Source of the DNA: Serratia proteamaculans | GTDB taxonomy: Bacteria > Pseudomonadota > Gammaproteobacteria > Enterobacterales > Enterobacteriaceae | Length of the DNA: 64,000 bases | Direction: 5' to 3' | NCBI RefSeq assembly: GCF_013337185.1 | Contig: NZ_SWDE01000003.1 | Span: 248,001-312,000, forward strand | In this document: positions 1 to 64,000 of the stretch, one piece after another | Numbering within the stretch: position 1 is the stretch's first letter | Layout of the letters: every line of letters begins with the position of its first letter | Notes under the pieces: model-generated | Databases searched by the model: none | The model's input: the letters and a program-made list of their open reading frames with translations, nothing else | Told to the model about the DNA's origin: nothing | Translations under genes and position numbers: made by a program

Positions 1-194
1 CACTGTGGCGGCACCAGCCACAGACCGTTTTCCACCTCGCAACGGACCATACCGCGCACCGTATAAATCAGCTGTGCCTTGCGGTGCCGGTGATGGGTGA
101 TCTCCCAATCTTTATCAATGGTGGAACCCTGCACGGCAAAAATGGCGCGCGGCACCTGATCGATATCGAAACGCGGCTCGGTGATAAAGGTCAT
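1..194 (-). CDS. AraC-type regulator, cupin N-terminal part (partial, runs off left edge)
   Basis: Reading from an ATG at 194 leftwards gives 64 residues beginning MTFITEPRFDIDQVPRAIF and containing HHRHRKAQLIYTVRGMVRCE. This is the metal-free cupin signature found at the N terminus of one AraC/XylS class, where the cupin senses a ligand and a C-terminal helix-turn-helix binds DNA. The DNA-binding half lies outside the window, so the AraC assignment is inferred from the cupin alone. The start codon overlaps a Fur-like palindrome, suggesting iron control. The gene is divergent from the Rob-like gene at 317. Confidence 0.7.
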   Translation of the reverse strand, partial: MTFITEPRFDIDQVPRAIFAVQGSTIDKDWEITHHRHRKAQLIYTVRGMVRCEVENGLWLVPPQ

Positions 195-208
195 GAGAAT
201 AATTCTCA
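194..208. promoter_or_regulatory. Fur-like 7-1-7 palindrome
   Basis: TGAGAATAATTCTCA is a perfect 15-base inverted repeat and matches the Fur 7-1-7 pattern TGATAATnATTATCA at 13 of 15 positions. It overlaps the ATG of the minus-strand cupin/AraC gene and lies about 110 bases upstream of the Rob-like gene. Fur binding is an inference from the motif. Confidence 0.55.
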
Positions 209-316
209 GTTTGGCGGAATTGAAAAACATTATGTCCTGATTGTGCAATGTGGTCTAGCACCGCTACCGCTACAGTGAGCGCTGGTTTTAGCCCTCTCAG
301 CAGATAAGGTGGCGCT

Positions 317-1195
317 ATGTATCAACAACAGGTCATTACGGCACTGCTGGCCTGGATCGAGCAAAACCTCGACCAGCCGCTGACGCTCGACGATATTGCG
401 GCCAAATCAGGTTATTCCAAATGGCACCTGCAGCGGTTATTCAAAGAGTTAACCGGTGAGATCCTGGGGACATACGCCCGGCGCAGGAGGCTGACGGCCG
501 CAGCCCGCGAACTGCGGCTCACCAACCACGGCGTGGCCTTTATCGCCGACAAGTATCAGTTTGATTCCCAGCAGACTTTCACCCGCTGTTTCAAAAAGCA
601 GTTCGGTATGCCACCGGCCGGTTATCGCCGCAATGCGGACTGGTCAGGGCAGGGCATGCAGCCTCCGCTGCGGCTGATGGATGCGCCATTGCCCCAGGCG
701 GAGATCATTACGCTGCCGGCAATGCAACTGGTTGGTCACACCCAGCACCGCAGCTGTACGCTGGGGCAGCTGCTGCATTCGAAAAACGAGCTGCGTCAGC
801 ACGCCTGGCGGCAGATGATGCCGATGGAGGCCGAAACCTCGACGGTGGTCTATGGCCTCACCAGCCTGGAAGCCGACAGCAGGCTACGCGGTGGGCAACG
901 GATGGCTTATACCCTGGCGTTGGCGGACGAGCGCGCCGAAGGCGAAAGGGTCCTGATCGAGCAGGGCGACTACGCCAGCTTTGCCTATCAGGGGCAGGTT
1001 GAAGAGTTACAAAATTTTATCGCTCGCCTGTATGACACCGCGATACCCATGATGAAAGCAATACGACGGCCGGGTAAGGATATCGAGCGTTTTTATCCCA
1101 CGCCGGGTGGCGTTTGTAGCGCAGGCAGTACGGCGATCCGCTGCGAATATCTGATCCCTATCCGCCTGATGTCACCGCCAATCGCCGCGCTTTAG
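317..1195 (+). CDS. Rob-like AraC/XylS transcriptional regulator with GyrI-like C-terminal domain
   Basis: The 292-residue product has the length and layout of E. coli Rob (289 aa). Residues 8-107 form the double helix-turn-helix (AAKSGYSKWHLQRLFKEL, then FDSQQTFTRCFKKQFGMPP). Residues 120-288 match the GyrI-like ligand-binding domain, ending in the Rob-type CEYLIPIR. Rob, MarA and SoxS control antibiotic, solvent and superoxide tolerance. The first HTH is nearly Rob-identical but the C-terminal half diverges, so this may be a paralogue rather than Rob itself. An AAGGTGG ribosome site precedes the ATG. A stem-loop with a TTTT tail overlaps the stop codon. Confidence 0.85.
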   Translation: MYQQQVITALLAWIEQNLDQPLTLDDIAAKSGYSKWHLQRLFKELTGEILGTYARRRRLTAAARELRLTNHGVAFIADKYQFDSQQTFTRCFKKQFGMPPAGYRRNADWSGQGMQPPLRLMDAPLPQAEIITLPAMQLVGHTQHRSCTLGQLLHSKNELRQHAWRQMMPMEAETSTVVYGLTSLEADSRLRGGQRMAYTLALADERAEGERVLIEQGDYASFAYQGQVEELQNFIARLYDTAIPMMKAIRRPGKDIERFYPTPGGVCSAGSTAIRCEYLIPIRLMSPPIAAL

Positions 1196-1206
1196 CGGCG
1201 GTTTTC
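1183..1206 (+). terminator. Rho-independent terminator of the Rob-like gene
   Basis: CGCCGC and GCGGCG arms flank a six-base loop and are followed by GTTTTC. The stem includes the stop codon of the Rob-like gene. Confidence 0.6.
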
Positions 1207-1361
1207 ACAGTTATTCCTCTTCGTGCCGCACCAGGTTACAAAAAAGTTCGATATTGCGCCGGTAATGTTTCACACTTAGGTCGATGTGCACATATAATGC
1301 GCATCCGGTCATTCATGGCCGAAATAACCTATAACTGCCAGTGGCCACAACCAACACGAAG

Positions 1362-2282
1362 ATGAAAATGAGCATTCGCGCGTTACTAACCCTGTTTACG
1401 GCACTGGTGGTATTCAGCCAAGCTGCCTTCGCCGTTGTCTATCCTTTACCCGCCAAAGACAGCCGTCTGGTGGGTGAGAACATCCAAATCACCGTACCGG
1501 AAGACAGCAAGCTGCCGCTGGAGAGCTTTGCCGCTCAATACCAGATGGGCCTGAGCAATATGCTGGAAGCCAACCCGGGTGTGGATCCGTTCCTGCCGAA
1601 GCCAGGCAGCACCCTGACCATCCCTCAGCAGTTGATCCTGCCTGACGCTCCGCGTGAAGGCATCATCATCAACAGCGCCGAGATGCGTCTGTACTACTAC
1701 CCGAAAGGCACCAACACGGTGATCGTGCTGCCAATCGGTATCGGCCAGTTGGGTAAAGATACCCCGCTGAACTGGACCACCACGGTACAGCGCAAGAAAG
1801 ACGGCCCAACCTGGACGCCAACCGCCAAGATGCGCGCAGAATACGCCGCTGACGGCGAGATCCTGCCAGCGGTATTCCCGGCCGGTCCTGACAACCCGAT
1901 GGGGCTGTATGCGCTGTACGTTGGTCGTCTGTATGCGATCCACGGTACCAACGCCAACTTCGGTATCGGTCTGCGCGTGAGCCACGGCTGCGTACGTCTG
2001 CGTGCTGACGACATCAAGTTCCTGTTCGACAACGTGCCGGTCGGGACTCGTGTGCAATTCATCAACGAGCCGATCAAAGCCAGCGTCGAGCCGGACGGTT
2101 CCCGTTACCTGGAAGTGCACAACCCGCTTTCCGCTAACGAAGAGCAGCTGAAGTCGAAAGATCCGGTGCCGTTGACCATCTCTGCGCCAGTAGGCAAAGT
2201 GATGATGGACCCAGCCGTTAACCAGAGCGAAGTGGACGCGGCAATGAAAGCCCGTTCCGGTATGCCGGTTAAAGTGAACTGA
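1362..2282 (+). CDS. L,D-transpeptidase (ErfK/YbiS/YcfS/YnhG family)
   Basis: Periplasmic enzyme family that cross-links peptidoglycan or attaches Braun lipoprotein to it. An N-terminal signal peptide ([18 protein letters not shown] to AFA, cut before VVYPLP) is followed by a LysM-like segment ([15 protein letters not shown]) and the YkuD catalytic domain with [20 protein letters not shown]; the Cys of SHGC is the nucleophile and the upstream His belongs to the same site. The frame opens at a GTG at 1341, but the ATG at 1362 directly begins the signal peptide and is preferred. About 306 residues, normal for the family. Which paralogue (ErfK, YbiS, YcfS or YnhG) is not decided. Confidence 0.9.
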
Positions 2283-2301
2283 TTACATCAGTGCTGCAAA
2301 C

Positions 2302-2326
2302 AAGACGCCTTCGGGCGTCTTTTTTT
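2302..2326 (+). terminator. Rho-independent terminator after the L,D-transpeptidase gene
   Basis: AGACGCC-TTCG-GGCGTCT stem with a UUCG-type tetraloop, followed by a run of seven T. Confidence 0.9.
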
Positions 2327-2699
2327 ATGGTTGTTATTTGAAATGAAAATATTTATCTCTCAAGAAAGTGAATTATCGTCCTGTGGATAGGATAGTTAGA
2401 ATTTCAATATGTCGGAGTTATATTTCAAAGATGTATTACTATTAGTGGGTATTTGTGGGTCGATGTTTGGCGGCAATAATTAACCTATTTTTAAATAATA
2501 TAAGTGTACTGAAATAATCCTATTAATATATTTATTTCCAGAATGATTATTTAAGTATTATTAATATTTTCATTTTAATTCATGGCCTTATGTCGTGTTT
2601 AATTCTGTACTACACGTTCATCTTACCATGGTTGCTAATATAACCCGGCGGTTGCTTGTGATAATGTGAAATTAAATAATACTCAAAGGCTATCAGGGA
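2327..2699. other. AT-rich gene-free stretch upstream of the Rpn-type gene
   Basis: About 370 bases rich in A and T, unlike the GC-rich flanks. No convincing ORF, RNA gene or repeat was seen. The base composition suggests that it entered with the adjacent rpn gene. Confidence 0.6.
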
Positions 2700-3692
2700 A
2701 TGAAAAAGAAAAACAAAACGCCAACGCCACACGATGCGGCATTTCGTCAGTTTTTGACGCAGCCGGAGATTGCCCGTGATTTTATGGAGCTCCATCTTCC
2801 GCCAGAACTGCGTGCCATCTGCGACCTCAGTACGTTGAAACTGGAATCCGGTTCTTTCGTTGAAGATGACCTTCGCCAGTATTTCAGCGATGTGCTCTAC
2901 AGCCTGAAAACCACTACTGAGGATGATGGTTATATCCACGTACTTATTGAGCATCAGTCTACCCCCGATAAACACATGGCTTTCAGGCTAATCCGGTATG
3001 CAATAGCGGCCATGCAGAGACACTTGGATGCCGGTCACAAAAAACTGCCGTTGGTGATACCTGTCCTGTTTTATACCGGCAAACGCACTCCTTATCCTTA
3101 TTCCACCAACTGGCTGCGGGAGTTTTACGATCCGGAACTGGCGGGAAAACTCTATACAGCCGAATTTCCGCTGGTCGATGTGACGCTTATCCCTGATAAC
3201 GAGATCATGGGCCATCGCAGCATGGCCGCACTGACTTTGCTGCAGAAACATATTCGGCAGCGGGACCTGGCAGAGCTGACTGACAAACTGGCCACCATCC
3301 TGCTGAGTGGCTATCTGTCTTCGCCACAGGTGATTTCGCTGGTACACTATATTCTTCTGGCCGGAGAAGCGGCCGATGCTGAAGCCTTTGTACGCGAATT
3401 GGCACTGCGGGTACCGCAACATGAGGATGAACTAATGACTATTGCACAACAGCTTGAGCAGAAGGGCATCGAAAAAGGTATCGAAAAAGGTATCGAGCAG
3501 GGCATCGAAAAGGGCATCGAAAAGGGCATCGAGCTTGGTGAACAGCGCGGTATCGAGAAAGGGCGTCAAGAAGGCGTACTTGAAGGAAAACTTACCGTTG
3601 CCCGCGCCATGCTGGCGAACGGCATCGACCACGACGCGGTAATGAAAATGACCGGTTTGACGGCTGAAGACCTGGCACAAATCCGCCACTAA
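2700..3692 (+). CDS. Rpn family recombination-promoting nuclease (YhgA-like, Transposase_31)
   Basis: The 330-residue product matches the Rpn/YhgA family: an N-terminal PHDAAFRQFLTQPEIARDFMELHLP block and the PD-(D/E)XK core, in which FSDVLYSL supplies the Asp and VLIEHQSTPD the Glu/Gln. E. coli RpnA is a calcium-stimulated DNase that raises RecA-independent recombination. The older name transposase does not imply an insertion sequence, and no terminal repeats are present. Residues about 256-279 are a GIEK/GIEQ tandem repeat encoded by 12-base units. The AT-rich leader and isolated position suggest transfer. Nuclease activity here is inferred from the family. Confidence 0.88.
   Translation: MKKKNKTPTPHDAAFRQFLTQPEIARDFMELHLPPELRAICDLSTLKLESGSFVEDDLRQYFSDVLYSLKTTTEDDGYIHVLIEHQSTPDKHMAFRLIRYAIAAMQRHLDAGHKKLPLVIPVLFYTGKRTPYPYSTNWLREFYDPELAGKLYTAEFPLVDVTLIPDNEIMGHRSMAALTLLQKHIRQRDLAELTDKLATILLSGYLSSPQVISLVHYILLAGEAADAEAFVRELALRVPQHEDELMTIAQQLEQKGIEKGIEKGIEQGIEKGIEKGIELGEQRGIEKGRQEGVLEGKLTVARAMLANGIDHDAVMKMTGLTAEDLAQIRH
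3464..3535 (+). repeat. Six tandem 12-base units inside the rpn-type gene
   Basis: Six consecutive copies of GG(C/T)ATCGA(A/G)NNN encode GIEK or GIEQ four-residue repeats. The unit is a multiple of three, so slippage would change protein length without shifting the frame. Confidence 0.9.
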
Positions 3693-3877
3693 TTGTGTGA
3701 ACCCCTTATCCAAAGTCCTGATGCAAAAGCAGGGTCTGAAGATCTTGTTATAAAGTGTCAGGATAATCACAACTTACCTGCCTATGCATTAACCGCTATA
3801 AGTTCACCCTCCGTCATTATTCCATTAAAAATCATATCCAATTAATTAGTTATATAACCCCTCGGACCAGTTTCCGC

Positions 3878-3895
3878 TTGAGAAAATTATCTCAA
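3878..3895. promoter_or_regulatory. Inverted repeat upstream of the exbD-tonB operon
   Basis: TTGAGA-AAATTA-TCTCAA is a 6-base inverted repeat with a 6-base AT spacer, about 95 bases before the exbD start. It resembles an operator. It fits the Fur 7-1-7 pattern poorly because the arms are spaced by an even number of bases. Confidence 0.35.
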
Positions 3896-3989
3896 ATAAT
3901 GTGCGCTGTGAAAATAAGATCACACAAGCGTAACAAAAGGTAAACATAGGCTCTCTATATTGGCTGCTTTGCTTTTGGGAGGGAGTGCC

Positions 3990-4397
3990 ATGCGTAACTG
4001 GAACGAGCCGAAGAAGAACAAAGCGCACATCGAACTGATCCCGATGATCGACGTGATGATGTTTTTGCTGGTGTTTTTTGTGTTGATTAGCCTGAACGTG
4101 ATCCCGGCCCTCGGGCTGAAAACTCAGTTGCCGTCCGCCGGTAGCGCCCAGCAATTGAAGCCGCAGAAGAAAGCGATCATTACGTTGGGCGCAGAGGATC
4201 AACTGCAGCTCGACGGCCAACCGTTGGCGCTGAGTGCGCTGGTCAGCACGCTAAAACAGCAGCAGCAGGAGAACCAGACCACCACCATTATCGTCAACAG
4301 CGACAAGGGCGTCGCGGTAGAGCGGCTGGTGGCGGTGATGGATAACCTGCGGCAGGGCGGCTTCTATTCCGTCTCTATCGCCACACGGAAGCTGTGA
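3990..4397 (+). CDS. exbD: ExbD/TolR family proton-channel subunit
   Basis: 135-residue inner-membrane protein of a TonB energising complex. A cytoplasmic start (MRNWNEPKKNKAHIELIPM) leads into one membrane segment, DVMMFLLVFFVLISL, whose Asp is the conserved proton-path residue. The periplasmic domain runs to the end. The ATG at 3990 is chosen because GGGAGGGA lies 5 bases upstream; an earlier in-frame TTG at 3960 has none. It is the first gene of an unusual order, exbD-tonB-receptor-exbB-phospholipase, and the tonB start lies one base past its stop. Confidence 0.9.
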   Translation: MRNWNEPKKNKAHIELIPMIDVMMFLLVFFVLISLNVIPALGLKTQLPSAGSAQQLKPQKKAIITLGAEDQLQLDGQPLALSALVSTLKQQQQENQTTTIIVNSDKGVAVERLVAVMDNLRQGGFYSVSIATRKL

Positions 4398-4398
4398 C

Positions 4399-5145
4399 AT
4401 GTATCTGCTCTATCGTTCACGTCACCTTTTCAGTTGGTTACCGGCGCTGATCGTCGTCGGTTGCGTGCTGTTTGCCAGCCAGCAGGCGGCGCTGAAAATC
4501 CAGCCGCGCTATGACGAAACGGCCATGGAACTGGCGTTGGTCGAGCCTGAACCTGCACCGGAACCTCAACCGGAAACACCACCGGAGCCGCAACCCGAAC
4601 CGCCGCCGCCGGAACCAGAACCTGTTCCCGAGCCTGTGGTGCCGGCCCCGGAGCCGATCATCGAAGCCAAACCGGTACCCAAACCACAGCCGAAACCCAA
4701 GCCCAAGCCGGTAAAAGAAAAAGCCAGGCCGGTGGAGAAGGCTAAACCTGTCGCGGCCCCAGCGACGCCAAAAGCGCTGGCCAGCAAACCGGTGGCACAA
4801 CCCGCTCCGGCAGCCCCGGCGGCACCGAAAGTGAATGCGCAGGCGATAGAAAACGGTTACCTGCAGGCGCTGCGCCGTGAACTCGAGCAGCGCAAGCGCT
4901 ACCCAAGCGGGCGGCAGGCATCACTCGAACGGCCACAGGGCAACGTCGAAGTCTGGCTGGAGGTCGATCGCAGCGGTCGGGTGCTCTCGTCCGGCATCGC
5001 CAATAAAGCGGCCAGCATGCTGCTCAACCGTGCGGCGCTAAGCAGTCTGCAAAGTATCAGCCAGGTGAAGCCGTTCCCAAGCGAGGCTTTCAACGGGCAA
5101 ACAACAAAACGATTTTCAGCCACGTTTAATTATCAGGCGCCTTGA
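4399..5145 (+). CDS. tonB: TonB energy transducer
   Basis: 248-residue protein linking the inner-membrane ExbBD motor to an outer-membrane receptor. It has one N-terminal membrane anchor (about residues 11-30), a long Pro-rich spacer with EP/PEP repeats then KP repeats (about 50-125), and a C-terminal TonB domain (YLQALRRELEQRKRYPSGRQA to FSATFNYQAP). The acidic-then-basic EP/KP arrangement is typical of TonB. Because the main chromosomal tonB of enterobacteria stands alone elsewhere, this is probably a second, receptor-dedicated TonB; that is inference. Confidence 0.9.
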   Translation: MYLLYRSRHLFSWLPALIVVGCVLFASQQAALKIQPRYDETAMELALVEPEPAPEPQPETPPEPQPEPPPPEPEPVPEPVVPAPEPIIEAKPVPKPQPKPKPKPVKEKARPVEKAKPVAAPATPKALASKPVAQPAPAAPAAPKVNAQAIENGYLQALRRELEQRKRYPSGRQASLERPQGNVEVWLEVDRSGRVLSSGIANKAASMLLNRAALSSLQSISQVKPFPSEAFNGQTTKRFSATFNYQAP

Positions 5146-5184
5146 CGCCTGGCATAACAGTTTGATTTTTATGGGAAGGGAACA

Positions 5185-7428
5185 ATGAAATCTTTCAATC
5201 GATCTGGGCTTTATCTGGCGGTGATGTCGGCGATATTGCCGGGGGCGGCACTGGCGGCGGACTCAACCGACGTCGGTACCATCAGCGTAAAAGGGCAGTC
5301 GCTGGGCGGTGGCATGATGGTGCAGGACGATAGCGCCAAGGGGCGTTCGACCGTCACCAAAGAGGCGATGGATAAAATGCCGGCGGCGGCCAACGCCATC
5401 GACAAACTGAAATATACCCCAGGCCTGAACGTCAACAGCAACGACGCCAGCGGCCTGAGCGGCGTCGATTACACCATGCGCGGTATGAACTCCGATCAAA
5501 TCGGCCTGTCGATGGACGGCATTCCGATTAACGACTCCGGCAACTATGCGGTCTACCCAAACCTGCTGGGCGACTCGGAAAACCTGGAGGAGGTGTTTGT
5601 TACCCAGGGTTCTTCTGAAGTCGACGGCCCGCATATCGGCTCCAGCGGCGGCAACATTGGTATGGTGACGCGCCGTCCGGCGAAAGATTTTGGTGGCTTC
5701 GTCAAACAGACGCTGGGCAGCAACAATCTGAGCAAAACCTTCGCCCGTCTGGAAACCGGTGAGTACAACGGCTTCAGCAACTGGATCTCATATTCACACA
5801 CCGAGGCGAAAAAGTGGCGTGGGGAAGGGCGCGAGTACTCCAACAAGTTCGAAATGAACTCGTTGTATGAGGACGGCAACGGCAACAGCAGCAACCTGAT
5901 CATGAAGTACAACCAGCAGAATAACGTCAACTACAGCACCCTGAGCAAGGCGCAGTTTGAAAATGACGGCCGTGATACCGACTACGCCACCACGCCGGAG
6001 TACAACAGCAAGGGCCAGTTAAACAAATACTACAAACTTAACCGCAACCCGTTTGACACCTTCACCCTGTCGTTCACCCAGAAGCTGCAACTGCGCGACA
6101 ACCTGGCGCTGACTCTGCAACCCTATTACTACTGGGGTAATGGCGGCAGCTTCACTGGCCAGACCGCTTCGGTGTTGTCCAATACGTCGGATAAGGCCGG
6201 TCAGTACGATCTGAGTAATTTGCAGTCCAACACCTATTACCGTCCTTCCTGGACCCAGACCTGGCGGCCGGGCATTACCACCAAGCTGAAGTGGGACATC
6301 AACGATCAGCACAGCCTGGATATCGGCTACTGGTATGAACGTGCTCGCCAGTCGCAGACCCAGCCGTTTATCGGCATCAAGGACGACGGCAACCCTGAGC
6401 AGCTCTCGGGCAAACCGGGTGGCAGCGATCAGGTGAAAGACGCCAATGGCAACACCGTTCAGGGGCGTAACCAGTACACGATCACCCCGGCGCAAAAAGT
6501 GTGGCTGCAGGACACCTGGTTCGCCACCCCGGACTGGACTTTCGTTGGTGGGCTGGCCTACCAGTACGTTGAACGAAAAGGGGATAACAAGGGCAGCCTG
6601 TACAACGTGCCGGAAAAACGCGATGCCAAATACCATGAGTTCCTGCCGAATTTCAGCGCCAGCTACAAGCTGAATCAGGAAAACCAGGTGTTCTACAACC
6701 TGACGCGCAACATGCGTACTCCGCCGAACTACGTGCTGTACAACGTGGGGGATTCAATCAGCACCAAACCGGAACTGAGCTGGAACCACGAGCTGGGCTG
6801 GCGTTTCCAGCAGCAAGATATGCTGATGAGCGCCACGCTGTTCTATATGCGTTACAGCGATCGTCAAATCTCCACCACCAACTCGTCCGGTGACTACGAG
6901 ATGATGAACATCGGCAATGTGGAGAACAAAGGGCTGGAGCTGGAGTGGAGCGGTCAGCTGCCGCATAACTTCAACTACTACACCTCATACACCTACACCC
7001 AGTCCAAGCAGAAGAGCGACATTGTCAGCAACGGCGGCCAGCCGCTGCCGACCAGTGGCAAAGAGGTGCCGAACGTGCCGAAAAACCTGCTGAATATGAC
7101 GCTGGGTTATGACGATGGCCTGTATTACAGCAGCGTCAGTGGCAAATACGTCAGTTCGTTCTACGGCGACCTGACCAACGACGAGAAGATCGGCGGCCGC
7201 ACGGTGTTCGATCTGGCGGCGGGGGTGCATCTGCCGGTAGACAAGAAGATCGTCAAGAGCGCGGCGTTGCGCTTTGGTATCAGCAACCTGTTCGACAAGG
7301 AGTACCTGACCTCGGTGCGCAGCACTACCTTCAACGCAGCGCCGTATGACGGTGTGAAGGCCAGTACGCCGTACTACAACGTCGGGGAAGAACGTACCTT
7401 CAGCGTATCGCTGGAAGCCACCTTTTAA
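5185..7428 (+). CDS. TonB-dependent outer-membrane receptor
   Basis: 747-residue receptor with a signal peptide (cut near AALA-ADST), a TonB-box-like VGTISVKG, a plug domain (about 55-165, including GVDYTMRGMNSDQIGLSMDGIPI) and a 22-strand barrel ending in the sorting signal SVSLEATF. The barrel end carries the typical NLFDKEYL motif. The ligand is not evident: there are no siderophore genes nearby, whereas a phospholipase D lies in the same operon. A GGGAAGGGAAC ribosome site precedes the ATG. The family match is secure, the substrate unknown. Confidence 0.92.
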   Translation: MKSFNRSGLYLAVMSAILPGAALAADSTDVGTISVKGQSLGGGMMVQDDSAKGRSTVTKEAMDKMPAAANAIDKLKYTPGLNVNSNDASGLSGVDYTMRGMNSDQIGLSMDGIPINDSGNYAVYPNLLGDSENLEEVFVTQGSSEVDGPHIGSSGGNIGMVTRRPAKDFGGFVKQTLGSNNLSKTFARLETGEYNGFSNWISYSHTEAKKWRGEGREYSNKFEMNSLYEDGNGNSSNLIMKYNQQNNVNYSTLSKAQFENDGRDTDYATTPEYNSKGQLNKYYKLNRNPFDTFTLSFTQKLQLRDNLALTLQPYYYWGNGGSFTGQTASVLSNTSDKAGQYDLSNLQSNTYYRPSWTQTWRPGITTKLKWDINDQHSLDIGYWYERARQSQTQPFIGIKDDGNPEQLSGKPGGSDQVKDANGNTVQGRNQYTITPAQKVWLQDTWFATPDWTFVGGLAYQYVERKGDNKGSLYNVPEKRDAKYHEFLPNFSASYKLNQENQVFYNLTRNMRTPPNYVLYNVGDSISTKPELSWNHELGWRFQQQDMLMSATLFYMRYSDRQISTTNSSGDYEMMNIGNVENKGLELEWSGQLPHNFNYYTSYTYTQSKQKSDIVSNGGQPLPTSGKEVPNVPKNLLNMTLGYDDGLYYSSVSGKYVSSFYGDLTNDEKIGGRTVFDLAAGVHLPVDKKIVKSAALRFGISNLFDKEYLTSVRSTTFNAAPYDGVKASTPYYNVGEERTFSVSLEATF

Positions 7429-7447
7429 CCAATCCGAGATTTGAACG

Positions 7448-8098
7448 ATGAATGCCAATTTGATGCACGACATTATTTTCTACGTGATGTACGCCGCACT
7501 GGCGATAGCGCTGGTGATCATTATCGAACGCGCGCTGTATTTCGCTTATACCCAGCGCCAGGCTCGCAAGCTGGAGCAGGCATTGACGCTGGACGTACGC
7601 CGCACTGCCGATTTGCCGGATGAGCTGACCCAGCGCAACAGCCTGCCGCTGGCGGTAATTTCACCGGTGCTGGAGCAAAAGTACCGTGCCGGCGATCGCG
7701 AAGCGATAGGTGATTTGATCGACGCCCAGTACCTGCTGAGCAAGCCGCTGATGGCGCGTGGCCTGTGGCTGCTGGAAACCATCGTGACCGCCGCACCGCT
7801 GCTGGGGTTGTTGGGTACGGTGATGGGGATTATTGAAACCTTTAAGGCGCTGGCCGCCTCCGGGGTCTCCGAGCCGAGCCTGGTTTCTGCCGGGATGGGG
7901 ACCGCGCTGTACGCCACCGGGTTGGGGATCGCCATCGCGTTGCTGTGCCTGGTGGGTAACAACTATCTGCAAAGCCGCATGGAACGCATTAACGAGCTGC
8001 TCAAAGTGCTGCTGATCCGCGCCGGTGCGCCAGCCAGCCGCCCGGAAAACGGCAACCGCGAGCAATGGGTTGACAGTGAGGCACCGCGCTATGCCTAA
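7448..8098 (+). CDS. exbB: ExbB/TolQ/MotA family proton-channel protein
   Basis: 216-residue inner-membrane protein with three membrane segments: about 9-28, then PLLGLLGTVMGIIETF near 115-135, then MGTALYATGLGIAIALLCLVG. The last two carry the family's conserved Gly/Thr channel residues. It pairs with the ExbD encoded upstream to power the local TonB. Its separation from exbD by tonB and the receptor gene is unusual, since exbB normally precedes exbD directly. Its last codons overlap the phospholipase start. Confidence 0.9.
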   Translation: MNANLMHDIIFYVMYAALAIALVIIIERALYFAYTQRQARKLEQALTLDVRRTADLPDELTQRNSLPLAVISPVLEQKYRAGDREAIGDLIDAQYLLSKPLMARGLWLLETIVTAAPLLGLLGTVMGIIETFKALAASGVSEPSLVSAGMGTALYATGLGIAIALLCLVGNNYLQSRMERINELLKVLLIRAGAPASRPENGNREQWVDSEAPRYA

Positions 8099-9341
8099 TG
8101 GCCTGCAACTACGGCGGCCGCTGGGCCGCCTTTACACGGCATTATGGGGTGGCTGTCTGTTGATGTTGAGCCAGAGTGCGACGGCGCGTTTTGATATTCC
8201 CGGCTACGAGCTGGTGTATACCGCGCCGGTGGAAACCGCTTTGCAGGCGGATGACCTGCGTAACACCGCCGAAGTGTGGCAGCAGATGTTCGATGCGGCG
8301 AAAACCCGCATCGATCTGGGCCAGTTCTATGTGGCGAACCAACAGGGTTCACTACTGGATGGCGTGCTGCAACACCTGAAAGCGGCGGGCGAGCGCGGGG
8401 TGAAGATCCGTTTTCTGATGGAAGAGAAGGGCATCCGTATTTCGACCCCTGAGACGCTGGAACAGCTTAAGGCGATCCCTAATCTGGAACTGCGCATTAT
8501 TCCTTATCAGCGGCTGAGCGGCGGTATTTTGCATGCCAAATATCTGCTGGTGGACGGTGAGCAGGCGTTTGTCGGCAGCCAGAACTTTGACTGGCGTGCG
8601 CTGGCGCATATCCATGAAACCGGGCTGCGCATCAGCGATGCCGGGGTGGTCGGGCAGATCCAGGCTATCTTCGAGCAGGATTGGCAGGCTCAGGCTTTGC
8701 TGGCGGCGGATAAGCCGGTGCCGCAATTGCCTTACCAGCCTAGTACCGAAACGCCGCAGGGTAATTATCTGGTTGCCAGTCCGCGTGCCTATAATCCGGC
8801 CGGGGTGATTGACTCGCAGGTGGAATTGCCGCGCTTGCTGGCTACGGCCAAAGAACGAGTACGGGTGCAGGTGATGGATTACGCGCCGCTGTCTTATGGC
8901 CCGGAACACAGCCGACCTTACTACGCGGTAATCGACAATGCCCTGCGCAGCGCCGCTGCCCGCGGCGTGAAGGTTGAGCTGATGGTGGCCAACTGGAACA
9001 CCAAAAAACCGGATATCGCCTGGCTGAAAAGCTTGGCGGTGGTGCCGAACGTGCAGGTGAAAATCGTCACTATTCCCCCGGCCAGCAGCGGCTTTATCCC
9101 GTTTGCCCGGGTGATCCACAGCAAAATCATGACCATCGACGGCGCAACGGCGTGGATCGGCACCAGCAACTGGACCGGCGGTTATCTGGATAACTCGCGC
9201 AATCTGGAGTTGGTGCTGCACAACCCGGCGATGAGCCAGCGGGTGGATAAGCTCTACAGCCAGCTATGGGACAGCGTTTACGCCGAACCGATCAAACTCG
9301 ATTATGACTACCCGGCCCCCAAACCGGGTGGCGAGTCCTGA
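8091..9341 (+). CDS. Exported phospholipase D-like protein with two HKD motifs
   Basis: 416 residues with a hydrophobic N-terminal signal (LYTALWGGCLLMLSQSATA) predicting export to the periplasm or beyond. Two HxKxxxxD motifs are intact: HAKYLLVD at residue 148 and HSKIMTID at 343, each followed by a G(S/T)xN element. The family includes phospholipases D, cardiolipin synthases and the eukaryotic PLD3/PLD4 nucleases, so the substrate could be a phospholipid or a nucleic acid. The ATG at 8091 overlaps the exbB stop, so the two are translationally coupled. An earlier in-frame start would lie inside exbB. Confidence 0.85.
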   Translation: MPNGLQLRRPLGRLYTALWGGCLLMLSQSATARFDIPGYELVYTAPVETALQADDLRNTAEVWQQMFDAAKTRIDLGQFYVANQQGSLLDGVLQHLKAAGERGVKIRFLMEEKGIRISTPETLEQLKAIPNLELRIIPYQRLSGGILHAKYLLVDGEQAFVGSQNFDWRALAHIHETGLRISDAGVVGQIQAIFEQDWQAQALLAADKPVPQLPYQPSTETPQGNYLVASPRAYNPAGVIDSQVELPRLLATAKERVRVQVMDYAPLSYGPEHSRPYYAVIDNALRSAAARGVKVELMVANWNTKKPDIAWLKSLAVVPNVQVKIVTIPPASSGFIPFARVIHSKIMTIDGATAWIGTSNWTGGYLDNSRNLELVLHNPAMSQRVDKLYSQLWDSVYAEPIKLDYDYPAPKPGGES

Positions 9342-9378
9342 GCTCGTCGGTAAATACTCGTCAAAACTAAACCGGTAG

Positions 9379-9444
9379 GGGTCGAACATGTTCGACCCGA
9401 TTTAACCCATTGATGATGCTACAGGGCGCGGCATGCAGCGCCCC
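9379..9444. repeat. Composite palindromic intergenic repeat, copy 1
   Basis: The perfect 20-base palindrome GGGTCGAACATGTTCGACCC (9379-9398) is followed by GATTTA and then a GGGCGC...GCGCCCC stem-loop (9424-9444). A second copy of the same two-part layout is at 29793-29843. It separates two convergent operons, where it may also end transcription. Confidence 0.75.
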
Positions 9445-9463
9445 TACCTTTGGCGTCGCCGGA

Positions 9464-10573
9464 TTATGCGCGCCAGCCGGCTTGTTCCAGCGCGGCCAGC
9501 AACTGCTCCGCGCTTAGCCCTTCTGCCCGATGGCCGTTACCGGAAATAGTGTTGGCCGCCAGCAGGGCATTGATAATCGCCTCTTCCACCGCTTCGGCCG
9601 CCGCCGCAAACAGCTCGGAGATGTAATCGTTATTCACCATGCGCAATGGGGTGGTGAAGGCCCCTTTGTTGGCGTAGTCGGCTGGCGGCAGCCCGTCGTT
9701 GCCGGTGGCGAAGGCGATAAAAATATCACCGCTCGAATCCTCGGTACCACCGCCGGTGCGCGCAATACCGATGCTGGCGCGCTGGGCCAAACGCGTGCAT
9801 TGGTGTGGCAATAGCGGGGCGTCGGTGGCCAGCGTGACGACGATCGACCCCATGCCAGGATGGGGCAGTTGCGGGGTGAATGGCGAGTGAATATGCCCCA
9901 GATGGCGACCTACCGGATAGCCGCCAACCAGCAGCGACGCACGTTTGCCGTGGTTGGCCTGCACGATGGCCCCGACCGTCCAACCTCCACGGTCTGCAGG
10001 CAGGCGGCGGGATGCGGTGCCGATACCGCCCTTGAATTCATGGCAGACCATGCCACTGCCCCCGCCGACCGCCCCTTCCTGTGGCAAACCGTTATGTGCC
10101 GCCTGCAGCGCCTGCCGTACGTGCTCGGGCTTGACGTGAAAGCCGTTGATGTCGTTGAGTAGGCCGTCGAAGGTTTCCATCACCACCGGCATATTCCAGT
10201 ACACCGCCTTATCGTCGGCGGGTAGCGTTTCGCGCTCCAGCGCGATCAGGCTGTCGCGCACCACGCCGACGCTGTGGGTGTTGGTAAAGGCAATGGGGCT
10301 GGTGAGTAGGCCGGCTTCGCGGATCCATTCCAGCCCGGTGGCATCGCCGTTGCCGTTGAGCACGTGCACCCCGGCAAAGCAGGGGGATTGCCGGGCCTGT
10401 CCGGCCCGCGGCTCAATCACTGTGACGCCGGTGTGTACGCTGCGGCCGTCGGCCAAGTCGGCGTGAATGCTGGCATGACCGACGCGGACGCCGGGCACAT
10501 CGGTAATGGCGTTCAGCGGGCCGGCAACGCCATGGCCGATGTTAATCCCCAAATCCTGAGCGCGCTGCGACAT
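9464..10573 (-). CDS. P1 family (S58) aminopeptidase, DmpA/BapA type
   Basis: 369-residue N-terminal-nucleophile hydrolase. The N-terminal ITDVPGVRVGHASI and central GGGSGMVCHEFKGGIGTASR blocks are family hallmarks. Gly242-Ser243 in GMGSIVVTLATDAPLLPHQ is the expected self-cleavage site that frees the catalytic Ser. DmpA removes N-terminal D- or L-residues, and BapA relatives release N-terminal beta-amino acids from peptides and beta-Ala-Xaa dipeptides. No signal peptide is visible. It is the last gene of an operon with a permease, CoA-acylating semialdehyde dehydrogenase and omega-aminotransferase, which favours a beta-alanyl substrate; that is inference. Confidence 0.85.
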   Translation of the reverse strand: MSQRAQDLGINIGHGVAGPLNAITDVPGVRVGHASIHADLADGRSVHTGVTVIEPRAGQARQSPCFAGVHVLNGNGDATGLEWIREAGLLTSPIAFTNTHSVGVVRDSLIALERETLPADDKAVYWNMPVVMETFDGLLNDINGFHVKPEHVRQALQAAHNGLPQEGAVGGGSGMVCHEFKGGIGTASRRLPADRGGWTVGAIVQANHGKRASLLVGGYPVGRHLGHIHSPFTPQLPHPGMGSIVVTLATDAPLLPHQCTRLAQRASIGIARTGGGTEDSSGDIFIAFATGNDGLPPADYANKGAFTTPLRMVNNDYISELFAAAAEAVEEAIINALLAANTISGNGHRAEGLSAEQLLAALEQAGWRA

Positions 10574-10575
10574 GG

Positions 10576-11940
10576 TTATTCTCCTTCAATTGAGGGTTCA
10601 ACCAGCGGGACGGCCTGCCGGTTGCGGATGTAGCTCAGTACCAGACCAAAACAGAAGATGCCGGCAATGATAATAAAGTCTTTCAGGCTACTGGCGATCA
10701 AAATTGTCCAGAGGACGTACAGGCAACCGATCAGCGCGATCGCCACCGGCAACGGCCATAACGGCATCAGGTACGGGTGGTGGAAGCGCACCCGGCGGCG
10801 GCTGATCAGCGCGGCGATGGCCATGATGATGTAGACCAATAGCAGTAGGATCACGGTAAAGGAGGTCAGGTCCCCCAGGTTGGAGCAGAAGGCCAGCAGC
10901 GCCGAAGGAATGCCGAACAGCAGGGTGGCAATCCACGGAGTGCCGAAGCGCGGGTGGATGATTTTCAGCGCGCGGTTCACCTGCGGCAGCCAAAAACCGT
11001 CGCGTCCGCTGGAGAACATCATCCGGCTGAACTGCGCCACGATGGCAATAATGGCGTTGAACACCGACAGATAAATCGCGCCGCTGACCACCCGTGCCAG
11101 CGTCGGCCCGCCCAGTTGGCTGACCACGTAACCGACCGGATCGGCCTGCTTGGCCATTTCAACCAAAGATGGCGCACCAATCAGCAGAGCGGTGAAGGGC
11201 AGCAGCTCGACCAGCACCACAATCACCAGCGTCAGCATGATGGCGGTGGCCATGGGTTTACCCTGCTCACGCATATCTTCCGCCATATACACCGCCGCGC
11301 CGTAGCCGTTATAGGAAAACAGCGCCACGCCGACCATGGCGACGATCAGCGGCACGGAAACCGGTGCCAGTTCGCCTGCGGAACTGAGCATTACCGGCGA
11401 AGTGAGGATTTCGGCGCTCTGGTGCGGGTTACTGAACCCCAGCCAGGCGATTAAGCCCAGCACCGCGACTTCTACCACCAGAAAAGTCCCGGTCAACAGC
11501 GCGTTGGCCTTGATATTGAAAATGGCGCAGGCACCGCCGATCAAAATGGTGATCATACCGGCGGTAGAAGCGTCGAACTGGGTGCCCAGTGCGGTATTTA
11601 AATAGGGCACCGCGCCGGTGGCTAATACCGCCGGCACAAACAGGGCGGCGCTGAGGATAAACAGGTAGGTTTGCAACCCGCACAGGGTACCGAACAGCCG
11701 TTTGATAATGCTGTACTCACCGCCGGCGCTGGGGTGAGCGGCACCCAATTCGGCGTAGCATAGCGCGATGGTGGCGGCGATAAAGGCGGCGATCAGAAAC
11801 GAAATAAAGGCCCCGCTGCCGGCACTGGCGATAGCCAGCGGGGCAATGACGAAGATCGAACTGGCCGGTGTGACGCCGGAGGCGGTGATCATCACCACGT
11901 CGAGGACGCTGAGATTGCCTTTGAATTTATGTTCTGTCAT
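10576..11940 (-). CDS. APC family amino acid permease
   Basis: 454 residues with about twelve membrane segments. The N-terminal VVMITASGVTPASSIFVIAP and YAELGAAHPSAGGEY motifs are typical of APC amino acid/polyamine carriers. It sits 2 bases from the P1 peptidase start and 3 bases from the dehydrogenase stop, so it is part of one transcript with them. The likely substrate is an amino acid or dipeptide processed by these enzymes, with beta-alanine or a beta-alanyl peptide the best guess. Confidence 0.87.
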   Translation of the reverse strand: MTEHKFKGNLSVLDVVMITASGVTPASSIFVIAPLAIASAGSGAFISFLIAAFIAATIALCYAELGAAHPSAGGEYSIIKRLFGTLCGLQTYLFILSAALFVPAVLATGAVPYLNTALGTQFDASTAGMITILIGGACAIFNIKANALLTGTFLVVEVAVLGLIAWLGFSNPHQSAEILTSPVMLSSAGELAPVSVPLIVAMVGVALFSYNGYGAAVYMAEDMREQGKPMATAIMLTLVIVVLVELLPFTALLIGAPSLVEMAKQADPVGYVVSQLGGPTLARVVSGAIYLSVFNAIIAIVAQFSRMMFSSGRDGFWLPQVNRALKIIHPRFGTPWIATLLFGIPSALLAFCSNLGDLTSFTVILLLLVYIIMAIAALISRRRVRFHHPYLMPLWPLPVAIALIGCLYVLWTILIASSLKDFIIIAGIFCFGLVLSYIRNRQAVPLVEPSIEGE

Positions 11941-11943
11941 GGC

Positions 11944-13452
11944 TTAACCCTGCCCGGATGGGAAACTGAAGCTGGCATATTGGGCATCGCTGGAGGATGG
12001 CCAGCGCTGGGTGATGGTTTTGCGTTTGGTGTAAAAGCGCACCGCATCCGGGCCGTAGGCGTGCAGGTCACCGAACAGCGAGCGTTTCCAGCCGCCAAAG
12101 GAGTGGTAGGCCACCGGGACCGGCAGGGCGACGTTAATCCCCACCATGCCGACCTGAATATGGCTGGAGAAGTAGCGTGCCGCCTCGCCGTCGCGGGTGA
12201 ACAGGCAGGTGCCGTTGCCGTATTCATGGGCATCAATCAGCGCCATCGCTTCTTTCAGAGAGCCGACTCGCACCACGCCCAGTACCGGGCCGAAGATCTC
12301 TTCCTGATAAATCCGCATGCCGGGCCGCACATGGTCAAACAGCGTCGGGCCGAGGAAATACCCCTGACTGAGCTGTCCGCTGTCGTCCCGCACCTGCAGC
12401 TCGCGGCCGTCGACTACCAGGCTGGCACCTTCATCAACGCCCTGGCTGATATAGCCTTTCACCTTCTGATAATGCTGGTGGGTCACCAGCGGCCCCATGT
12501 CGTTGCGGTTGTCGCTGCCTGCGCCCACCCGCATGTTGATCATTTGCTGCCGTAACCCGGCGATCAGCGCGTCGGCGGTGTCATCGCCTACCGCCACCAC
12601 CAGTGGGATCGCCATACAGCGCTGCCCGCAGGAACCGAAAGCTGCCCCCATCAGCGCACTGACGCTACCGGCGATGTCGGCGTCCGGCAGCACCACCGCG
12701 TGATTCTTCGCCCCACCCAAGGCCTGCACCCGTTTGTTTTGGCCGCAGCCGGTGTGATAAATATGCTCCGCTACCGGCGTCGATCCGACAAAACTCACCG
12801 CTTTAACGCGTGGGTCGTGCAGCAGGGTTTCTACCGCCTCGGGGTCGCCATTGACCAGATTCAGCACGCCAGGCGGCAGCCCGGCCTCTGATGCCAGTTG
12901 GGCGATATACAGCGTGGAGGAAGGCACGCGCTCCGAGGGTTTCAGCACAAAGGTATTGCCGCACACCACCGCCATCGGCCACATCCACAGCGGCACCATC
13001 GCCGGGAAGTTAAACGGCGTGATGCCCGCCACCACCCCCAGCGGCTGGAATTCGCTCCAGCTGTCGATACCCGGCCCGGCATCCTTGCTGTGCTCGCCTT
13101 TCAGCAACTCCGGCGCATAGCTGGCGTACTCGATATTTTCGATGCCGCGCTGCAGTTCACCCATGGCGTCGCTGAGCACCTTGCCGTGCTCGGCGGTAAT
13201 CAGCTGACAGATGTGGTCGGCGTGCTGCTCCAGCAATGCTTTCAGGCGGATCATGATCCTGGCTCGCTTCAGCGGCGGGGTATCGCGCCAGGCCGGGTAG
13301 GCCTGCTCGGCAGCATCGATGGCGCTCTCCACCGTGGCCCGGTCGGCCAGCAACACTTCCTGTTGTGACTGCCCGGTCGCCGGATCGAATACCGGCTGGC
13401 TGCGGTTGCCGCCGATGGCGGACTGACCGTTGATCCAATGTGCAATAGGCAT
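11944..13452 (-). CDS. mmsA: CoA-acylating methylmalonate/malonate-semialdehyde dehydrogenase
   Basis: 502-residue ALDH-fold enzyme. ITPFNFPAMVPLWMWPMAV and GSCGQRCMA with nucleophile Cys279 are signature blocks. The usual ALDH general base Glu is Asn250 in ALGGAKNH, as is normal for the CoA-dependent MMSDH/IolA branch. It oxidises (methyl)malonate semialdehyde with CoA to propionyl- or acetyl-CoA plus CO2. Next to an omega-aminotransferase it would complete beta-alanine breakdown. There are no valine-pathway or inositol genes around it, which argues against those roles here. Confidence 0.9.
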   Translation of the reverse strand: MPIAHWINGQSAIGGNRSQPVFDPATGQSQQEVLLADRATVESAIDAAEQAYPAWRDTPPLKRARIMIRLKALLEQHADHICQLITAEHGKVLSDAMGELQRGIENIEYASYAPELLKGEHSKDAGPGIDSWSEFQPLGVVAGITPFNFPAMVPLWMWPMAVVCGNTFVLKPSERVPSSTLYIAQLASEAGLPPGVLNLVNGDPEAVETLLHDPRVKAVSFVGSTPVAEHIYHTGCGQNKRVQALGGAKNHAVVLPDADIAGSVSALMGAAFGSCGQRCMAIPLVVAVGDDTADALIAGLRQQMINMRVGAGSDNRNDMGPLVTHQHYQKVKGYISQGVDEGASLVVDGRELQVRDDSGQLSQGYFLGPTLFDHVRPGMRIYQEEIFGPVLGVVRVGSLKEAMALIDAHEYGNGTCLFTRDGEAARYFSSHIQVGMVGINVALPVPVAYHSFGGWKRSLFGDLHAYGPDAVRFYTKRKTITQRWPSSSDAQYASFSFPSGQG

Positions 13453-13467
13453 GGCATTCGCTCCTGA

Positions 13468-14808
13468 TTATTCGGTTGCGTTGATGGCGTCGCCCAGGGC
13501 GTTGATCAACGAATCGATCTGCGCCTCGCTGCTGATAAACGGCGGTGCCAGCTGCAGGGTGTCGCCGCCGTAGCGGACATAAAAGCCTTTTTCCCAGCAG
13601 CGCATCGCCACCTCATACGGCCTGCGGGCCACTTCCCCCGGTCGCGCCGCCAGCGTGATGCCGGCTGCCAGACCAAAGTTGCGAATGTCGGTGACATGAC
13701 GGCAACCCTGTAAACTATGTACCGCCTGCTCGAAATAGGGTGTCAGTGCCTGTACCCGTTCAATCATCTGTTCGCGTTCAATGATATCCAGCGTCGCCAG
13801 CCCCACGGCGCAACTGACCGGATGGGCTGAATAGGTGTAGCCGTGCGGGAACTCAAGTAAATACTCGGGTTCATCGGTGGTCATAAAGGCCTGATAAATC
13901 TCTGGCCGTACCACCACCGCACCCATCGGCTGGGCACCGTTGGTCACCTGTTTGGCGATATTCATGATGTCCGGCGTGACGCCGAAGGCTTCGGCACCGG
14001 TCAGGGCACCGCAGCGGCCGAAGGCGGTGATCACTTCGTCAAAAATCAGCAGGATATTGTGTTGAGTGCAGATCTCGCGGATGCGTTGCAGATAACCGAC
14101 CGGTGGCACAATCACCCCGGCGGAACCGGAGAACGGCTCGATAATTACCGCGGCGATAGTTGAGGCGTCACGCAGCGTGATGATCCGGTTCAGCTCTTCC
14201 GCCAGTTCGGCTCCTTGTTCAGGCATGCCGCGTGAAAAGGCGTTACCCGCCAGCAGGGTATGCGGCAGATGATCCGCTTCGGCGCTGGCGCCAAAGGCTT
14301 TCCGGTTGCCGGCGATGCCGCCCACCGCAATGCCACCGAAGTTAACGCCGTGGTAGCCCTTTTCACGGCCGATAAAGCAGGTTTTGCCTGCCTGACCTTT
14401 GGCCCGCCAGTAGGCGCGTGCCATTTTTAATGAGGTGTCCGCCGCTTCAGAGCCGGAGCCGGTGAAAAACACATAGTCCAGCCCGGCAGGCGTCATGGCT
14501 TTAATCTTGTTGGCCAGTTCGAAAGATAAGGCATGGCCAAACTGAAACGCCGGAGAATAATCCAGTCGGGAAAGCTGTCGGTAGGCCGCCTCGGCAATTT
14601 CCGTGCGGCCATGGCCCAACCCGCAGCACCATAATCCGGATAAACCGTCAAAAATCTTGCGGCCGTCCTGGCTGGTATAATAAACGCCTTCCGCGTGGCT
14701 TATCATTCGTGGGTTGGTTTTAAAATTGCGGTTGCCGGTAAAGGGCATCCAATGTGCTTCTAACCATTCAGCTTCGGGTTTATTTTCAGGGTGATTTAAA
14801 TCAGCCAT
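13468..14808 (-). CDS. Class III aminotransferase, beta-alanine:pyruvate type
   Basis: 446-residue PLP enzyme of the omega-amino acid:pyruvate aminotransferase branch. YVFFTGSGSEAADTSLKMAR binds the cofactor phosphate, IFDEVITAFGRCG holds the ring-contacting Asp, and Lys286 in NIAKQVTNG is the Schiff-base Lys. WMPFTGNR near the N terminus is typical of the beta-alanine enzymes. The ATG at 14808 is chosen because GGAGGG lies 5 bases upstream; the longer frame opens at a TTG that overlaps that ribosome site. It is the first gene of the operon and diverges from a LysR gene. Confidence 0.88.
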   Translation of the reverse strand: MADLNHPENKPEAEWLEAHWMPFTGNRNFKTNPRMISHAEGVYYTSQDGRKIFDGLSGLWCCGLGHGRTEIAEAAYRQLSRLDYSPAFQFGHALSFELANKIKAMTPAGLDYVFFTGSGSEAADTSLKMARAYWRAKGQAGKTCFIGREKGYHGVNFGGIAVGGIAGNRKAFGASAEADHLPHTLLAGNAFSRGMPEQGAELAEELNRIITLRDASTIAAVIIEPFSGSAGVIVPPVGYLQRIREICTQHNILLIFDEVITAFGRCGALTGAEAFGVTPDIMNIAKQVTNGAQPMGAVVVRPEIYQAFMTTDEPEYLLEFPHGYTYSAHPVSCAVGLATLDIIEREQMIERVQALTPYFEQAVHSLQGCRHVTDIRNFGLAAGITLAARPGEVARRPYEVAMRCWEKGFYVRYGGDTLQLAPPFISSEAQIDSLINALGDAINATE

Positions 14809-14943
14809 TTTTCCCTCCAAGGGGGAGAATAGGTACGGTTAATTAAATAATCTGACGTGTTAATAAATTGTTGCCTTAAATTGACTATGTGCCGCTTCTT
14901 CACTAATGTGAATAATCAAATATCGAAACTTACTTAAGGTTTT

Positions 14944-15873
14944 ATGCAAGTAAAAAAGCGTGCGATTTTAGGGCAGTTATCGGATATGGATCTGCGCTTG
15001 CTGCGGGTGTTTAAGGTAGTGGTCGACTGTGGTGGCATGAGCGCCGCCGAACTGGAGCTGAATATCAGCCTGTCGACCATCAGCAAACATATCAAGGATC
15101 TGGAGCAGCGACTGGGTCTGACGCTGTGCCACCGCGGGCGCGAGGGGTTTGCGGTCACTGACGAAGGGCTGCTGATTTACCAGGAAACCATTAACCTGCT
15201 GGCGGCAACCGAGGCTTTTCGCCGTGGGGTAGATGACGTACATCAGCGCCTGGGCGGGCAACTGCACGTGGCGATATTCGATCATACCGTCAGCAACCCG
15301 CAGGCGCATATTGGCCGGGCAATTGCGTTATTTAGCGAACAGGCACCGGAAGTTTCTTTGCAAATGTATGTCGAGCCAATAAATACCATTGAACGTGGCG
15401 TTATTGACGGTCAATTTCAGATTGGCATTATTCCCATGCATCGCAGTGCGGAAAGTTTATCTTATAGTTCCTTATTTAGTGAGAGGATGTTCTTATATTG
15501 CGGCGCGCAACATGAATTATTTTCCGTTAATCACGAGGGGCTGAATTGGGATCTGTTGCACAATTATGCCTTTGCCGGATTAGGTTATCACTCGCCGAAT
15601 ATGGAGCTGAGCCTGCAGCAGCATTTGCAGCGCAAGGCGACGGGATTTGCTCAGGAATCTATCGCCACCTTAATCCTCTCCGGCAAGTACGTGGGTTTTC
15701 TGCCCGACCACTATGCGGCGTTTTTTGTCGCGCAAAATATGATGCGGGCGATCAAACCGGCGCTGTTCCGTTACCATTGCGAGTATTCCAGCGTGTTGCG
15801 GCGTTCACCCAGCCCACAGCGGGTAGTCAAGCTGTTCCACGAATGCCTGCTGGCGACCCATGGAACGGCTTGA
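14944..15873 (+). CDS. LysR family transcriptional regulator
   Basis: 309 residues: winged helix-turn-helix at about 16-76 (LRLLRVFKVVVDCGGMSAAELELNISLSTISKHIKDLEQRL) and a LysR substrate-binding domain from about 105. It is divergent from the aminotransferase operon with a 135-base AT-rich gap, the usual arrangement for a LysR protein controlling its neighbour. The inducer is likely beta-alanine or an intermediate, by context only. Confidence 0.88.
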   Translation: MQVKKRAILGQLSDMDLRLLRVFKVVVDCGGMSAAELELNISLSTISKHIKDLEQRLGLTLCHRGREGFAVTDEGLLIYQETINLLAATEAFRRGVDDVHQRLGGQLHVAIFDHTVSNPQAHIGRAIALFSEQAPEVSLQMYVEPINTIERGVIDGQFQIGIIPMHRSAESLSYSSLFSERMFLYCGAQHELFSVNHEGLNWDLLHNYAFAGLGYHSPNMELSLQQHLQRKATGFAQESIATLILSGKYVGFLPDHYAAFFVAQNMMRAIKPALFRYHCEYSSVLRRSPSPQRVVKLFHECLLATHGTA

Positions 15874-15969
15874 GTAATCTGCGTCCTGCCAAAAGCCCGC
15901 GAACAACCCATGCTTTAACCTCCTCACAGGCGATTGAAATACAGTCAGTTAACTGAGTGACACAGGGAC

Positions 15970-16545
15970 ATGAAAATGAACACGGGAAAAATAAAGCTCT
16001 TCTCTACCGCCAGAACCGAGGTCTATTGTTTGACGGAAGATTTCGTCCCGGCGATGCAGACCTTCTTGCTGAACAATAAACAGAAATTTGCGCCTTTTGA
16101 GCCACTGCGTACTGAGGACTATTATTCCCACGCCAGTATCAGCCAGCGCATTGGCGCATCCTGGCCCGATTATCAGGATAGGAAATGCCTGCTGTTGGTT
16201 TTCTCATTAAAGGATTCAGATGAAATTGCAGGAAGCGTCAATTTTACCAACTTTGTCTACGGGGTCTTTCAGGCAGGCTATCTGGGATTCTCTCTGGATC
16301 AACAACATGAAGGACGAGGATTGATGTCTGAAGTGTTGGCAGCGGCCCTCGATTATGTCTATCAGCAGTATGGCTTACACCGTATTATGGCCAATCATCT
16401 GGCGGATAATCAGCGCAGCAAAAATACGCTGGCGAAACTGGGTTTTGTACAAGAAGGCTTTGCGCGGTCTTATCTGAAAATTAACGGAAAATGGCAGGAT
16501 CATGTACTGAACTCGTACGTTTTTCCGGTGAGTGAGCAGGAGTAA
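15970..16545 (+). CDS. GNAT acetyltransferase, RimJ-like
   Basis: 191 residues with the GNAT acetyl-CoA loop in LDQQHEGRGLMSEVLAAAL and downstream HRIMANHLADNQRSKNTLAKLGFVQEGFARSYLKINGKWQDHVL. The last block matches E. coli RimJ closely ([27 protein letters not shown]). RimJ acetylates the N-terminal Ala of ribosomal protein S5. The genuine rimJ lies elsewhere in enterobacteria, so this may be a paralogue with another amine or protein target. It stands alone; the ribosome site (ACAGGGAC) is weak. Confidence 0.8.
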   Translation: MKMNTGKIKLFSTARTEVYCLTEDFVPAMQTFLLNNKQKFAPFEPLRTEDYYSHASISQRIGASWPDYQDRKCLLLVFSLKDSDEIAGSVNFTNFVYGVFQAGYLGFSLDQQHEGRGLMSEVLAAALDYVYQQYGLHRIMANHLADNQRSKNTLAKLGFVQEGFARSYLKINGKWQDHVLNSYVFPVSEQE

Positions 16546-16604
16546 TCATGGTGAGCAGCACCCGTCCTGGATTTATTTGAAGCACGGACTTTTCAGGGGG
16601 GCGT

Positions 16605-16670
16605 TGCCTGCTCGAACTGGAAATATACCGCCGTTACCTGTTGCGTAAAGAGGGTATTGTCGAGCAGGCA
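16605..16670. repeat. 11-base inverted repeat with a 44-base loop
   Basis: TGCCTGCTCGA at 16605-16615 and its exact complement TCGAGCAGGCA at 16660-16670 bracket a 44-base segment with no ORF of note. It lies between the RimJ-like gene and the small membrane protein. It could be a structured 3' end or a mobile repeat; function unknown. Confidence 0.5.
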
Positions 16671-16699
16671 TTCGGTGCGACTCGCCTTTGAAAGGCCGT

Positions 16700-16792
16700 T
16701 TACTGGTCTTTCTTCTTGCCAAAAATCTTGATCAGTACGCCGACCAGGATACCGATGGCGATGCCAGTGAAAATCCAGCTGATAATACCCAT
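16700..16792 (-). CDS. 30-residue single-span membrane protein
   Basis: An ATG at 16792 preceded by GGGAGAT at the proper distance opens a 30-codon frame. The product starts MGIISWIFTGIAIGILVGVL and ends KIFGKKKDQ: one hydrophobic helix with a Lys-rich tail, the classic small membrane protein layout. The N terminus recalls the first helix of the 82-residue GlsB/YeaQ/YmgE family (MGILSWIIFGLIAGIL), but nothing follows the helix. It lies 38 bases downstream of the iron-dependent alcohol dehydrogenase stop on the same strand, so it may share that transcript. Function unknown. Confidence 0.7.
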   Translation of the reverse strand: MGIISWIFTGIAIGILVGVLIKIFGKKKDQ

Positions 16793-16830
16793 TTCCCATC
16801 TCCCGCTATTACTTTGATCAAATTATATAA

Positions 16831-17958
16831 TCATTCGACGCGGAAAGCGCCTTCGATCATTAGCTGCCGCTGCGGCGCGCTGTAGTCGATCAGAGAGTTT
16901 TTGCTGTTGGATTTTGCCAGCGTGACCGCCAGTTCATCGGCGGTAATCGGCAGGTCGTCCTGCCAGAAGCTGGCGATGGCGTTGCGGGTAATAAAGTCGA
17001 TCAGATAGCGCTCCGGGCTGTCCTGCTGGTCGGGAAACAGGCGGGCGGCAAGTTCGGCCATCAGGGCTCGTTGCTGCGGTTGGTCGCTTTGCGCCAGCAG
17101 TTCGAGGAACGGCAACAGCAGGCGGCCACAGACCTGGCCGTGGTGATAATCACGCAAGGCGCCTACCTCGCCGGCAATGCCGTGGATCACCCCCAAACCT
17201 GCGGCGCTCAGCGTCAGCCCGCCAAGGTAGGAGGCCTGCATAATATCCTCGCGCGCCTGGGCACTGCGGTTAAGTGCCGGCCAGGCGAGCAGGAAATGGC
17301 GGATGCCGGTCAGCGACATTTCGCGCGTCATGGCGTTGGCGGTTTTGGACAAGTAGGCTTCGAATAAATGGGTGAAGGCATCGATGGCACAATAGGCCAA
17401 TACCTTGTCCGGCGTACCTTCCAGCAGCTGCGGGTCCAGAATGGCGGTATGCGGCACAAAGTTGTTATGGCGCAGCGAGGCTTTCACCTTGCTCAATTGA
17501 GTGTCGGTGATCACCGCATTCTGGGTGACTTCGCTGCCGGTACCGGCGGTGGTCGGAATGGCGATTAGCGGCAGCGTGGCTCCGCTGATTTTGGTATCGC
17601 CGATCTTTTCCATATAGCGCAGGGTCGGTAGCGGGTGCTCCACCAGGGCGGCGAACGCTTTGGCGGCATCCAGCACGCTGCCACCGCCGATGGCGACGAC
17701 ACGCTGGGCTTTTCCGCGCCAGCGTGCCACCCAGGCGTCTATCTCCTGCGGTGAGGCTTCGTGGCTGACGATCTCGGTGCCGATCAACAGCGGTGTCAAC
17801 GCATCGGCCAGAGAAGAGTACACCGCGCCATTGAGGAATGAACGACAGCTAAACAGCAGCGTCGGCTGCGGGTCAGCGGTCAATAATGGGATCAGTTGGC
17901 TGATACTGCCGTGGCCGAACCAGGTATGGCGGTTGGCGATCGTCAGGCTGGTAGTCAT
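16831..17958 (-). CDS. Iron-containing alcohol dehydrogenase family protein
   Basis: 375-residue group III alcohol dehydrogenase. GGGSVLDAAKAFA binds NAD(P), followed by IPTTAGTGSEVTQNAV. Metal ligands are supplied by DAFTHLFEAYLS and by GVIHGIAGEVGALRDYHHGQVCG. The ATG at 17958 has GGAGAGA upstream; the longer frame to 18015 lacks a ribosome site. It is divergent from a LuxR-type gene, and the intervening region holds three palindromic boxes. The substrate is unknown; members of this family reduce or oxidise small alcohols, lactaldehyde, phosphonoacetaldehyde or hydroxy acids. Confidence 0.85.
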   Translation of the reverse strand: MTTSLTIANRHTWFGHGSISQLIPLLTADPQPTLLFSCRSFLNGAVYSSLADALTPLLIGTEIVSHEASPQEIDAWVARWRGKAQRVVAIGGGSVLDAAKAFAALVEHPLPTLRYMEKIGDTKISGATLPLIAIPTTAGTGSEVTQNAVITDTQLSKVKASLRHNNFVPHTAILDPQLLEGTPDKVLAYCAIDAFTHLFEAYLSKTANAMTREMSLTGIRHFLLAWPALNRSAQAREDIMQASYLGGLTLSAAGLGVIHGIAGEVGALRDYHHGQVCGRLLLPFLELLAQSDQPQQRALMAELAARLFPDQQDSPERYLIDFITRNAIASFWQDDLPITADELAVTLAKSNSKNSLIDYSAPQRQLMIEGAFRVE

Positions 17959-18042
17959 GGTCTCTCCTTGGCGCGCGAAAACCCCAGCATAATCCAGCCT
18001 CTGCGGCTGAACCACTGCTTTTCACTGCCTGAAAGGCATTCC

Positions 18043-18056
18043 GTTAATATATTAAC
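18043..18056. promoter_or_regulatory. TTAATATATTAA-type box (perfect palindrome)
   Basis: GTTAATATATTAAC is a perfect 14-base palindrome about 85 bases upstream of the alcohol dehydrogenase start. Near copies lie at 18196, 24996 and 30569, each upstream of amine or hpa genes. Confidence 0.5.
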
Positions 18057-18101
18057 TCTGGGCCTCTGGGCCAGACGGCAATAACCGGGCGAAGGTGTGA
18101 T

Positions 18102-18120
18102 TTGTTTAACATGTAAACAA
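18102..18120. promoter_or_regulatory. 19-base inverted repeat between the alcohol dehydrogenase and LuxR genes
   Basis: TTGTTTAACATGTAAACAA has perfect 7-base arms (TTGTTTA / TAAACAA) around a 5-base spacer. It is midway in the divergent promoter region, where an operator would control both genes. Confidence 0.5.
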
Positions 18121-18195
18121 TTGTGCTGTTGCATTTGGCGCTATTGAGTGTTTTCTATAACAAGCAGGCCACGGCATAGCCGAAATAAAGTGATT

Positions 18196-18209
18196 GTTAA
18201 TTTATTAAT
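18196..18209. promoter_or_regulatory. Second TTAATATATTAA-type box, next to the LuxR start
   Basis: GTTAATTTATTAAT differs from the 18043 box at two positions and ends 15 bases before the LuxR-type start codon at 18225. Confidence 0.35.
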
Positions 18210-18224
18210 GATGGCGAGGCGAAG

Positions 18225-18983
18225 ATGAATATTCAGGTCGAAAGATTATCAGCAGTGATCGACGCGGTGGCGACGGCACGCTTCTATCCCAGCCTGCTGG
18301 CCTGGCTGGAAGGTTTCTTCGCCTTCGATAACGCCATTGTTTACGCCTTCGAACGTGGTCAGGCACCACGCTGCCTGATCAAAACCGAGAAAGAAAACAG
18401 TGACGCGGTCAATCAACTCTACCAGCAGGGCGCTTACCTGCAGGATCCGTTTTATCAGGCGCTGAACGGCGGGGGATGCGGTGAGGTATTGACCCTGCGC
18501 CAACTGGCGCCCTGTGGTTTTTATCATACGGATTATTATCGCAATTTTTATCGCAAGACCGGCTGGCATGATGAAGCCGGCGTGCTGCTGCCGCTGACGG
18601 CGGAACGCGGGCTGGGTGTGTTTTTTGGCTCGGCACGCCAGTCTGTGGGGGTTCGTTCCCCGCAACTGGCTGACCTGCGTGACGCATTGACGCTGTTGAA
18701 AAGCGTCGCTCGTCTGCATGGCGAAGTGCGGGTTGCGCCTGCCACGCCAGATCGGGTAACCGACAGTGCCGTACAGGCGCGTTATCTGTTGACCCCACGC
18801 GAGCGTGAGATTGTGGATCTGATCCTCGACGGCTGCGGTTCACAGCAGATCGCCGATCGGCTGTTTATCAGTCTGGGCACGGTAAAAAACCACCGCAAAA
18901 ACATCTACAGCAAGCTGGATATTGGTTCGCAGGCCGAACTGTTCAGCCTGTTGCTGGCCGCGCCGCTGCGTCGCAGCGCCTGA
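18225..18983 (+). CDS. LuxR-type transcriptional regulator
   Basis: 252 residues. The C-terminal 65 (LTPREREIVDLILDGCGSQQIADRLFISLGTVKNHRKNIYSKL) form a standard LuxR/GerE helix-turn-helix. The N-terminal sensor half has no acyl-homoserine-lactone-binding signature and no receiver Asp, so this is neither a typical quorum sensor nor a response regulator. It stands between an iron-dependent alcohol dehydrogenase and an FAD oxidase-cupin pair. A related LuxR-type gene is at 24151. A GCGAGGCGAAG ribosome site precedes the ATG. Confidence 0.87.
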   Translation: MNIQVERLSAVIDAVATARFYPSLLAWLEGFFAFDNAIVYAFERGQAPRCLIKTEKENSDAVNQLYQQGAYLQDPFYQALNGGGCGEVLTLRQLAPCGFYHTDYYRNFYRKTGWHDEAGVLLPLTAERGLGVFFGSARQSVGVRSPQLADLRDALTLLKSVARLHGEVRVAPATPDRVTDSAVQARYLLTPREREIVDLILDGCGSQQIADRLFISLGTVKNHRKNIYSKLDIGSQAELFSLLLAAPLRRSA

Positions 18984-19004
18984 GTGTTAATTATTTGTTG
19001 CGAA

Positions 19005-19020
19005 TGTCCCTAAGGGGACA
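19005..19020. promoter_or_regulatory. CTAAG-centred palindrome upstream of the FAD oxidase
   Basis: TGTCCCTAAGGGGACA has perfect 6-base arms around TAAG and lies 64 bases before the oxidase start. It shares its core with two palindromes at 25117 and 25242, and both regions lie beside LuxR-type genes. Confidence 0.5.
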
Positions 19021-19083
19021 TGGTGGCCGCCGGGCCGCTTGCTGATAATCCGATGACAGAGCTGGGTCATCGGGAGTGCGGCA

Positions 19084-20385
19084 GTGAATAATAATATCGA
19101 ATCCTTAACCTATTACGCAGCAACCAAAAAGTACGATCTGCGCTTCCCGACGCTGGAAGAGGATCTGGACGTTGACGTGGTGATCATCGGCGGTGGTTTC
19201 TCCGGCATCAATACCGCGCTGGAGTTGGCGGAGCGGGGTATCACCAATATCGCTATTCTGGAAGGCCGCCATTTGGGTTACGGCGGCACCGGACGCAATG
19301 GCGGGCAGGTGATGGCCGGCATCGGCCACGATCTGGAGAAAATCAAACGTCACGTCGGCCCGGCCGGGCTGGAAACCATCTTTAAAATCAGCAATCTCGG
19401 CGCCGGGATCATTCGCGAACGGATAAAAAAATACCAAATCGATGCCGATTTCTGCTTTGGCTACGGCTACCTCGGCAGCAATGCGCGCCAGGAGAAAACC
19501 TTGCGCAGTTGGCTGAAGGAATTCAAGGCGGTCTCGCCGGATGAAGAAATTGAACTCTATACCGGCGCTGAGGTGAAGCAGGTGGTGGGATCGGACGCCT
19601 ACACCTGTGCATTGAAACACATGGGCGGCGGCCACGTGCATTCGCTCAATCTGCTACTGGGCGAGGCCCAGGCGCTGAGTGGTTACGGCGTGAAGATCTT
19701 CGAAAACAGCAGTGTGATTGACGTGGAGTATGGCCAGCGCATCAAGGTGCGCACCGCCATGGGCTCAGTGCGGGCCAACAAGATGCTGTGGGCGTGTAAC
19801 GGTTTTCTCAACGGCATGGAGCCGTTCATCTACAACAAAACCATCAATACCTATGCCTTCCAACTGGCGACCGAACCTCTGTCTGACGAGCTGATCCGCC
19901 AGATCAGCCCGATCCGCGGGGCTTACAGCGACATCCGTCCGGTGATCGACTATTACCGGGTGACCAACGAAAACCGCCTGCTGTTCGGCAGCGCTACCCG
20001 ATTGATCGAATACATTCCGGCGGATCTCAAAGCCTGGAACCGTAACCTGATGCTGAAGGTGTTCCCCTATCTGCACGACGTCAAAATTGACCTGGCCTGG
20101 GGCGGGCCGCTGTGTTGCAGCGCCAACCTGTTCCCGCAGATCGGGACTTTGCCGCAGCACGACAACGTGTTCTACGTGCAGGGTTATTCCGGCTTTGGCG
20201 TAACCCCGAGCCATATCGTTTGCAAGGTGTTGGCGGAGGGCATGAGTGAAGGATCCGATCGATACGATCTGATGAGTTCGATCCCACACGTCAATATCTT
20301 CGGCAAGGACAAACTGCGGCGGGTGATGACCACCGCCGGCAAGGTGTGGCACCAGACATCCGGCTACTGGAAAGGCCGCCGTTAA
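19084..20385 (+). CDS. FAD-dependent amine/amino acid oxidoreductase (PuuB/DAO family)
   Basis: 433 residues of the D-amino-acid-oxidase fold: dinucleotide-binding VVIIGGGFSGINTALELAERG at about 32-52, GGTGRNGGQVMAGIGHD behind it, and the FAD-contacting C-terminal NVFYVQGYSGFGVTPSH. E. coli PuuB (gamma-glutamylputrescine oxidase) is the closest remembered type, but no puuA, puuC or puuD lies here, so the substrate is open. Start is GTG at 19084 with GGGAGTG upstream. A cupin gene follows 21 bases after the stop. Confidence 0.85.
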   Translation: MNNNIESLTYYAATKKYDLRFPTLEEDLDVDVVIIGGGFSGINTALELAERGITNIAILEGRHLGYGGTGRNGGQVMAGIGHDLEKIKRHVGPAGLETIFKISNLGAGIIRERIKKYQIDADFCFGYGYLGSNARQEKTLRSWLKEFKAVSPDEEIELYTGAEVKQVVGSDAYTCALKHMGGGHVHSLNLLLGEAQALSGYGVKIFENSSVIDVEYGQRIKVRTAMGSVRANKMLWACNGFLNGMEPFIYNKTINTYAFQLATEPLSDELIRQISPIRGAYSDIRPVIDYYRVTNENRLLFGSATRLIEYIPADLKAWNRNLMLKVFPYLHDVKIDLAWGGPLCCSANLFPQIGTLPQHDNVFYVQGYSGFGVTPSHIVCKVLAEGMSEGSDRYDLMSSIPHVNIFGKDKLRRVMTTAGKVWHQTSGYWKGRR

Positions 20386-20406
20386 TTGTTATCACAGGAG
20401 AGAGAA

Positions 20407-20772
20407 ATGAAACCATTACTGCTTAAACAACCGCTGCCTGAACTGCTGGACATTGGCAGCGTCAGCAACCTGGGTGCCACCGTGATCGCCGGTGAGCCGA
20501 ACGTCGGCGTGGCGGGCATTTTTGGGGAGGCGACCGACAACCTGAGCTGCGGTATCTTTAGCTGCACCCGTGGCATCTTCGTGATGGAGTATCCGTTCGC
20601 CGAACATGCCACGGTGTGGGAAGGCACGGCGACCCTGACCGACGAGAACACCGGTCAATCCGTAAAGTATCAGGCCGGTGACTCATGGTTTGTCGAAAAG
20701 GGGACCCCGGTGCGCTGGGAGATTACCTCCGATCGCTTTGTGAAACACTATCTGGCGATTGTCGAAGGCTGA
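20407..20772 (+). CDS. Small cupin protein (DUF861-type)
   Basis: 121-residue single-domain cupin with ECupin-like VMEYPFAEHATVWEGTATLT and AGDSWFVEKGTPVRWEI. Such DUF861 cupins accompany amine oxidases and ureidoglycine-type enzymes, but their roles are mostly undefined. An AGGAGAG ribosome site lies just before the ATG and the gene is co-directional with the FAD oxidase, so the two form one operon. Confidence 0.8.
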   Translation: MKPLLLKQPLPELLDIGSVSNLGATVIAGEPNVGVAGIFGEATDNLSCGIFSCTRGIFVMEYPFAEHATVWEGTATLTDENTGQSVKYQAGDSWFVEKGTPVRWEITSDRFVKHYLAIVEG

Positions 20773-20781
20773 TGCCGAACT

Positions 20782-20807
20782 TCCCCCTTTCCGCCGGGAA
20801 AGGGGGA
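20782..20807. terminator. Stem-loop between convergent cupin and hydrolase genes
   Basis: TCCCCCTTTCC and GGAAAGGGGGA are exact 11-base arms around a GCCG loop in the 39-base gap between two convergent genes. The arms carry no long T tail but would form a very stable bidirectional hairpin. Confidence 0.6.
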
Positions 20808-20811
20808 CTCG

Positions 20812-21618
20812 CTAGCCCAGCACCCGCTCAATAAAATCGCCGATCCGCCTTAATATCTGATCCTTGTTGGTCTCGTTAAAGCTTTCATGCCGTCCGCCCG
20901 GATTGATCATGACTTCAAAATCTTTACCCTTCAGCAGGTTAATGGCGGTTTGTGATTGTGCCATTAGCACCAGCCGGTCGTCCTCGCCGTGTATCCACAG
21001 CGTGGGCAATGTGCCAAAGCCTGGCCCGGCGTTGATTTTGGCCTGCATCTGCTGGATGGCGTGCAATGTTGGGCGTTTGAATGGCCCATGCCACACCAGC
21101 GGATCGGCCTGATAGGCAATGCCGACCGCCGGATCGCGCGACAGGGTGGCGGTATCTAGCGGCTCATCGGGGATCTTCGGTAACGCCAGCAGATCGGAGA
21201 TCTGGGTTCTTTCGCCGATCAACGGGCCTGACAGCACCAGCGCACGCAGGTTATCGCCATAACGCTGAACGTAACGGGTGGCGATCATGCCGCCCATGGA
21301 ATGGCCTATGACCACCAGCGGCAGATCAGGGTGCAATGCCTTAAAATGCTCAACTGTGCGGTGAACGTCGTCGACTACAGCATCATAATCCTCAATCAAT
21401 ACGCGTTCACCCTGTGACAATCCATGGCCGAGATGGTCGGGGCCGAATACCCGTGCGCCCTGCGCCTCTAAGGTGCGCGCCACGTACTGATAGCGGCCCA
21501 GATGTTCGCCGTAACCGTGCACCAATAGCGCCAGAAAGCGCGGCTGGTCATGGCCCCAGTCATGCACTGCGATATCGCCCTGGCTGCCTTTGATAAAGCT
21601 GATTTTTTGTTCAGACAT
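20812..21618 (-). CDS. Alpha/beta hydrolase, monoacylglycerol-lipase-like
   Basis: 268 residues with the lipase-type nucleophile elbow GHSMGG (Ser at about 96), oxyanion-side LLVHGYGEHLGRY, acid HGEDDRLV and catalytic His in PGGRHESFNE. The HGxGEHxGRY and GPDHLGHGLSQGERV blocks are typical of Hydrolase_4 / monoacylglycerol lipase-like proteins. It lies downstream of the HDAC-family gene on the same strand with an 89-base gap, so co-transcription is possible. The natural ester is unknown. Confidence 0.83.
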   Translation of the reverse strand: MSEQKISFIKGSQGDIAVHDWGHDQPRFLALLVHGYGEHLGRYQYVARTLEAQGARVFGPDHLGHGLSQGERVLIEDYDAVVDDVHRTVEHFKALHPDLPLVVIGHSMGGMIATRYVQRYGDNLRALVLSGPLIGERTQISDLLALPKIPDEPLDTATLSRDPAVGIAYQADPLVWHGPFKRPTLHAIQQMQAKINAGPGFGTLPTLWIHGEDDRLVLMAQSQTAINLLKGKDFEVMINPGGRHESFNETNKDQILRRIGDFIERVLG

Positions 21619-21676
21619 ATCATTGTTCTCATCGGAAGGGTCATATTCAGCGTAGCGGCAAAGCCAGAATTGCCAA

Positions 21677-21698
21677 GGGGCACAACGTGCTGTGCCCC
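21677..21698 (-). terminator. Stem-loop after the HDAC-family gene
   Basis: GGGGCACA and TGTGCCCC arms around ACGTGC lie just downstream of the minus-strand HDAC-family stop. There is no T tract, so it may slow rather than end transcription into the hydrolase gene. Confidence 0.4.
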
Positions 21699-21707
21699 GA
21701 AGAGAAA

Positions 21708-22820
21708 TTACAGTTTGAATTGTTGTGCCAGCCGGTCGATAGCCTGACGCTGGAACTGATTAAAGGCCTCGCGTGGCTGCTGTTGCTGGATAAAGGCCAG
21801 CAGCGGATCCTGCACTTCGGTGCGGATGCCGCTGAGCTGCTCCATCACCGCCAGGCCGCAGAACGGCACGTAGGATTCGGCGTACCCCCCTTCGTGTACC
21901 ATCACCAGTTTGCCGTTGCACAGACGATCGGCGGCGTCCTGCACCAAAGCCGTCATGCTGCGAAAACTGTCGCTGTGCAACTGCATGCGTGCCAAGGGAT
22001 CGATGGCGTTGGCATCGTAGCCACAGGCGACAATGATCAGTTCCGGCTGGAATTGCTCCAGCGCCGGGATAACGATTTGGCGCATCGCATACAGGTAGCC
22101 GTCGTCACCGGCACCGGCCAGCAGCGGAATATTGATGTTATGGCCTTCACCCGCTCCGGCACCACGGTCTTGTTCACCGGAATACCCGGCGGGGAAGCAC
22201 CCGTCCTGATGCAGCGACAGCGTCAACACGTCGTCCCGCTGCCAGTAGATATGCTGGGTACCATTGCCGTGATGTACGTCCCAGTCGAGCACCGCGACTT
22301 TGCCCAGGCCGTATTTAGCCTTGGCTCGTTCGATGGCGATCGGGATATTGGCCAAAAAGCAAAAGCCCATCGACTGGTCCGGCAGGCAGTGGTGGCCGGG
22401 TGGGCGCGACAGCGCATAGGCGTTTTCCAGTTCGCCCTGCAGTACCGCTTCGACGGCGGCGCAGGCCAACCCGGCGGACAGTTTGGCGATTTCATAACTG
22501 CCCGGCCCCAGCGGGGCTTCCTCTCCCAGCATACCGCCGCCGTTGTCGCTTAACTGTTTGAAACGTTGCAGATAGTCGGCCGGGTGAATGCGCAGCAGGT
22601 CTTCATCGGTCGCCAGCTCGGCGCTCAGCAGTGTGAGCTGGCGCGACAGGCCGGACACGTCCATCAGGTTCTTCATCCTCCGTTTGGTCTCCGGTGACTC
22701 GGCATGGCCGGCCCCCGAAGGCGGTTGCACCCAGCCGCCGACCGGCAGTGTGGTGGCGTGCAGGCCGGTGCTGTGCCAGAAGCAGCGTTCATCAAACAAG
22801 AAACCGGTTTTTCTTTTCAC
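21708..22820 (-). CDS. Class II histone-deacetylase family amidohydrolase
   Basis: 370-residue zinc amidohydrolase of the HDAC/acetylpolyamine amidohydrolase superfamily. Active-site blocks are complete: RPPGHHC (tandem His), VAVLDWDVHHGNGTQ (zinc Asp and His), VACGYDANAIDPLARM (second zinc Asp) and VMVHEGGYAE. Bacterial members deacetylate acetylpolyamines or other small acetamides. It overlaps no gene but starts 13 bases after an MFS carrier stop, so uptake of an N-acyl compound and its deacylation are probably linked. The acyl substrate is not visible from sequence. Confidence 0.88.
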   Translation of the reverse strand: MKRKTGFLFDERCFWHSTGLHATTLPVGGWVQPPSGAGHAESPETKRRMKNLMDVSGLSRQLTLLSAELATDEDLLRIHPADYLQRFKQLSDNGGGMLGEEAPLGPGSYEIAKLSAGLACAAVEAVLQGELENAYALSRPPGHHCLPDQSMGFCFLANIPIAIERAKAKYGLGKVAVLDWDVHHGNGTQHIYWQRDDVLTLSLHQDGCFPAGYSGEQDRGAGAGEGHNINIPLLAGAGDDGYLYAMRQIVIPALEQFQPELIIVACGYDANAIDPLARMQLHSDSFRSMTALVQDAADRLCNGKLVMVHEGGYAESYVPFCGLAVMEQLSGIRTEVQDPLLAFIQQQQPREAFNQFQRQAIDRLAQQFKL

Positions 22821-22833
22821 CTTTTTACTCCTG

Positions 22834-24006
22834 TTAAACGGCGCGGCGTGCGCGCGGTGAAGCCAACAAAATCAACAGTAACGACAGCAAGGAGCAGCCC
22901 AGCGCACCGGCCAGCAGTGCGTCGAAACCGCCGAAAGATTCAATCAGATAACCGGCCAGCGTCGGGCCAATCGCCATCCCACCGCCAATCACCAGATTGA
23001 TGCTGTTCATCAACTTGCCGTTGTTATCCAGCCCGGCGACGCGAGCCAGAATAAACGGCAGTACAAAGGTCCAGGTGAATTTGAACAACACGGCGGCCAC
23101 CGCAAAGCGCAGCAGCAGGGGCTCACGAGTCAGCAGCGCGATGCCGGCGATCAACAAGCCATAGCTCAGCCAAATCAGTCGATTACCCGCGTGTCGCACC
23201 CGGATTAACGCCGCACCTCCGGCACCGGCGATGCCGAACAGCGTGGCCGTGGCCAGTATCTGTCCGCTATTGACCGGCGAAAGGCCGGCAGCGGCAGCGA
23301 TGCTGCCGATAAAGGTCCAGACCGCGCTCAGGCTGATGTAAAAAGTCAGTACCGCCAGCACGGCGAAGGCTTTACGCAGCCAGGGGGTTGTAGCGTGATG
23401 GGCGGCGGATGGCACCGGGTGAAACCCGCTGGGGAAGGCAGCGATCAGCGGCAGGCAGCACAGCATGATAGCCGCCAGGATCAGATAGACCGCCATCAGG
23501 CCAAAATGGGCAAACAATGCAGGCAGGACCAGCAGCCCGATCGTTCCCAGCACCAGTTGGCCCAGTACCCACAGGGCATAGACCCGGCTGGGGTTGGCGG
23601 TGCCGGCGGCGCAGGTGATGCACAGGATCATCAAGGTGCCGCCCGCCAGCGAAGCGACAAAGCGCAACCCCAGCAGCAGGCTGAAATCGTTGACCCAAGC
23701 CGAGGCCAGGTTACCGGCGATAAACATCCCTGCCGCCAGCGCTGCCACCCGGCGCCAGTTAACGCGACCAATCCACCACCAGGCGGGCAGCGTGGCCAGG
23801 CTCATCGCCCCCAGTTCGGTTGAAAACAGGTGGCCGACTTGCGCCGGGGTCAGCTGCCACTGGCTGGCCAGTTGTGCCGCTACCGCCGGTGCGGTCATCA
23901 GGATGCCAGGCGCAATGGCGGCAAAGATAATAATGGCGGTCAACAGCCGCGGCGGGCAGGGGAGGGCCGCCCCGGCTGCGGGTACGGAAACAGAATCACT
24001 GGACAT
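22834..24006 (-). CDS. MFS transporter
   Basis: 390 residues with about twelve hydrophobic helices (PRLLTAIIIFAAIAPGILMTAP first). It is a small MFS carrier lacking the classic sugar-porter signatures. The ATG at 24006 is preferred because GGAGATAA lies upstream; the longer frame to 24084 adds a non-hydrophobic stretch without a ribosome site. It precedes the HDAC-family gene in one transcript. The upstream region contains AATTAACGCGTTTAATT (24100-24116), an AT inverted repeat. Confidence 0.8.
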   Translation of the reverse strand: MSSDSVSVPAAGAALPCPPRLLTAIIIFAAIAPGILMTAPAVAAQLASQWQLTPAQVGHLFSTELGAMSLATLPAWWWIGRVNWRRVAALAAGMFIAGNLASAWVNDFSLLLGLRFVASLAGGTLMILCITCAAGTANPSRVYALWVLGQLVLGTIGLLVLPALFAHFGLMAVYLILAAIMLCCLPLIAAFPSGFHPVPSAAHHATTPWLRKAFAVLAVLTFYISLSAVWTFIGSIAAAAGLSPVNSGQILATATLFGIAGAGGAALIRVRHAGNRLIWLSYGLLIAGIALLTREPLLLRFAVAAVLFKFTWTFVLPFILARVAGLDNNGKLMNSINLVIGGGMAIGPTLAGYLIESFGGFDALLAGALGCSLLSLLLILLASPRARRAV

Positions 24007-24150
24007 AAAAATTATCTCCACCGGGCAAGTCTGGGTCAGATATATCCGCGGTACCCTATTTTGGGCAGGCGGAAACCGCGCCATTAATGAATGGCGAATA
24101 ATTAACGCGTTTAATTTATCGGTTATAAGCCATTGCTATGGCTTAATTTA

Positions 24151-24798
24151 TTAACCGTGCGCAATAAAGCTGCTGGCGACCAATTCGGTGCGATTGACGA
24201 CTTCGGTTTTGGCAAAAATATTACGCATATGGGTTTTTACTGTGGAAAGGGAAATACCCAATTTCAGTGCTATGCGTTTATTACTGGCCCCTTCGCGCAC
24301 CATATTGACGATCTCTTGCTCCTTGGCGGTCAGCAATTGGGCCTCCCCGCCGGGCAACAGATCGCGGGTCGCCAGTTCTATCAGCGGCATCACCGCCCGC
24401 AGGCGACCGCGTTCGAGTTCGGTAAACGGCGTATCGCGAATCAAAGACACCCCGGCGACAATGCGCTTACGCTGGCGGATAAATATCTCCGTCATATCGC
24501 GCATATTATTGGGCAGCATAAAGTCATGATAATAATGGCGGTTATTGTTGATTGCCGCCGGGCTCATCCCGACCATATTGATATCCTGCTGGTGGAAGTT
24601 GGCCGGTTTAAGCGGGTCAATCTGCTGGAAATGGTTCAAATACTGCTGATGGGTTTTATCGGAAATGTCATGCAAAATATAATGGTCTGGCCGCAGATCC
24701 GAGTTCACCAAATAAAATACCCCGGCGGATACCGGGATCAGGTGCGCAATGGTGTTCAGGCAGCTAGTGATAAAGGCATCGGATGGTGTAGTGTGCAT
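24151..24798 (-). CDS. LuxR-type regulator, possibly MoaR-like
   Basis: 215 residues ending in a LuxR/GerE helix-turn-helix (LTAKEQEIVNMVREGASNKRIALKLGISLSTVKTHMRNIFAKT). The N-terminal domain has no receiver or AHL signature. It faces a long (568-base) promoter region shared with the permease-SDR-MoaF operon. Klebsiella MoaR, the activator of the monoamine regulon, is likewise a short protein with a LuxR-type C terminus, so a similar role is plausible; that rests on size and context. It could equally control the MFS-HDAC genes downstream. Confidence 0.82.
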   Translation of the reverse strand: MHTTPSDAFITSCLNTIAHLIPVSAGVFYLVNSDLRPDHYILHDISDKTHQQYLNHFQQIDPLKPANFHQQDINMVGMSPAAINNNRHYYHDFMLPNNMRDMTEIFIRQRKRIVAGVSLIRDTPFTELERGRLRAVMPLIELATRDLLPGGEAQLLTAKEQEIVNMVREGASNKRIALKLGISLSTVKTHMRNIFAKTEVVNRTELVASSFIAHG

Positions 24799-24995
24799 GA
24801 TTCATTTCCTCCTTTTATCATTCAGACTGGAGAACTGCCGCGGTCAATATATGAACGATACAAGCATAGTTGTAGCAATTTCGCAACACAATAAAAACAT
24901 ATTAACAACGTGAGCCGGATTGCAATAAAATACATAAATAACAAGGTGACGGCCGGTGGTTGAAGTCCCAGGTGGTCATTGGGTGCCCATATTTC

Positions 24996-25009
24996 ATTAA
25001 TATATTAAC
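24996..25009. promoter_or_regulatory. TTAATATATTAA-type box upstream of the moa-like operon
   Basis: ATTAATATATTAAC matches the 18043 palindrome at 13 of 14 positions. It lies between the LuxR-type gene and the permease gene. Confidence 0.45.
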
Positions 25010-25116
25010 GAGTGTGCTGTGTCCTTCCCGCTGAATTTACAGCGATTTCCCATTTAGAGTGACGTCCCCACCACGAATCGTCCTTTTATCACCCCCGTTT
25101 AGCCGCCATCGGCGTC

Positions 25117-25132
25117 TCGTTCCTAAGAACGA
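25117..25132. promoter_or_regulatory. CTAAG palindrome, first copy before the permease
   Basis: TCGTTCCTAAGAACGA has exact 6-base arms (TCGTTC / GAACGA). It is followed by TAGAC, as the second copy is followed by TAGTC. Confidence 0.5.
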
Positions 25133-25241
25133 TAGACAAACGCAACCTCTCTTATTCCCCGGTAAAAACCGCTTCGATCCGGTTAAAACCATAACGGTTG
25201 GCCGGGCGACCAGGGTAAGACGAAAAAGCTATGGCTCGGCC

Positions 25242-25257
25242 TCGTTCTTAAGGACGA
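25242..25257. promoter_or_regulatory. TTAAG palindrome, second copy before the permease
   Basis: TCGTTCTTAAGGACGA repeats the 25117 element with two changes that alter one position in each half. It ends 110 bases before the permease ATG. Paired copies support an operator for a dimeric or tetrameric activator. Confidence 0.5.
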
Positions 25258-25366
25258 TAGTCAGCATTTTCTTTTCCTCTCTATAGTGATATTGCCGCCA
25301 CTGGCGACGTTACACCTGCAAATGCAACATCAGGGCAAAACGATAAAACTATAAGAGGAAATACCC

Positions 25367-26860
25367 ATGAACCTGTCGTCGCGGCTTCACGCCCATCTTG
25401 AGCGGGGCAAGGTCGGATTCCCTACCACGCTGGCCAGTTCGGTCGGGGTGATTATGGCCAGTCCGGTGATCCTCACCGTCACCAGCGGTTTCGGTATCGG
25501 CGGTGATACCTTCGCGCTGGCGATGCTGATCGCCTTTATCATGATGCAGGCCCAGCTCACCACCTTCTCCGAGGCGGCGGCGATACTGCCGACTTCCGGC
25601 TCGGTGTATGACTATATCGCCTGCGGCATGGGACGCTTTTTTGCCATTACCGGCGCACTGTCGGCTTACCTGATCGTGCACATCTTTGCCGGTACCGCCG
25701 AAACCATTCTCTCCGGCATCATGGCGCTGGTGAATTTCGAGCACCTCAACACCCTGATGGAAACTCACAATGCCTCCTGGATGGTCGGGGTTGGGCTGGT
25801 GGTGGTGTTCGGCATCCTCAACGCCTTCGGCATTGAGGCGTTCGGTAAGGCGGAAATCGTGCTGACCTTCGCCATGTGGAGCACGCTGGTGATCTTCGGC
25901 ATTGCCGGATTGCTTTCACCGCATGCGGTACCGCTGGAAGGCTGGTTCGGCAGCACGCTGAGCCTGAACGATCCGTTCGCGGTGTTCAGCCTGATCGGCA
26001 TGGCGATGTTTATGTTCGTCGGCTGCGAACTGGTTACGCCGATGGCACCGGAGATCAAACGCTCGGCCAGTGTGATCCCGCGAGCCATGTCGCTGGGGTT
26101 GTGCGGCGTGGCGGTTTGCATGGCGTTATACGGCGCAGCGCTCAGCCACCAGGTGGAAAACGTGCTGGTGGATGCCGCCAATGGCGTCCATCTGCTGGAC
26201 ACGCCGATGGCCATTCCGGCCTTTGCCGGCCAGGTGATGGGGGAATTCGGCAAATACTGGCTGGGCATCGGGCTGCTGCTGGCCGGGGCAGCGACCATCA
26301 ATACGCTGATGGCGGCGGTGCCGCGTATTCTCTACGGGATGGCGCTGGATGGCGCGCTGCCGCGCATTTTCGCTTATCTGCATCCGCGTTTTAAAACCCC
26401 GGTGGTGGGGATCCTGGTGGCGGTATTGATCCCCTGCGTGCACGCTTTTGCCATCCAGGGCAACCTCGACCGTATTATTCCGCTGGTGCTGGCGGCGGTG
26501 TGCGCCTGGGGCGTGGCCTATCTGCTGGTGACCTGTTCGGTGGTGATCCTGCGCATCCGCCGTCCGGATCTGCCGCGTGCCTACAAATCGCCCTGGTTCC
26601 CGCTGCCGCAAATCGTCTCCAGCGTCGGTATCGTGCTGGCGATTATCTATATCACTCCGCCAGGCATGAACCCGCGCGCGGTGTATATCCCTTTCAGCAT
26701 CATGATTGGCCTGACAGCCGCTTACGCGCTGTTTTGGACCCTGTGCGTGCAGAAGGTCAACCCGTTCAAACCGGTGCCGGTTGAGCAGGTGCTGGAAACC
26801 GCTTTTGCCAAGGCAGAAAACGAGGAGGCGCAGTTTGATCGGCTTACTTCCCTCACTTAA
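25367..26860 (+). CDS. APC family amine/amino acid permease, first gene of the moa-like operon
   Basis: 497 residues with about twelve membrane helices. ASSVGVIMASPVILTVTSGF and TTFSEAAAILPTSGSVYDYI are APC-type entry and loop motifs. The size (about 53 kDa) resembles the membrane protein MoaE recalled from the Klebsiella moaEF operon. It opens a five-gene run with an unknown protein, two SDR enzymes and a MoaF-like protein, so a monoamine or aromatic amino acid substrate is likely. AAGAGGA precedes the ATG. Confidence 0.83.
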   Translation: MNLSSRLHAHLERGKVGFPTTLASSVGVIMASPVILTVTSGFGIGGDTFALAMLIAFIMMQAQLTTFSEAAAILPTSGSVYDYIACGMGRFFAITGALSAYLIVHIFAGTAETILSGIMALVNFEHLNTLMETHNASWMVGVGLVVVFGILNAFGIEAFGKAEIVLTFAMWSTLVIFGIAGLLSPHAVPLEGWFGSTLSLNDPFAVFSLIGMAMFMFVGCELVTPMAPEIKRSASVIPRAMSLGLCGVAVCMALYGAALSHQVENVLVDAANGVHLLDTPMAIPAFAGQVMGEFGKYWLGIGLLLAGAATINTLMAAVPRILYGMALDGALPRIFAYLHPRFKTPVVGILVAVLIPCVHAFAIQGNLDRIIPLVLAAVCAWGVAYLLVTCSVVILRIRRPDLPRAYKSPWFPLPQIVSSVGIVLAIIYITPPGMNPRAVYIPFSIMIGLTAAYALFWTLCVQKVNPFKPVPVEQVLETAFAKAENEEAQFDRLTSLT

Positions 26861-27422
26861 CCGCCTGTGGCAGCGAACGCCGACAGGCTATCAGCCGGGG
26901 GTGACCCTCAGCCGCCTGGCGAACAATCTGCAGCCCTACGCCTGCGAGCGCGTTGCGCCGTGCCTGCTGCGGCTGATGTTGCCACAGGGGCCGGTTGTCG
27001 ACATCAGCGAACAGGTTAGCGCGCTGTTTATGGCACATATCGTCAGCCAGCGTTTTCAACGGCAGGGGGACTGCAGGCTGACAGAGCCGCTGACGCTGCG
27101 TATTACCGCCGGGGGATGGCTACGGCGAAGCGGCGTGGTTTATCGCGCCAGCCGGAATGACGCAACGGCGCAACGGGTGATCGCCGCCCTGCAGCGTTAT
27201 CCGCAGATCGGCCAAACGCTGGAGCAACTTGATTTTCGCCGTATTCAACTGACGGTGGTTGCCGGTCGCTGGCGGCTGGAGATCGAACATTTTGCCGCAT
27301 CGGAAGTGGTCAGCCGTTTGCCCGCCGCTCGTCGCTATCTGCGGCTGGAGCCGGAGCAACGGCGGTTGCTGCTCAGCAGCTTGCTGATGATCGGCCAATT
27401 GATGGAGAAAATCGATGAGTAG
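26835..27422 (+). CDS. Uncharacterised protein between permease and SDR (perhaps DUF3156)
   Basis: 195 residues read from a TTG at 26835 that has GAGGAGG 6 bases upstream; the gene starts inside the permease 3' end and overlaps the next SDR start (ATG at 27415) by 8 bases. It is Arg- and Leu-rich, has no signal peptide or membrane helix, and includes DFRRIQLTVVAGRWRLEIEHFAASEVV. I do not firmly recognise it; from memory it may be DUF3156, reported beside MoaF-type genes. The tight overlaps show that it is translated with the operon and probably supports its reaction. Confidence 0.65.
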   Translation: MIGLLPSLNRLWQRTPTGYQPGVTLSRLANNLQPYACERVAPCLLRLMLPQGPVVDISEQVSALFMAHIVSQRFQRQGDCRLTEPLTLRITAGGWLRRSGVVYRASRNDATAQRVIAALQRYPQIGQTLEQLDFRRIQLTVVAGRWRLEIEHFAASEVVSRLPAARRYLRLEPEQRRLLLSSLLMIGQLMEKIDE

Positions 27423-28197
27423 AGTGGTGGTGATTACCGGTGGCGGCACCGGCGTTGGGGCCGCCTGCGCCCGGTTATTGGCAGCCCATGGCGATCGGGT
27501 GTTTATCATCGGCCGCCGCCGTGAACCGCTGGCCGCACTGGCCGATGAGATTGGCGCTCAGGCGTTGGTCGGTGACGCCGCCAGCGGGGAGTGTTGGCAA
27601 AGCCTGTTGCTGCCGGCCATTTTGCAGCAGGCCGGGCGCATCGACTGTCTGATCGGTTGCGCCGGCGGCATGGGGGTGGGGCGCATTACCGAGATCGGTG
27701 ACGATGCCTGGCGCCAGGCGCTGGACAGCAATCTCAACAGCGCTTTTGCCAGCGCCCGTGCCTGCCTGCCGGAACTGGTGAAAAGCGGCGGCAACCTGCT
27801 GTTTGTCGCCTCTATTGCCTCACTGGCCGCCGGGCCGGAAGTCTGCGGCTATGTGACAGCCAAACATGCGCTGATCGGGCTGATGCGATCCATCGCCCGC
27901 GATTACGGCCCGCTGGGGGTGCGCGCCAACGCGGTGTGCCCTGGTTGGGTGACGACGCCGATGGCGGATGAAGAGATGCAGCCGTTGATGGCCGCGCACC
28001 AGCTGACGCTGGAACAAGCCTACCTGCGGGTGTGCCGCGACGTGCCGTTACGCCGCCCGGCCAGTGCCGAGGAAATCGCCGGCATCTGCCGTTTTCTCTG
28101 TTCGGCAGAGGCGTCAATTATAACCGGCGCGGCGCTGGTGGCCGACGGCGGCTCAACCATTGTCGACGTGCCGACTTTGGCATTTACTTCCCTTTAA
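27415..28197 (+). CDS. SDR family oxidoreductase (first of two in the moa-like operon)
   Basis: 260-residue Rossmann enzyme with TGGGTGVGAACA (cofactor), GCAGG, catalytic SIASLAAGPEVCGYVTAKHA (Ser, YxxxK) and a C-terminal GAALVADGGSTIV. It is a complete classical SDR. The Asn of the usual NNAG motif is replaced by GCAGG. A second, distinct SDR lies two genes downstream; together they could oxidise and dehydrate or aromatise one substrate. NAD versus NADP use is not clear from the sequence alone. Confidence 0.85.
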   Translation: MSRVVVITGGGTGVGAACARLLAAHGDRVFIIGRRREPLAALADEIGAQALVGDAASGECWQSLLLPAILQQAGRIDCLIGCAGGMGVGRITEIGDDAWRQALDSNLNSAFASARACLPELVKSGGNLLFVASIASLAAGPEVCGYVTAKHALIGLMRSIARDYGPLGVRANAVCPGWVTTPMADEEMQPLMAAHQLTLEQAYLRVCRDVPLRRPASAEEIAGICRFLCSAEASIITGAALVADGGSTIVDVPTLAFTSL

Positions 28198-28207
28198 GGA
28201 GCATCAA

Positions 28208-29005
28208 ATGAGTTCAGAAGCGATATTCATTCAGGTTGGCGCACTGGCGGAAGGCTTTGCGCCGCACAGCAATACGCTGGAACAGCAGCATGGCCTGAGC
28301 GGCACCACGCTGGCATTGCGCTTTGCCGACGGGGAAACGCTGAGCTGTCATTTCGTCGATCAGCAGACGCTGAGCTGGGGCGAGTATCGGGGCATCGCTT
28401 ATCGCGCCACCAGCATTCGTCCCGGCATTCTGTTTATTGATTTTCTCGATCCTGGGCAGGATAACGCCAGTATTACGCTGGTGTGCGATCGCAATCAGGG
28501 CAATTTCACCGCGGTCTACGGCCAGTTGCCGGACGAGCAGCAAACCCGTCTGGACGCCTTCAGCCGGGTAGAACAAGGGTTGCCGCTGACGGCGGTCAAT
28601 GCGGAGTTCCGCTTTGGCACGCTGGATGATGCGACCGTGGCGCCACCGCACTTCACCGATGAGTTAATCGGCATGCGCAATATGTACACCTACAGCCCGA
28701 CCGAACGTTACGAACATATCTACCTGAACGACAATTTCTACGCCTGGCAGTGTCTGGACGGGGTGGAGAAAGGGTTGGCGGATGTCGATCGTTGTCACTA
28801 CGTGAAGGTGGCCGAAAAACTTTACCTGTTCGTGTGGCGCGAGAAGATCGTGCCGACGCTGGGCGTGGTGATGATCGATCTGCAGGGCATGCGCACTGAC
28901 GGCAAGATCCTCGGTTATCAGGGCAGCGATTTCAGTGCGCTGAGCAATTTTGCCGTGGGAGCCCATGCGCAGGTGCTAAACACCACTCGTCATCCACGGG
29001 TATAG
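28208..29005 (+). CDS. moaF: MoaF-like protein (monoamine regulon)
   Basis: 265 residues with two halves, matching the MoaF N- and C-terminal domains. The first has TTLALRFADGETLSCHF and GILFIDFLD; the second has IGMRNMYTYSPTERYEHIYLNDNFYAWQC and RCHYVKVAEKLYLFVWREKIVPTLGVVMIDL, a lipocalin-like hydroxycinnamate-decarboxylase-type barrel. Despite the name it is unrelated to molybdopterin synthesis; it was named for the monoamine-induced moaEF operon of Klebsiella. The enzyme reaction is unknown. AAGGAG precedes the ATG. Confidence 0.8.
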   Translation: MSSEAIFIQVGALAEGFAPHSNTLEQQHGLSGTTLALRFADGETLSCHFVDQQTLSWGEYRGIAYRATSIRPGILFIDFLDPGQDNASITLVCDRNQGNFTAVYGQLPDEQQTRLDAFSRVEQGLPLTAVNAEFRFGTLDDATVAPPHFTDELIGMRNMYTYSPTERYEHIYLNDNFYAWQCLDGVEKGLADVDRCHYVKVAEKLYLFVWREKIVPTLGVVMIDLQGMRTDGKILGYQGSDFSALSNFAVGAHAQVLNTTRHPRV

Positions 29006-29009
29006 GCCG

Positions 29010-29792
29010 ATGAAGACAACTTATGCGGCGGATGCCTTTAGCGGCCAGGTGGTGCTGGTGACCGGCGGCGCGCAGGGCATTGGGCTGGCGATTGTCAGCG
29101 CCTTTGCCCGGCTGGGGGCGACGGTGGTGATGGCGGATCTGCAACTGCAGAAGGCGCAGGATGCCGCCGAGACGCTACAGCAGCAGGGATGGCGGGTGCA
29201 GGCGATGGCCTGCGACCTGGCCGACCCAGGGCAAATAGCCGAACTGGTGGCGGCGGTGGGACAGCAACATCAGCGGCTGGATGTGGTGGTTCACAACGCG
29301 GCCTACTTCCCGTTGACCCCCTTTGCCGAAATTGACGCGGTGCTGCTGCAACGCACGCTGAGCGTCAATCTGATGGCGCCGTTTTTTCTGGCACAGGCGG
29401 CGCAGGTATGGATGCAACGCCAGGGAGGCGGCTGCATTTTGGTGACTTCGTCGGTGACCGGGCCACGGGTGGCTTATCCCGGGCTGGCACACTATGCCGC
29501 CTCCAAAGCCGGGGTGAACGGTTTTATTCGCGCGGCGGCGCTGGAGCTGGCGGCGGCGGGTATTCGGGTCAATGGTGTGGAGCCGGGGATGATCCGCACG
29601 CCGGCCATGGCCAATCTGGGGGGCGCAGAGGTCAATCAGGCGATTGCCGCAGCGGTGCCCCTCGGGCGGCTGGGGGAGCCGGAAGACATCGCGGCGGCGA
29701 TGGTGTTTCTCGCCTCTCCGGCGGCGGCCTATATTACCGGACAAACGCTGGTGGTGGACGGCGGCGCATTACTCCCCGAGGCTCATCCGTAG
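29010..29792 (+). CDS. SDR family oxidoreductase (second in the moa-like operon)
   Basis: 260-residue classical SDR: VTGGAQGIGLAIVSAF (cofactor), VVHNAAYFP, catalytic SSVTGPRVAYPGLAHYAASKAG (Ser, YxxxK) and the closing ITGQTLVVDGG. It starts 4 bases after the moaF stop, so it is translationally linked. It ends in a composite repeat shared with hpaR. Together with the first SDR it suggests two oxidation steps on an imported amine or its aldehyde or alcohol product. Substrate unknown. Confidence 0.85.
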   Translation: MKTTYAADAFSGQVVLVTGGAQGIGLAIVSAFARLGATVVMADLQLQKAQDAAETLQQQGWRVQAMACDLADPGQIAELVAAVGQQHQRLDVVVHNAAYFPLTPFAEIDAVLLQRTLSVNLMAPFFLAQAAQVWMQRQGGGCILVTSSVTGPRVAYPGLAHYAASKAGVNGFIRAAALELAAAGIRVNGVEPGMIRTPAMANLGGAEVNQAIAAAVPLGRLGEPEDIAAAMVFLASPAAAYITGQTLVVDGGALLPEAHP

Positions 29793-29843
29793 GGGACGAA
29801 CAGGTTCGTCCCGATTTATACGGGCGCAGCAGGCAGCGCCCCT
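29793..29843. repeat. Composite palindromic intergenic repeat, copy 2
   Basis: GGGACGAACAGGTTCGTCCC (29793-29812), GATTTA, then GGGCGC...GCGCCCC (29822-29842) repeat the layout at 9379-9444. It separates the convergent SDR and hpaR genes and touches the hpaR stop codon. Confidence 0.75.
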
Positions 29844-30297
29844 AAAGCTTTTTTGTTGGGTGGGCAGTCACGTTGGCGGGCAGTTGGTCGCCCAGCCGGA
29901 TCAGTTCGTCCAGCAAGGTCATCAGTTGGCCCATCTTCTGCTGCGAAAACGCGGCCTCAATCTCGGCGTAACCCTTTTCTATCTGATGGCGTGCCACATC
30001 ATATAACTCCTGGCCCTGCTGGGTCAGCGACACATACAGCTTGCGCTGATCGTTAACCGGCTTCAGGCGGAAGATCAGCTTGTCGCGCTCCATGCGCGAC
30101 AAAATGCCGGTCAGGCTGGGGCGCAGAATGCAGGTTTCTGCCGCCAACTCGTGGAACTCAATTGAACGGCTGTTGGCCAACACGCGAATGATGCGCCACT
30201 GCTGCTCGGTCAGATTATGGCTTTTCAGGATCGGGCGGAAAAACCCCATGGCGGTTTCACGCGCCTGCAGCAGGGCAATGGTCAAGGATTCATGCAT
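29842..30297 (-). CDS. hpaR: HpaR, MarR-type repressor of homoprotocatechuate degradation
   Basis: 151 residues starting MHESLTIALLQARETAMGFF, nearly the E. coli HpaR N terminus, with the MarR winged helix (CILRPSLTGILSRMERDKLIFRLKPVNDQRKLYVSLT). HpaR represses the hpaG operon and is relieved by 4-hydroxyphenylacetate and related aromatics. The ATG at 30297 is chosen from alignment with E. coli; the longer frame to 30351 is not needed. It is divergent from hpaG1, and the gap holds an ATTAACATATTAAT box. Confidence 0.93.
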   Translation of the reverse strand: MHESLTIALLQARETAMGFFRPILKSHNLTEQQWRIIRVLANSRSIEFHELAAETCILRPSLTGILSRMERDKLIFRLKPVNDQRKLYVSLTQQGQELYDVARHQIEKGYAEIEAAFSQQKMGQLMTLLDELIRLGDQLPANVTAHPTKKL

Positions 30298-30568
30298 AGA
30301 TTTGGCCTTAGCTATCAAGGTGTTCGTTATTCCGCTACCGCTCGCAGGCAATGCCCGGTGCAGTCTGGATTTATTAATAACTTAATAGTAGCCAGGTTTA
30401 CCCCGACGGATAAAGCGAAAACGTCATATTGGGTGGAAAAATCGCCTGAAAATGATTAATACGTTGAATAATCACGCTAATGTTTGTGGTTTGTGAATAT
30501 TTTGTTAGCGCGATCACAAATCAATCCACCCGCGTTGCGTAAAAGTCGAACAGCGTATAAAAGTAATC

Positions 30569-30582
30569 ATTAACATATTAAT
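30569..30582. promoter_or_regulatory. Candidate HpaR operator / TTAAyATATTAA box
   Basis: ATTAACATATTAAT is a near-perfect palindrome 41 bases before the hpaG1 ATG, in the hpaR-hpaG intergenic region. MarR proteins bind such AT-rich palindromes. It is one of four similar boxes in the window. Confidence 0.5.
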
Positions 30583-30622
30583 GAATGCCGGTTGTCATGT
30601 TCTGTCATTGAAAGGAGTTTGC

Positions 30623-31255
30623 ATGAAAGGCACCGTTTTTTCCGTCGCGTTGAATCACCGCAGCCAGATGGATGCCTGGGATCAGGCGTTTCATCAGCCA
30701 CCTTATAAAACCCCGCCGAAGACCCCGGTGTGGTTTATCAAACCCCGCAATACCCACCTGGCCAACGGCGGGGCGATCCCGTTTCCTGCCGGTGAGCAAG
30801 TACAAAGCGGCGCAACGCTGGCGGTGGTTATCGGCAACACCGCCCGCAAGGTGCCAGCTGCGCGGGTAGCCGACTATCTGGCCGGTTATGCGCTGGCCAA
30901 TGATGTCAGCCTGCCGGAAAGCAGCTTTTACCGCCCGGCGATCAAAGCGAAATGCCGCGACGGTTTTTGTCCGCTGGGGGAGATCGGCCAATTGGCAACC
31001 AGCGACAGGCTGGAAATTATCACCGAAATCAACGGCGTGGAGCAGGACCGCTGGTCGACGGCCGATTTGGTACGTTCGGTGCCGGAACTGATCGCCGCCA
31101 TTAGCGATTTTATTACCCTGCAGCCGGGCGACGCGGTGCTGATCGGCACGCCGCACCAGCGGGTGGAGATCAAACCGGGGGACGAAGTGACGGTACGCGC
31201 CGCCGGTCTGCCGACCCTGACCAACCGTGTGACGCAGGCAGGAGAAGCATCATGA
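30623..31255 (+). CDS. hpaG1: HpaG N-terminal-type subunit (OPET decarboxylase/HHDD isomerase)
   Basis: 210-residue fumarylacetoacetase-fold protein acting late in homoprotocatechuate breakdown (decarboxylation of 5-oxo-pent-3-ene-1,2,5-tricarboxylate and isomerisation of the product). It has LAVVIGNTARKVP, the metal-site block ALANDVSLPESSFYRPAIKAKCRDGFCPLGE and LQPGDAVLIGTPH. In E. coli HpaG is one fused duplicated protein; here the two halves are separate overlapping genes (ATGA at 31252). The ATG at 30623 has AAGGAG; the longer frame adds an unrelated leader. Confidence 0.9.
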   Translation: MKGTVFSVALNHRSQMDAWDQAFHQPPYKTPPKTPVWFIKPRNTHLANGGAIPFPAGEQVQSGATLAVVIGNTARKVPAARVADYLAGYALANDVSLPESSFYRPAIKAKCRDGFCPLGEIGQLATSDRLEIITEINGVEQDRWSTADLVRSVPELIAAISDFITLQPGDAVLIGTPHQRVEIKPGDEVTVRAAGLPTLTNRVTQAGEAS

Positions 31256-32016
31256 AACACGCCCGTATTCGCCATCACGGCCAAATATTTAACGTCAGCG
31301 TTGACCAGCAACTGCGCGTCACCCTGCCTGATGGCAGCGTGCTCAATGAACTGGAAGTCGAGTGGCTGCCCCCGGCGCAGGGCACGGTGTTTGCCCTGGG
31401 CCTGAACTATGCCGACCATGCCAGCGAGCTGGAATTCAAGGCGCCGGAAGAACCCCTGGTGTTCCTGAAGGCCCCCAACACCCTGACCGGCCACCGTCAG
31501 GTATCGGTGCGCCCGGCCGACGTCGAGTATATGCACTACGAAGCCGAGCTGGTGGCGGTGATCGGCAAAACGGCACGCAACGTTAGCCGTGAGAATGCCA
31601 TGGACTACGTGGCGGGTTATACCCTGTGTAACGACTACGCCATCCGCGACTATCTGGAAAACTATTACCGTCCGAACCTGCGGGTGAAAAGCCGCGACAC
31701 CCTGACGCCGATTGGGCCGTATATCGTCGATCGCGATGATATCGCCGATCCGCACCGTCTGGCGCTCAGCACTTACGTCAACGGAGAGCTGCGCCAGCGT
31801 GGCAGCACCGGCGACATGATTTTTGATATCCCCTATTTGATCAGTTACCTGAGCGAATTTATGACGCTGCAGCCGGGCGACATGATCGCCACCGGCACGC
31901 CGAAAGGTTTGGCCGACGTGCAGCCGGGTGACGAAGTGGTGGTGGAGATCGAGGGCATTGGCCGTCTGGTTAACCACATCATCAGTGAAAAAGATTACGA
32001 GGAAAGCCTGCGATGA
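31252..32016 (+). CDS. hpaG2: HpaG C-terminal-type subunit (OPET decarboxylase/HHDD isomerase)
   Basis: 254-residue fumarylacetoacetase-fold partner of HpaG1. FALGLNYADHASEL, MHYEAELVAVIGKTARNV (Glu metal ligands), GYTLCNDYAIRDYLE and LQPGDMIATGTPKG are complete. It starts within the last codons of hpaG1 and ends overlapping the hpaE start, so hpaG1-G2-E are translated in a chain. Confidence 0.92.
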   Translation: MKHARIRHHGQIFNVSVDQQLRVTLPDGSVLNELEVEWLPPAQGTVFALGLNYADHASELEFKAPEEPLVFLKAPNTLTGHRQVSVRPADVEYMHYEAELVAVIGKTARNVSRENAMDYVAGYTLCNDYAIRDYLENYYRPNLRVKSRDTLTPIGPYIVDRDDIADPHRLALSTYVNGELRQRGSTGDMIFDIPYLISYLSEFMTLQPGDMIATGTPKGLADVQPGDEVVVEIEGIGRLVNHIISEKDYEESLR

Positions 32017-33467
32017 AAACCATCAACCATTGGATTAACGGTAAAAACGTAGCCAGCAAAGAGTACTTCACCACCACCAACCCGGCCAACGGCGAGGTGC
32101 TGGCGGAAGTGGCGTCCGGCGGACAGCTGGAAATCGACCAGGCGGTGGCTGCCGCCAAGGCGGCTTTCCCGAAATGGGCCAATACGCCAATGAAAGAGCG
32201 TGCGCGTCTGATGCGTCGCCTGGGCGAACTGATTGACGAGAACGTACCGCAAATCGCCGAGATGGAAACCGCCGATACCGGCTTGCCGATCCACCAAACC
32301 AAAAACGTGCTGATCCCGCGTGCCTCACACAACTTTGAGTTCTTCGCCGAGATCTGTCAGCAGATGAATGGCCGCACCTACCCGGTGGACGACAAGATGC
32401 TCAACTACACGCTGATCCAGCCGGTCGGGGTGTGTGCGCTGGTGTCGCCGTGGAACGTACCATTCATGACCGCCACCTGGAAAACCGCGCCCTGCCTGGC
32501 GCTGGGCAACACCGCGGTGCTGAAAATGTCCGAGCTGTCGCCGTTGACCGCCGATCGTCTGGGCGAACTGGCGCTGGAAGCCGGCATTCCGGCCGGAGTG
32601 CTCAACGTGGTGCAGGGTTACGGCGCGACTGCCGGTGATGCGCTGGTGCGCCATAAAGACGTGCGCGCCGTGTCCTTTACCGGCGGTACCGCTACCGGTC
32701 GCCGGATTATTGAAAGTGCCGGGCTGAAGAAGTTTTCCATGGAACTGGGCGGCAAATCGCCGGTGCTGATTTTTGAGGATGCCGACATCGAACGCGCGCT
32801 GGATGCCGCGTTGTTCACCATTTTCTCGATCAACGGTGAACGCTGCACCGCCGGGTCGCGCATCTTTATTCAGGAGAGCATCTACCCGGAATTCGTCAAA
32901 CGCTTCGCCGAGCGCGCCAACCGCCTGAGGGTGGGGGATCCACAGGATCCCAACACTCAGGTTGGGGCCTTGATCAGCCCGCAGCACTGGGAAAAAGTTT
33001 CCGGCTATATCCGCCTTGGCATCGAAGAAGGGGCAACCCTGCTGGCGGGCGGCCCGGATAAACCGGCCGGTCTGAGCCACGGCAACTTCCTGCGCCCGAC
33101 GGTGCTGGCGGATGTCGACAACCGGATGCGCATTGCGCAGGAGGAGATTTTCGGGCCGGTGGCCTGCCTGCTGCCGTTCAAATCAGAAGAAGACGGCCTG
33201 CGCATGGCCAACGACGTGGAGTACGGCCTGGCGTCGTATATCTGGACGCAGGATGTGAGCAAGGTGCTGCGTCTGGCCCGCAATATTGAAGCGGGCATGG
33301 TTTTCGTCAACACCCAAAACGTACGCGATCTGCGCCAGCCCTTTGGCGGCGTGAAATCGTCTGGCACCGGCCGTGAAGGCGGGGAATACAGCTTCGAAGT
33401 GTTCGCCGAGATGAAGAACGTGTGTATTTCCATGGGTGATCACCCGATCCCACGCTGGGGCGTTTAA
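32013..33467 (+). CDS. hpaE: 5-carboxymethyl-2-hydroxymuconate semialdehyde dehydrogenase
   Basis: 484-residue NAD-dependent aldehyde dehydrogenase that oxidises the HpaD ring-cleavage product (CHMS) to the acid. SPWNVPFMTATWKTAPCLA, general base Glu in SMELGGKSP and nucleophile Cys in NGERCTAGSR are all present. Length and position after hpaG match the E. coli hpa operon. Confidence 0.94.
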   Translation: MKTINHWINGKNVASKEYFTTTNPANGEVLAEVASGGQLEIDQAVAAAKAAFPKWANTPMKERARLMRRLGELIDENVPQIAEMETADTGLPIHQTKNVLIPRASHNFEFFAEICQQMNGRTYPVDDKMLNYTLIQPVGVCALVSPWNVPFMTATWKTAPCLALGNTAVLKMSELSPLTADRLGELALEAGIPAGVLNVVQGYGATAGDALVRHKDVRAVSFTGGTATGRRIIESAGLKKFSMELGGKSPVLIFEDADIERALDAALFTIFSINGERCTAGSRIFIQESIYPEFVKRFAERANRLRVGDPQDPNTQVGALISPQHWEKVSGYIRLGIEEGATLLAGGPDKPAGLSHGNFLRPTVLADVDNRMRIAQEEIFGPVACLLPFKSEEDGLRMANDVEYGLASYIWTQDVSKVLRLARNIEAGMVFVNTQNVRDLRQPFGGVKSSGTGREGGEYSFEVFAEMKNVCISMGDHPIPRWGV

Positions 33468-33518
33468 GTTCGTCCCGGCACTGTTTCACGGAATCATTTT
33501 TGTTTCATGTGAGGTTGT

Positions 33519-34376
33519 ATGGGTAAGTTAGCTTTGGCCGCCAAGATTACGCATGTTCCATCGATGTATCTGTCGGAAATGCCAGGAAAAAACCACGGTT
33601 GCCGCCAGGCGGCGATCGACGGTCACAAAGAGATCAGCGCGCGCTGCCGTGAAATGGGCGTCGACACCATTATTGTGTTCGACACCCACTGGCTGGTGAA
33701 CAGCGCCTATCACATCAACTGCAGCCCGCATTTCGAAGGGTTGTATACCAGTAATGAACTGCCGCACTTTATCCGCGACATGACCTACGAATACGAAGGC
33801 AACCCGGCACTGGGTCAGTTGATTGCCGCTGAAGCCTGCAAACTCGGGGTTCGCGCCAAAGCGCATGAGATCCCTAGTCTGAAGCTGGAGTACGGCACGC
33901 TGGTGCCGATGCGATACATGAATAGCGACAAGCATTTCAAAGTGATCTCGATTTCGGCGTTTTGCACCGTACATGACTTTGCCGACAGCCGTCGGCTGGG
34001 TGAGGCGATCAAAACCGCGATTGAGAAATACGACGGCACGGTGGCGGTATTGGCCAGCGGTTCGCTTTCACACCGCTTTATCGACGACCAGCGTGCCGAA
34101 GAAGGCATGAACAGCTATACCCGCCAGTTTGACCAGCAGATGGACGAACGGGTGGTCAAGCTGTGGGAGGAAGGGCGCTTCCGCGAGTTTTGCGAAATGC
34201 TGCCGGAGTACGCCGACTACTGCTACGGCGAGGGCAACATGCATGACACCGTGATGCTGCTCGGCCTGCTGGGCTGGGACAAATATGACGGCAAGGTGGA
34301 GTTTGTTACCCCGCTGTTTGCCAGTTCCGGCACTGGGCAAGTCAATGCCATCTTCCCGCTGCCGGCTGAAGCCTGA
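33519..34376 (+). CDS. hpaD: 3,4-dihydroxyphenylacetate 2,3-dioxygenase (extradiol ring cleavage)
   Basis: 285-residue class III (LigB-type) extradiol dioxygenase that opens homoprotocatechuate. KITHVPSMYLSEMPGKNHGC near the N terminus, IVFDTHWLVNSAYHINC and SGSLSHRFIDD contribute iron-site and acid-base His residues. It is preceded by a 51-base gap with TGTGAGGT as the ribosome site. The family assignment and operon place are unambiguous. Confidence 0.94.
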   Translation: MGKLALAAKITHVPSMYLSEMPGKNHGCRQAAIDGHKEISARCREMGVDTIIVFDTHWLVNSAYHINCSPHFEGLYTSNELPHFIRDMTYEYEGNPALGQLIAAEACKLGVRAKAHEIPSLKLEYGTLVPMRYMNSDKHFKVISISAFCTVHDFADSRRLGEAIKTAIEKYDGTVAVLASGSLSHRFIDDQRAEEGMNSYTRQFDQQMDERVVKLWEEGRFREFCEMLPEYADYCYGEGNMHDTVMLLGLLGWDKYDGKVEFVTPLFASSGTGQVNAIFPLPAEA

Positions 34377-34385
34377 GGAGTCTCA

Positions 34386-34772
34386 ATGCCCCATTTTTAC
34401 GCTGAATGTACCGACAACATCCGCCGTGAGGCGGATTTGCCCGCGCTGTTCGCCAAGGTCAATCAGGCACTGGCGGACACCGGTATTTTCCCACTGGCCG
34501 GGGTGCGCAGCCGTGCCATCTGGCTCGATACCTGGCAGATGGCCGACGGCCAGCGGGACTACGCTTTTGTGCATATGACATTGAAGATCGGCCATGGCCG
34601 CAGTCTGGAAAGCCGTGAGCAGGTGGGGGCGATGCTGTTCACCCTGATCACCGAGCACTTCGCCGAACTGATGGCCAACCGCTTTCTGGCACTTTCGTTC
34701 GCCATGGAAGAGCTGCATCCGGTGCTGAACTACAAGCAAAACAATGTCCACGCGCTATTTCGGAAAGAGTAA
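34386..34772 (+). CDS. hpaF: 5-carboxymethyl-2-hydroxymuconate isomerase
   Basis: 128-residue trimeric isomerase of the tautomerase superfamily; the mature catalytic Pro follows the start Met ([13 protein letters not shown]). It converts CHM to its keto isomer before decarboxylation by HpaG. GAGGAGTC precedes the ATG, 9 bases after the hpaD stop. Confidence 0.93.
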
Positions 34773-34782
34773 GGGGCCGTCC

Positions 34783-35586
34783 ATGTTGAATAAAGAACTG
34801 GTGAGCCGTGCCGTGCAGCGCTTGCATCAGGCGGAGCAGAACCGCGAGCAGATCCGTGCGCTGTCGCTGGATCATCCCGAGATCACCATCGAAGACGCTT
34901 ACGCCATTCAGCGGCAGTGGGTCGCGCTGAAAATCGCCGAAGGCCGCACCTTGAAGGGCCATAAAATCGGCCTGACGTCACGCGCCATGCAGGTCAGTTC
35001 GCAAATCACCGAGCCGGATTTTGGCGCGCTGCTGGACGATATGTTTTTCAACGACGGCAGCGATATTCCGATCGATCGCTTTATCGTGCCGCGCGTCGAG
35101 GTTGAACTGGCATTTGTGCTGGCCAAGCCGCTGCGCGGACCGAACTGCACGCTGTTCGACGTCTACAACGCCACCGATTACATCATTCCGGCACTGGAGA
35201 TCATCGATGCGCGCAGCCATAACGTCGATCCGGAAACTCAGCGCCCGCGCAAGGTGTTCGACACTATCTCCGATAACGCCGCCAATGCCGGTGTGGTGAT
35301 GGGCGGCCGGCCGATTAAACCGGATGCGTTGGATCTGCGTTGGATCAGTGCGCTGCTATATCGAAACGGTGTGATCGAAGAATCTGGCGTGGCGGCGGCG
35401 GTGTTGAACCACCCGGCTAACGGCGTGGCCTGGCTGGCCAACAAGCTGTTCCCGTATGACGTGGAGCTGGAAGCCGGACAGGTGATCCTTGGCGGCTCCT
35501 TTACCCGGCCGGTGGCTGCACGACGCGGCGATACCTTCCATGCTGATTACGGCCCGATGGGCTGCATTAGCTGTCGGTTTGTTTGA
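34783..35586 (+). CDS. hpaH: 2-oxo-hept-4-ene-1,7-dioate hydratase
   Basis: 267 residues, the same length as E. coli Hpa[32 protein letters not shown] (Glu metal ligands) and [11 protein letters not shown] are hydratase signatures of the MhpD/HpcG family. The ATG at 34783 (AAGGGGCC upstream) is preferred over the earlier in-frame codon at 34744, which lies in hpaF. Confidence 0.93.
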
Positions 35587-35589
35587 TTT

Positions 35590-35690
35590 CCCCCCTCACC
35601 CTAACCCTCTCCCAGAGGGAGAGGGGATCGATGGAGTTGGATGAGACTGGATCCACCCCCTCTCCTTTGGGAGAGGGCCGGGGTGAGGGG
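35590..35690. repeat. CCCTCACCCTAACCCTCTCCC-type interspersed repeat
   Basis: The left end CCCCTCACCCTAACCCTCTC and right end GAGAGGGCCGGGGTGAGGGG are near-complementary, with inner CCCAGAGGG and CCTTTGGGAG arms. This long imperfect hairpin is a dispersed element known from many gamma-proteobacterial genomes. It sits inside the hpa operon between hpaH and hpaI, where it may affect message stability. Confidence 0.8.
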
Positions 35691-35710
35691 AAAACACCAA
35701 GGAGAACACA

Positions 35711-36505
35711 ATGTTAACCAACGCTTTCAAGCAGGCGCTGCAGGAAAAACGCCCGCAGATCGGCCTGTGGCTGGGGCTGTGCAGTAGCTACAGTGCAGAA
35801 CTGTTGGCCGGCTCCGGCTTTGACTGGCTGCTGATCGACGGCGAGCACGCGCCCAACAACGTGCAAACGGTGCTGGGCCAGTTGCAGGCGATCGCGCCTT
35901 ATCCGAGCCAGCCGGTGGTTCGCCCGGCGTGGAATGACGCGGTGCTGATCAAGCAACTGTTGGACGTCGGTGCCCAGACGCTGCTGATCCCAATGATTCA
36001 AAACGCCGAGCAGGCGCGTGAAGCGGTGCGTGCCACCCGTTATCCGCCGCATGGGATACGCGGAGTCGGCAGTGCATTGGCGCGTGCGTCACGCTGGAAT
36101 AGGGTACCGGATTATCTGCAACAGGCCGACGCGCAGATGTGCGTATTGGTGCAGATTGAAACTCGTGAGGCGGTGAAAAACCTGGACGAAATCCTGCAGG
36201 TGGCAGGCGTCGACGGGGTGTTTATCGGCCCGGCGGATCTCAGTGCCGACATGGGTTATGCCGGCAATCCCCAACAGCCGGAGGTGCAACGCACCATCGA
36301 CGATGCCATTGCGCGCATCAGCGCTGCCGGCAAGTCGCCGGGTATTCTGACCGCCAATCCTGAGCTGGCGCAGCATTATCTGGCGTCCGGCGCGCTGTTT
36401 GTCGCGGTAGGGGTGGATACCACCCTGTTGGCGCGGGCGGCGGAGTCCCTGGCCGGTCGCTTTAAGCAGCAACAGCCTCCCGAGCAATCCCCGGGCGTTT
36501 ATTAG
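35711..36505 (+). CDS. hpaI: 4-hydroxy-2-oxoheptane-1,7-dioate (HKHD) aldolase
   Basis: 264-residue class II, metal-dependent pyruvate aldolase giving pyruvate and succinic semialdehyde. [41 protein letters not shown] (metal Glu) and [15 protein letters not shown] (metal Asp) are family blocks. It follows the interspersed repeat, with AAGGAGA 5 bases upstream of the ATG. Confidence 0.95.
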
Positions 36506-36535
36506 GTTGCAGGACGCAATCTTACTGGAGACACC

Positions 36536-37906
36536 ATGAGCAACGTCGATTCGCTGCCGCCGGTCAACCCGGCGCAGCAACATAAAGCGTTAACCGCCAC
36601 CGAACAATCGGTGATTAAAAAGTTATTTCGGCGACTGATTATTTTCCTGTTTGTGCTGTTTGTTTTCTCTTTCCTCGACCGCATCAATATCGGTTTCGCC
36701 GGGCTAACCATGGGCAAGGATCTCGGCCTCAGCTCGACCATGTTCGGTCTGGCGGCGACCCTGTTCTACGTCACCTACGTGATTTTCGGTATTCCGAGCA
36801 ATATCATGCTGGGGATCGTCGGGGCGCGGCGCTGGATCGCCACCATCATGGTGTTGTGGGGCATCGCCTCAACCTGCACCCTGTTTGCCACCGGCCCAAC
36901 CAGTCTGTATGTGCTGCGGATGATTGTCGGCATTACCGAGGCCGGTTTCCTGCCGGGTATTCTGGTTTATCTCACCTACTGGTTCCCGGCGTTTTACCGC
37001 GCCAGGGCCAACGCGCTGTTTATGATCGCCATGCCGGTGACCATGGCGATCGGCTCGCTGGTGTCCGGCTATATTCTGGCGCTGGACGGGCTGATGAACC
37101 TCAAGGGCTGGCAATGGCTGTTCCTGATAGAGGGCATTCCTTCGGTGCTGTTGGGCGTGGTGGTGTGGTTCTACCTGGACGATACCCCGGCCAAGGCCAA
37201 GTGGCTGACCGACGAAGAAAAAACCAGTCTGAAAGCCATGATGGACGCCGACAAGCTGCAACTGGTGCAGCCCAATGGGCCAGGCAGTCATCGGGCGATG
37301 CAACAGCGCAACCTGTGGCGGGAAATCTTCACGCCGATCGTGTTGATGTACACGCTGGCCTATTTCTGCCTGACCAATACCCTGAGCGCCATTAACATCT
37401 GGACGCCGCAGATCCTGCAGAGTTTTAACCAGGGCAGCAGTAACATTGTGATCGGCATTTTGGCGGCGATCCCGCAGATCTGCACCATCGCCGGGATGAT
37501 CTGGTGGAGTAAACGCTCGGATCGGTTGCAGGAGCGAAAACACCACACCGCACTGCCGTATCTGTTTGCTGCTGCCGGTTGGCTGCTGGCCTCGGCGACC
37601 GATCACAGCATGATCCAACTGTTGGGGATCGTGATGGCTTCAGTGGGCTCATTCACCGCCATGGCCATCTTCTGGACCACGCCGGATCAGTCGATCAGCC
37701 TGGAGGCGCGGGCGATCGGGATCGCGGTGATCAATGCCACCGGCAATATAGGGTCGGCGGTCAGCCCGCTATTGATTGGCTGGTTCAAGGATCTGACCGG
37801 CAGCTTTAACTCCGGGCTGTACTTTGTTTCGGCACTGTTGATAGTGGGGGCGCTGATCGTCTGGCGTATTCCGATGCAGGGCTCGCGGCCACGGGCCACG
37901 CCATAA
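36536..37906 (+). CDS. hpaX: 4-hydroxyphenylacetate permease (MFS)
   Basis: 456-residue major facilitator with twelve helices. DRINIGFAGLTMGKDLGLSSTMFGLAATLFYVTYVIFGIPSN is the anion:cation symporter (ACS) family entry motif, and the length matches HpaX. It lies between hpaI and hpaA as in E. coli W. Confidence 0.92.
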   Translation: MSNVDSLPPVNPAQQHKALTATEQSVIKKLFRRLIIFLFVLFVFSFLDRINIGFAGLTMGKDLGLSSTMFGLAATLFYVTYVIFGIPSNIMLGIVGARRWIATIMVLWGIASTCTLFATGPTSLYVLRMIVGITEAGFLPGILVYLTYWFPAFYRARANALFMIAMPVTMAIGSLVSGYILALDGLMNLKGWQWLFLIEGIPSVLLGVVVWFYLDDTPAKAKWLTDEEKTSLKAMMDADKLQLVQPNGPGSHRAMQQRNLWREIFTPIVLMYTLAYFCLTNTLSAINIWTPQILQSFNQGSSNIVIGILAAIPQICTIAGMIWWSKRSDRLQERKHHTALPYLFAAAGWLLASATDHSMIQLLGIVMASVGSFTAMAIFWTTPDQSISLEARAIGIAVINATGNIGSAVSPLLIGWFKDLTGSFNSGLYFVSALLIVGALIVWRIPMQGSRPRATP

Positions 37907-37920
37907 TGGGGAAAGTTTGC

Positions 37921-37940
37921 GGGCGCGGCATGCTGCGCCC
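37921..37940. repeat. GGGCGC stem-loop repeat between hpaX and hpaA
   Basis: GGGCGCGGCATGCTGCGCCC is a near-perfect 20-base palindrome followed by TTT. It belongs to the stem-loop family also found at 9424, 29822, 41146 and 54435 and may end the hpaX message. Confidence 0.65.
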
Positions 37941-37965
37941 TTTACCGGGGGAATGAGGTCAATAG

Positions 37966-38862
37966 ATGCAGAAAAGTACCGGTTTTATCGCCAATATCGA
38001 TATCTGCAAAGAGTACGATGCGCGTTATGCCACCGATGAAGTGCATTACGAAACCTTTGCCGGGCTGGCGGCCTTTTTTGGTCGCGATATGCAGGTGCAC
38101 TGGCACGACCGTTACTTCCAGGTGCATTTTCTGGAGACCGGCAAGATTGAGCTACAGTTGGACAGCCAGCACTATTCGGTGCAGGCACCGCTGTTTATCC
38201 TCACGCCACCCTCGGTGCCGCATGCGTTCTTCACCGAGCCGGACAGTGACGGCCACGTGCTGACGGTGCGTCAGGAGTTGATCTGGCCGCTGCTGGAACG
38301 GCTGTACCCCGGCAGCAACCTGGCGCTGGACATGCCGGGTATTTGCCTGTCGATGGCGGACGCGCCGCAAGAGCTGACGGCGCTCAGCCATTACTGGGCG
38401 CTGATCCGCCGTGAATTCAGCCAGCGCCTAGCCGGTCGCGAACAAACGCTGGCGCTGCTGGCGCAGGCGGTGTTTACCCTGCTGTTACGCAATGCGTCGC
38501 TGGAGGACTCTGCCGCCAGTGGAGTACGTGGCGAGCTGAAATTATTCCAGCGTTTTAACAAGATGGTGGACGAGCGTTTCCGCGATCACCTGCCGGTGCC
38601 GGACTATGCCCAGGCGCTGGGCGTCACCGAGTCACGGCTCAATGACCTGTGTCGGCGTTTCGCCAACCAGCCCCCCAAACGTCTGATATTCGATCGCTTG
38701 CTGCGTGAAGCCAAACGTATGCTGCTGTTTAGCGCCTGCACGGTGCATGAAACCGCCTATAGCCTGGGTTTTAAGGATCCGGCTTATTTCGCCCGCTTTT
38801 TCAATCGGCTGGAAGGCTGTTCCCCCTCGAGCTACCGCGCCGCACAACACTCCCTTTCGTAA
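37966..38862 (+). CDS. hpaA: HpaA, AraC-type activator of hpaBC
   Basis: 298 residues: an N-terminal cupin with VHWHDRYFQVHFLETGKIEL and a C-terminal AraC helix-turn-helix (YAQALGVTESRLNDLCRRFANQPPKRLIFDRLLREAKRML, then GFKDPAYFARFFNRLEGCSPSSYR). In E. coli W HpaA activates hpaBC in response to 4-hydroxyphenylacetate. It immediately precedes hpaBC here. Confidence 0.93.
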   Translation: MQKSTGFIANIDICKEYDARYATDEVHYETFAGLAAFFGRDMQVHWHDRYFQVHFLETGKIELQLDSQHYSVQAPLFILTPPSVPHAFFTEPDSDGHVLTVRQELIWPLLERLYPGSNLALDMPGICLSMADAPQELTALSHYWALIRREFSQRLAGREQTLALLAQAVFTLLLRNASLEDSAASGVRGELKLFQRFNKMVDERFRDHLPVPDYAQALGVTESRLNDLCRRFANQPPKRLIFDRLLREAKRMLLFSACTVHETAYSLGFKDPAYFARFFNRLEGCSPSSYRAAQHSLS

Positions 38863-39041
38863 GCTGGATCACAGTTTGCAGCGATAGTGGCCAAGCTGCC
38901 TGAAAAGTACCGGCGATTGCCGCAAAAGTCTCTTCTCGAAATCGGCGTTGGGGGCTTCAATTAAGCAACCAAAAGAAAACATTATTTTAACAAGTGGCCG
39001 ACTCCACGGCCCATAAAATACCGATTACGAGGAAGACTTAA

Positions 39042-40604
39042 ATGAAACCTGAAGACTTTCGTGCTGACAACAAACGCCCGTTCGCCGGTGACGAATACCT
39101 GAAGAGTTTGCAGGACGGCCGCGAAATTTATATCTATGGCGAGCGGGTGAAGGACGTTACCACTCATCCGGCATTCCGCAACGCAGCGGCCTCGGTCGGC
39201 CAGCTGTACGACGCGTTGCACGATCCGGTTAGCCAGGACAGTCTGTGCTGGGGCACCGATACCGGCAACGGCGGCTACACCCACAAATTCTTCCGCTACG
39301 CCCGCAGCCCGGATGAGTTGCGTCAACAGCGTGACGCCATCGCCGACTGGTCGCGTCAGAGCTACGGCTGGATGGGGCGCACCCCGGACTACAAGGCGGC
39401 CTTCGGATCTGCGTTGGGTGCTAACCCGGAGTTTTACGGCCAGTTCGCCGACAACGCGCGCCACTGGTACAAACGCATTCAGGAAACTGGTCTGTATTTT
39501 AACCACGCCATCGTCAACCCGCCGATCGACCGCCACAAGCCGGTCAACGAAGTGAAAGACGTATTTATTCAGGTGGAAAAGGAAACCGACGCCGGCATTA
39601 TTGTCAGCGGTGCCAAGGTGGTCGCGACCAACTCGGCGCTGACCCACTACAACTTTATCGGCTTCGGCTCGGCTCAGGTGATGGGCGACAACCCGGACTT
39701 TGCGCTGATGTTTGTCGCACCTATGGACGCGGAAGGGGTGAAGTTGATCTCTCGCGCCTCCTATGAACTGGTCGCCGGTGCCACCGGATCGCCATTCGAT
39801 TATCCGCTTTCGAGCCGTTTTGATGAGAACGATGCGATCCTGATTATGGATCACGTGCTGATCCCATGGGAAAACGTGCTGATCTACCGCGATTTCGATC
39901 GCTGCCGCCGCTGGAGCACCGAGGGCGGTTTCGCCCGCTTGTTCCCACTGCAGGCCTGTGTTCGTCTGGCGGTGAAGATGGACTTTATTACCGCGCTGCT
40001 GCAAAAGAGCCTGGCCTGTACCGGCGTGCTGGAGTTCCGTGGCGTTCAGGCCGATCTCGGCGAAGTGGTGGCCTGGCGCAATCTGTTCTGGTCGCTGACC
40101 GATGCGATGTGCGCCGAGGCCACCAAGTGGGAAAACGGTGCCTATCTACCGGACTCCGCCGCGCTGCAGACGTATCGCGTGATGGCGCCGATGGCCTACG
40201 CCAAGGTGAAGAACATCATCGAAAAGAATGTCACCAGCGGCCTGATTTATCTGCCGTCCAGCGTGCGTGACATGAATAACCCGGAAATCGACAAATATCT
40301 GTCCCGCTATGTACGTGGCTCCAACGGGATGGATCACGTCGAACGCATCAAGATCCTCAAACTGATGTGGGATGCGATCGGCAGTGAGTTCGGCGGCCGT
40401 CACGAACTGTATGAGATCAACTACGCCGGCAGCCAGGACGAGATCCGCCTGCAATGCCTGCGTCAGGCGCAGGGATCCGGCACCATGGGCAAGATGATGG
40501 AAATGGTCGACAAATGCCTGTCCGACTATGACCAACACGGCTGGAAAGTGCCGCATCTGCATAACAATGACGATATTAATCAGTTGGATAAACTGCTTAA
40601 GTGA
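39042..40604 (+). CDS. hpaB: 4-hydroxyphenylacetate 3-monooxygenase, oxygenase component
   Basis: 520-residue FADH2-dependent hydroxylase that converts 4-hydroxyphenylacetate to homoprotocatechuate. MKPEDFRADNKRPFAGDEYLKSLQDGREIYIYGERVKDVT is the HpaB N terminus, and GNGGYTHKFFRYARS and ATKWENGAYLPD are conserved. The 179-base leader separates it from hpaA and is the likely HpaA-controlled promoter. Confidence 0.95.
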   Translation: MKPEDFRADNKRPFAGDEYLKSLQDGREIYIYGERVKDVTTHPAFRNAAASVGQLYDALHDPVSQDSLCWGTDTGNGGYTHKFFRYARSPDELRQQRDAIADWSRQSYGWMGRTPDYKAAFGSALGANPEFYGQFADNARHWYKRIQETGLYFNHAIVNPPIDRHKPVNEVKDVFIQVEKETDAGIIVSGAKVVATNSALTHYNFIGFGSAQVMGDNPDFALMFVAPMDAEGVKLISRASYELVAGATGSPFDYPLSSRFDENDAILIMDHVLIPWENVLIYRDFDRCRRWSTEGGFARLFPLQACVRLAVKMDFITALLQKSLACTGVLEFRGVQADLGEVVAWRNLFWSLTDAMCAEATKWENGAYLPDSAALQTYRVMAPMAYAKVKNIIEKNVTSGLIYLPSSVRDMNNPEIDKYLSRYVRGSNGMDHVERIKILKLMWDAIGSEFGGRHELYEINYAGSQDEIRLQCLRQAQGSGTMGKMMEMVDKCLSDYDQHGWKVPHLHNNDDINQLDKLLK

Positions 40605-40621
40605 TCCGCGAGGAGGTTTGT

Positions 40622-41137
40622 ATGTCTCAGGAAAATGAACACCGTCTGCTGTTTCGCGACGCCATGGCCAGCCTGTCTGCCGCGGTGAATATCGTCACCA
40701 CCGACGGCCCGGCGGGACGCTGCGGTATAACCGCCACCGCGGTGTGCTCGGTGACCGATACGCCGCCGACGCTGCTGGTGTGCATTAACCGCAACAGCGC
40801 GATGAACCCGGTTTTCCAGGCCAATCAACGGCTGTGCGTCAACGTGTTGAATCATGAGCAGGAGCTGATGGCACGCCACTTTGCCGGAATGACCGAGGTC
40901 AGTATGGAAGAGCGTTTCCGTCTGGATGACTGGCAGAGTGGCGCACTGGGGCAGCCGGTATTGCGTAACACGCTGGCCAGCCTGGAAGGGGAGATCGAGC
41001 AGATCCAAAGCATCGGCACCCATCAGGTGTATCTGGTGCAGATCCGCCAGATCGTGGTCAGTGCGGCCGGTAACGGCCTGATCTACTTCAAGCGCAACTT
41101 CCATCCGGTGATGCACGAAAGGCTGGCTCTGGCCTGA
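40622..41137 (+). CDS. hpaC: 4-hydroxyphenylacetate 3-monooxygenase, flavin reductase component
   Basis: 171-residue NADH:FAD reductase supplying reduced flavin to HpaB. FRDAMASLSAAVNIVTTDGPAGRCGITATAVCSVTDTPPTLLVC is the flavin-reductase fold signature. The ATG at 40622 has GCGAGGAGG upstream; an upstream in-frame codon at 40601 overlaps hpaB. A GC-rich hairpin follows the stop. Confidence 0.93.
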   Translation: MSQENEHRLLFRDAMASLSAAVNIVTTDGPAGRCGITATAVCSVTDTPPTLLVCINRNSAMNPVFQANQRLCVNVLNHEQELMARHFAGMTEVSMEERFRLDDWQSGALGQPVLRNTLASLEGEIEQIQSIGTHQVYLVQIRQIVVSAAGNGLIYFKRNFHPVMHERLALA

Positions 41138-41145
41138 AGATAATA

Positions 41146-41170
41146 GGGGCGCAGTTCACCGCTGCGCCCC
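41146..41170 (+). terminator. GC-rich hairpin after hpaC
   Basis: GGGGCGCAG and CTGCGCCCC are exact 9-base arms around TTCACCG. There is no T tract, but the position 8 bases after the hpaC stop suggests a 3' end. It belongs to the GGGCGC stem-loop family. Confidence 0.5.
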
Positions 41171-41180
41171 ATGAAGGTGT

Positions 41181-41294
41181 GAGGTGCTTCAAATAAATCA
41201 AGGGCCAGGATATCGGGTCTATTATGCTCAGGTCACGTTGTTGCGTTTGTCTGGGGTGACAATCGTAAGCAACAGGCAGATATTGAGAAAGCTA
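41181..41294 (+). pseudogene. Remnant of a RelE/HigB-like (HI1419-type) toxin gene
   Basis: One frame reads EVLQINQGPGYRVYYAQVTLL, the hallmark GPGYRVYY strand of the HI1419-type toxins. At about 41243 the homology jumps to another frame reading AFVWGDNRKQQADIEKA, which matches the following LCGGDKxxQxxDIxxA block of the family. The first 50 or so residues are missing and the C terminus is cut by an ERIC element. The partner antitoxin follows at 41455. Family identity is from pattern recognition; the gene cannot make a working toxin. Confidence 0.75.
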
Positions 41295-41422
41295 TTTACC
41301 CGTTATCTTTCAAGCTGCAGCGTTGTTACCTGCACTCGCTCACCCCAGTTACTTACTGAAGTAAGCGCCTGGGGATGAGCGAGCTGGGCGCCTAGCTGCA
41401 ACTTGAAAGCCATAGGGTAAAG
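41295..41422. repeat. ERIC (intergenic repeat unit) element
   Basis: The core CGCTCACCCCAGTTACTTAC followed by TGAAGTAAGCGCCTGGGGAT, with ends TTTACCCGTTATCTTTCAAG and CTTGAAAGCCATAGGGTAAA, matches the roughly 127-base imperfect ERIC palindrome of enterobacteria. It lies between the dead toxin fragment and the antitoxin gene. Confidence 0.93.
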
Positions 41423-41454
41423 ATTATTTGAGAGATTATCAGTCGAGGTAATAT

Positions 41455-41754
41455 ATGAAATCCCGTGATCATGATGCGTCTGTCATTGAAATGATTCGTA
41501 ATGATCGGGCCTTTGCAGCCGCGTATTTAAAAACAGCATTAGAAGAGCTGGATGAAGAGGGGGGGGAAACAGCGTTCCTCATCGCATTACGCCACATTGT
41601 TGAAGCCAATGGTGGAATGGCGTTTATTGCCGATAAGGCAGGTATATCCAGAGAAACGCTGTATCGCACCTTATCGCCCAAAGGAAACCCTACCTTAAAG
41701 ACGATTACCCGTGTCGTGCATGCTTCTGGTATGAAATTCAGTGCAATAGTTTGA
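41455..41754 (+). CDS. HI1420-type addiction-module antidote protein (orphan antitoxin)
   Basis: 99 residues with a C-terminal helix-turn-helix, GGMAFIADKAGISRETLYRTLSPKGNPTLKTITRVVHASG, typical of the probable addiction module antidote family that pairs with HI1419-type toxins. Normally the toxin gene lies directly upstream, but here only a frameshifted fragment plus an ERIC element is found. The antitoxin frame is intact. It may persist as a regulator or guard against related toxins elsewhere; that is speculation. Confidence 0.85.
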   Translation: MKSRDHDASVIEMIRNDRAFAAAYLKTALEELDEEGGETAFLIALRHIVEANGGMAFIADKAGISRETLYRTLSPKGNPTLKTITRVVHASGMKFSAIV

Positions 41755-41763
41755 TTTTTAACA

Positions 41764-42906
41764 TCAACTTTTATTCGCCGCCAAATCACTCACCAGCCGG
41801 TTCACCGGATCGCTCATGTTGGTGAACTTGCTCAGCTCCGAGCGGGTCACCACCACAAATACCCCGACGTTTTTCTGCGGGATCATCGCCATATAGGTAA
41901 TAAAGCCGCCGCCGCCGCCGGTTTTCTGAATAATCCCCGGCAGTTCGCCGTTCGGTGCCATATACACCCAGCCCAGGCCCAGCGCACTGGCTTCACCCGG
42001 CACGTCCATGCCTTTTAGCGATACCAGGTCATTGCGCTGGAAGTACATGGTTTGCTCACTGGCAGCGGTCGATTTACGCGAGCCGGAGACGTTGGAGGTG
42101 AGGAACTGTTGCATCCAGCGCTGCATGTCGCGCGGGGTGGAGTAAACGCCACCGCTGCCGGCCGCGGCGGTGGTATCACGGCAGGCGCTCGGGCCGGCGG
42201 AAGCCACCATCAGGCGTGAACACTGCTCGGCACTTGGGGTGAGAGTGGTGTCGACCATGCCGAGCGGTGCGGTGATTTTTTCCTTCAGCAGGGCGGTGTA
42301 AGGTTTACCCGCCGCCCGCGACAGTGCATCCGCCAGCAGGTCGTACGCCAGGTTGGAATAAGAGGCGCGCACGCCCGGTGGCACCGTGACGTTGGCATGT
42401 TCCAGCCATTGCCAGCGCTGTGCCTTGGTCGGCCAGGTAAATACCGGCGTTTTTGGCGGCTTCTTGCCCGGCTGCTCACGCGGCAGGGCGCTGGTGTGGG
42501 TTGCCAGGTTCAGCAAAGTGATCGGTTGGCGAGCATTGTAAGCCGGTACGTAAGCACCCTGTGGGGCATATTTGCGCAGCGGATCGTTGAGCTTGACCCG
42601 GCCTTCCGCTGCCATCTTGACCATCACTTCACTGGTCATCAGCTTGGTGATTGAGGCGATGCGGATCAGCGAGTCCGGACGCGGGCGCAGGTTGTTGCCG
42701 GGTTTGGTGTCGCCAAAACTGCGGTTAACCACCTGGTTACCGTCGATCACCACCAGCGCCATACCGGTGGCGCCGCTGTTGTAGAAAATATGTTCGGCAT
42801 ACTGGTCGACGATTTGCGAGGCCAGTTGCGGGGCGGCGGCCTGCGCGGCCAGCGGGGCGGCACACAGGCTCAGCGCCAGCAATGAAGCGGAGAAAGAGTT
42901 CTTCAA
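41764..42906 (-). CDS. ampH: AmpH, class C beta-lactamase-fold DD-carboxypeptidase/endopeptidase
   Basis: 380-residue periplasmic penicillin-binding protein with a signal peptide (ending AAPLAAQA). SITK (SxxK nucleophile), YSN (YxN) and KTGGGGGF (KTG box) are present, and the neighbourhoods (FYNSGATGMALVVIDGNQ, THTSALPREQPG, ALGLGWVYMAP) match E. coli AmpH rather than AmpC. AmpH trims peptidoglycan and confers little beta-lactam resistance. It stands alone. Confidence 0.93.
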   Translation of the reverse strand: MKNSFSASLLALSLCAAPLAAQAAAPQLASQIVDQYAEHIFYNSGATGMALVVIDGNQVVNRSFGDTKPGNNLRPRPDSLIRIASITKLMTSEVMVKMAAEGRVKLNDPLRKYAPQGAYVPAYNARQPITLLNLATHTSALPREQPGKKPPKTPVFTWPTKAQRWQWLEHANVTVPPGVRASYSNLAYDLLADALSRAAGKPYTALLKEKITAPLGMVDTTLTPSAEQCSRLMVASAGPSACRDTTAAAGSGGVYSTPRDMQRWMQQFLTSNVSGSRKSTAASEQTMYFQRNDLVSLKGMDVPGEASALGLGWVYMAPNGELPGIIQKTGGGGGFITYMAMIPQKNVGVFVVVTRSELSKFTNMSDPVNRLVSDLAANKS

Positions 42907-43066
42907 CGGTTGTTATCCATTTTAAAAGGCAACAGGGAGAGGCCGTGGCCGCAGTATGACCCGGTCTTATCTGTTGTCAGTGTAATGTGCCTCGGCCCTG
43001 GCTGCATGTGGAAAAAAGAGCGGTTTGATAAATATTTTTCCGCCGCCCTGATGCCGCCGCATCGCC

Positions 43067-43825
43067 CTATTGCGCGCGAGTGAATATGGCGATCACCTGA
43101 TCCAAATGGGCTTTCATCGCTTTACGCGCACCGCGCACGTCACGCGCTTCGAGCGCCGCCAGAATGGCCTGATGTTCCTGCTCGGAGCGGTGTGACATAT
43201 CGTCCGGCGTATAGTTGCGCTGCAGCACGCGGAACATGCTGCCGTAGCGGTGGCCGAGCAGGTGGCCGATGATAAATGCGTAGGCCGGGTTGCCGCTGGC
43301 CTGGGCGATGCGGATATGGAACAACCGGTCACCGGGGTGGGTGGCCGAACCTTCACGGTTATCACGGCAGTTTTGTTCATAGGCGGCGCGGATACCCGCC
43401 AATTCCTGGTCGGTGGCTTGGCGTGCCGCCAGCGCGGCGGTTTCCGGCTCGATCAGTAAACGGGTTTGCAGCAATGAAAAGGGCGGCAGCTCGGCGTTAA
43501 AATCCAGCTCGATATTCAGCTCATCGTCAATTTCCGCCCACTGACCCCGCCCGGCCTGTGCCATCACCGGTTCCTGAGAAACCATGGTCGGCGTTTGTGC
43601 CCGGACAATCACCCCATTGCCGACTTTAACATCCACCAGACCAATCACTTCGAGCGCGATCAGCGCCTCACGCACGGAGGCCCGGCTAACCTGTAACTGC
43701 TGGGCCAGATCCCGCTCGGACGGCAGGCGGCTGCCTGGAGGAAATTCGTTATTATCGATGAGCCGTTTCAATTGGTCGGCTATCTGTCTGTAAATACGTG
43801 GGTTTTCCAGTCGGGTGATCGGCAT
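43067..43825 (-). CDS. GntR/FadR-family regulator (FCD domain), likely repressor of the fucose operon
   Basis: 252 residues: GntR winged helix at about 8-75 (RLIDNNEFPPGSRLPSERDLAQQLQVSRASVREALIALEVIGLVDVKVGNGVIV) and an all-helical FCD ligand domain from about 110 with Asp/His metal-site residues (RLFHIRIAQASGNPAY, HRSEQEHQAIL). It is divergent from the fucose genes, and two 15-base palindromes of FadR/PdhR type lie between. The inducer is probably an L-fucose pathway intermediate. Confidence 0.88.
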   Translation of the reverse strand: MPITRLENPRIYRQIADQLKRLIDNNEFPPGSRLPSERDLAQQLQVSRASVREALIALEVIGLVDVKVGNGVIVRAQTPTMVSQEPVMAQAGRGQWAEIDDELNIELDFNAELPPFSLLQTRLLIEPETAALAARQATDQELAGIRAAYEQNCRDNREGSATHPGDRLFHIRIAQASGNPAYAFIIGHLLGHRYGSMFRVLQRNYTPDDMSHRSEQEHQAILAALEARDVRGARKAMKAHLDQVIAIFTRAQ

Positions 43826-43995
43826 TTTTTACCTTAGGCTGTTCGATGTTAAGTGATGTTGCGCACAAATATTGCTCAAGCCGCTTGAGTAATCGTTATT
43901 CAAGTGTAAAAAATTGGTTAATCAAAATGCTGTTTTAAGTGTGTCTCATAACATTATCACCAAACCATAACGCGTAAAGCGTCTTTTGTCATGTT

Positions 43996-44010
43996 AAAGG
44001 CCTGACCTTT
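43996..44010. promoter_or_regulatory. Operator 1 for the GntR-type regulator
   Basis: AAAGGCCTGACCTTT has exact arms AAAGG/CCTTT around CCTGA. It differs from operator 2 at only one base per arm, and the centres are 25 bases apart. Confidence 0.7.
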
Positions 44011-44020
44011 AACCGCCTTT

Positions 44021-44035
44021 AATGGCCTGACCATT
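44021..44035. promoter_or_regulatory. Operator 2 for the GntR-type regulator
   Basis: AATGGCCTGACCATT has exact arms AATGG/CCATT around CCTGA and resembles the TGGTnnnACCA sites of FadR-family regulators. It lies just before the first fucose gene at 44061 and would block its transcription. Confidence 0.7.
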
Positions 44036-44060
44036 AGGCCTTTAGGCCAAGGGAGCGAAA

Positions 44061-44801
44061 ATGAATTTAACCGGAAAACGTGTGCTGATCACCGCGGCGG
44101 GTCAGGGGATTGGCTTTAGCACCGCCAGGCTGTTTGCCGATGCGGGTGCCGAGGTGATCGCCACCGATATCAACACCGACCAGCTGCAGGGGCTGGCCGG
44201 TATTCAGCCGATGACGCTGAACGTCACCGATCCTGCGGCGATCGCTGCGGCGGCGGAAACTCTCGGACCTGTCGACGTGCTTTTCAACTGCGCCGGCGTG
44301 GTACACAGCGGCTCGATCCTCGAGTGCAGCGAGGAGCAGTGGGCGTTTGCTCTGGATCTTAATGTGACGGCGATGTTCCGCATGATCCGTGCCTTTCTGC
44401 CCAGCATGCTGGCACGCAAAAACGGCTCGATTATCAATATGTCGTCGGTCGCCTCCAGCGTGAAAGGGGTACCGAACCGCTTTGCCTACAGCGCCACCAA
44501 GGCGGCAGTGATCGGCCTGACGCGCTCGGTAGCGGCGGACTACGTCACCCAGGGCATCCGTTGCAACGCCATTTGTCCCGGCACGGTGGAATCGCCATCG
44601 TTGCGCCAGCGCATAGCCGAGCAGGCCCGCGAGCAGGGCCTTAGCGAAGAAGAGGTGTATCAGGCGTTTGTTGCCCGTCAACCGATTGGCCGCATCGGCA
44701 CCACCGGCGAGATTGCCCAGTTGGCGCTGTATCTGGCGTCCGACGCCAGTTCCTATACCACAGGCACGGTACAGATTATCGATGGCGGCTGGAGTAACTG
44801 A
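44061..44801 (+). CDS. SDR dehydrogenase, probable 2-keto-3-deoxy-L-fuconate dehydrogenase
   Basis: 246-residue classical SDR: VLITAAGQGIGFSTARLF (cofactor), NCAGVVHSG, and catalytic SSVASSVKGVPNRFAYSATKAA. This enzyme type (BDH2-like) oxidises 2-keto-3-deoxy-L-fuconate to the 2,4-diketo acid in the non-phosphorylating pathway. The reaction is assigned from the neighbouring FAH-type hydrolase and fuconate dehydratase. It is the first gene after the twin operators. Confidence 0.85.
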   Translation: MNLTGKRVLITAAGQGIGFSTARLFADAGAEVIATDINTDQLQGLAGIQPMTLNVTDPAAIAAAAETLGPVDVLFNCAGVVHSGSILECSEEQWAFALDLNVTAMFRMIRAFLPSMLARKNGSIINMSSVASSVKGVPNRFAYSATKAAVIGLTRSVAADYVTQGIRCNAICPGTVESPSLRQRIAEQAREQGLSEEEVYQAFVARQPIGRIGTTGEIAQLALYLASDASSYTTGTVQIIDGGWSN

Positions 44802-44852
44802 GGCCCTGGCCCAGACAGCGATGCCCGACACATTTTCCACAGTGAGGACAGG

Positions 44853-45698
44853 ATGAAACTTTTACGTTATGGCGCACCGGGGCAGGAACGCCCAGGGATA
44901 TTGGATACTCAGGGTCAGATCCGTGACCTCTCGCAGCACATTGCCGATCTCAGTGGTGACGCACTGTTGCCCGCCGCGTTGGACCAACTGCGCGCACTGG
45001 ACATCAATCAACTGCCGAAGGTGGCTGGACAGCCGCGTTTGGGGGCCTGTGTGGGCCACATCGGCAAGTTTATCTGCATTGGTCTCAATTACGCCGACCA
45101 TGCGGCGGAAACCGGCGCGGCGATCCCCGCGGAGCCAGTGGTGTTCAGCAAGTGGACCAGCGCGGTGGTGGGGCCGAACGACGAGGTGCAGATCCCGCGA
45201 GACTCGCTCAAGACCGATTGGGAGGTGGAACTCGGGGTGATCATTGGTCAGGGCGGGCGCTATATCAGCGAGCAGGACGCGATGCAGCACGTCGCCGGCT
45301 ACTGCGTGATCAACGACGTCTCGGAGCGTGAATTCCAAATCGAACGCGGCGGCACCTGGGACAAGGGCAAGGGGTGCGACACCTTTGGCCCCACTGGTCC
45401 CTGGCTGGTGACGGCCGATGAAATTGCCGATCCCCATAGCCTGAATCTGTGGCTGGAAGTGGACGGCAAACGCTATCAGGACGGCAATACCAGCACCATG
45501 ATCTTCCGCATTCCACAAATTATCAGCTATCTGAGCCGCTTTATGAGCCTGCAACCGGGCGATGTGATTTCCACCGGAACGCCGCCGGGCGTCGGCATGG
45601 GGCAAAAGCCCACGCCTTTCTACCTGAAGGCCGGGCAGACGATGCGTCTGGGCATTGAGGGATTGGGTGAACAGCGTCAAACAACCGTACAAGCCTGA
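44853..45698 (+). CDS. FAH-family hydrolase, probable 2,4-diketo-3-deoxy-L-fuconate hydrolase
   Basis: 281 residues with the fumarylacetoacetate hydrolase fold: CIGLNYADHAAETGA, TDWEVELGVIIGQGGRYI (metal Glu residues), GYCVINDVSEREFQIERGGTWDKGKGCDTFGPTGPWLV and MSLQPGDVISTGTPPGVGMGQ. In this pathway the enzyme cleaves the diketo acid to pyruvate and L-lactate. GAGGACAGG precedes the ATG, 51 bases after the SDR. Confidence 0.87.
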   Translation: MKLLRYGAPGQERPGILDTQGQIRDLSQHIADLSGDALLPAALDQLRALDINQLPKVAGQPRLGACVGHIGKFICIGLNYADHAAETGAAIPAEPVVFSKWTSAVVGPNDEVQIPRDSLKTDWEVELGVIIGQGGRYISEQDAMQHVAGYCVINDVSEREFQIERGGTWDKGKGCDTFGPTGPWLVTADEIADPHSLNLWLEVDGKRYQDGNTSTMIFRIPQIISYLSRFMSLQPGDVISTGTPPGVGMGQKPTPFYLKAGQTMRLGIEGLGEQRQTTVQA

Positions 45699-45711
45699 TG
45701 GGGAGCACGCC

Positions 45712-46989
45712 ATGACCACAATTACCGCACTGCGGGTTGAAGATATCCGCTTCCCCACCTCGCTGGCGCTGGATGGATCCGACGCGATGAATCCGGATCC
45801 GGACTATTCCGCCGCTTACGTGATCCTGGAGACCGATCGCGACGATCTGACCGGCCACGGGCTGACCTTTACCATTGGCCGCGGCAATGAGATCTGCTGC
45901 GCGGCGATCCGCGCACTGGAGCATCAGATCGTCGGGGTCCGGCTTGAAGAGATCGCCGCCGATATGGGCGCCTTCTGGCGGCGTTTTACCGGTGACAGCC
46001 AGTTACGCTGGATCGGCCCGGACAAGGGGGCGATCCACCTGGCGACCGGGGCGGTGATCAACGCGGTTTGGGATCTTTGGGCCAAGGCCGAGGGTAAACC
46101 GGTGTGGCGACTGGTGGCGGAGATGACGCCAGAGGAACTGGTGCGCTGCATCGATTTTCGCTACATCACTGACTGCATTACCCCGCAGGAAGCGCTCACC
46201 CTGCTCAAACAGCGGGCGCACGGCAAGGAGCAACGCCTGGAGCGACTGCTGCAGGACGGCTACCCCTGCTACACCACCTCCGCTGGTTGGCTGGGCTACC
46301 CGGACGATAAGCTGCGCCGGTTGTGTCAGGAAGCGGTCGACGCCGGTTTCTCCTACCTGAAGCTGAAGGTCGGGCGCGATCTGGAAGATGATATCCGCCG
46401 GGTGCGCATTGCCCGCGAGGTGATCGGCCCCGACCGTCAACTGATGATCGACGCCAACCAGGTGTGGGAAGTCAACGACGCCATTCCCTGGGTGAAGCAT
46501 CTGGCGTTCGCCAAACCCTGGTTTATCGAAGAACCGACCAGCCCGGACGATGTGGAAGGACATCGCCGCATCCGCGAGGGGGTGCATCCGGTCAAGGTGG
46601 CCACCGGCGAGATGTGCCAAAACCGCATTTTGTTCAAGCAGTTCATTATGCGCGAAGCGATTGACGTGGTGCAGATTGACGCCTGCCGTCTCGGTGGGGT
46701 CAACGAAGTGCTGGCGGTGATGCTGATGGCGGCCAAATACCATCTGCCGGTGTGCCCGCATGCCGGTGGTGTGGGCCTGTGCGAATACGTTCAGCATCTG
46801 TCGATGATCGACTACCTGTGCATTGCCGGCACCCACGATGGCCGGGTGATCGAATACGTCGATCATCTGCATGAACATTTTGTCCACCCCTGCGAGGTCA
46901 AGGGGGCGGCCTATATGCCACCGCTCAACCCCGGCTATTCGATCGAGATGCATGCGGCGTCGCTCGAACAGTACCGGTTCCGCGGTTGA
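45712..46989 (+). CDS. L-fuconate dehydratase (enolase superfamily)
   Basis: 425 residues of the mandelate-racemase subgroup. KLKVGRD carries the first catalytic Lys; DANQVW, EEPTSPDD and ATGEM supply the three metal carboxylates, and HAGGVGLCEYVQH the opposing His. The N-terminal VEDIRFPTSLALDGSDAMNPDPDYSAAYV is diagnostic of L-fuconate dehydratases. It removes water from L-fuconate to give 2-keto-3-deoxy-L-fuconate. The ATG at 45712 has GGGGAGC upstream. Confidence 0.92.
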   Translation: MTTITALRVEDIRFPTSLALDGSDAMNPDPDYSAAYVILETDRDDLTGHGLTFTIGRGNEICCAAIRALEHQIVGVRLEEIAADMGAFWRRFTGDSQLRWIGPDKGAIHLATGAVINAVWDLWAKAEGKPVWRLVAEMTPEELVRCIDFRYITDCITPQEALTLLKQRAHGKEQRLERLLQDGYPCYTTSAGWLGYPDDKLRRLCQEAVDAGFSYLKLKVGRDLEDDIRRVRIAREVIGPDRQLMIDANQVWEVNDAIPWVKHLAFAKPWFIEEPTSPDDVEGHRRIREGVHPVKVATGEMCQNRILFKQFIMREAIDVVQIDACRLGGVNEVLAVMLMAAKYHLPVCPHAGGVGLCEYVQHLSMIDYLCIAGTHDGRVIEYVDHLHEHFVHPCEVKGAAYMPPLNPGYSIEMHAASLEQYRFRG

Positions 46990-47003
46990 ACGGGAAACAC
47001 GCC

Positions 47004-48977
<1,974 letters not shown>

Positions 48978-49000
48978 CTTACCCTACCGAGGATAGTTCA

Positions 49001-50230
49001 ATGCTTGCTGAAAAAACTGCTGCCCCACCTCAGGCGGGCGCCAAGGCGACGGCCAATCTGCGCTGGGCTTTTATCCTGGTCACCAGCCTGTTCTTTATGT
49101 GGGGGCTGTCGTATGGCCTGTTGGATGTATTAAATAAGCATTTTCAGGAAACGCTGCACGTGACCAAGGCGCAGTCGGGATTATTACAGGCGGCCTATTT
49201 TGGTGCCTACTTCCTGGTGGCGCTGCCCGCCGGCTATTTTATGGATAAAAAAGGCTACAAAGCCGGCATTCTGATCGGGCTGTGCCTGTATGCGCTGGGG
49301 GCATTGCTGTTTGTGCCGGCGGCTTCCGCCAACAGTTTTGGCATGTTCCTGTTCGCGCTGTTTGTCATTGCCTGCGGACTGGGTTGCCTGGAAACCGCCG
49401 CCAACCCTTATGCCACGGTATTGGGGGACGTGCAGGGTGCCGAAAGACGCTTGAACCTTTCCCAGTCGTTTAACGGGTTAGGACAGTTTATCGGCCCGAT
49501 GATCGGCGGCACGCTGTTTTTCTCTGCCACCCAGGGGGCAGGCAGCGGTGACCAAAGCGCGGTGAAGATGACCTATGTGGCGATCGCCGTGCTGGTGTTG
49601 CTGATTGCCTTTTTGTTCAGCCGCACCCGGTTGCCGGACATTCGCGAGGAAGAACGGCCGGAGCACGGTGAAATTGCGCAGGGGCTTTGGCAGCACAAGC
49701 ACTTTGTTGGCGGGGTGATCACCCAGTTCTTCTACGTGGCGGCACAGGTCGGCGTCGGCGCGTTCTTTATTAACTACGCCACCGAACACTGGAGCGACGT
49801 TTCCAACCAAAGCGCGTCCTATCTGCTCTCTATCGCCATGATTTGCTTTATGGTCGGGCGCTTTTTCAGTACCTGGCTGATGGGCAGGGTCAAACCGGCC
49901 ACGCTGTTGATGATTTACTCGCTGGTCAACATTGTGCTGTGCGGGGTCGTCATGCTCAGTATGGATGGCATCTCGGTGGTGGCGCTGATCGCCGTATTCT
50001 TCTTTATGTCGATCATGTTCCCGACCATTTTCGCTCTCGGGGTGAAAAACATGGGTAAGCACACCAAGCGCGCCAGCTCCTTTATGATCATGGCGATCGT
50101 TGGTGGCGCCATCATGCCTTACTTTATGGGGGCGCTGGCGGACAGGTACAGTACGGCGTTGTCGTATTGCCTGCCGCTGCTGTGCTTCGCCGTGGTGTTT
50201 GCTTACGGCTTACAGCAGCGCCGCCGCTAA
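49001..50230 (+). CDS. fucP: L-fucose:H+ symporter
   Basis: 409-residue MFS permease of the FucP (FHS) family. FMWGLSYGLLDVLNKHFQETLHVTKAQSGLLQAAYFGAYFLVALPAGYFMDKKGYK is its N-terminal signature, and LGCLETAANPYATVLGD its central loop. The ATG at 49001 is preferred; the longer frame overlaps the mutarotase gene. It supplies the uptake step for the pathway. Confidence 0.93.
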   Translation: MLAEKTAAPPQAGAKATANLRWAFILVTSLFFMWGLSYGLLDVLNKHFQETLHVTKAQSGLLQAAYFGAYFLVALPAGYFMDKKGYKAGILIGLCLYALGALLFVPAASANSFGMFLFALFVIACGLGCLETAANPYATVLGDVQGAERRLNLSQSFNGLGQFIGPMIGGTLFFSATQGAGSGDQSAVKMTYVAIAVLVLLIAFLFSRTRLPDIREEERPEHGEIAQGLWQHKHFVGGVITQFFYVAAQVGVGAFFINYATEHWSDVSNQSASYLLSIAMICFMVGRFFSTWLMGRVKPATLLMIYSLVNIVLCGVVMLSMDGISVVALIAVFFFMSIMFPTIFALGVKNMGKHTKRASSFMIMAIVGGAIMPYFMGALADRYSTALSYCLPLLCFAVVFAYGLQQRRR

Positions 50231-50235
50231 GCTCA

Positions 50236-50265
50236 CAGCCCGCCGGCTCATACAGCGGCGGGCTG
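50236..50265. terminator. GC-rich hairpin between fucP and the diguanylate cyclase gene
   Basis: CAGCCCGCCG and CGGCGGGCTG are exact 10-base arms with a 10-base loop in the convergent gap. It includes the last codons of the minus-strand gene. There is no T run. Confidence 0.5.
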
Positions 50266-51321
50266 AACGGTGGGAGCCAGCTGAATATTATTGCGCCCGT
50301 TGTTTTTGGCCTGGTATAACGCGGCATCGGCCGCCCGGATCGCCGAGGCGACATCCAGCTGGTTCAACACGGAAATCCCGGTACTGAGCGTGACCGTGGT
50401 GGTTTCAAGCTGATTAAAGCGATGGGGGATTTTTAATTCCTGTACCCGCTGACGCACCCGCTCAGCCACCTGAGTGGCATATTCCTCGCTCACGTTGGTT
50501 AACAGCACCAGAAACTCCTCCCCACCGTAGCGCACCACGATATCGCGTGAACGTACCGAATCGCGGATGGTGATAGCGACCTGCACCAGCGCCTGGTCAC
50601 CCATGGTATGGCCATAATTATCGTTATAAGCCTTGAAGTGATCGATATCGAGCAGCAGCACGAAATGACTGTCTGATGCGGCGGCCGGCAACATATTGAT
50701 TTTATTCTCCAGGCCACGGCGGTTATAAAGCCCGGTTAAGGGATCGATCATGCTTAAATTGCTGAATCTGTCCCGTTCGTTATACAGATTAGCCACCAGC
50801 GTTTGAGTAAAGTGTTCACTGCGTTTAAGCATCAGGTGGTGGATAGAGAACGCGATAATCGGCAATACCGTGGTGAATACTATCCGCGTGGTATTGTGCA
50901 TACCGTCCAGTAATAGAATCACTAATGCAGATGGAACGGCGTGCAGGCAAAAGGCGATAAAATTATCGGTTAAGGCAATGGCGCTGATAAAGAACATGCT
51001 GAACAGACTAATTAATAGAAAACTTTGATTATTCGGCGCACAGTGCTGACTTTTAAGGTAAATATGTGTCGCCCACAGCAGACCGAGGACGCAGGAAAAT
51101 TGATTCAATTTTCTGACGTATAACCGCGGAGATTGCAGGGTAAATAACAGTGCCGCCAGACAAAATAGCGGTATACCTAATAAAGGCAGGGTAAATGCGG
51201 GTTTGTTTTGAAACGGGACTAATAATGTAAATACGGAAGAGGCAGCGTTCATCAATAAAAATAAAAATAATGACAAACGGTGTTTGCTGTTTAGCAGTTC
51301 CTGATAAGAACGCGCGTTCAT
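50248..51321 (-). CDS. Membrane-bound GGDEF diguanylate cyclase
   Basis: 357 residues: about six hydrophobic helices (residues 15-190) then a GGDEF domain beginning LSMIDPLTGLYNRRGLENKI. The active site RYGGEEFLVLL is intact and LLDIDHFKAYNDNYGHTMGD supplies the metal Asp. RSRD lies five residues before GGEEF, so the inhibitory I-site is present. It should make cyclic di-GMP with product feedback. The membrane part probably senses an unknown signal. It stands alone. Confidence 0.9.
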   Translation of the reverse strand: MNARSYQELLNSKHRLSLFLFLLMNAASSVFTLLVPFQNKPAFTLPLLGIPLFCLAALLFTLQSPRLYVRKLNQFSCVLGLLWATHIYLKSQHCAPNNQSFLLISLFSMFFISAIALTDNFIAFCLHAVPSALVILLLDGMHNTTRIVFTTVLPIIAFSIHHLMLKRSEHFTQTLVANLYNERDRFSNLSMIDPLTGLYNRRGLENKINMLPAAASDSHFVLLLDIDHFKAYNDNYGHTMGDQALVQVAITIRDSVRSRDIVVRYGGEEFLVLLTNVSEEYATQVAERVRQRVQELKIPHRFNQLETTTVTLSTGISVLNQLDVASAIRAADAALYQAKNNGRNNIQLAPTVQPAAV

Positions 51322-51545
51322 ACGGAGTTCACTCTTTACAATATCGATCTGTCGAAAAGGTAAGGTTGCGAAAAATTCTGTCGGTGGGAATTAAACACTC
51401 GCATTGTATGGTTGTAGATTGTGATTATTAACATGCGAATTAGACTAGGAATTTTCTTATGGCAAATTATCATTTTTCAACCGTTATGTCATCCGCGTTT
51501 GACCGTCATGGCGAAAATGATGCGCAGTGAAAAAAAGTGGTATAT

Positions 51546-51564
51546 GATATTGGTTCTCATTATC
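51546..51564 (+). promoter_or_regulatory. Fur box upstream of yjjZ
   Basis: GATATTGGTTCTCATTATC matches the 19-base Fur consensus at 15 positions and ends 20 bases before the yjjZ ATG. E. coli yjjZ, next to fhuF, is also in the Fur regulon. Confidence 0.7.
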
Positions 51565-51584
51565 ACTTGAAGGGTAGGGTTATC

Positions 51585-51869
51585 ATGATTGCAGCCATGA
51601 TTACCGCGTGTGGGCTGTGGGGCGTCAGTTGGTGCCTGGGCAACCGTCTGGCCAGCGCCTGGGGCGTTTTGCTGCCCTGCGCCTTGTTGCCGTTACTGGC
51701 ATTGATCAACCTGGATATGATGCAATTGCGCACGCTGATTGTGATTGCCATGCTGGCCACCCTGGTGATGCTGTTCAATAGTCGCTGGCGTCACTACCTG
51801 CTGCTGCCTTCCTGCATGGCATTGGCCGGCGGATTGGCGGCGATCGGTCTGAACTTCAATCTGGGCTGA
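51585..51869 (+). CDS. yjjZ: YjjZ-like small membrane protein (DUF1435)
   Basis: 94 residues with three or four hydrophobic helices (MIAAMITACGLWGVSWCLGN, SAWGVLLPCALLPLLALINL, LRTLIVIAMLATLVMLF, HYLLLPSCMALAGGLAAIGL). Length, composition and position just before the tRNA-Leu cluster match E. coli yjjZ. The ATG at 51585 is chosen with GAAGGGTAGGG upstream; a GTG at 51537 would overlap the Fur box. Function unknown; iron-regulated by context. Confidence 0.75.
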   Translation: MIAAMITACGLWGVSWCLGNRLASAWGVLLPCALLPLLALINLDMMQLRTLIVIAMLATLVMLFNSRWRHYLLLPSCMALAGGLAAIGLNFNLG

Positions 51870-51951
51870 AAACACAAAACCACGCTTTCGCGTGTTCATC
51901 ATCGTTCAATTGGGGATTGCTTTGGGGATATTACCGGAGAGAGTTATCGAT

Positions 51952-52038
51952 TGGTGCGAAGAGAGGGACTTGAACCCTCACGTCCGTAAGAACACTAACA
52001 CCTGAAGCTAGCGCGTCTACCAATTCCGCCACCTTCGC
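51952..52038 (-). tRNA. leuV: tRNA-Leu (anticodon CAG)
   Basis: 87-base gene read on the minus strand: acceptor GCGAAGG pairs with TCTTCGC, the long variable arm is of leucine type, the anticodon loop CTTCAGGTG carries CAG, the T loop is GGTTCAAGTCC and CCA is encoded. It is one of three near-identical copies, as in E. coli leuQPV. The assignment of V, P or Q to each copy is by analogy. Confidence 0.97.
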
Positions 52039-52081
52039 ACAGCCGATATCTTTATTTTGCTTTCGATTTATATCACCAGCT

Positions 52082-52168
52082 TGGTGCGAAGAGAGGGACT
52101 TGAACCCTCACGTCCGTAAGAACACTAACACCTGAAGCTAGCGCGTCTACCAATTCCGCCACCTTCGC
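52082..52168 (-). tRNA. leuP: tRNA-Leu (anticodon CAG), second copy
   Basis: Identical over its 87 bases to the copy at 51952, with encoded CCA and a 43-base spacer. It is part of one precursor transcript. Confidence 0.97.
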
Positions 52169-52202
52169 ATTGATGCTGTGTAATATAAATCATGTGGTTA
52201 TT

Positions 52203-52289
52203 TGGTGCGAAGAGAGGGACTTGAACCCTCACGTCCGTAAGGACACTAACACCTGAAGCTAGCGCGTCTACCAATTCCGCCACCTTCGC
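52203..52289 (-). tRNA. leuQ: tRNA-Leu (anticodon CAG), third copy
   Basis: Same 87-base gene with one difference in the variable arm (GTCC where the others have GTTC). It is the promoter-proximal copy of the cluster. Confidence 0.97.
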
Positions 52290-52361
52290 ATTCCAAGAAA
52301 CATTACCGGAGTAACGTACCACGGAGGCGAATTCTAGAGATTTTGGCGGGGACGTCAATAG

Positions 52362-53306
52362 TTATTTCCCCTGTTTGCGGACGTTTGCTGGAAAAACGTC
52401 CGTTTTGGGCTGTTGATACTGTTCAAACAGCCAAATCAGCCAGTCAATCAATACCCTGACCCGGGGCGCAAGGAACCGGCCGGGGGGATACATGATGTAA
52501 ATTGGCATCGGCGGCGGCGGGGTTTCCGCCAACACTTCGACTAATTCCCCTTTCTGCAACCAGGGTGCCAGCGAGTAATGCGCCGCCTGGATCAGGCCCA
52601 TGCCCGCACGACAGCCGCTGGTATAGGCATCGGCACCGCTGACGCTCAGCCTGGCGGGCAATTCGCGCAACTCCACTTTGCCGTTGCGGCAAAACTCCAG
52701 CGGGTAATTGCGGTTACTGGCGAGGGAAAAATAGCCCACCGCCTGATGCTGTTGCAATTGGTCAATCGACTGGGGTACGCCGAACGCAGCCAGATAGCCG
52801 GGGGAGGCGCAGGTCAGCTGTGGCAGCATGGCGATGCGCCGCGCCACCAGGCTGTCATCTTCGGTTTCCCAGGCGCGCAGCACGCAATCCACCCCCTCGC
52901 GCAACAGATCAACATGAGTATCGTTGGCGCCCAACGCCAGAGTCAGGTCTGGATAGCGTTGGTAAAAGTCATCCAGAGCGGGGATCACGATTTCACGCGC
53001 CAGCGAATGGGGCATATCAATGCGTACCTTGCCGGAAGGCTGCAGTTTATGGTGGCTGAACAGCGTGTCTGCTTCTTCCAGCGCTCCCAGCAACTGCACG
53101 CAGCGCTGATAATAAAGCGTGCCTTCGCTGGTCACCTGCACCTGACGGGTGGTGCGGATCAACAAACGGACGCCGAGGCGCTGCTCGAGCCGTTTGAGGG
53201 CATTGCTGACCGTGGCACGCGGTAACTGCAAACGCTCGGCTGCGCGGCTGAAACTGCCCAGTTCGACGATGCGGGTGAAAATGCGCATGGCCTGGATCTG
53301 ATCCAT
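52362..53306 (-). CDS. LysR family transcriptional regulator
   Basis: 314 residues starting MDQIQAMRIFTRIVELGSFSRAAERLQLPRATVSNALKRLEQ, the winged helix-turn-helix of the single-domain-sensing LysR subgroup. The ATG at 53306 has GGGAGCGG upstream; the longer frame to 53351 does not align with the family start. It is divergent from an aldo/keto reductase gene, its probable target. The inducer is unknown. Confidence 0.88.
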   Translation of the reverse strand: MDQIQAMRIFTRIVELGSFSRAAERLQLPRATVSNALKRLEQRLGVRLLIRTTRQVQVTSEGTLYYQRCVQLLGALEEADTLFSHHKLQPSGKVRIDMPHSLAREIVIPALDDFYQRYPDLTLALGANDTHVDLLREGVDCVLRAWETEDDSLVARRIAMLPQLTCASPGYLAAFGVPQSIDQLQQHQAVGYFSLASNRNYPLEFCRNGKVELRELPARLSVSGADAYTSGCRAGMGLIQAAHYSLAPWLQKGELVEVLAETPPPPMPIYIMYPPGRFLAPRVRVLIDWLIWLFEQYQQPKTDVFPANVRKQGK

Positions 53307-53436
53307 TTTGCCGCTCCCTATTGTTAGCAATTTATGAACAGTGATGAGCAATCTGCATTATTTATCTTTTCAGGGTAAACAACCAGACTCTGTTGTACCA
53401 GCACTCCGCTGATAAAAACCGCATGAGGGCAACACA

Positions 53437-54429
53437 ATGCAACAACGTCAATTAGGTCCCAATGGCCCGACCGTTTCTGCTCTGGGGCTGGGCTGCATGG
53501 GGATGAGTGATTTCTATTCGACGGCGCAGGACGAGAAAGAGGCCATTGCCACCCTGCACCGGGCATTGGAGCTGGGGGTCACCCTGCTCGATACCGCCGA
53601 CATGTACGGCCCGCACACCAACGAACAGTTGATTGGCAAAGCGATCAAGGGCAAACGGCAGCAGGTTTTCCTGGCCACCAAATTTGGCATCCTGCGCGAT
53701 CCGGCCAATCCCGGTGCCAGGGGCGTCAGCAGTCGGCCGGAGTATATCCGTCGTTCGGTAGAAGGCAGCCTGCAGCGGCTTGGGGTGGAGGCGATAGACC
53801 TTTATTACCAGCACCGCGTGGATCCTGATGTGCCGATTGAAGAGGTGGTGGGCACCATGGCAGACCTGATCGGCGAAGGTAAAATCCGCTACATCGGGCT
53901 GAGTGAGGCTTCGGTCGCTACGCTTGAGCGTGCGCATAAGGTGCATCCGATAACCGCGTTGCAGACCGAGTATTCACTGTGGACGCGCGATGCCGAACAA
54001 GGGGTATTGGCGGCCTGTGAGCGTCTGGGCATCGGCTTTGTGCCTTACAGCCCGTTGGGAAGAGGTTTTCTGACCGGAGCTATCCAACGGCCGGAAGATC
54101 TGGATGCTGACGACTTCCGCCGCAGTAATCCGCGTTTCCAGGGGGAAAACTTTGCCCGTAATCTGGAACTGGTGGCGAAAGTGACCGAGTTGGCCAAACA
54201 AAAAGGCGTGGCCCCTTCACAGTTGGCGCTGGCGTGGGTATTGGCGCAGGGCGAATACATTGTGCCGATCCCGGGGACCAAGCGTCGTCGTTATCTGGAA
54301 GAGAACATTGCGGCGGTCGAACTGACGCTGAGCCAGGCTGAACTGGCGGCGATTGAGGCGGTATTCCCGTTGCAGGCAGCGGCGGGCGCACGCTACGGCG
54401 CAGAGTCGATGACCTATATCAACGGTTAA
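53437..54429 (+). CDS. Aldo/keto reductase (AKR13-like)
   Basis: 330 residues of the TIM-barrel AKR family. The catalytic tetrad is visible: Asp and Tyr in [14 protein letters not shown], Lys in FLATKFGI and His in [27 protein letters not shown] is the NADPH-binding end. [11 protein letters not shown] is typical of the AKR13 group. It is divergent from a LysR gene; substrate unknown, probably reactive aldehydes. Confidence 0.88.
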
Positions 54430-54460
54430 AAAAAGGGCGCGGCGTGTGAACGCTGCGCCC
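54428..54460 (-). terminator. Rho-independent terminator of rsmC
   Basis: Read on the minus strand, GGGCGCAGCG and CGCCGCGCCC arms around TTCACA are followed by seven T. It lies 30 bases past the rsmC stop and overlaps the aldo/keto reductase stop on the other strand. The stem belongs to the GGGCGC family. Confidence 0.85.
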
Positions 54461-54489
54461 TGATATCCGCTATTCGCGGGCGGCGTTAC

Positions 54490-55533
54490 TTATTTCTTCT
54501 TCTTGGCATCGCGTGGTGCACGGGCAACCGTTGCCTGATACACCTTGAAGCGGCCGTTTTGTGCCAGCACTTCATGGCTGCCGAAGGTGGCGTCCAGAAT
54601 ATCCGGGTACGGCAGGAAGGCGTTGGCCACGATGCGCAGACGACCGCCGATAGGCAGGTGCTTTAACGCACCGCGGATCAGGGTTTCTGCTGCGGTCAGG
54701 CTGGTTTGCAGCCCGTCATGGAACGGCGGGTTGGAGATGATCAGGTCGAAACGGCCGGTAATGTCGGAATAGACGTTACTGACGATCACTTCACCTTCAA
54801 TGCCGTTGGCGGCCAGCGTCGCGCGGCTCGATTCAATAGCTGCGGCGTTGACGTCGCTGAGGGTCAGCTTCATTTTTGGTGACAGTTTGGACAGCACCGA
54901 GGCCATTACGCCAGCACCACAACCCACGTCCAGCACTTTGCCTTTCATGTGTTTATCCAGCGTCGACAGCAGCAGTGAGCTACCGACATCCAGCCCGTCA
55001 CGGCTGAACACGCCCGGCAGGGTTTTCACTTCCAGATCGTGCAACTGATAGCTTTCCCACCAGTCTTCCAGGTTGAATTCGGTCTGGGTGTCCAGGCGAC
55101 CGTGATACAGGCCACAGCGGCGGGCGCTGTCGATTTTCACCAGCGTGGCGTAGTCTTCGATCATTTGATCGGCGCTGCGCACGCCGCTGCGGTTCTCACC
55201 GACCACGAACACGTCGGTACCTACCGGCAGCAGTGCCAGAATGTTGCACAGCTGGAATTGCGCTTCCTGTTTGCTCTTCGGCCAGTAGTAGATCAGCGTA
55301 TCGCACTCGGCGACGAACGCGGCGTCTACGGTCAGGCCGTACTGCACGTTGTCACCCATCGCCCGGTTCAGTAACTGCCAGTGATGGTATTGCTGGGTAT
55401 GGACACGCACATCCGCGGCCTCAAATTGGGCCGGCAGGGCGTCCTGCAGGTCACCGGCGAACAGAACACGGCGTTCGATAAACTCATCACTGTGGCGCAG
55501 CATGACTTCACTGGCGGGGGTTAATGCAGACAT
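54490..55533 (-). CDS. rsmC: 16S rRNA m2G1207 methyltransferase
   Basis: 347 residues starting [34 protein letters not shown], matching RsmC, with a SAM motif [18 protein letters not shown] and the catalytic [11 protein letters not shown] near residue 270. The ATG at 55533 has CTAGGAGCC upstream; the track-length frame to 55662 is not conserved. It is divergent from holD, as in E. coli. Confidence 0.95.
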
Positions 55534-55689
55534 CAGGTTTTGGCTCCTAGAAATTAGATCGGGGATTATAGAGCTTTGTGGCGATATGTTCGACGGGTTT
55601 GTTGGCGCAGGCCGCGCGGGTTTGTTAGCATAGCGCGGCGCATGGCAGGCATGGCGCACCACAACGGGTAGATCCTGACAGGAATCGGC

Positions 55690-56127
55690 ATGGCATCAAA
55701 ACGCGACTGGCTGTTACAACAACTGGGTATTACGCAGTGGACATTGCGCCGCCCGGGCGTGTTGCAGGGCGAAGTGGCGGTCAGCCTGCCACCCGAGGTG
55801 CGTTTACTGGTCGTGGCGCAGGCCTTGCCTGAGCATAACGATCCGCTGTTTTGCGACGTGCTGCGCAGCCTGGGGCTGACCCCGGCGCAAACCTATGGCC
55901 TGACGCCGGATCAGGTGGCGATGTTGCCTGAAGATACCGAATGCAACAGTTGGCGGTTGGGCGTTGCGGAGCCGCTTGCGGTGGCCGGCGCGCAGCTATA
56001 CAGCCCGGCACTGGCCGAGCTTTCTCTCGATGCGAGTGCCAAACGCGCACTCTGGCAGCAGATTTGTCATCATGAACAAGATTTCTACCCTGACCGCGGC
56101 CGATCTGGCCACAGCCTTCACGATTGA
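55690..56127 (+). CDS. holD: DNA polymerase III psi subunit
   Basis: 145 residues: [31 protein letters not shown] is the HolD N terminus that binds the chi subunit. The length (E. coli 137 aa), divergence from rsmC and overlap with rimI match the conserved order. The C-terminal tail overlaps the rimI start by 56 bases. Confidence 0.93.
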
Positions 56128-56515
56128 GCAAGCCAGCCACGCCTTTCCTTGGACACAAGCTACCTTTGCCAGTAATCAGGGCGATCGCTACCTTAACCTG
56201 AAACTGGAAGCCGACGGGCAGATGGCGGGATTTGCCATCACCCAAATCGTGCTGGATGAAGCCACGCTGTTCAATATCGCCATTCATCCCGACTGGCAAC
56301 GCCAGGGTTTTGGCCGCCAACTGTTGGAAGCGCTGATTGCACAGTTGGAACCCCGCGGCGTGTTTACGCTGTGGCTGGAAGTGCGAGCCTCTAACCGTGC
56401 CGCCATCGCGCTGTACGAAGATCTCGGCTTTAATGAAGTCACCATCCGCCGTAACTACTACCCTGCAGCCAATGGGCGCGAAGACGCTATCGTCATGGCG
56501 CTGCCGCTGGCTTGA
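56072..56515 (+). CDS. rimI: Ribosomal protein S18-alanine N-acetyltransferase
   Basis: 147-residue GNAT protein: IAIHPDWQRQGFGRQLLEALI is the acetyl-CoA loop and LWLEVRASNRAAIALYEDLGFNEVTIRRNYYPAANGREDAIVM is the RimI C terminus. The ATG at 56072 lies inside the holD 3' end. It is followed by a hip locus rather than yjjG. Confidence 0.94.
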   Translation: MNKISTLTAADLATAFTIEQASHAFPWTQATFASNQGDRYLNLKLEADGQMAGFAITQIVLDEATLFNIAIHPDWQRQGFGRQLLEALIAQLEPRGVFTLWLEVRASNRAAIALYEDLGFNEVTIRRNYYPAANGREDAIVMALPLA

Positions 56516-56525
56516 ATCCAAAAAA

Positions 56526-56630
56526 CAACTTTTTTATTGTTTTATCGTTAATTTACAATAAACAGGTTGTTTTCGCACCGCTGTACAACTAATTTGTTGT
56601 TTATTGATGCAAATACAAATAATGAGTTGT
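56526..56630. promoter_or_regulatory. Array of four 16-base operators upstream of hipB
   Basis: Four copies of ACAAn-N6-(G/A)TTGT start at 56526 (ACAACTTTTTTATTGT), 56556 (ACAATAAACAGGTTGT), 56585 (ACAACTAATTTGTTGT) and 56615 (ACAAATAATGAGTTGT). The start-to-start spacings are 30, 29 and 30 bases, about three helical turns. E. coli hipBA also has four operators, but with a different sequence (TATCC-N8-GGATA). Binding of the adjacent HipB is inferred. Confidence 0.75.
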
Positions 56631-56643
56631 TTTGAGGTGATGA

Positions 56644-56949
56644 ATGAAAAAATCATCAGAAATATCAACGATATTAAAAGAAAAACGCGCTGAGCTGGGC
56701 TGGAACCAAAAAGACTTTTTGATGAAGATTGGCATGACCCAGCAACAATATCAGCGTATTGAATCCGGTAGTGATATGCGGATGAGCACGCTGCTACGTA
56801 TATTGATGGCAATGGATTTGGAATGCGTTATCGTGCCGAAAAACAAGGTGCGTGAAGTGGAGTTATCGCTTCAAACGGGAGCAGATAGAGTTTCAGAAGC
56901 GAATGGATTACCCAGTTTCGAAAGAAAGCTGAAAGATCTCGAGGACTAG
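56644..56949 (+). CDS. hipB: HipB-like antitoxin (XRE helix-turn-helix)
   Basis: 101 residues with an XRE domain, STILKEKRAELGWNQKDFLMKIGMTQQQYQRIESGSDMRMSTLLRILMAMDLECVIV, followed by a polar tail. In HipBA systems the HipB dimer represses its own promoter and neutralises the HipA kinase. GAGGTGATGA precedes the ATG. The gene is intact and directly follows the four-operator array. The hipA start is 4 bases after its stop. Confidence 0.88.
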   Translation: MKKSSEISTILKEKRAELGWNQKDFLMKIGMTQQQYQRIESGSDMRMSTLLRILMAMDLECVIVPKNKVREVELSLQTGADRVSEANGLPSFERKLKDLED

Positions 56950-56952
56950 CTG

Positions 56953-57549
56953 ATGAATGGACAGCGGCAGGTTGAATCGGTACGGGCATTAGCCCTGGTT
57001 TTATACCATGTGCGTATTGGTGTGCTGGCGCATTATAGCGGCGGCAAAAATATCCTGACGTTTGATCCGCATGATAAATATCGTGGCAAAAACTATGAGC
57101 AAATAGCGGCTTATCTTTACGAGTGGGGCAGTGATCCCTTGGCTGATGCGCAGCAAATGGCTCGTCGCCTGTTGGCCAACATTCTGCTGGCTAATGGCGA
57201 TGCTCATATCAAAAACTGGTCAATGATTTATCCCAACAAAACCGATGTTCGGCTCTCTCCTGCTTATGACATCGTAACCACTTTGGCTTATATTCCGCGT
57301 GAGTCAGAAGTGGCGCTGAATATGGCAAGGGAGAAGCGTTGGTCAATGATTTCAATGCAAACTTTCGAACATTGGGCGGATCGTGTTGGTCTGCCCTGGC
57401 CTGCTATACGGGTGCATTTATTGGATGCCATCGACCAGGCGCGCACCCTATGGCCGGATCTATTGGCAACCCTACCGATGGCGAAAGAGCATAAAGCGAT
57501 ATTGCACCAGCATTGGACTTCGTTGTCGCCGGATTTCCGCCTGCATTGA
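56953..57549 (+). pseudogene. hipA: HipA kinase with large internal deletion
   Basis: The frame encodes 198 residues against about 440 for HipA. The first 39 (to GVLAHYSGGKNILTFDP) match the N-terminal subdomain. The sequence then jumps to HDKYRGKNYEQIAAYL in the C-terminal kinase lobe, where NGDAHIKNW (catalytic Asp) and LSPAYDIV (metal Asp) remain. The missing part carries the P-loop and the inhibitory phospho-Ser. The frame stays open, so a protein may be made, but it cannot be an active kinase. The junction is near base 57071. Confidence 0.8.
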
Positions 57550-57706
57550 GGATTTAATCTATCTTCGCTGGATCCATTGATTGTCACCGGTTGGTAAATC
57601 AGCGAAAATACCCGGCTATTATCTTTTATTTACCGCTTTGCCTGGCGCCGTGCGCGGCGCGTTCTGATGCTTTCGCAGGGCGGACTAACTGTAGAATCTG
57701 AAAAAC

Positions 57707-59296
57707 ATGTCTCCTAGTGAATTTGCCCGCGAAGTCTCGAAAAGAAGAACTTTCGCCATCATCTCGCACCCCGATGCCGGTAAAACGACCATTACCGAAA
57801 AGGTGTTGTTATTCGGACAGGCTATCCAGACCGCCGGTACGGTAAAGGGCCGCGGCTCAAATCAGCATGCCAAATCCGACTGGATGGAAATGGAAAAGCA
57901 GCGTGGGATCTCAATCACCACCTCGGTGATGCAGTTCCCGTACCGCGAATGCCTGGTTAACCTGCTGGATACCCCGGGGCACGAAGACTTCTCCGAAGAT
58001 ACCTACCGCACCCTGACCGCTGTCGACTGCTGTCTGATGGTGATCGACGCCGCCAAAGGGGTTGAGGATCGTACCCGCAAGCTGATGGAAGTTACCCGTC
58101 TGCGCGATACGCCGATCCTGACCTTTATGAACAAACTGGACCGCGACATCCGCGATCCGATGGAAGTGATGGATGAAGTCGAGCGCGAGCTGAAAATCGC
58201 CTGCTCACCGATCACCTGGCCTATCGGCTGCGGCAAGCTGTTTAAAGGGGTTTATCATCTGTACAAGGATGAAACCTACCTTTATCAGACCGGTAAAGGT
58301 CACACCATCCAGGAAGTGCGTATTGTCAAAGGGTTGGATAACCCGGAGCTGGACGCCGCCGTGGGTGAAGACCTGGCCGCGCAGCTGCGTGAAGAGCTGG
58401 AGCTGGTGCAGGGCGCATCCCACGAGTTCGATCATGAAGCTTTCCTGAGCGGTGATTTGACGCCGGTATTCTTCGGTACCGCTTTGGGTAACTTCGGTGT
58501 GGACCATATGCTTGACGGCCTGGTGGCTTGGGCTCCAGCGCCGATGCCGCGTCAAAGCAGCACCCGTGAAGTGGTTGCGGCGGAAGAGAAATTCACCGGT
58601 TTCGTGTTCAAGATCCAGGCTAACATGGATCCTAAACACCGTGACCGCGTGGCCTTTATGCGCGTGGTCTCCGGCCGCTACGAGAAAGGCATGAAGCTGC
58701 GCCAGGTACGCACCGGTAAAGACGTGGTGATCTCCGACGCTCTGACCTTTATGGCGGGTGACCGTTCGCACGTCGAAGAGGCTTATCCGGGCGATATCAT
58801 TGGTCTGCATAACCACGGCACCATTCAGATCGGCGATACCTTCACCCAGGGTGAAGATATGAAGTTCACCGGTATTCCGAACTTCGCGCCGGAGCTGTTC
58901 CGTCGCATTCGTCTGCGCGATCCGCTGAAGCAAAAACAGCTGCTGAAAGGCCTGGTGCAACTGTCCGAAGAAGGGGCCGTGCAGGTATTCCGTCCGATCG
59001 CCAGCAACGATTTGATCGTCGGTGCGGTCGGTGTGCTGCAGTTCGAAGTGGTGGTTGCACGCCTGAAAAGCGAATACAACGTCGAAGCCTTGTACGAGTC
59101 GGTCAACGTTTCGACCGCCCGTTGGGTTGAATGCAGCGACGTGAAGAAGTTTGAAGAGTTCAAGCGCAAGTGTGAGCTTAACCTGGCGTTGGACGGCGGC
59201 GACAACCTGTCTTACATCGCGCCAACCATGGTTAACCTGAATATCACCCAGGAACGCTACCCTGAAGTGGTGTTCCGCAAGACACGCGAGCACTAA
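57707..59296 (+). CDS. prfC: Peptide chain release factor 3
   Basis: 529-residue GTPase that recycles RF1/RF2 from the ribosome. G1 is [15 protein letters not shown]3 [15 protein letters not shown]4 NKLDRD; the switch I region ([27 protein letters not shown]) is intact. Length equals E. coli RF3. The order prfC-osmY is conserved. Confidence 0.97.
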
Positions 59297-59304
59297 CAGA
59301 ACAG

Positions 59305-59326
59305 CAGGGCGCCTTAGGGCGCCCTG
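59305..59326 (+). terminator. Hairpin after prfC
   Basis: CAGGGCGCC and GGCGCCCTG are exact 9-base arms around TTAG, 8 bases after the prfC stop. The following TATAGTCTCCCC has few T, so efficiency is uncertain. Confidence 0.6.
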
Positions 59327-59828
59327 TATAGTCTCCCCCCATCAGAGCCTGCTAATTAGTTAATCCTCCTCACCAGTTATTGCATTCCTCATCGTCAACC
59401 GCGTTTTGCCGGGCAGCACCTGCTTTTTTTGTCATATGGTCTATATTTAACAGGGCATAACCGATCGGGTAAGCGTAATTCACTGCTTTTTGTCATAACC
59501 GCAGCGAGTTATTCGGAACTGTTGCCAATTAGAGACAGTGTGATGTCATGTAAATCAATAACATAGCGATAACATGGGTTTTACTGACAGGTGTTGTCGT
59601 CAATAGGCGACAGTTTTTAGCCTAAAATGTAAGCGATATTTATTTTGTTATTGATTTTAAATGGTTTTTTAAAATTGGCACAGCCGTTGCAATACTCCTG
59701 ATGTGGCAACAATCGTTTAACGTGAATGTTTGAACGTATAGAAATCGTGAAGTATTACTGAGTGGGCCGCGTTATGGCGGCTGAAGGATCCGTAACCATT
59801 TTGGATCCACAACCAAAGGAAGAGATCG
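59327..59828. other. 502-base AT-rich leader upstream of osmY
   Basis: No ORF, RNA gene or repeat stands out. It is expected to hold the stress-controlled osmY promoter; no box was assigned with confidence. A GGATCC-centred stretch near 59787-59808 precedes the ribosome site AAGGAAGAG. Confidence 0.5.
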
Positions 59829-60443
59829 ATGAAAAATACTAAATTTGCACAATCACTGATGGCTGTTGTTTTGGGTTCCGTTCTGGTTAGTGGCAGCGCG
59901 CTGGCTGAAGATACCATGCTCAATAAAGCGTCAAGTGCCGCTGATAGCGCGGGTGCCAAAATCGATAGCTCCATGAAAAAAGTTGACGGCTACATGGATG
60001 ACAGCGCAACAACGGCTAAAGTTAAAAGTGCGCTGGTCGATGACAAATCCATCGCCAGCTCTGATATCTCGGTGAAAACCGAAAAAGGCACCGTCACCCT
60101 GAGTGGTTTTGTCGGCAGCCAGACGCAGGCCGAGCACGCGGTTGAAGTGGCCGGTAAAGTGGAAGGCGTCAAATCCGTCAGCGACAAGCTGCATGTGAAA
60201 GACGAAAGCAAACAGTCCATGAAGGCTTATGCCGGTGATACTGCGACCACCAGCGAACTGAAGGCCAAACTGCTGGCCGATGACATCGTACCTTCACGTA
60301 ACGTGAAAGTAGAAACCACCGACGGTGTGGTACAGCTTTCCGGTGAAGTGAAAACTCAGGCGCAGTCAGAACGTGCAGAAAGCATTGCCAAGGCTATCGA
60401 CGGTGTGAAAAGCGTTAAAAACGACCTGGTCGTTAAGCCATAA
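59829..60443 (+). CDS. osmY: OsmY, periplasmic BON-domain chaperone
   Basis: 204 residues: a signal peptide ending SGSALA before EDTML, then two BON domains (about 55-125 and 135-204) each with the VKSALVDD...GTVTLSGFV...QAEHAVEVA...GVKSV pattern. E. coli OsmY (201 aa) is induced by osmotic stress and stationary phase and aids outer-membrane protein folding. AAGGAAGAG precedes the ATG. Confidence 0.95.
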
Positions 60444-60475
60444 ATTTTTTAGCAAGCGCAACAACAAGCACCAAA

Positions 60476-60505
60476 TCCTGGGTTAGCCGTGAGGCTAGCC
60501 CAGGA
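60476..60505 (+). terminator. Strong stem-loop between osmY and ytjA
   Basis: TCCTGGGTTAGCC and GGCTAGCCCAGGA arms (one mismatch) enclose GTGA. There is no T run, so it may be a partial terminator or a message-stabilising structure. Confidence 0.5.
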
Positions 60506-60600
60506 TGCACCATCAAAAAAAGAAACTGACCGGCAGTCTGGTTGCGCCCGAGAAGGGCACGGATTGCGATGTGTTTTTTCACTATGGTAAGGAGAAGCTT

Positions 60601-60762
60601 ATGTTTCGTTGGGGCATTATCTTTTTAGTCATCGCATTGATTGCTGCAGCATTAGGTTTTGGTTCACTGGCGGGTACCGCCGCCTGGGCTGCAAAAATCG
60701 TCTTCGTCGTAGGGATCATTCTGTTCCTGGTCAGCCTGTTTACCGGCCGCCGACGCCCTTAG
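60601..60762 (+). CDS. ytjA: YtjA, small DUF1328 membrane protein
   Basis: 53 residues with two hydrophobic helices ([18 protein letters not shown] and [18 protein letters not shown]) and a basic end TGRRRP. Length and sequence match the DUF1328 protein YtjA found after osmY in E. coli. AAGGAGAAGCTT precedes the ATG. An in-frame ATG at 60505 is inside the stem-loop and is not used. Confidence 0.92.
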
Positions 60763-60820
60763 CTTTATCCTCAAAGTGTAACAAAGCTTAATCTGTTTTC
60801 TCGCAGTAGGGAGGTCAGTC

Positions 60821-61006
60821 ATGAACAGCGACATCATCCTCGGACGCTGGAAACAGCTGAAGGGCCGGGTGTGTCAGAGGTTGGCGCAGTGGTCTGACAG
60901 CGACTGCATCTGGCTGATGGGCAGCAATGATTGCCTCTCTGGTGTACTGCAAGAGGATTACGGAAGAGAGCAATACAAGGTATCCTCGGGTAAAACGTCT
61001 CACTGA
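60821..61006 (+). CDS. CsbD-family small stress protein
   Basis: 61 residues: GRWKQLKGRVCQRLAQWSDSDCIWLMGSNDCLSGVLQEDYG matches the CsbD/YjbJ pattern (GNWKQFKGKVKEQWGKLTDDD...G...LVGKIQERYG). It has three Cys and is shorter than YjbJ (69 aa), with little of the charged C terminus. GGGAGG precedes the ATG. Its place between ytjA and yjjU is not the E. coli order, so it is a local addition. Function of the family is unclear beyond stress induction. Confidence 0.78.
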   Translation: MNSDIILGRWKQLKGRVCQRLAQWSDSDCIWLMGSNDCLSGVLQEDYGREQYKVSSGKTSH

Positions 61007-61016
61007 GGATGCAGGG

Positions 61017-62138
61017 TTGGGATACAGAATACCCATCACGCTCGGCAATATCGAACCGCTGGCGTATAAACCTTACCGGCCCGGTAAAATGGCGCTGGTA
61101 TGTGAAGGGGGCGGGCAGCGCGGCATTTTTACTGCCGGCGTGCTGGACGAGTTCCAGCGTGCCCGCTTTAATCCTTTTGATCTGATGATCGGCACTTCTG
61201 CCGGCGCGCAGAACCTCTCGGCTTTTATTTGTGGCCAGATGGGCTACGCACGGCGGGTGATCACCCGCTATACCACCTCCGCTGAATTCTTTAACCCGTT
61301 GCGCTTTGTGCGCGGCGGGCATCTGATCGATCTCGACTGGCTGCTCGATACCACTTCGCAACAGGTCCCGTTGGCGATGGACGTTGCGGAAAAAAGCCTG
61401 ATTGATGGCCGTGAATTCCTGATGTGTGCCTGCCGCAGTGATGACTTCGAACCGACCTACCTGCCGGCGCAACGTGAAAGCTGGTTGCCGGCCCTCAAGG
61501 CTTCCAGTGCCATCCCCGGTTTTTACCGCATGGGTGTGGAGCTGGACGGCGTCAGCTATCAGGATGGCGGCATCAGCGATGCGATCCCGGTTGAAGAAGC
61601 CTATCGCCGGGGCGCAGATACCATTGTGGTGATCCGCACCGTGCCGTCGCAGATGTACTACACGCCACAGTGGATGAAACGCATGGAGCGCTTGCTGAGC
61701 GAAAGCAGCCTGCAGCAGATGGTGCGCATCCTGCAACACCACGAGCAAAGTTACCACCGCATCCAGCAGTTTATTGAGAAGCCGCCCGGCAAGCTGCGCA
61801 TCTTCGAGATTTTCCCGCCGAAGCCGCTGGCCAGTAATGCCCTGGGGAGCCGCCTAACGTCGCTCAATCAGGATTATCATCTGGGCCGTAAGTGCGGGCG
61901 CTACTTCCTGGCCACCGTCGGCCACTGGCTGGTAGAACAGGATAAACTGGACGGCATGAAGGTGAAAAAGGCGCTGTCACGCCGTTTGATCCAACCGGAA
62001 AATGTGATCATGCCTTCACCGATTATTACTGACATCAGTCACCCGCGTGATCTTGCCAACCCGTCTGAAGCCAAGCTGGCGGCGATGGACATTATTTTGC
62101 CGGGTGAAGTGCCGCCGGGCGAGGGTGGCCAGCTGTGA
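61017..62138 (+). CDS. yjjU: YjjU, patatin-like phospholipase family protein
   Basis: 373 residues. CEGGGQRGIFTAGVLDEF is the oxyanion loop, GTSAG the nucleophile Ser motif, and YQDGGISDAIPV holds the catalytic Asp; together a complete patatin dyad. Start TTG at 61017 is chosen because the protein then begins GYRIPITLGNI like E. coli YjjU (GQRIPVTLGN) with GAGGAT upstream; the longer frame overlaps the CsbD-like gene. It overlaps yjjV by one base. Confidence 0.9.
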   Translation: MGYRIPITLGNIEPLAYKPYRPGKMALVCEGGGQRGIFTAGVLDEFQRARFNPFDLMIGTSAGAQNLSAFICGQMGYARRVITRYTTSAEFFNPLRFVRGGHLIDLDWLLDTTSQQVPLAMDVAEKSLIDGREFLMCACRSDDFEPTYLPAQRESWLPALKASSAIPGFYRMGVELDGVSYQDGGISDAIPVEEAYRRGADTIVVIRTVPSQMYYTPQWMKRMERLLSESSLQQMVRILQHHEQSYHRIQQFIEKPPGKLRIFEIFPPKPLASNALGSRLTSLNQDYHLGRKCGRYFLATVGHWLVEQDKLDGMKVKKALSRRLIQPENVIMPSPIITDISHPRDLANPSEAKLAAMDIILPGEVPPGEGGQL

Positions 62139-62914
62139 TGCACGACTTCACCGACACCCACTGCCATTTCGATTTCCCACCCTTTAGCGATCATGAGCCT
62201 GAAAGCCTGGCGCTGGCGGAGCAAGCGGGTGTGCGACGGATTATCGTACCAACGGTGACCGCCGATCGTTTTGTGCGGGTGTTAAAGCTGGCACGCGATT
62301 ATCCACCGCTGTTTGCCGCCCTGGGGCTACACCCGCTGTATATTGCCGAGCACCATGAACCGGAGCTGGAGCAATTGACCGGGTTTCTGGCCAGCCGACC
62401 GCCGAAGCTGGTGGCGGTGGGGGAGATTGGCCTCGATCTGTATATGGAAAACCCGCAGTTTGAACGGCAACAGCGGGTGTTAACCGCGCAATTGAAGCTG
62501 GCAAAGCAATATGATTTACCGGTGATCCTGCATTCGCGTCGCAGTCACGATCAGTTGGCGGCAATGCTGCGTCGCACCGAAGTGCCGCGGCGTGGCGTGG
62601 TACATGGCTTTGCCGGCAGCCTGTCGCAGGCGCAGGCGTTTATTCGTCTGGGGTATTACATTGGCGTAGGGGGCACCATCAGCTATGAGCGGGCACAGAA
62701 AACCCGCAATGTGATGGCCCAACTGCCACTGACCTCGCTGTTATTGGAAACCGATGCACCAGATATGCCGCTGGCCGGTTACCAGGGGCAAGCCAACCGC
62801 CCCGAACGCGCGGTGGAAGTGTTCCATACGCTGTGCCAACTTCGCTCTGAATCCCCGGATGATATTGCCGCCCATCTGCAACACAACACTCACGCCTTGT
62901 TTAAATTACTTTAA
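62138..62914 (+). CDS. yjjV: YjjV, TatD-family metal-dependent hydrolase
   Basis: 258 residues: FTDTHCHFDFPPF (metal HxH), GLHPLYI, VAVGEIGLDLYM, LPVILHSRRSHD, VVHGFAGSLSQA and LLLETDAPDMPLAGYQGQANRP are all TatD-type metal-site blocks, matching E. coli YjjV throughout. The start is ATG at 62138, within TGATG shared with the yjjU stop. Probably a DNase or phosphoesterase by family. Confidence 0.93.
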   Translation: MHDFTDTHCHFDFPPFSDHEPESLALAEQAGVRRIIVPTVTADRFVRVLKLARDYPPLFAALGLHPLYIAEHHEPELEQLTGFLASRPPKLVAVGEIGLDLYMENPQFERQQRVLTAQLKLAKQYDLPVILHSRRSHDQLAAMLRRTEVPRRGVVHGFAGSLSQAQAFIRLGYYIGVGGTISYERAQKTRNVMAQLPLTSLLLETDAPDMPLAGYQGQANRPERAVEVFHTLCQLRSESPDDIAAHLQHNTHALFKLL

Positions 62915-63146
62915 ATAAAAATAAGTGTATTTATTTTATTGAAAGATGATTTTAATTTATTGGATGCGTTTGAATTTATATGTGGTAATTACTGTTGTAT
63001 AAATATGTGCTGTCAATCACAGTACCTGACTGTGATGTTGGATTTAATGCCTGTCTGCAATACCTCTTTATTTGTCGGATATGACTAAATCTATGGTCAA
63101 CGTTTAAAGTTATTTTTCTTAATCTAGTATTCATGGAGGAAATACA

Positions 63147-64000
63147 ATGAGAGGCATTAATATATTAGTTGCTGGACTACTGGGGGCCTGTGGTTCGGCA
63201 CTTGCGGTTGATATTACTATCTACCATACCAATGATTTGCATGCCAACGTCTATCCTTTCAAAGCGCCTTATATCAGTAAAGATCAAAAAGTGGGCGGGA
63301 TGGCCAATATTGCGGGAATCGTTAAAGCGGCCAAAGAGAAAGACAAGGGTGTTTTCTTTTTTGATGCGGGTGATTTCTTTACCGGCCCCTATATTAGTAC
63401 CCTCACCAAAGGGGAGGCCATCGTTGATGTGATGAATCAAATGTCGTTTGATGCCGTCTCCATAGGCAACCATGAGTTCGATCATGGTGTGCCCAATATG
63501 ATACAGCAGCTTGATAAAGCCACTTTCCCCGTGCTGTTGGGTAACCTGTTCTATGAAAAAAGTGATAAACCGGTCTGGAATAAACCCTGGGTGATTTTGG
63601 AGAAAGAAGGCGTCAAGATTGGTGTTATTGGTTTGCATGGAAAGTTCGCGTTTTACGACACCGTGAATAAAAATATGCGTAATGGCGTTGAAATGCGCGA
63701 TGAAGTCGATTACTTGAAAAAGTATCTCAAAGAGATCCGCAGCAAAGTTGATATTACCGTCTTATTGGTGCATGAAGGTGTTCCCGCCCGTCAGTCAAGT
63801 TTTGGGGCTGCTGATGTGAGCCGACTTTTAAGTAAAGATATTGAACTGGCGAAGCAGGTCGAAGGATTGGATATTATTATTACGGGTCATGCCCATGTGG
63901 GAACCCCAAAACCGATAAAAGTAAATAATACTCTAATTGTATCTACCGATGCCTATGGTATCGACCTGGGTAAATTGGTTTTGAATATTGATGATAGCAA
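63147..64000 (+). CDS. UshA-like 5'-nucleotidase/metallophosphoesterase (partial, runs off right edge)
   Basis: 284 residues in the window: a signal peptide (MRGINILVAGLLGACGSALA), then the calcineurin-type phosphoesterase core with HTNDLHANVYPFK (metals), FDAGDFFTGPY, SIGNHEFDHGV, VLLVHEGVP and ITGHAHVGTPKP. This layout is that of periplasmic UshA/CpdB-type nucleotidases; the C-terminal nucleotide-binding domain lies beyond the window. TGGAGGAA precedes the ATG. The gene and its leader are AT-richer than the neighbours, suggesting acquisition. It is not the usual gene after yjjV in E. coli. Confidence 0.85.
   Translation, partial: MRGINILVAGLLGACGSALAVDITIYHTNDLHANVYPFKAPYISKDQKVGGMANIAGIVKAAKEKDKGVFFFDAGDFFTGPYISTLTKGEAIVDVMNQMSFDAVSIGNHEFDHGVPNMIQQLDKATFPVLLGNLFYEKSDKPVWNKPWVILEKEGVKIGVIGLHGKFAFYDTVNKNMRNGVEMRDEVDYLKKYLKEIRSKVDITVLLVHEGVPARQSSFGAADVSRLLSKDIELAKQVEGLDIIITGHAHVGTPKPIKVNNTLIVSTDAYGIDLGKLVLNIDDS

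Follow-up and report, generated by a model that had tools for sequence, protein, structure and literature searches.

Does the 24-kb stretch of Serratia proteamaculans DNA in which genes of amine metabolism directly adjoin a 4-hydroxyphenylacetate (hpa) pathway form one catabolic locus, and is its route a novel one? We analysed the locus (16831-41137) within a window of 64,000 nucleotides (assembly GCF_013337185.1, contig NZ_SWDE01000003.1, positions 248,001-312,000 of the forward strand). Pfam and NCBIfam profile matches found every gene that the first-pass annotation had named there at its assigned position, on the amine side as well as in a complete hpa pathway. At the left end, an iron-containing alcohol dehydrogenase (Fe-ADH; 16831-18015, minus strand; PF00465, E 1.7e-34) is divergent from a LuxR regulator, LuxR1 (18225-18983, plus; PF00196), followed by a DAO-family FAD oxidase (DAO; 19084-20385, plus; PF01266, E 2.3e-51) and, immediately 3' of it, an EutQ-like cupin (20386-20772, plus; PF05899). 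The minus strand then carries a lysophospholipase-like alpha/beta hydrolase (20812-21618; PF12146), an HDAC-type deacetylase (amidohydrolase) related to KpHdaH (21708-22820; PF00850), an MFS carrier (22834-24084; PF07690) and the MoaR-type regulator LuxR2 (24151-24798; PF00196). On the plus strand, the moaEF operon begins with an APC-family permease (25367-26860; PF13520), and a DUF3156 protein of uncertain start (26781-27422; PF11354, E 4.5e-49), a moaE-type SDR recognised by identity to moaE counterparts (27415-28197), MoaF (28208-29005; PF17409 and PF10703) and a second SDR (29010-29792; profile match) follow. The two LuxR regulators, the alpha/beta hydrolase, the DUF3156 protein and HpaR had been omitted from the first-pass annotation.

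By its profile matches, the right half (29842-41137) encodes the hpa pathway in full. The genes hpaG1, G2, E, D, F, H, I, X, A, B and C (30581-41137, plus) matched TIGR02305, TIGR02303, TIGR02299, TIGR02298, NF011605, TIGR02312, TIGR02311, TIGR02332, TIGR02297, TIGR02310 and TIGR02296, respectively; hpaG1 and hpaG2 scored above the cut-offs of their models and each of the others above its equivalog cut-off. Thus hpaBC, hpaG1G2, E, D, F, H and I are all present, together with X, A and R. The MarR-type repressor gene hpaR (29842-30297, minus; PF01047) was assigned via MarR-type Pfam models only and by its position beside hpaG1; its listed open reading frame extends to 30351, and the likely ATG start at 30297 was judged by eye. 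The hpa (homoprotocatechuate) clusters of E. coli W and Yersinia have in common with the Serratia locus all pathway genes, HpaA, HpaR and two HpaR-type sites in the hpaR/hpaG1 gap (30374-30585 here), resembling the published footprint core TTAA-N4-TTAA (PMC7180172). Unlike these clusters, the Serratia locus has additional HpaR-type sites at the amine genes.

Gene content and identity mark the left half as the Serratia version of the monoamine regulon known from Klebsiella (moaR, moaEF and associated genes). The route had been proposed to be novel, but most of the cluster belongs to this known type of regulon, which the first-pass annotation did not recognise. In K. aerogenes NCTC10006, a DAO, an APC permease, hdaH, an MFS carrier, a monoamine-annotated regulator, atsBA and moaEF lie together, and the regulon described by Murooka and co-workers shares with the Serratia locus the MoaR-type regulator, adjacent moaE and moaF, and the flanking DAO, APC, hdaH and MFS genes. 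LuxR2 matches the K. aerogenes 'Monoamine regulon transcriptional regulator' (149 residues as annotated) at 66% over 140 residues, the deacetylase is 85% identical to hdaH, the DAO is 73% identical to its counterpart, and the moaE-type SDR shows 73-74% to MoaF-adjacent counterparts in Raoultella, Klebsiella and Enterobacter loci (L047, L048, L050 and L051). Relatives of the cupin and the DUF3156 protein also occur in loci of these three genera. According to PMC6813237, citing Murooka 1996, MoaR is a positive regulator of atsBA, maoCA, moaEF and tyn, and regulates the response to tyramine, dopamine, octopamine or norepinephrine. Unlike the K. aerogenes regulon, the Serratia window has no match to the arylsulfatase genes atsA or atsB, adds the second SDR and adjoins hpa. 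In other Serratia, atsBA is located between copies of the TCGTTCYTAAGRACGA-type palindrome, occupying the gap in the moaR region in 8 of the 17 named Serratia loci. The second SDR had no match at 55% identity in the examined flanks of L047, L048, L050, L051, L053 and L056, and was found in Burkholderiales and Massilia loci.

The first-pass annotation had taken both halves for one superlocus, to be checked by a synteny survey and given up if the blocks were separable in other genomes and responded to unrelated substrates. The survey covered 30 genomes of the genus and bore out the linkage there: MoaF lies 10.3-11.9 kb (about 10-12 kb) from HpaB in 25 of the 26 HpaB-bearing genomes, and these 25 also have the DAO at a distance of 7.1-12.6 kb from MoaF. 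One genome of the genus (G005) has hpa without MoaF, and 647 kb separate hpa from MoaF in a genome of another genus (G109); therefore, the blocks are separable. Of 295 genomes surveyed in the order, two have both HpaB and a high-scoring MoaF, with the two genes adjacent in one of them. Yet nothing in the blocks resembles a response to unrelated substrates. HpaR-type sites and published co-expression tie the left block to hpa. In the RNA-seq table for S. plymuthica A153 (PMC10364317), with counterparts assigned by locus-tag order, 5 of 13 left-block genes decrease together with hpa, for which we estimate a chance of about 1e-8 to 5e-8 (hypergeometric, 5000 genes assumed); the LuxR1 counterpart RS12455 is down 3.22-fold alongside hpa, and the HDAC counterpart also decreases. 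The remaining eight, including DAO and MoaF, are missing from that table. Genus synteny, shared HpaR-type sites and this co-expression support the left genes as a recurring module linked to hpa.

The deacetylase aligns over its full length with KpHdaH (PDB 9glb; 727.7 bits) and keeps the motifs RPPGHH, DWDVHHG, GYDAN and EGGY, comprising the tandem His, Asp-His-Asp and Tyr residues of class 1b as named in PMC11532494. According to that paper, KpHdaH, a class 1b bacterial deacylase, is a robust deacetylase whose deletion had little effect in the media tested; its main text never mentions tyramine. It is possible, if unlikely in our estimate, that the amine/hpa system takes in the moaR-moaEF operon alone and that Fe-ADH, the alpha/beta hydrolase, HDAC and MFS lie nearby but do other work, such as protein deacetylation. 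Three genomes (G002, G003 and G017) indeed retain MoaF and DAO without HDAC, and in G005 (L022) Fe-ADH and the hydrolase still adjoin hpa; the hydrolase possibly stands outside the pathway. However, of 47 non-Serratia loci, 12 have HDAC and MFS beside MoaF within the examined flank (14 have a DAO there, at 55% identity or more), and the decrease of HDAC with hpa in S. plymuthica also argues for its inclusion.

In line with the first-pass annotation, no classical copper amine oxidase was found: PF01179 had no match in any of the 30 genus genomes searched, that of the locus included, unlike in the Klebsiella monoamine regulon and the E. coli tynA-feaB-feaR pathway (PMC4640556). The annotation's companion claim, that phenylacetaldehyde dehydrogenase is missing, holds for 16831-41137, where no FeaB-type enzyme was found, but probably not for the genome. 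FeaR is encoded elsewhere (G000:C1, about 2138125-2140569; 403.8 bits against a cut-off of 199), and the aldehyde dehydrogenase beside it, with phenylacetaldehyde dehydrogenase as its best family (633.5 bits, under the 850 cut-off), is likely feaB, an arrangement in common with E. coli. In other loci, a FeaB-like dehydrogenase lies immediately 3' of DAO-cupin (L026 and L066) or of DAO (L073). The DAO is a candidate replacement for copper TynA. Its best NCBIfam match, L-pipecolate oxidase, is far below cut-off and its PDB relatives are distant, of sarcosine-oxidase types, so that an aliphatic or gamma-glutamylated amine is possible; the predicted model (mean pLDDT 65) is too weak for reading the pocket. 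The left block might serve another amine (polyamine, acetylpolyamine or gamma-glutamylated) as a mere neighbour of hpa, as the annotation of the K. aerogenes DAO as puuB_3, the polyamine and acetylpolyamine deacetylases among the HDAC-type relatives and the separability seen in G109 and G005 would suggest. We consider this improbable: an HpaR-type site at moaR is retained even in loci whose examined flank has no hpa gene, arylsulfatase genes stand behind the same promoter in relatives, the K. aerogenes regulator is annotated as a monoamine one, and left-block genes are co-expressed with hpa.

The putative HpaR sites point to shared control. The core TTAA-N4-TTAA occurs six times in the 64 kb against 0.36 expected, with all six inside the locus. 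As in an HpaR regulon, sites stand at promoters: two in the Fe-ADH/LuxR1 gap (18044-18055 and 18197-18208), others in the divergent moaR/APC promoter (24993-25012) and the hpaR/hpaG1 promoter. The site at 24143 was not found in other Serratia loci examined, and none was found at the moaR-like gene of Prodigiosinella (L056). Two copies of the palindrome TCGTTCYTAAGRACGA (25117-25132 and 25242-25257) are candidate MoaR sites. The amine and hpa genes are probably under the same switch, at which HpaR is predicted to act; against this reading, purified S. plymuthica A153 HpaR bound neither 4HPA nor 3,4HPA by calorimetry. That another regulator, such as a different MarR protein, binds these palindromes and HpaR does not govern the block is doubtful. 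The locus sites do rest on similarity to the published core; AT-rich loci (L058, L071, L072, L076 and L077) carry this core at a distance from these genes too, and the Burkholderiales hpa loci L059 and L060 lack it. But it is present in the hpaR/hpaG1 gap of every Enterobacterales locus examined that spans the gap, and each of the 26 genomes with any copy of the longer motif (at most one mismatch) has just 2-5, with none at the moa position in G005, which lacks MoaF.

We therefore favour, with moderate confidence, an aromatic-monoamine catabolic locus in which the Serratia form of the Klebsiella regulon is joined to hpa under HpaR/MoaR control. The gene content suggests a common route that carries aromatic amines into central metabolism, with a flavin enzyme instead of the copper oxidase, and we infer every substrate as follows. 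Phenolic amines, both free and N-acetylated, would enter through the APC and MFS carriers, the HDAC-type enzyme would remove the acetyl group, and the FAD oxidase with the cupin would convert the amine to an arylacetaldehyde. The feaR-linked aldehyde dehydrogenase would yield 4-hydroxyphenylacetate, whose degradation hpaBC and hpaDEFGHI would complete. MoaE, MoaF and the second SDR probably act on a side-chain-modified amine, for example a beta-hydroxylated one. Until pathway acids build up, HpaR would repress three targets: hpa, moaR together with the moaEF operon, and the LuxR1-DAO promoter. MoaR would be the activator, presumably at TCGTTCYTAAGRACGA.

A bolder reading concerns MoaF, whose C-terminal domain is folded like the phenolic acid decarboxylases. 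Unlike phenolic acid decarboxylases (PadC), MoaF bears an extra N-terminal domain, and G-L-A replaces G-R-W in the alignment, with Leu in the column of the Arg that plays a catalytic role in those enzymes. Conceivably, MoaF works as a lyase: by activating the phenol, it would eliminate the benzylic hydroxyl from amines of the octopamine or synephrine type via a quinone-methide-like intermediate and deliver 4-hydroxyphenylacetaldehyde to hpa, the whole block being a copper-free catecholamine/octopamine catabolon switched by HpaR; we regard this as a long shot. To our knowledge, octopamine and synephrine dehydratase activities have no known sequence, and MoaF has been known since the 1990s solely as a tyramine-linked protein. 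If correct, this reading would assign a sequence to such a dehydratase and give MoaF a testable chemistry.

For the locus as a whole, our favoured reading would mean that one aromatic-acid repressor also governs how the amines feeding its pathway are taken up, deacetylated and oxidised, and that this control link between amine and acid persists in genomes with the two gene blocks at a great distance from each other. It would also provide a natural role for a bacterial HDAC homologue with a solved structure, and would identify a flavin enzyme as the amine oxidase in bacteria where no copper one was found.

Family scans of the ORFs in the window (contig 13, 248001-312000, of a 5.28-Mb genome) bore out the gene list of the first-pass annotation. 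The right part (29842-41137) comprises the divergent hpaR followed by hpaG1, G2, E, D, F, H, I, X, A, B and C, and every gene in it except hpaR passed its NCBIfam role cut-off. The left part starts with an iron-containing alcohol dehydrogenase gene (Fe-ADH, minus strand) and continues with the LuxR-type regulator LuxR1 and a DAO-family FAD oxidase (DAO)-cupin pair (plus), an alpha/beta hydrolase (minus), the HDAC-type deacetylase (HDAC) with an MFS carrier (minus), the MoaR-type regulator LuxR2 (moaR, minus) and APC-DUF3156-SDR-MoaF-SDR2 (plus), a tight operon of overlapping or almost abutting ORFs that is convergent with hpaR. The window's MoaF shares 98% identity with the one in a Serratia quinivorans record, on which basis the genus is treated as Serratia. 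Further left, a separate cluster (9464-14820) of S58 peptidase, permease, methylmalonate-semialdehyde-type dehydrogenase and AptA aminotransferase genes perhaps serves beta-amino acids. To the right, the AmpH-type gene after hpaC (41764-42906, opposite strand) is ordinary and outside the pathway, and the SDR, fumarylacetoacetate-hydrolase-type and enolase-superfamily genes at 44061-46989 are perhaps a sugar-acid pathway.

Among 30 genomes of the genus, we found HpaB in 26, a close MoaF in 25, a close DAO in 25 and HDAC over the cut-off in 22. In the 25 MoaF genomes, MoaF lies 10.3-11.9 kb from HpaB and 7.1-12.6 kb from DAO. The exception is G005, where hpa is accompanied by Fe-ADH and the alpha/beta hydrolase; MoaF, HDAC and close DAO were not found genome-wide, nor was any APC, DUF3156 or LuxR2 match within the 40 kb fetched. 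Three genomes (G002, G003 and G017) have MoaF and DAO with no HDAC over the cut-off, and four small genomes (G025-G028) gave no MoaF, HpaB or HDAC match.

HpaR of Yersinia pseudotuberculosis was footprinted on the hpaG1 promoter, with a core, TTAA-N4-TTAA, resembling that of E. coli W (PMC7180172). The 64 kb contain six copies of this core, where 0.36 would be expected; none of 100 shuffles matched that count, and all six copies lie within 16831-41137. The predicted sites are two in the Fe-ADH/LuxR1 gap, one upstream of MFS overlapping the end of LuxR2, one in the moaR/APC gap and two in the hpaR/hpaG1 gap. Both hpaR/hpaG1 cores recur in all 17 named Serratia loci and the moaR core in 16, the remaining locus (L045) having no LuxR2 found either; the moaR core is also absent from L025 of G017, and the pre-MFS core was seen only in the window. 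Seven loci of Klebsiella, Raoultella, Enterobacter and Pluralibacter types (L018, L047, L048, L050, L051, L053 and L096) carry a core in the gap adjoining moaR, with no hpa gene seen in their fetched flanks. Counting against the HpaR link are a moaR-like gene without a core in L056, one extra core away from the block genes in L096 and scattered cores in the AT-rich loci L058, L069, L071, L072, L076 and L077. A longer motif gave 2-5 sites per genome at up to one mismatch in 26 of the 30 genomes, and its reversed control none. This motif was derived from the sites of the window itself, so perfect matches there carry no evidential weight; the published core and the relatives serve as independent tests. 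With positions read by eye, the moaR site is present in 19 of 20 MoaF-bearing genomes (21 genomes listed) and absent from G017, while G005 has no longer-motif site at the moa position.

Further sites were noted elsewhere. One with a single mismatch lies about 76 bases upstream of a GMC oxidoreductase gene in the window's genome (L118:4501-6201; G000:C13 ~197501-199201), and most of the 21 listed genomes have one-mismatch sites of similar form, lying either tens of kb away from hpa or on a different contig. Of the 30 genomes, 17 carry a second MoaF gene (L016, L017, L097-L111), and all 17 loci fetched around it have an HpaR-type site with 0-1 mismatch; in L017 this gene comes after an MFS carrier, which has the site about 70 bases upstream, and before an L-lactate-dehydrogenase-type gene on the opposite strand. 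The LuxR1/DAO gap contains a perfect inverted repeat with 7-base arms (ATGTCCC and GGGACAT, 4 bases apart; 19004-19021), a candidate LuxR1 site.

In S. plymuthica A153, deletion of ipdc lowered the hpa genes 2.9-6.2-fold, together with RS12455 (LuxR, -3.22), RS12465 (hypothetical, -2.01), RS12475 (class II HDAC, -2.54), RS12485 (LuxR, -3.87) and RS12500 (SDR, -2.71) (PMC10364317). By order and name, not sequence, these are LuxR1, cupin, HDAC, MoaR and MoaE (the first SDR), respectively; locus tags were stepped by five back from hpaR (RS12515) along the gene order common to S. plymuthica NBRC 102599 (L038) and the window. Assuming 5000 genes, the chance of hitting five of 13 left-block genes is about 1e-8 to 5e-8, two figures being given since the differentially expressed total in that paper disagrees with its up and down counts. 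The other eight are absent from its table, and its sections 22 and 23 discuss hpa and paa, leaving the left block unremarked (PMC10364317).

The left block has a counterpart in K. aerogenes NCTC10006, where the order is a feaB_2-annotated aldehyde dehydrogenase (opposite strand), a puuB_3-annotated DAO, APC between two small proteins (the first where the cupin would be, the second in the place of DUF3156), an XRE regulator, hdaH, MFS, a 'Monoamine regulon transcriptional regulator', the arylsulfatase genes atsB and atsA (the latter annotated as two pieces), MoaE and MoaF. In the literature, MoaR is described as a positive regulator of atsBA, maoCA, moaEF and tyn, acting in a response to tyramine, dopamine, octopamine or norepinephrine (PMC6813237, citing Murooka 1996). 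Identities to the window are 85% for HDAC, 73% for DAO and 66% over 140 residues for the regulator, and cupin and DUF3156 relatives occupy the corresponding positions in Klebsiella, Raoultella and Enterobacter MoaF loci. Eight of the 17 named Serratia loci have atsA and atsB between moaR and the APC operon. The palindrome TCGTTCYTAAGRACGA, searched in Serratia loci with at most two mismatches, flanks atsBA on both sides, about 3 kb apart, in six of these eight and occurs once each in L043 and L075. In the window, two copies lie 125 bp apart with no intervening gene, which fits a loss of atsBA from this locus. In K. aerogenes, one copy with two mismatches lies about 80 bp upstream of DAO, and another, with one mismatch when read on one strand and two when read on the opposite strand, about 140 bp upstream of atsB. 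We consider this palindrome a candidate MoaR site.

Across 295 genomes drawn from the order, the window's own among them, MoaF exceeded the cut-off in six (three at 160 bits or more, three at 24-27 bits) and HpaB-2 was found in 11. Only two of the genomes, the window's own and G109, have both with high scores; in G109 the two genes are separated by 647 kb and the MoaF locus (L018) has the Klebsiella arrangement. In the other nine HpaB genomes MoaF was not found. We surveyed 64 named MoaF loci, counting neighbours within the fetched flanks at thresholds chosen after data inspection. The 47 non-Serratia loci have DAO (at least 55% identity) in 14, HDAC in 12, moaE in 25, SDR2 in 15 and APC in seven, and none of these five in 14. 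In three of the 47, hpaD relatives (at least 55% identity) adjoin MoaF (Paraburkholderia ferrariae L059, Burkholderia guangdongensis L060 and Psychromonas arctica L076), so that neighbourhoods joining amine and ring-cleavage genes occur beyond the genus as well. A dehydrogenase like FeaB (phenylacetaldehyde dehydrogenase) follows DAO-cupin in L026 (64%) and L066 (54%, incomplete at the locus end), and DAO in L073 (54%).

The chemistry of the route is putative. DAO is well conserved in alignment (432-434 residues, 64-73% identity to non-Serratia relatives), and solved structures related to it are distant ones only. HDAC aligns over its full length with the bacterial deacylase KpHdaH (PDB 9glb), with conserved catalytic motifs; KpHdaH is described as a robust deacetylase whose deletion has little effect on growth on the media tested, and the main text of that paper does not contain the word 'tyramine' (PMC11532494). 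In line with the absence stated earlier, no copper amine oxidase was found in the 30 genomes searched. Elsewhere, the window's genome encodes FeaR with an adjacent phenylacetaldehyde-dehydrogenase-like gene; an indolepyruvate-decarboxylase-like gene, scoring below its cut-off, lies about 6 kb away.

The first-pass annotation had proposed a single amine-to-ring-cleavage unit and a novel route. Comparison and predicted regulatory sites give the predicted unit good support. The claim of novelty did not hold in that form: what is new in the locus is how a known regulon is arranged, not a route from nothing.
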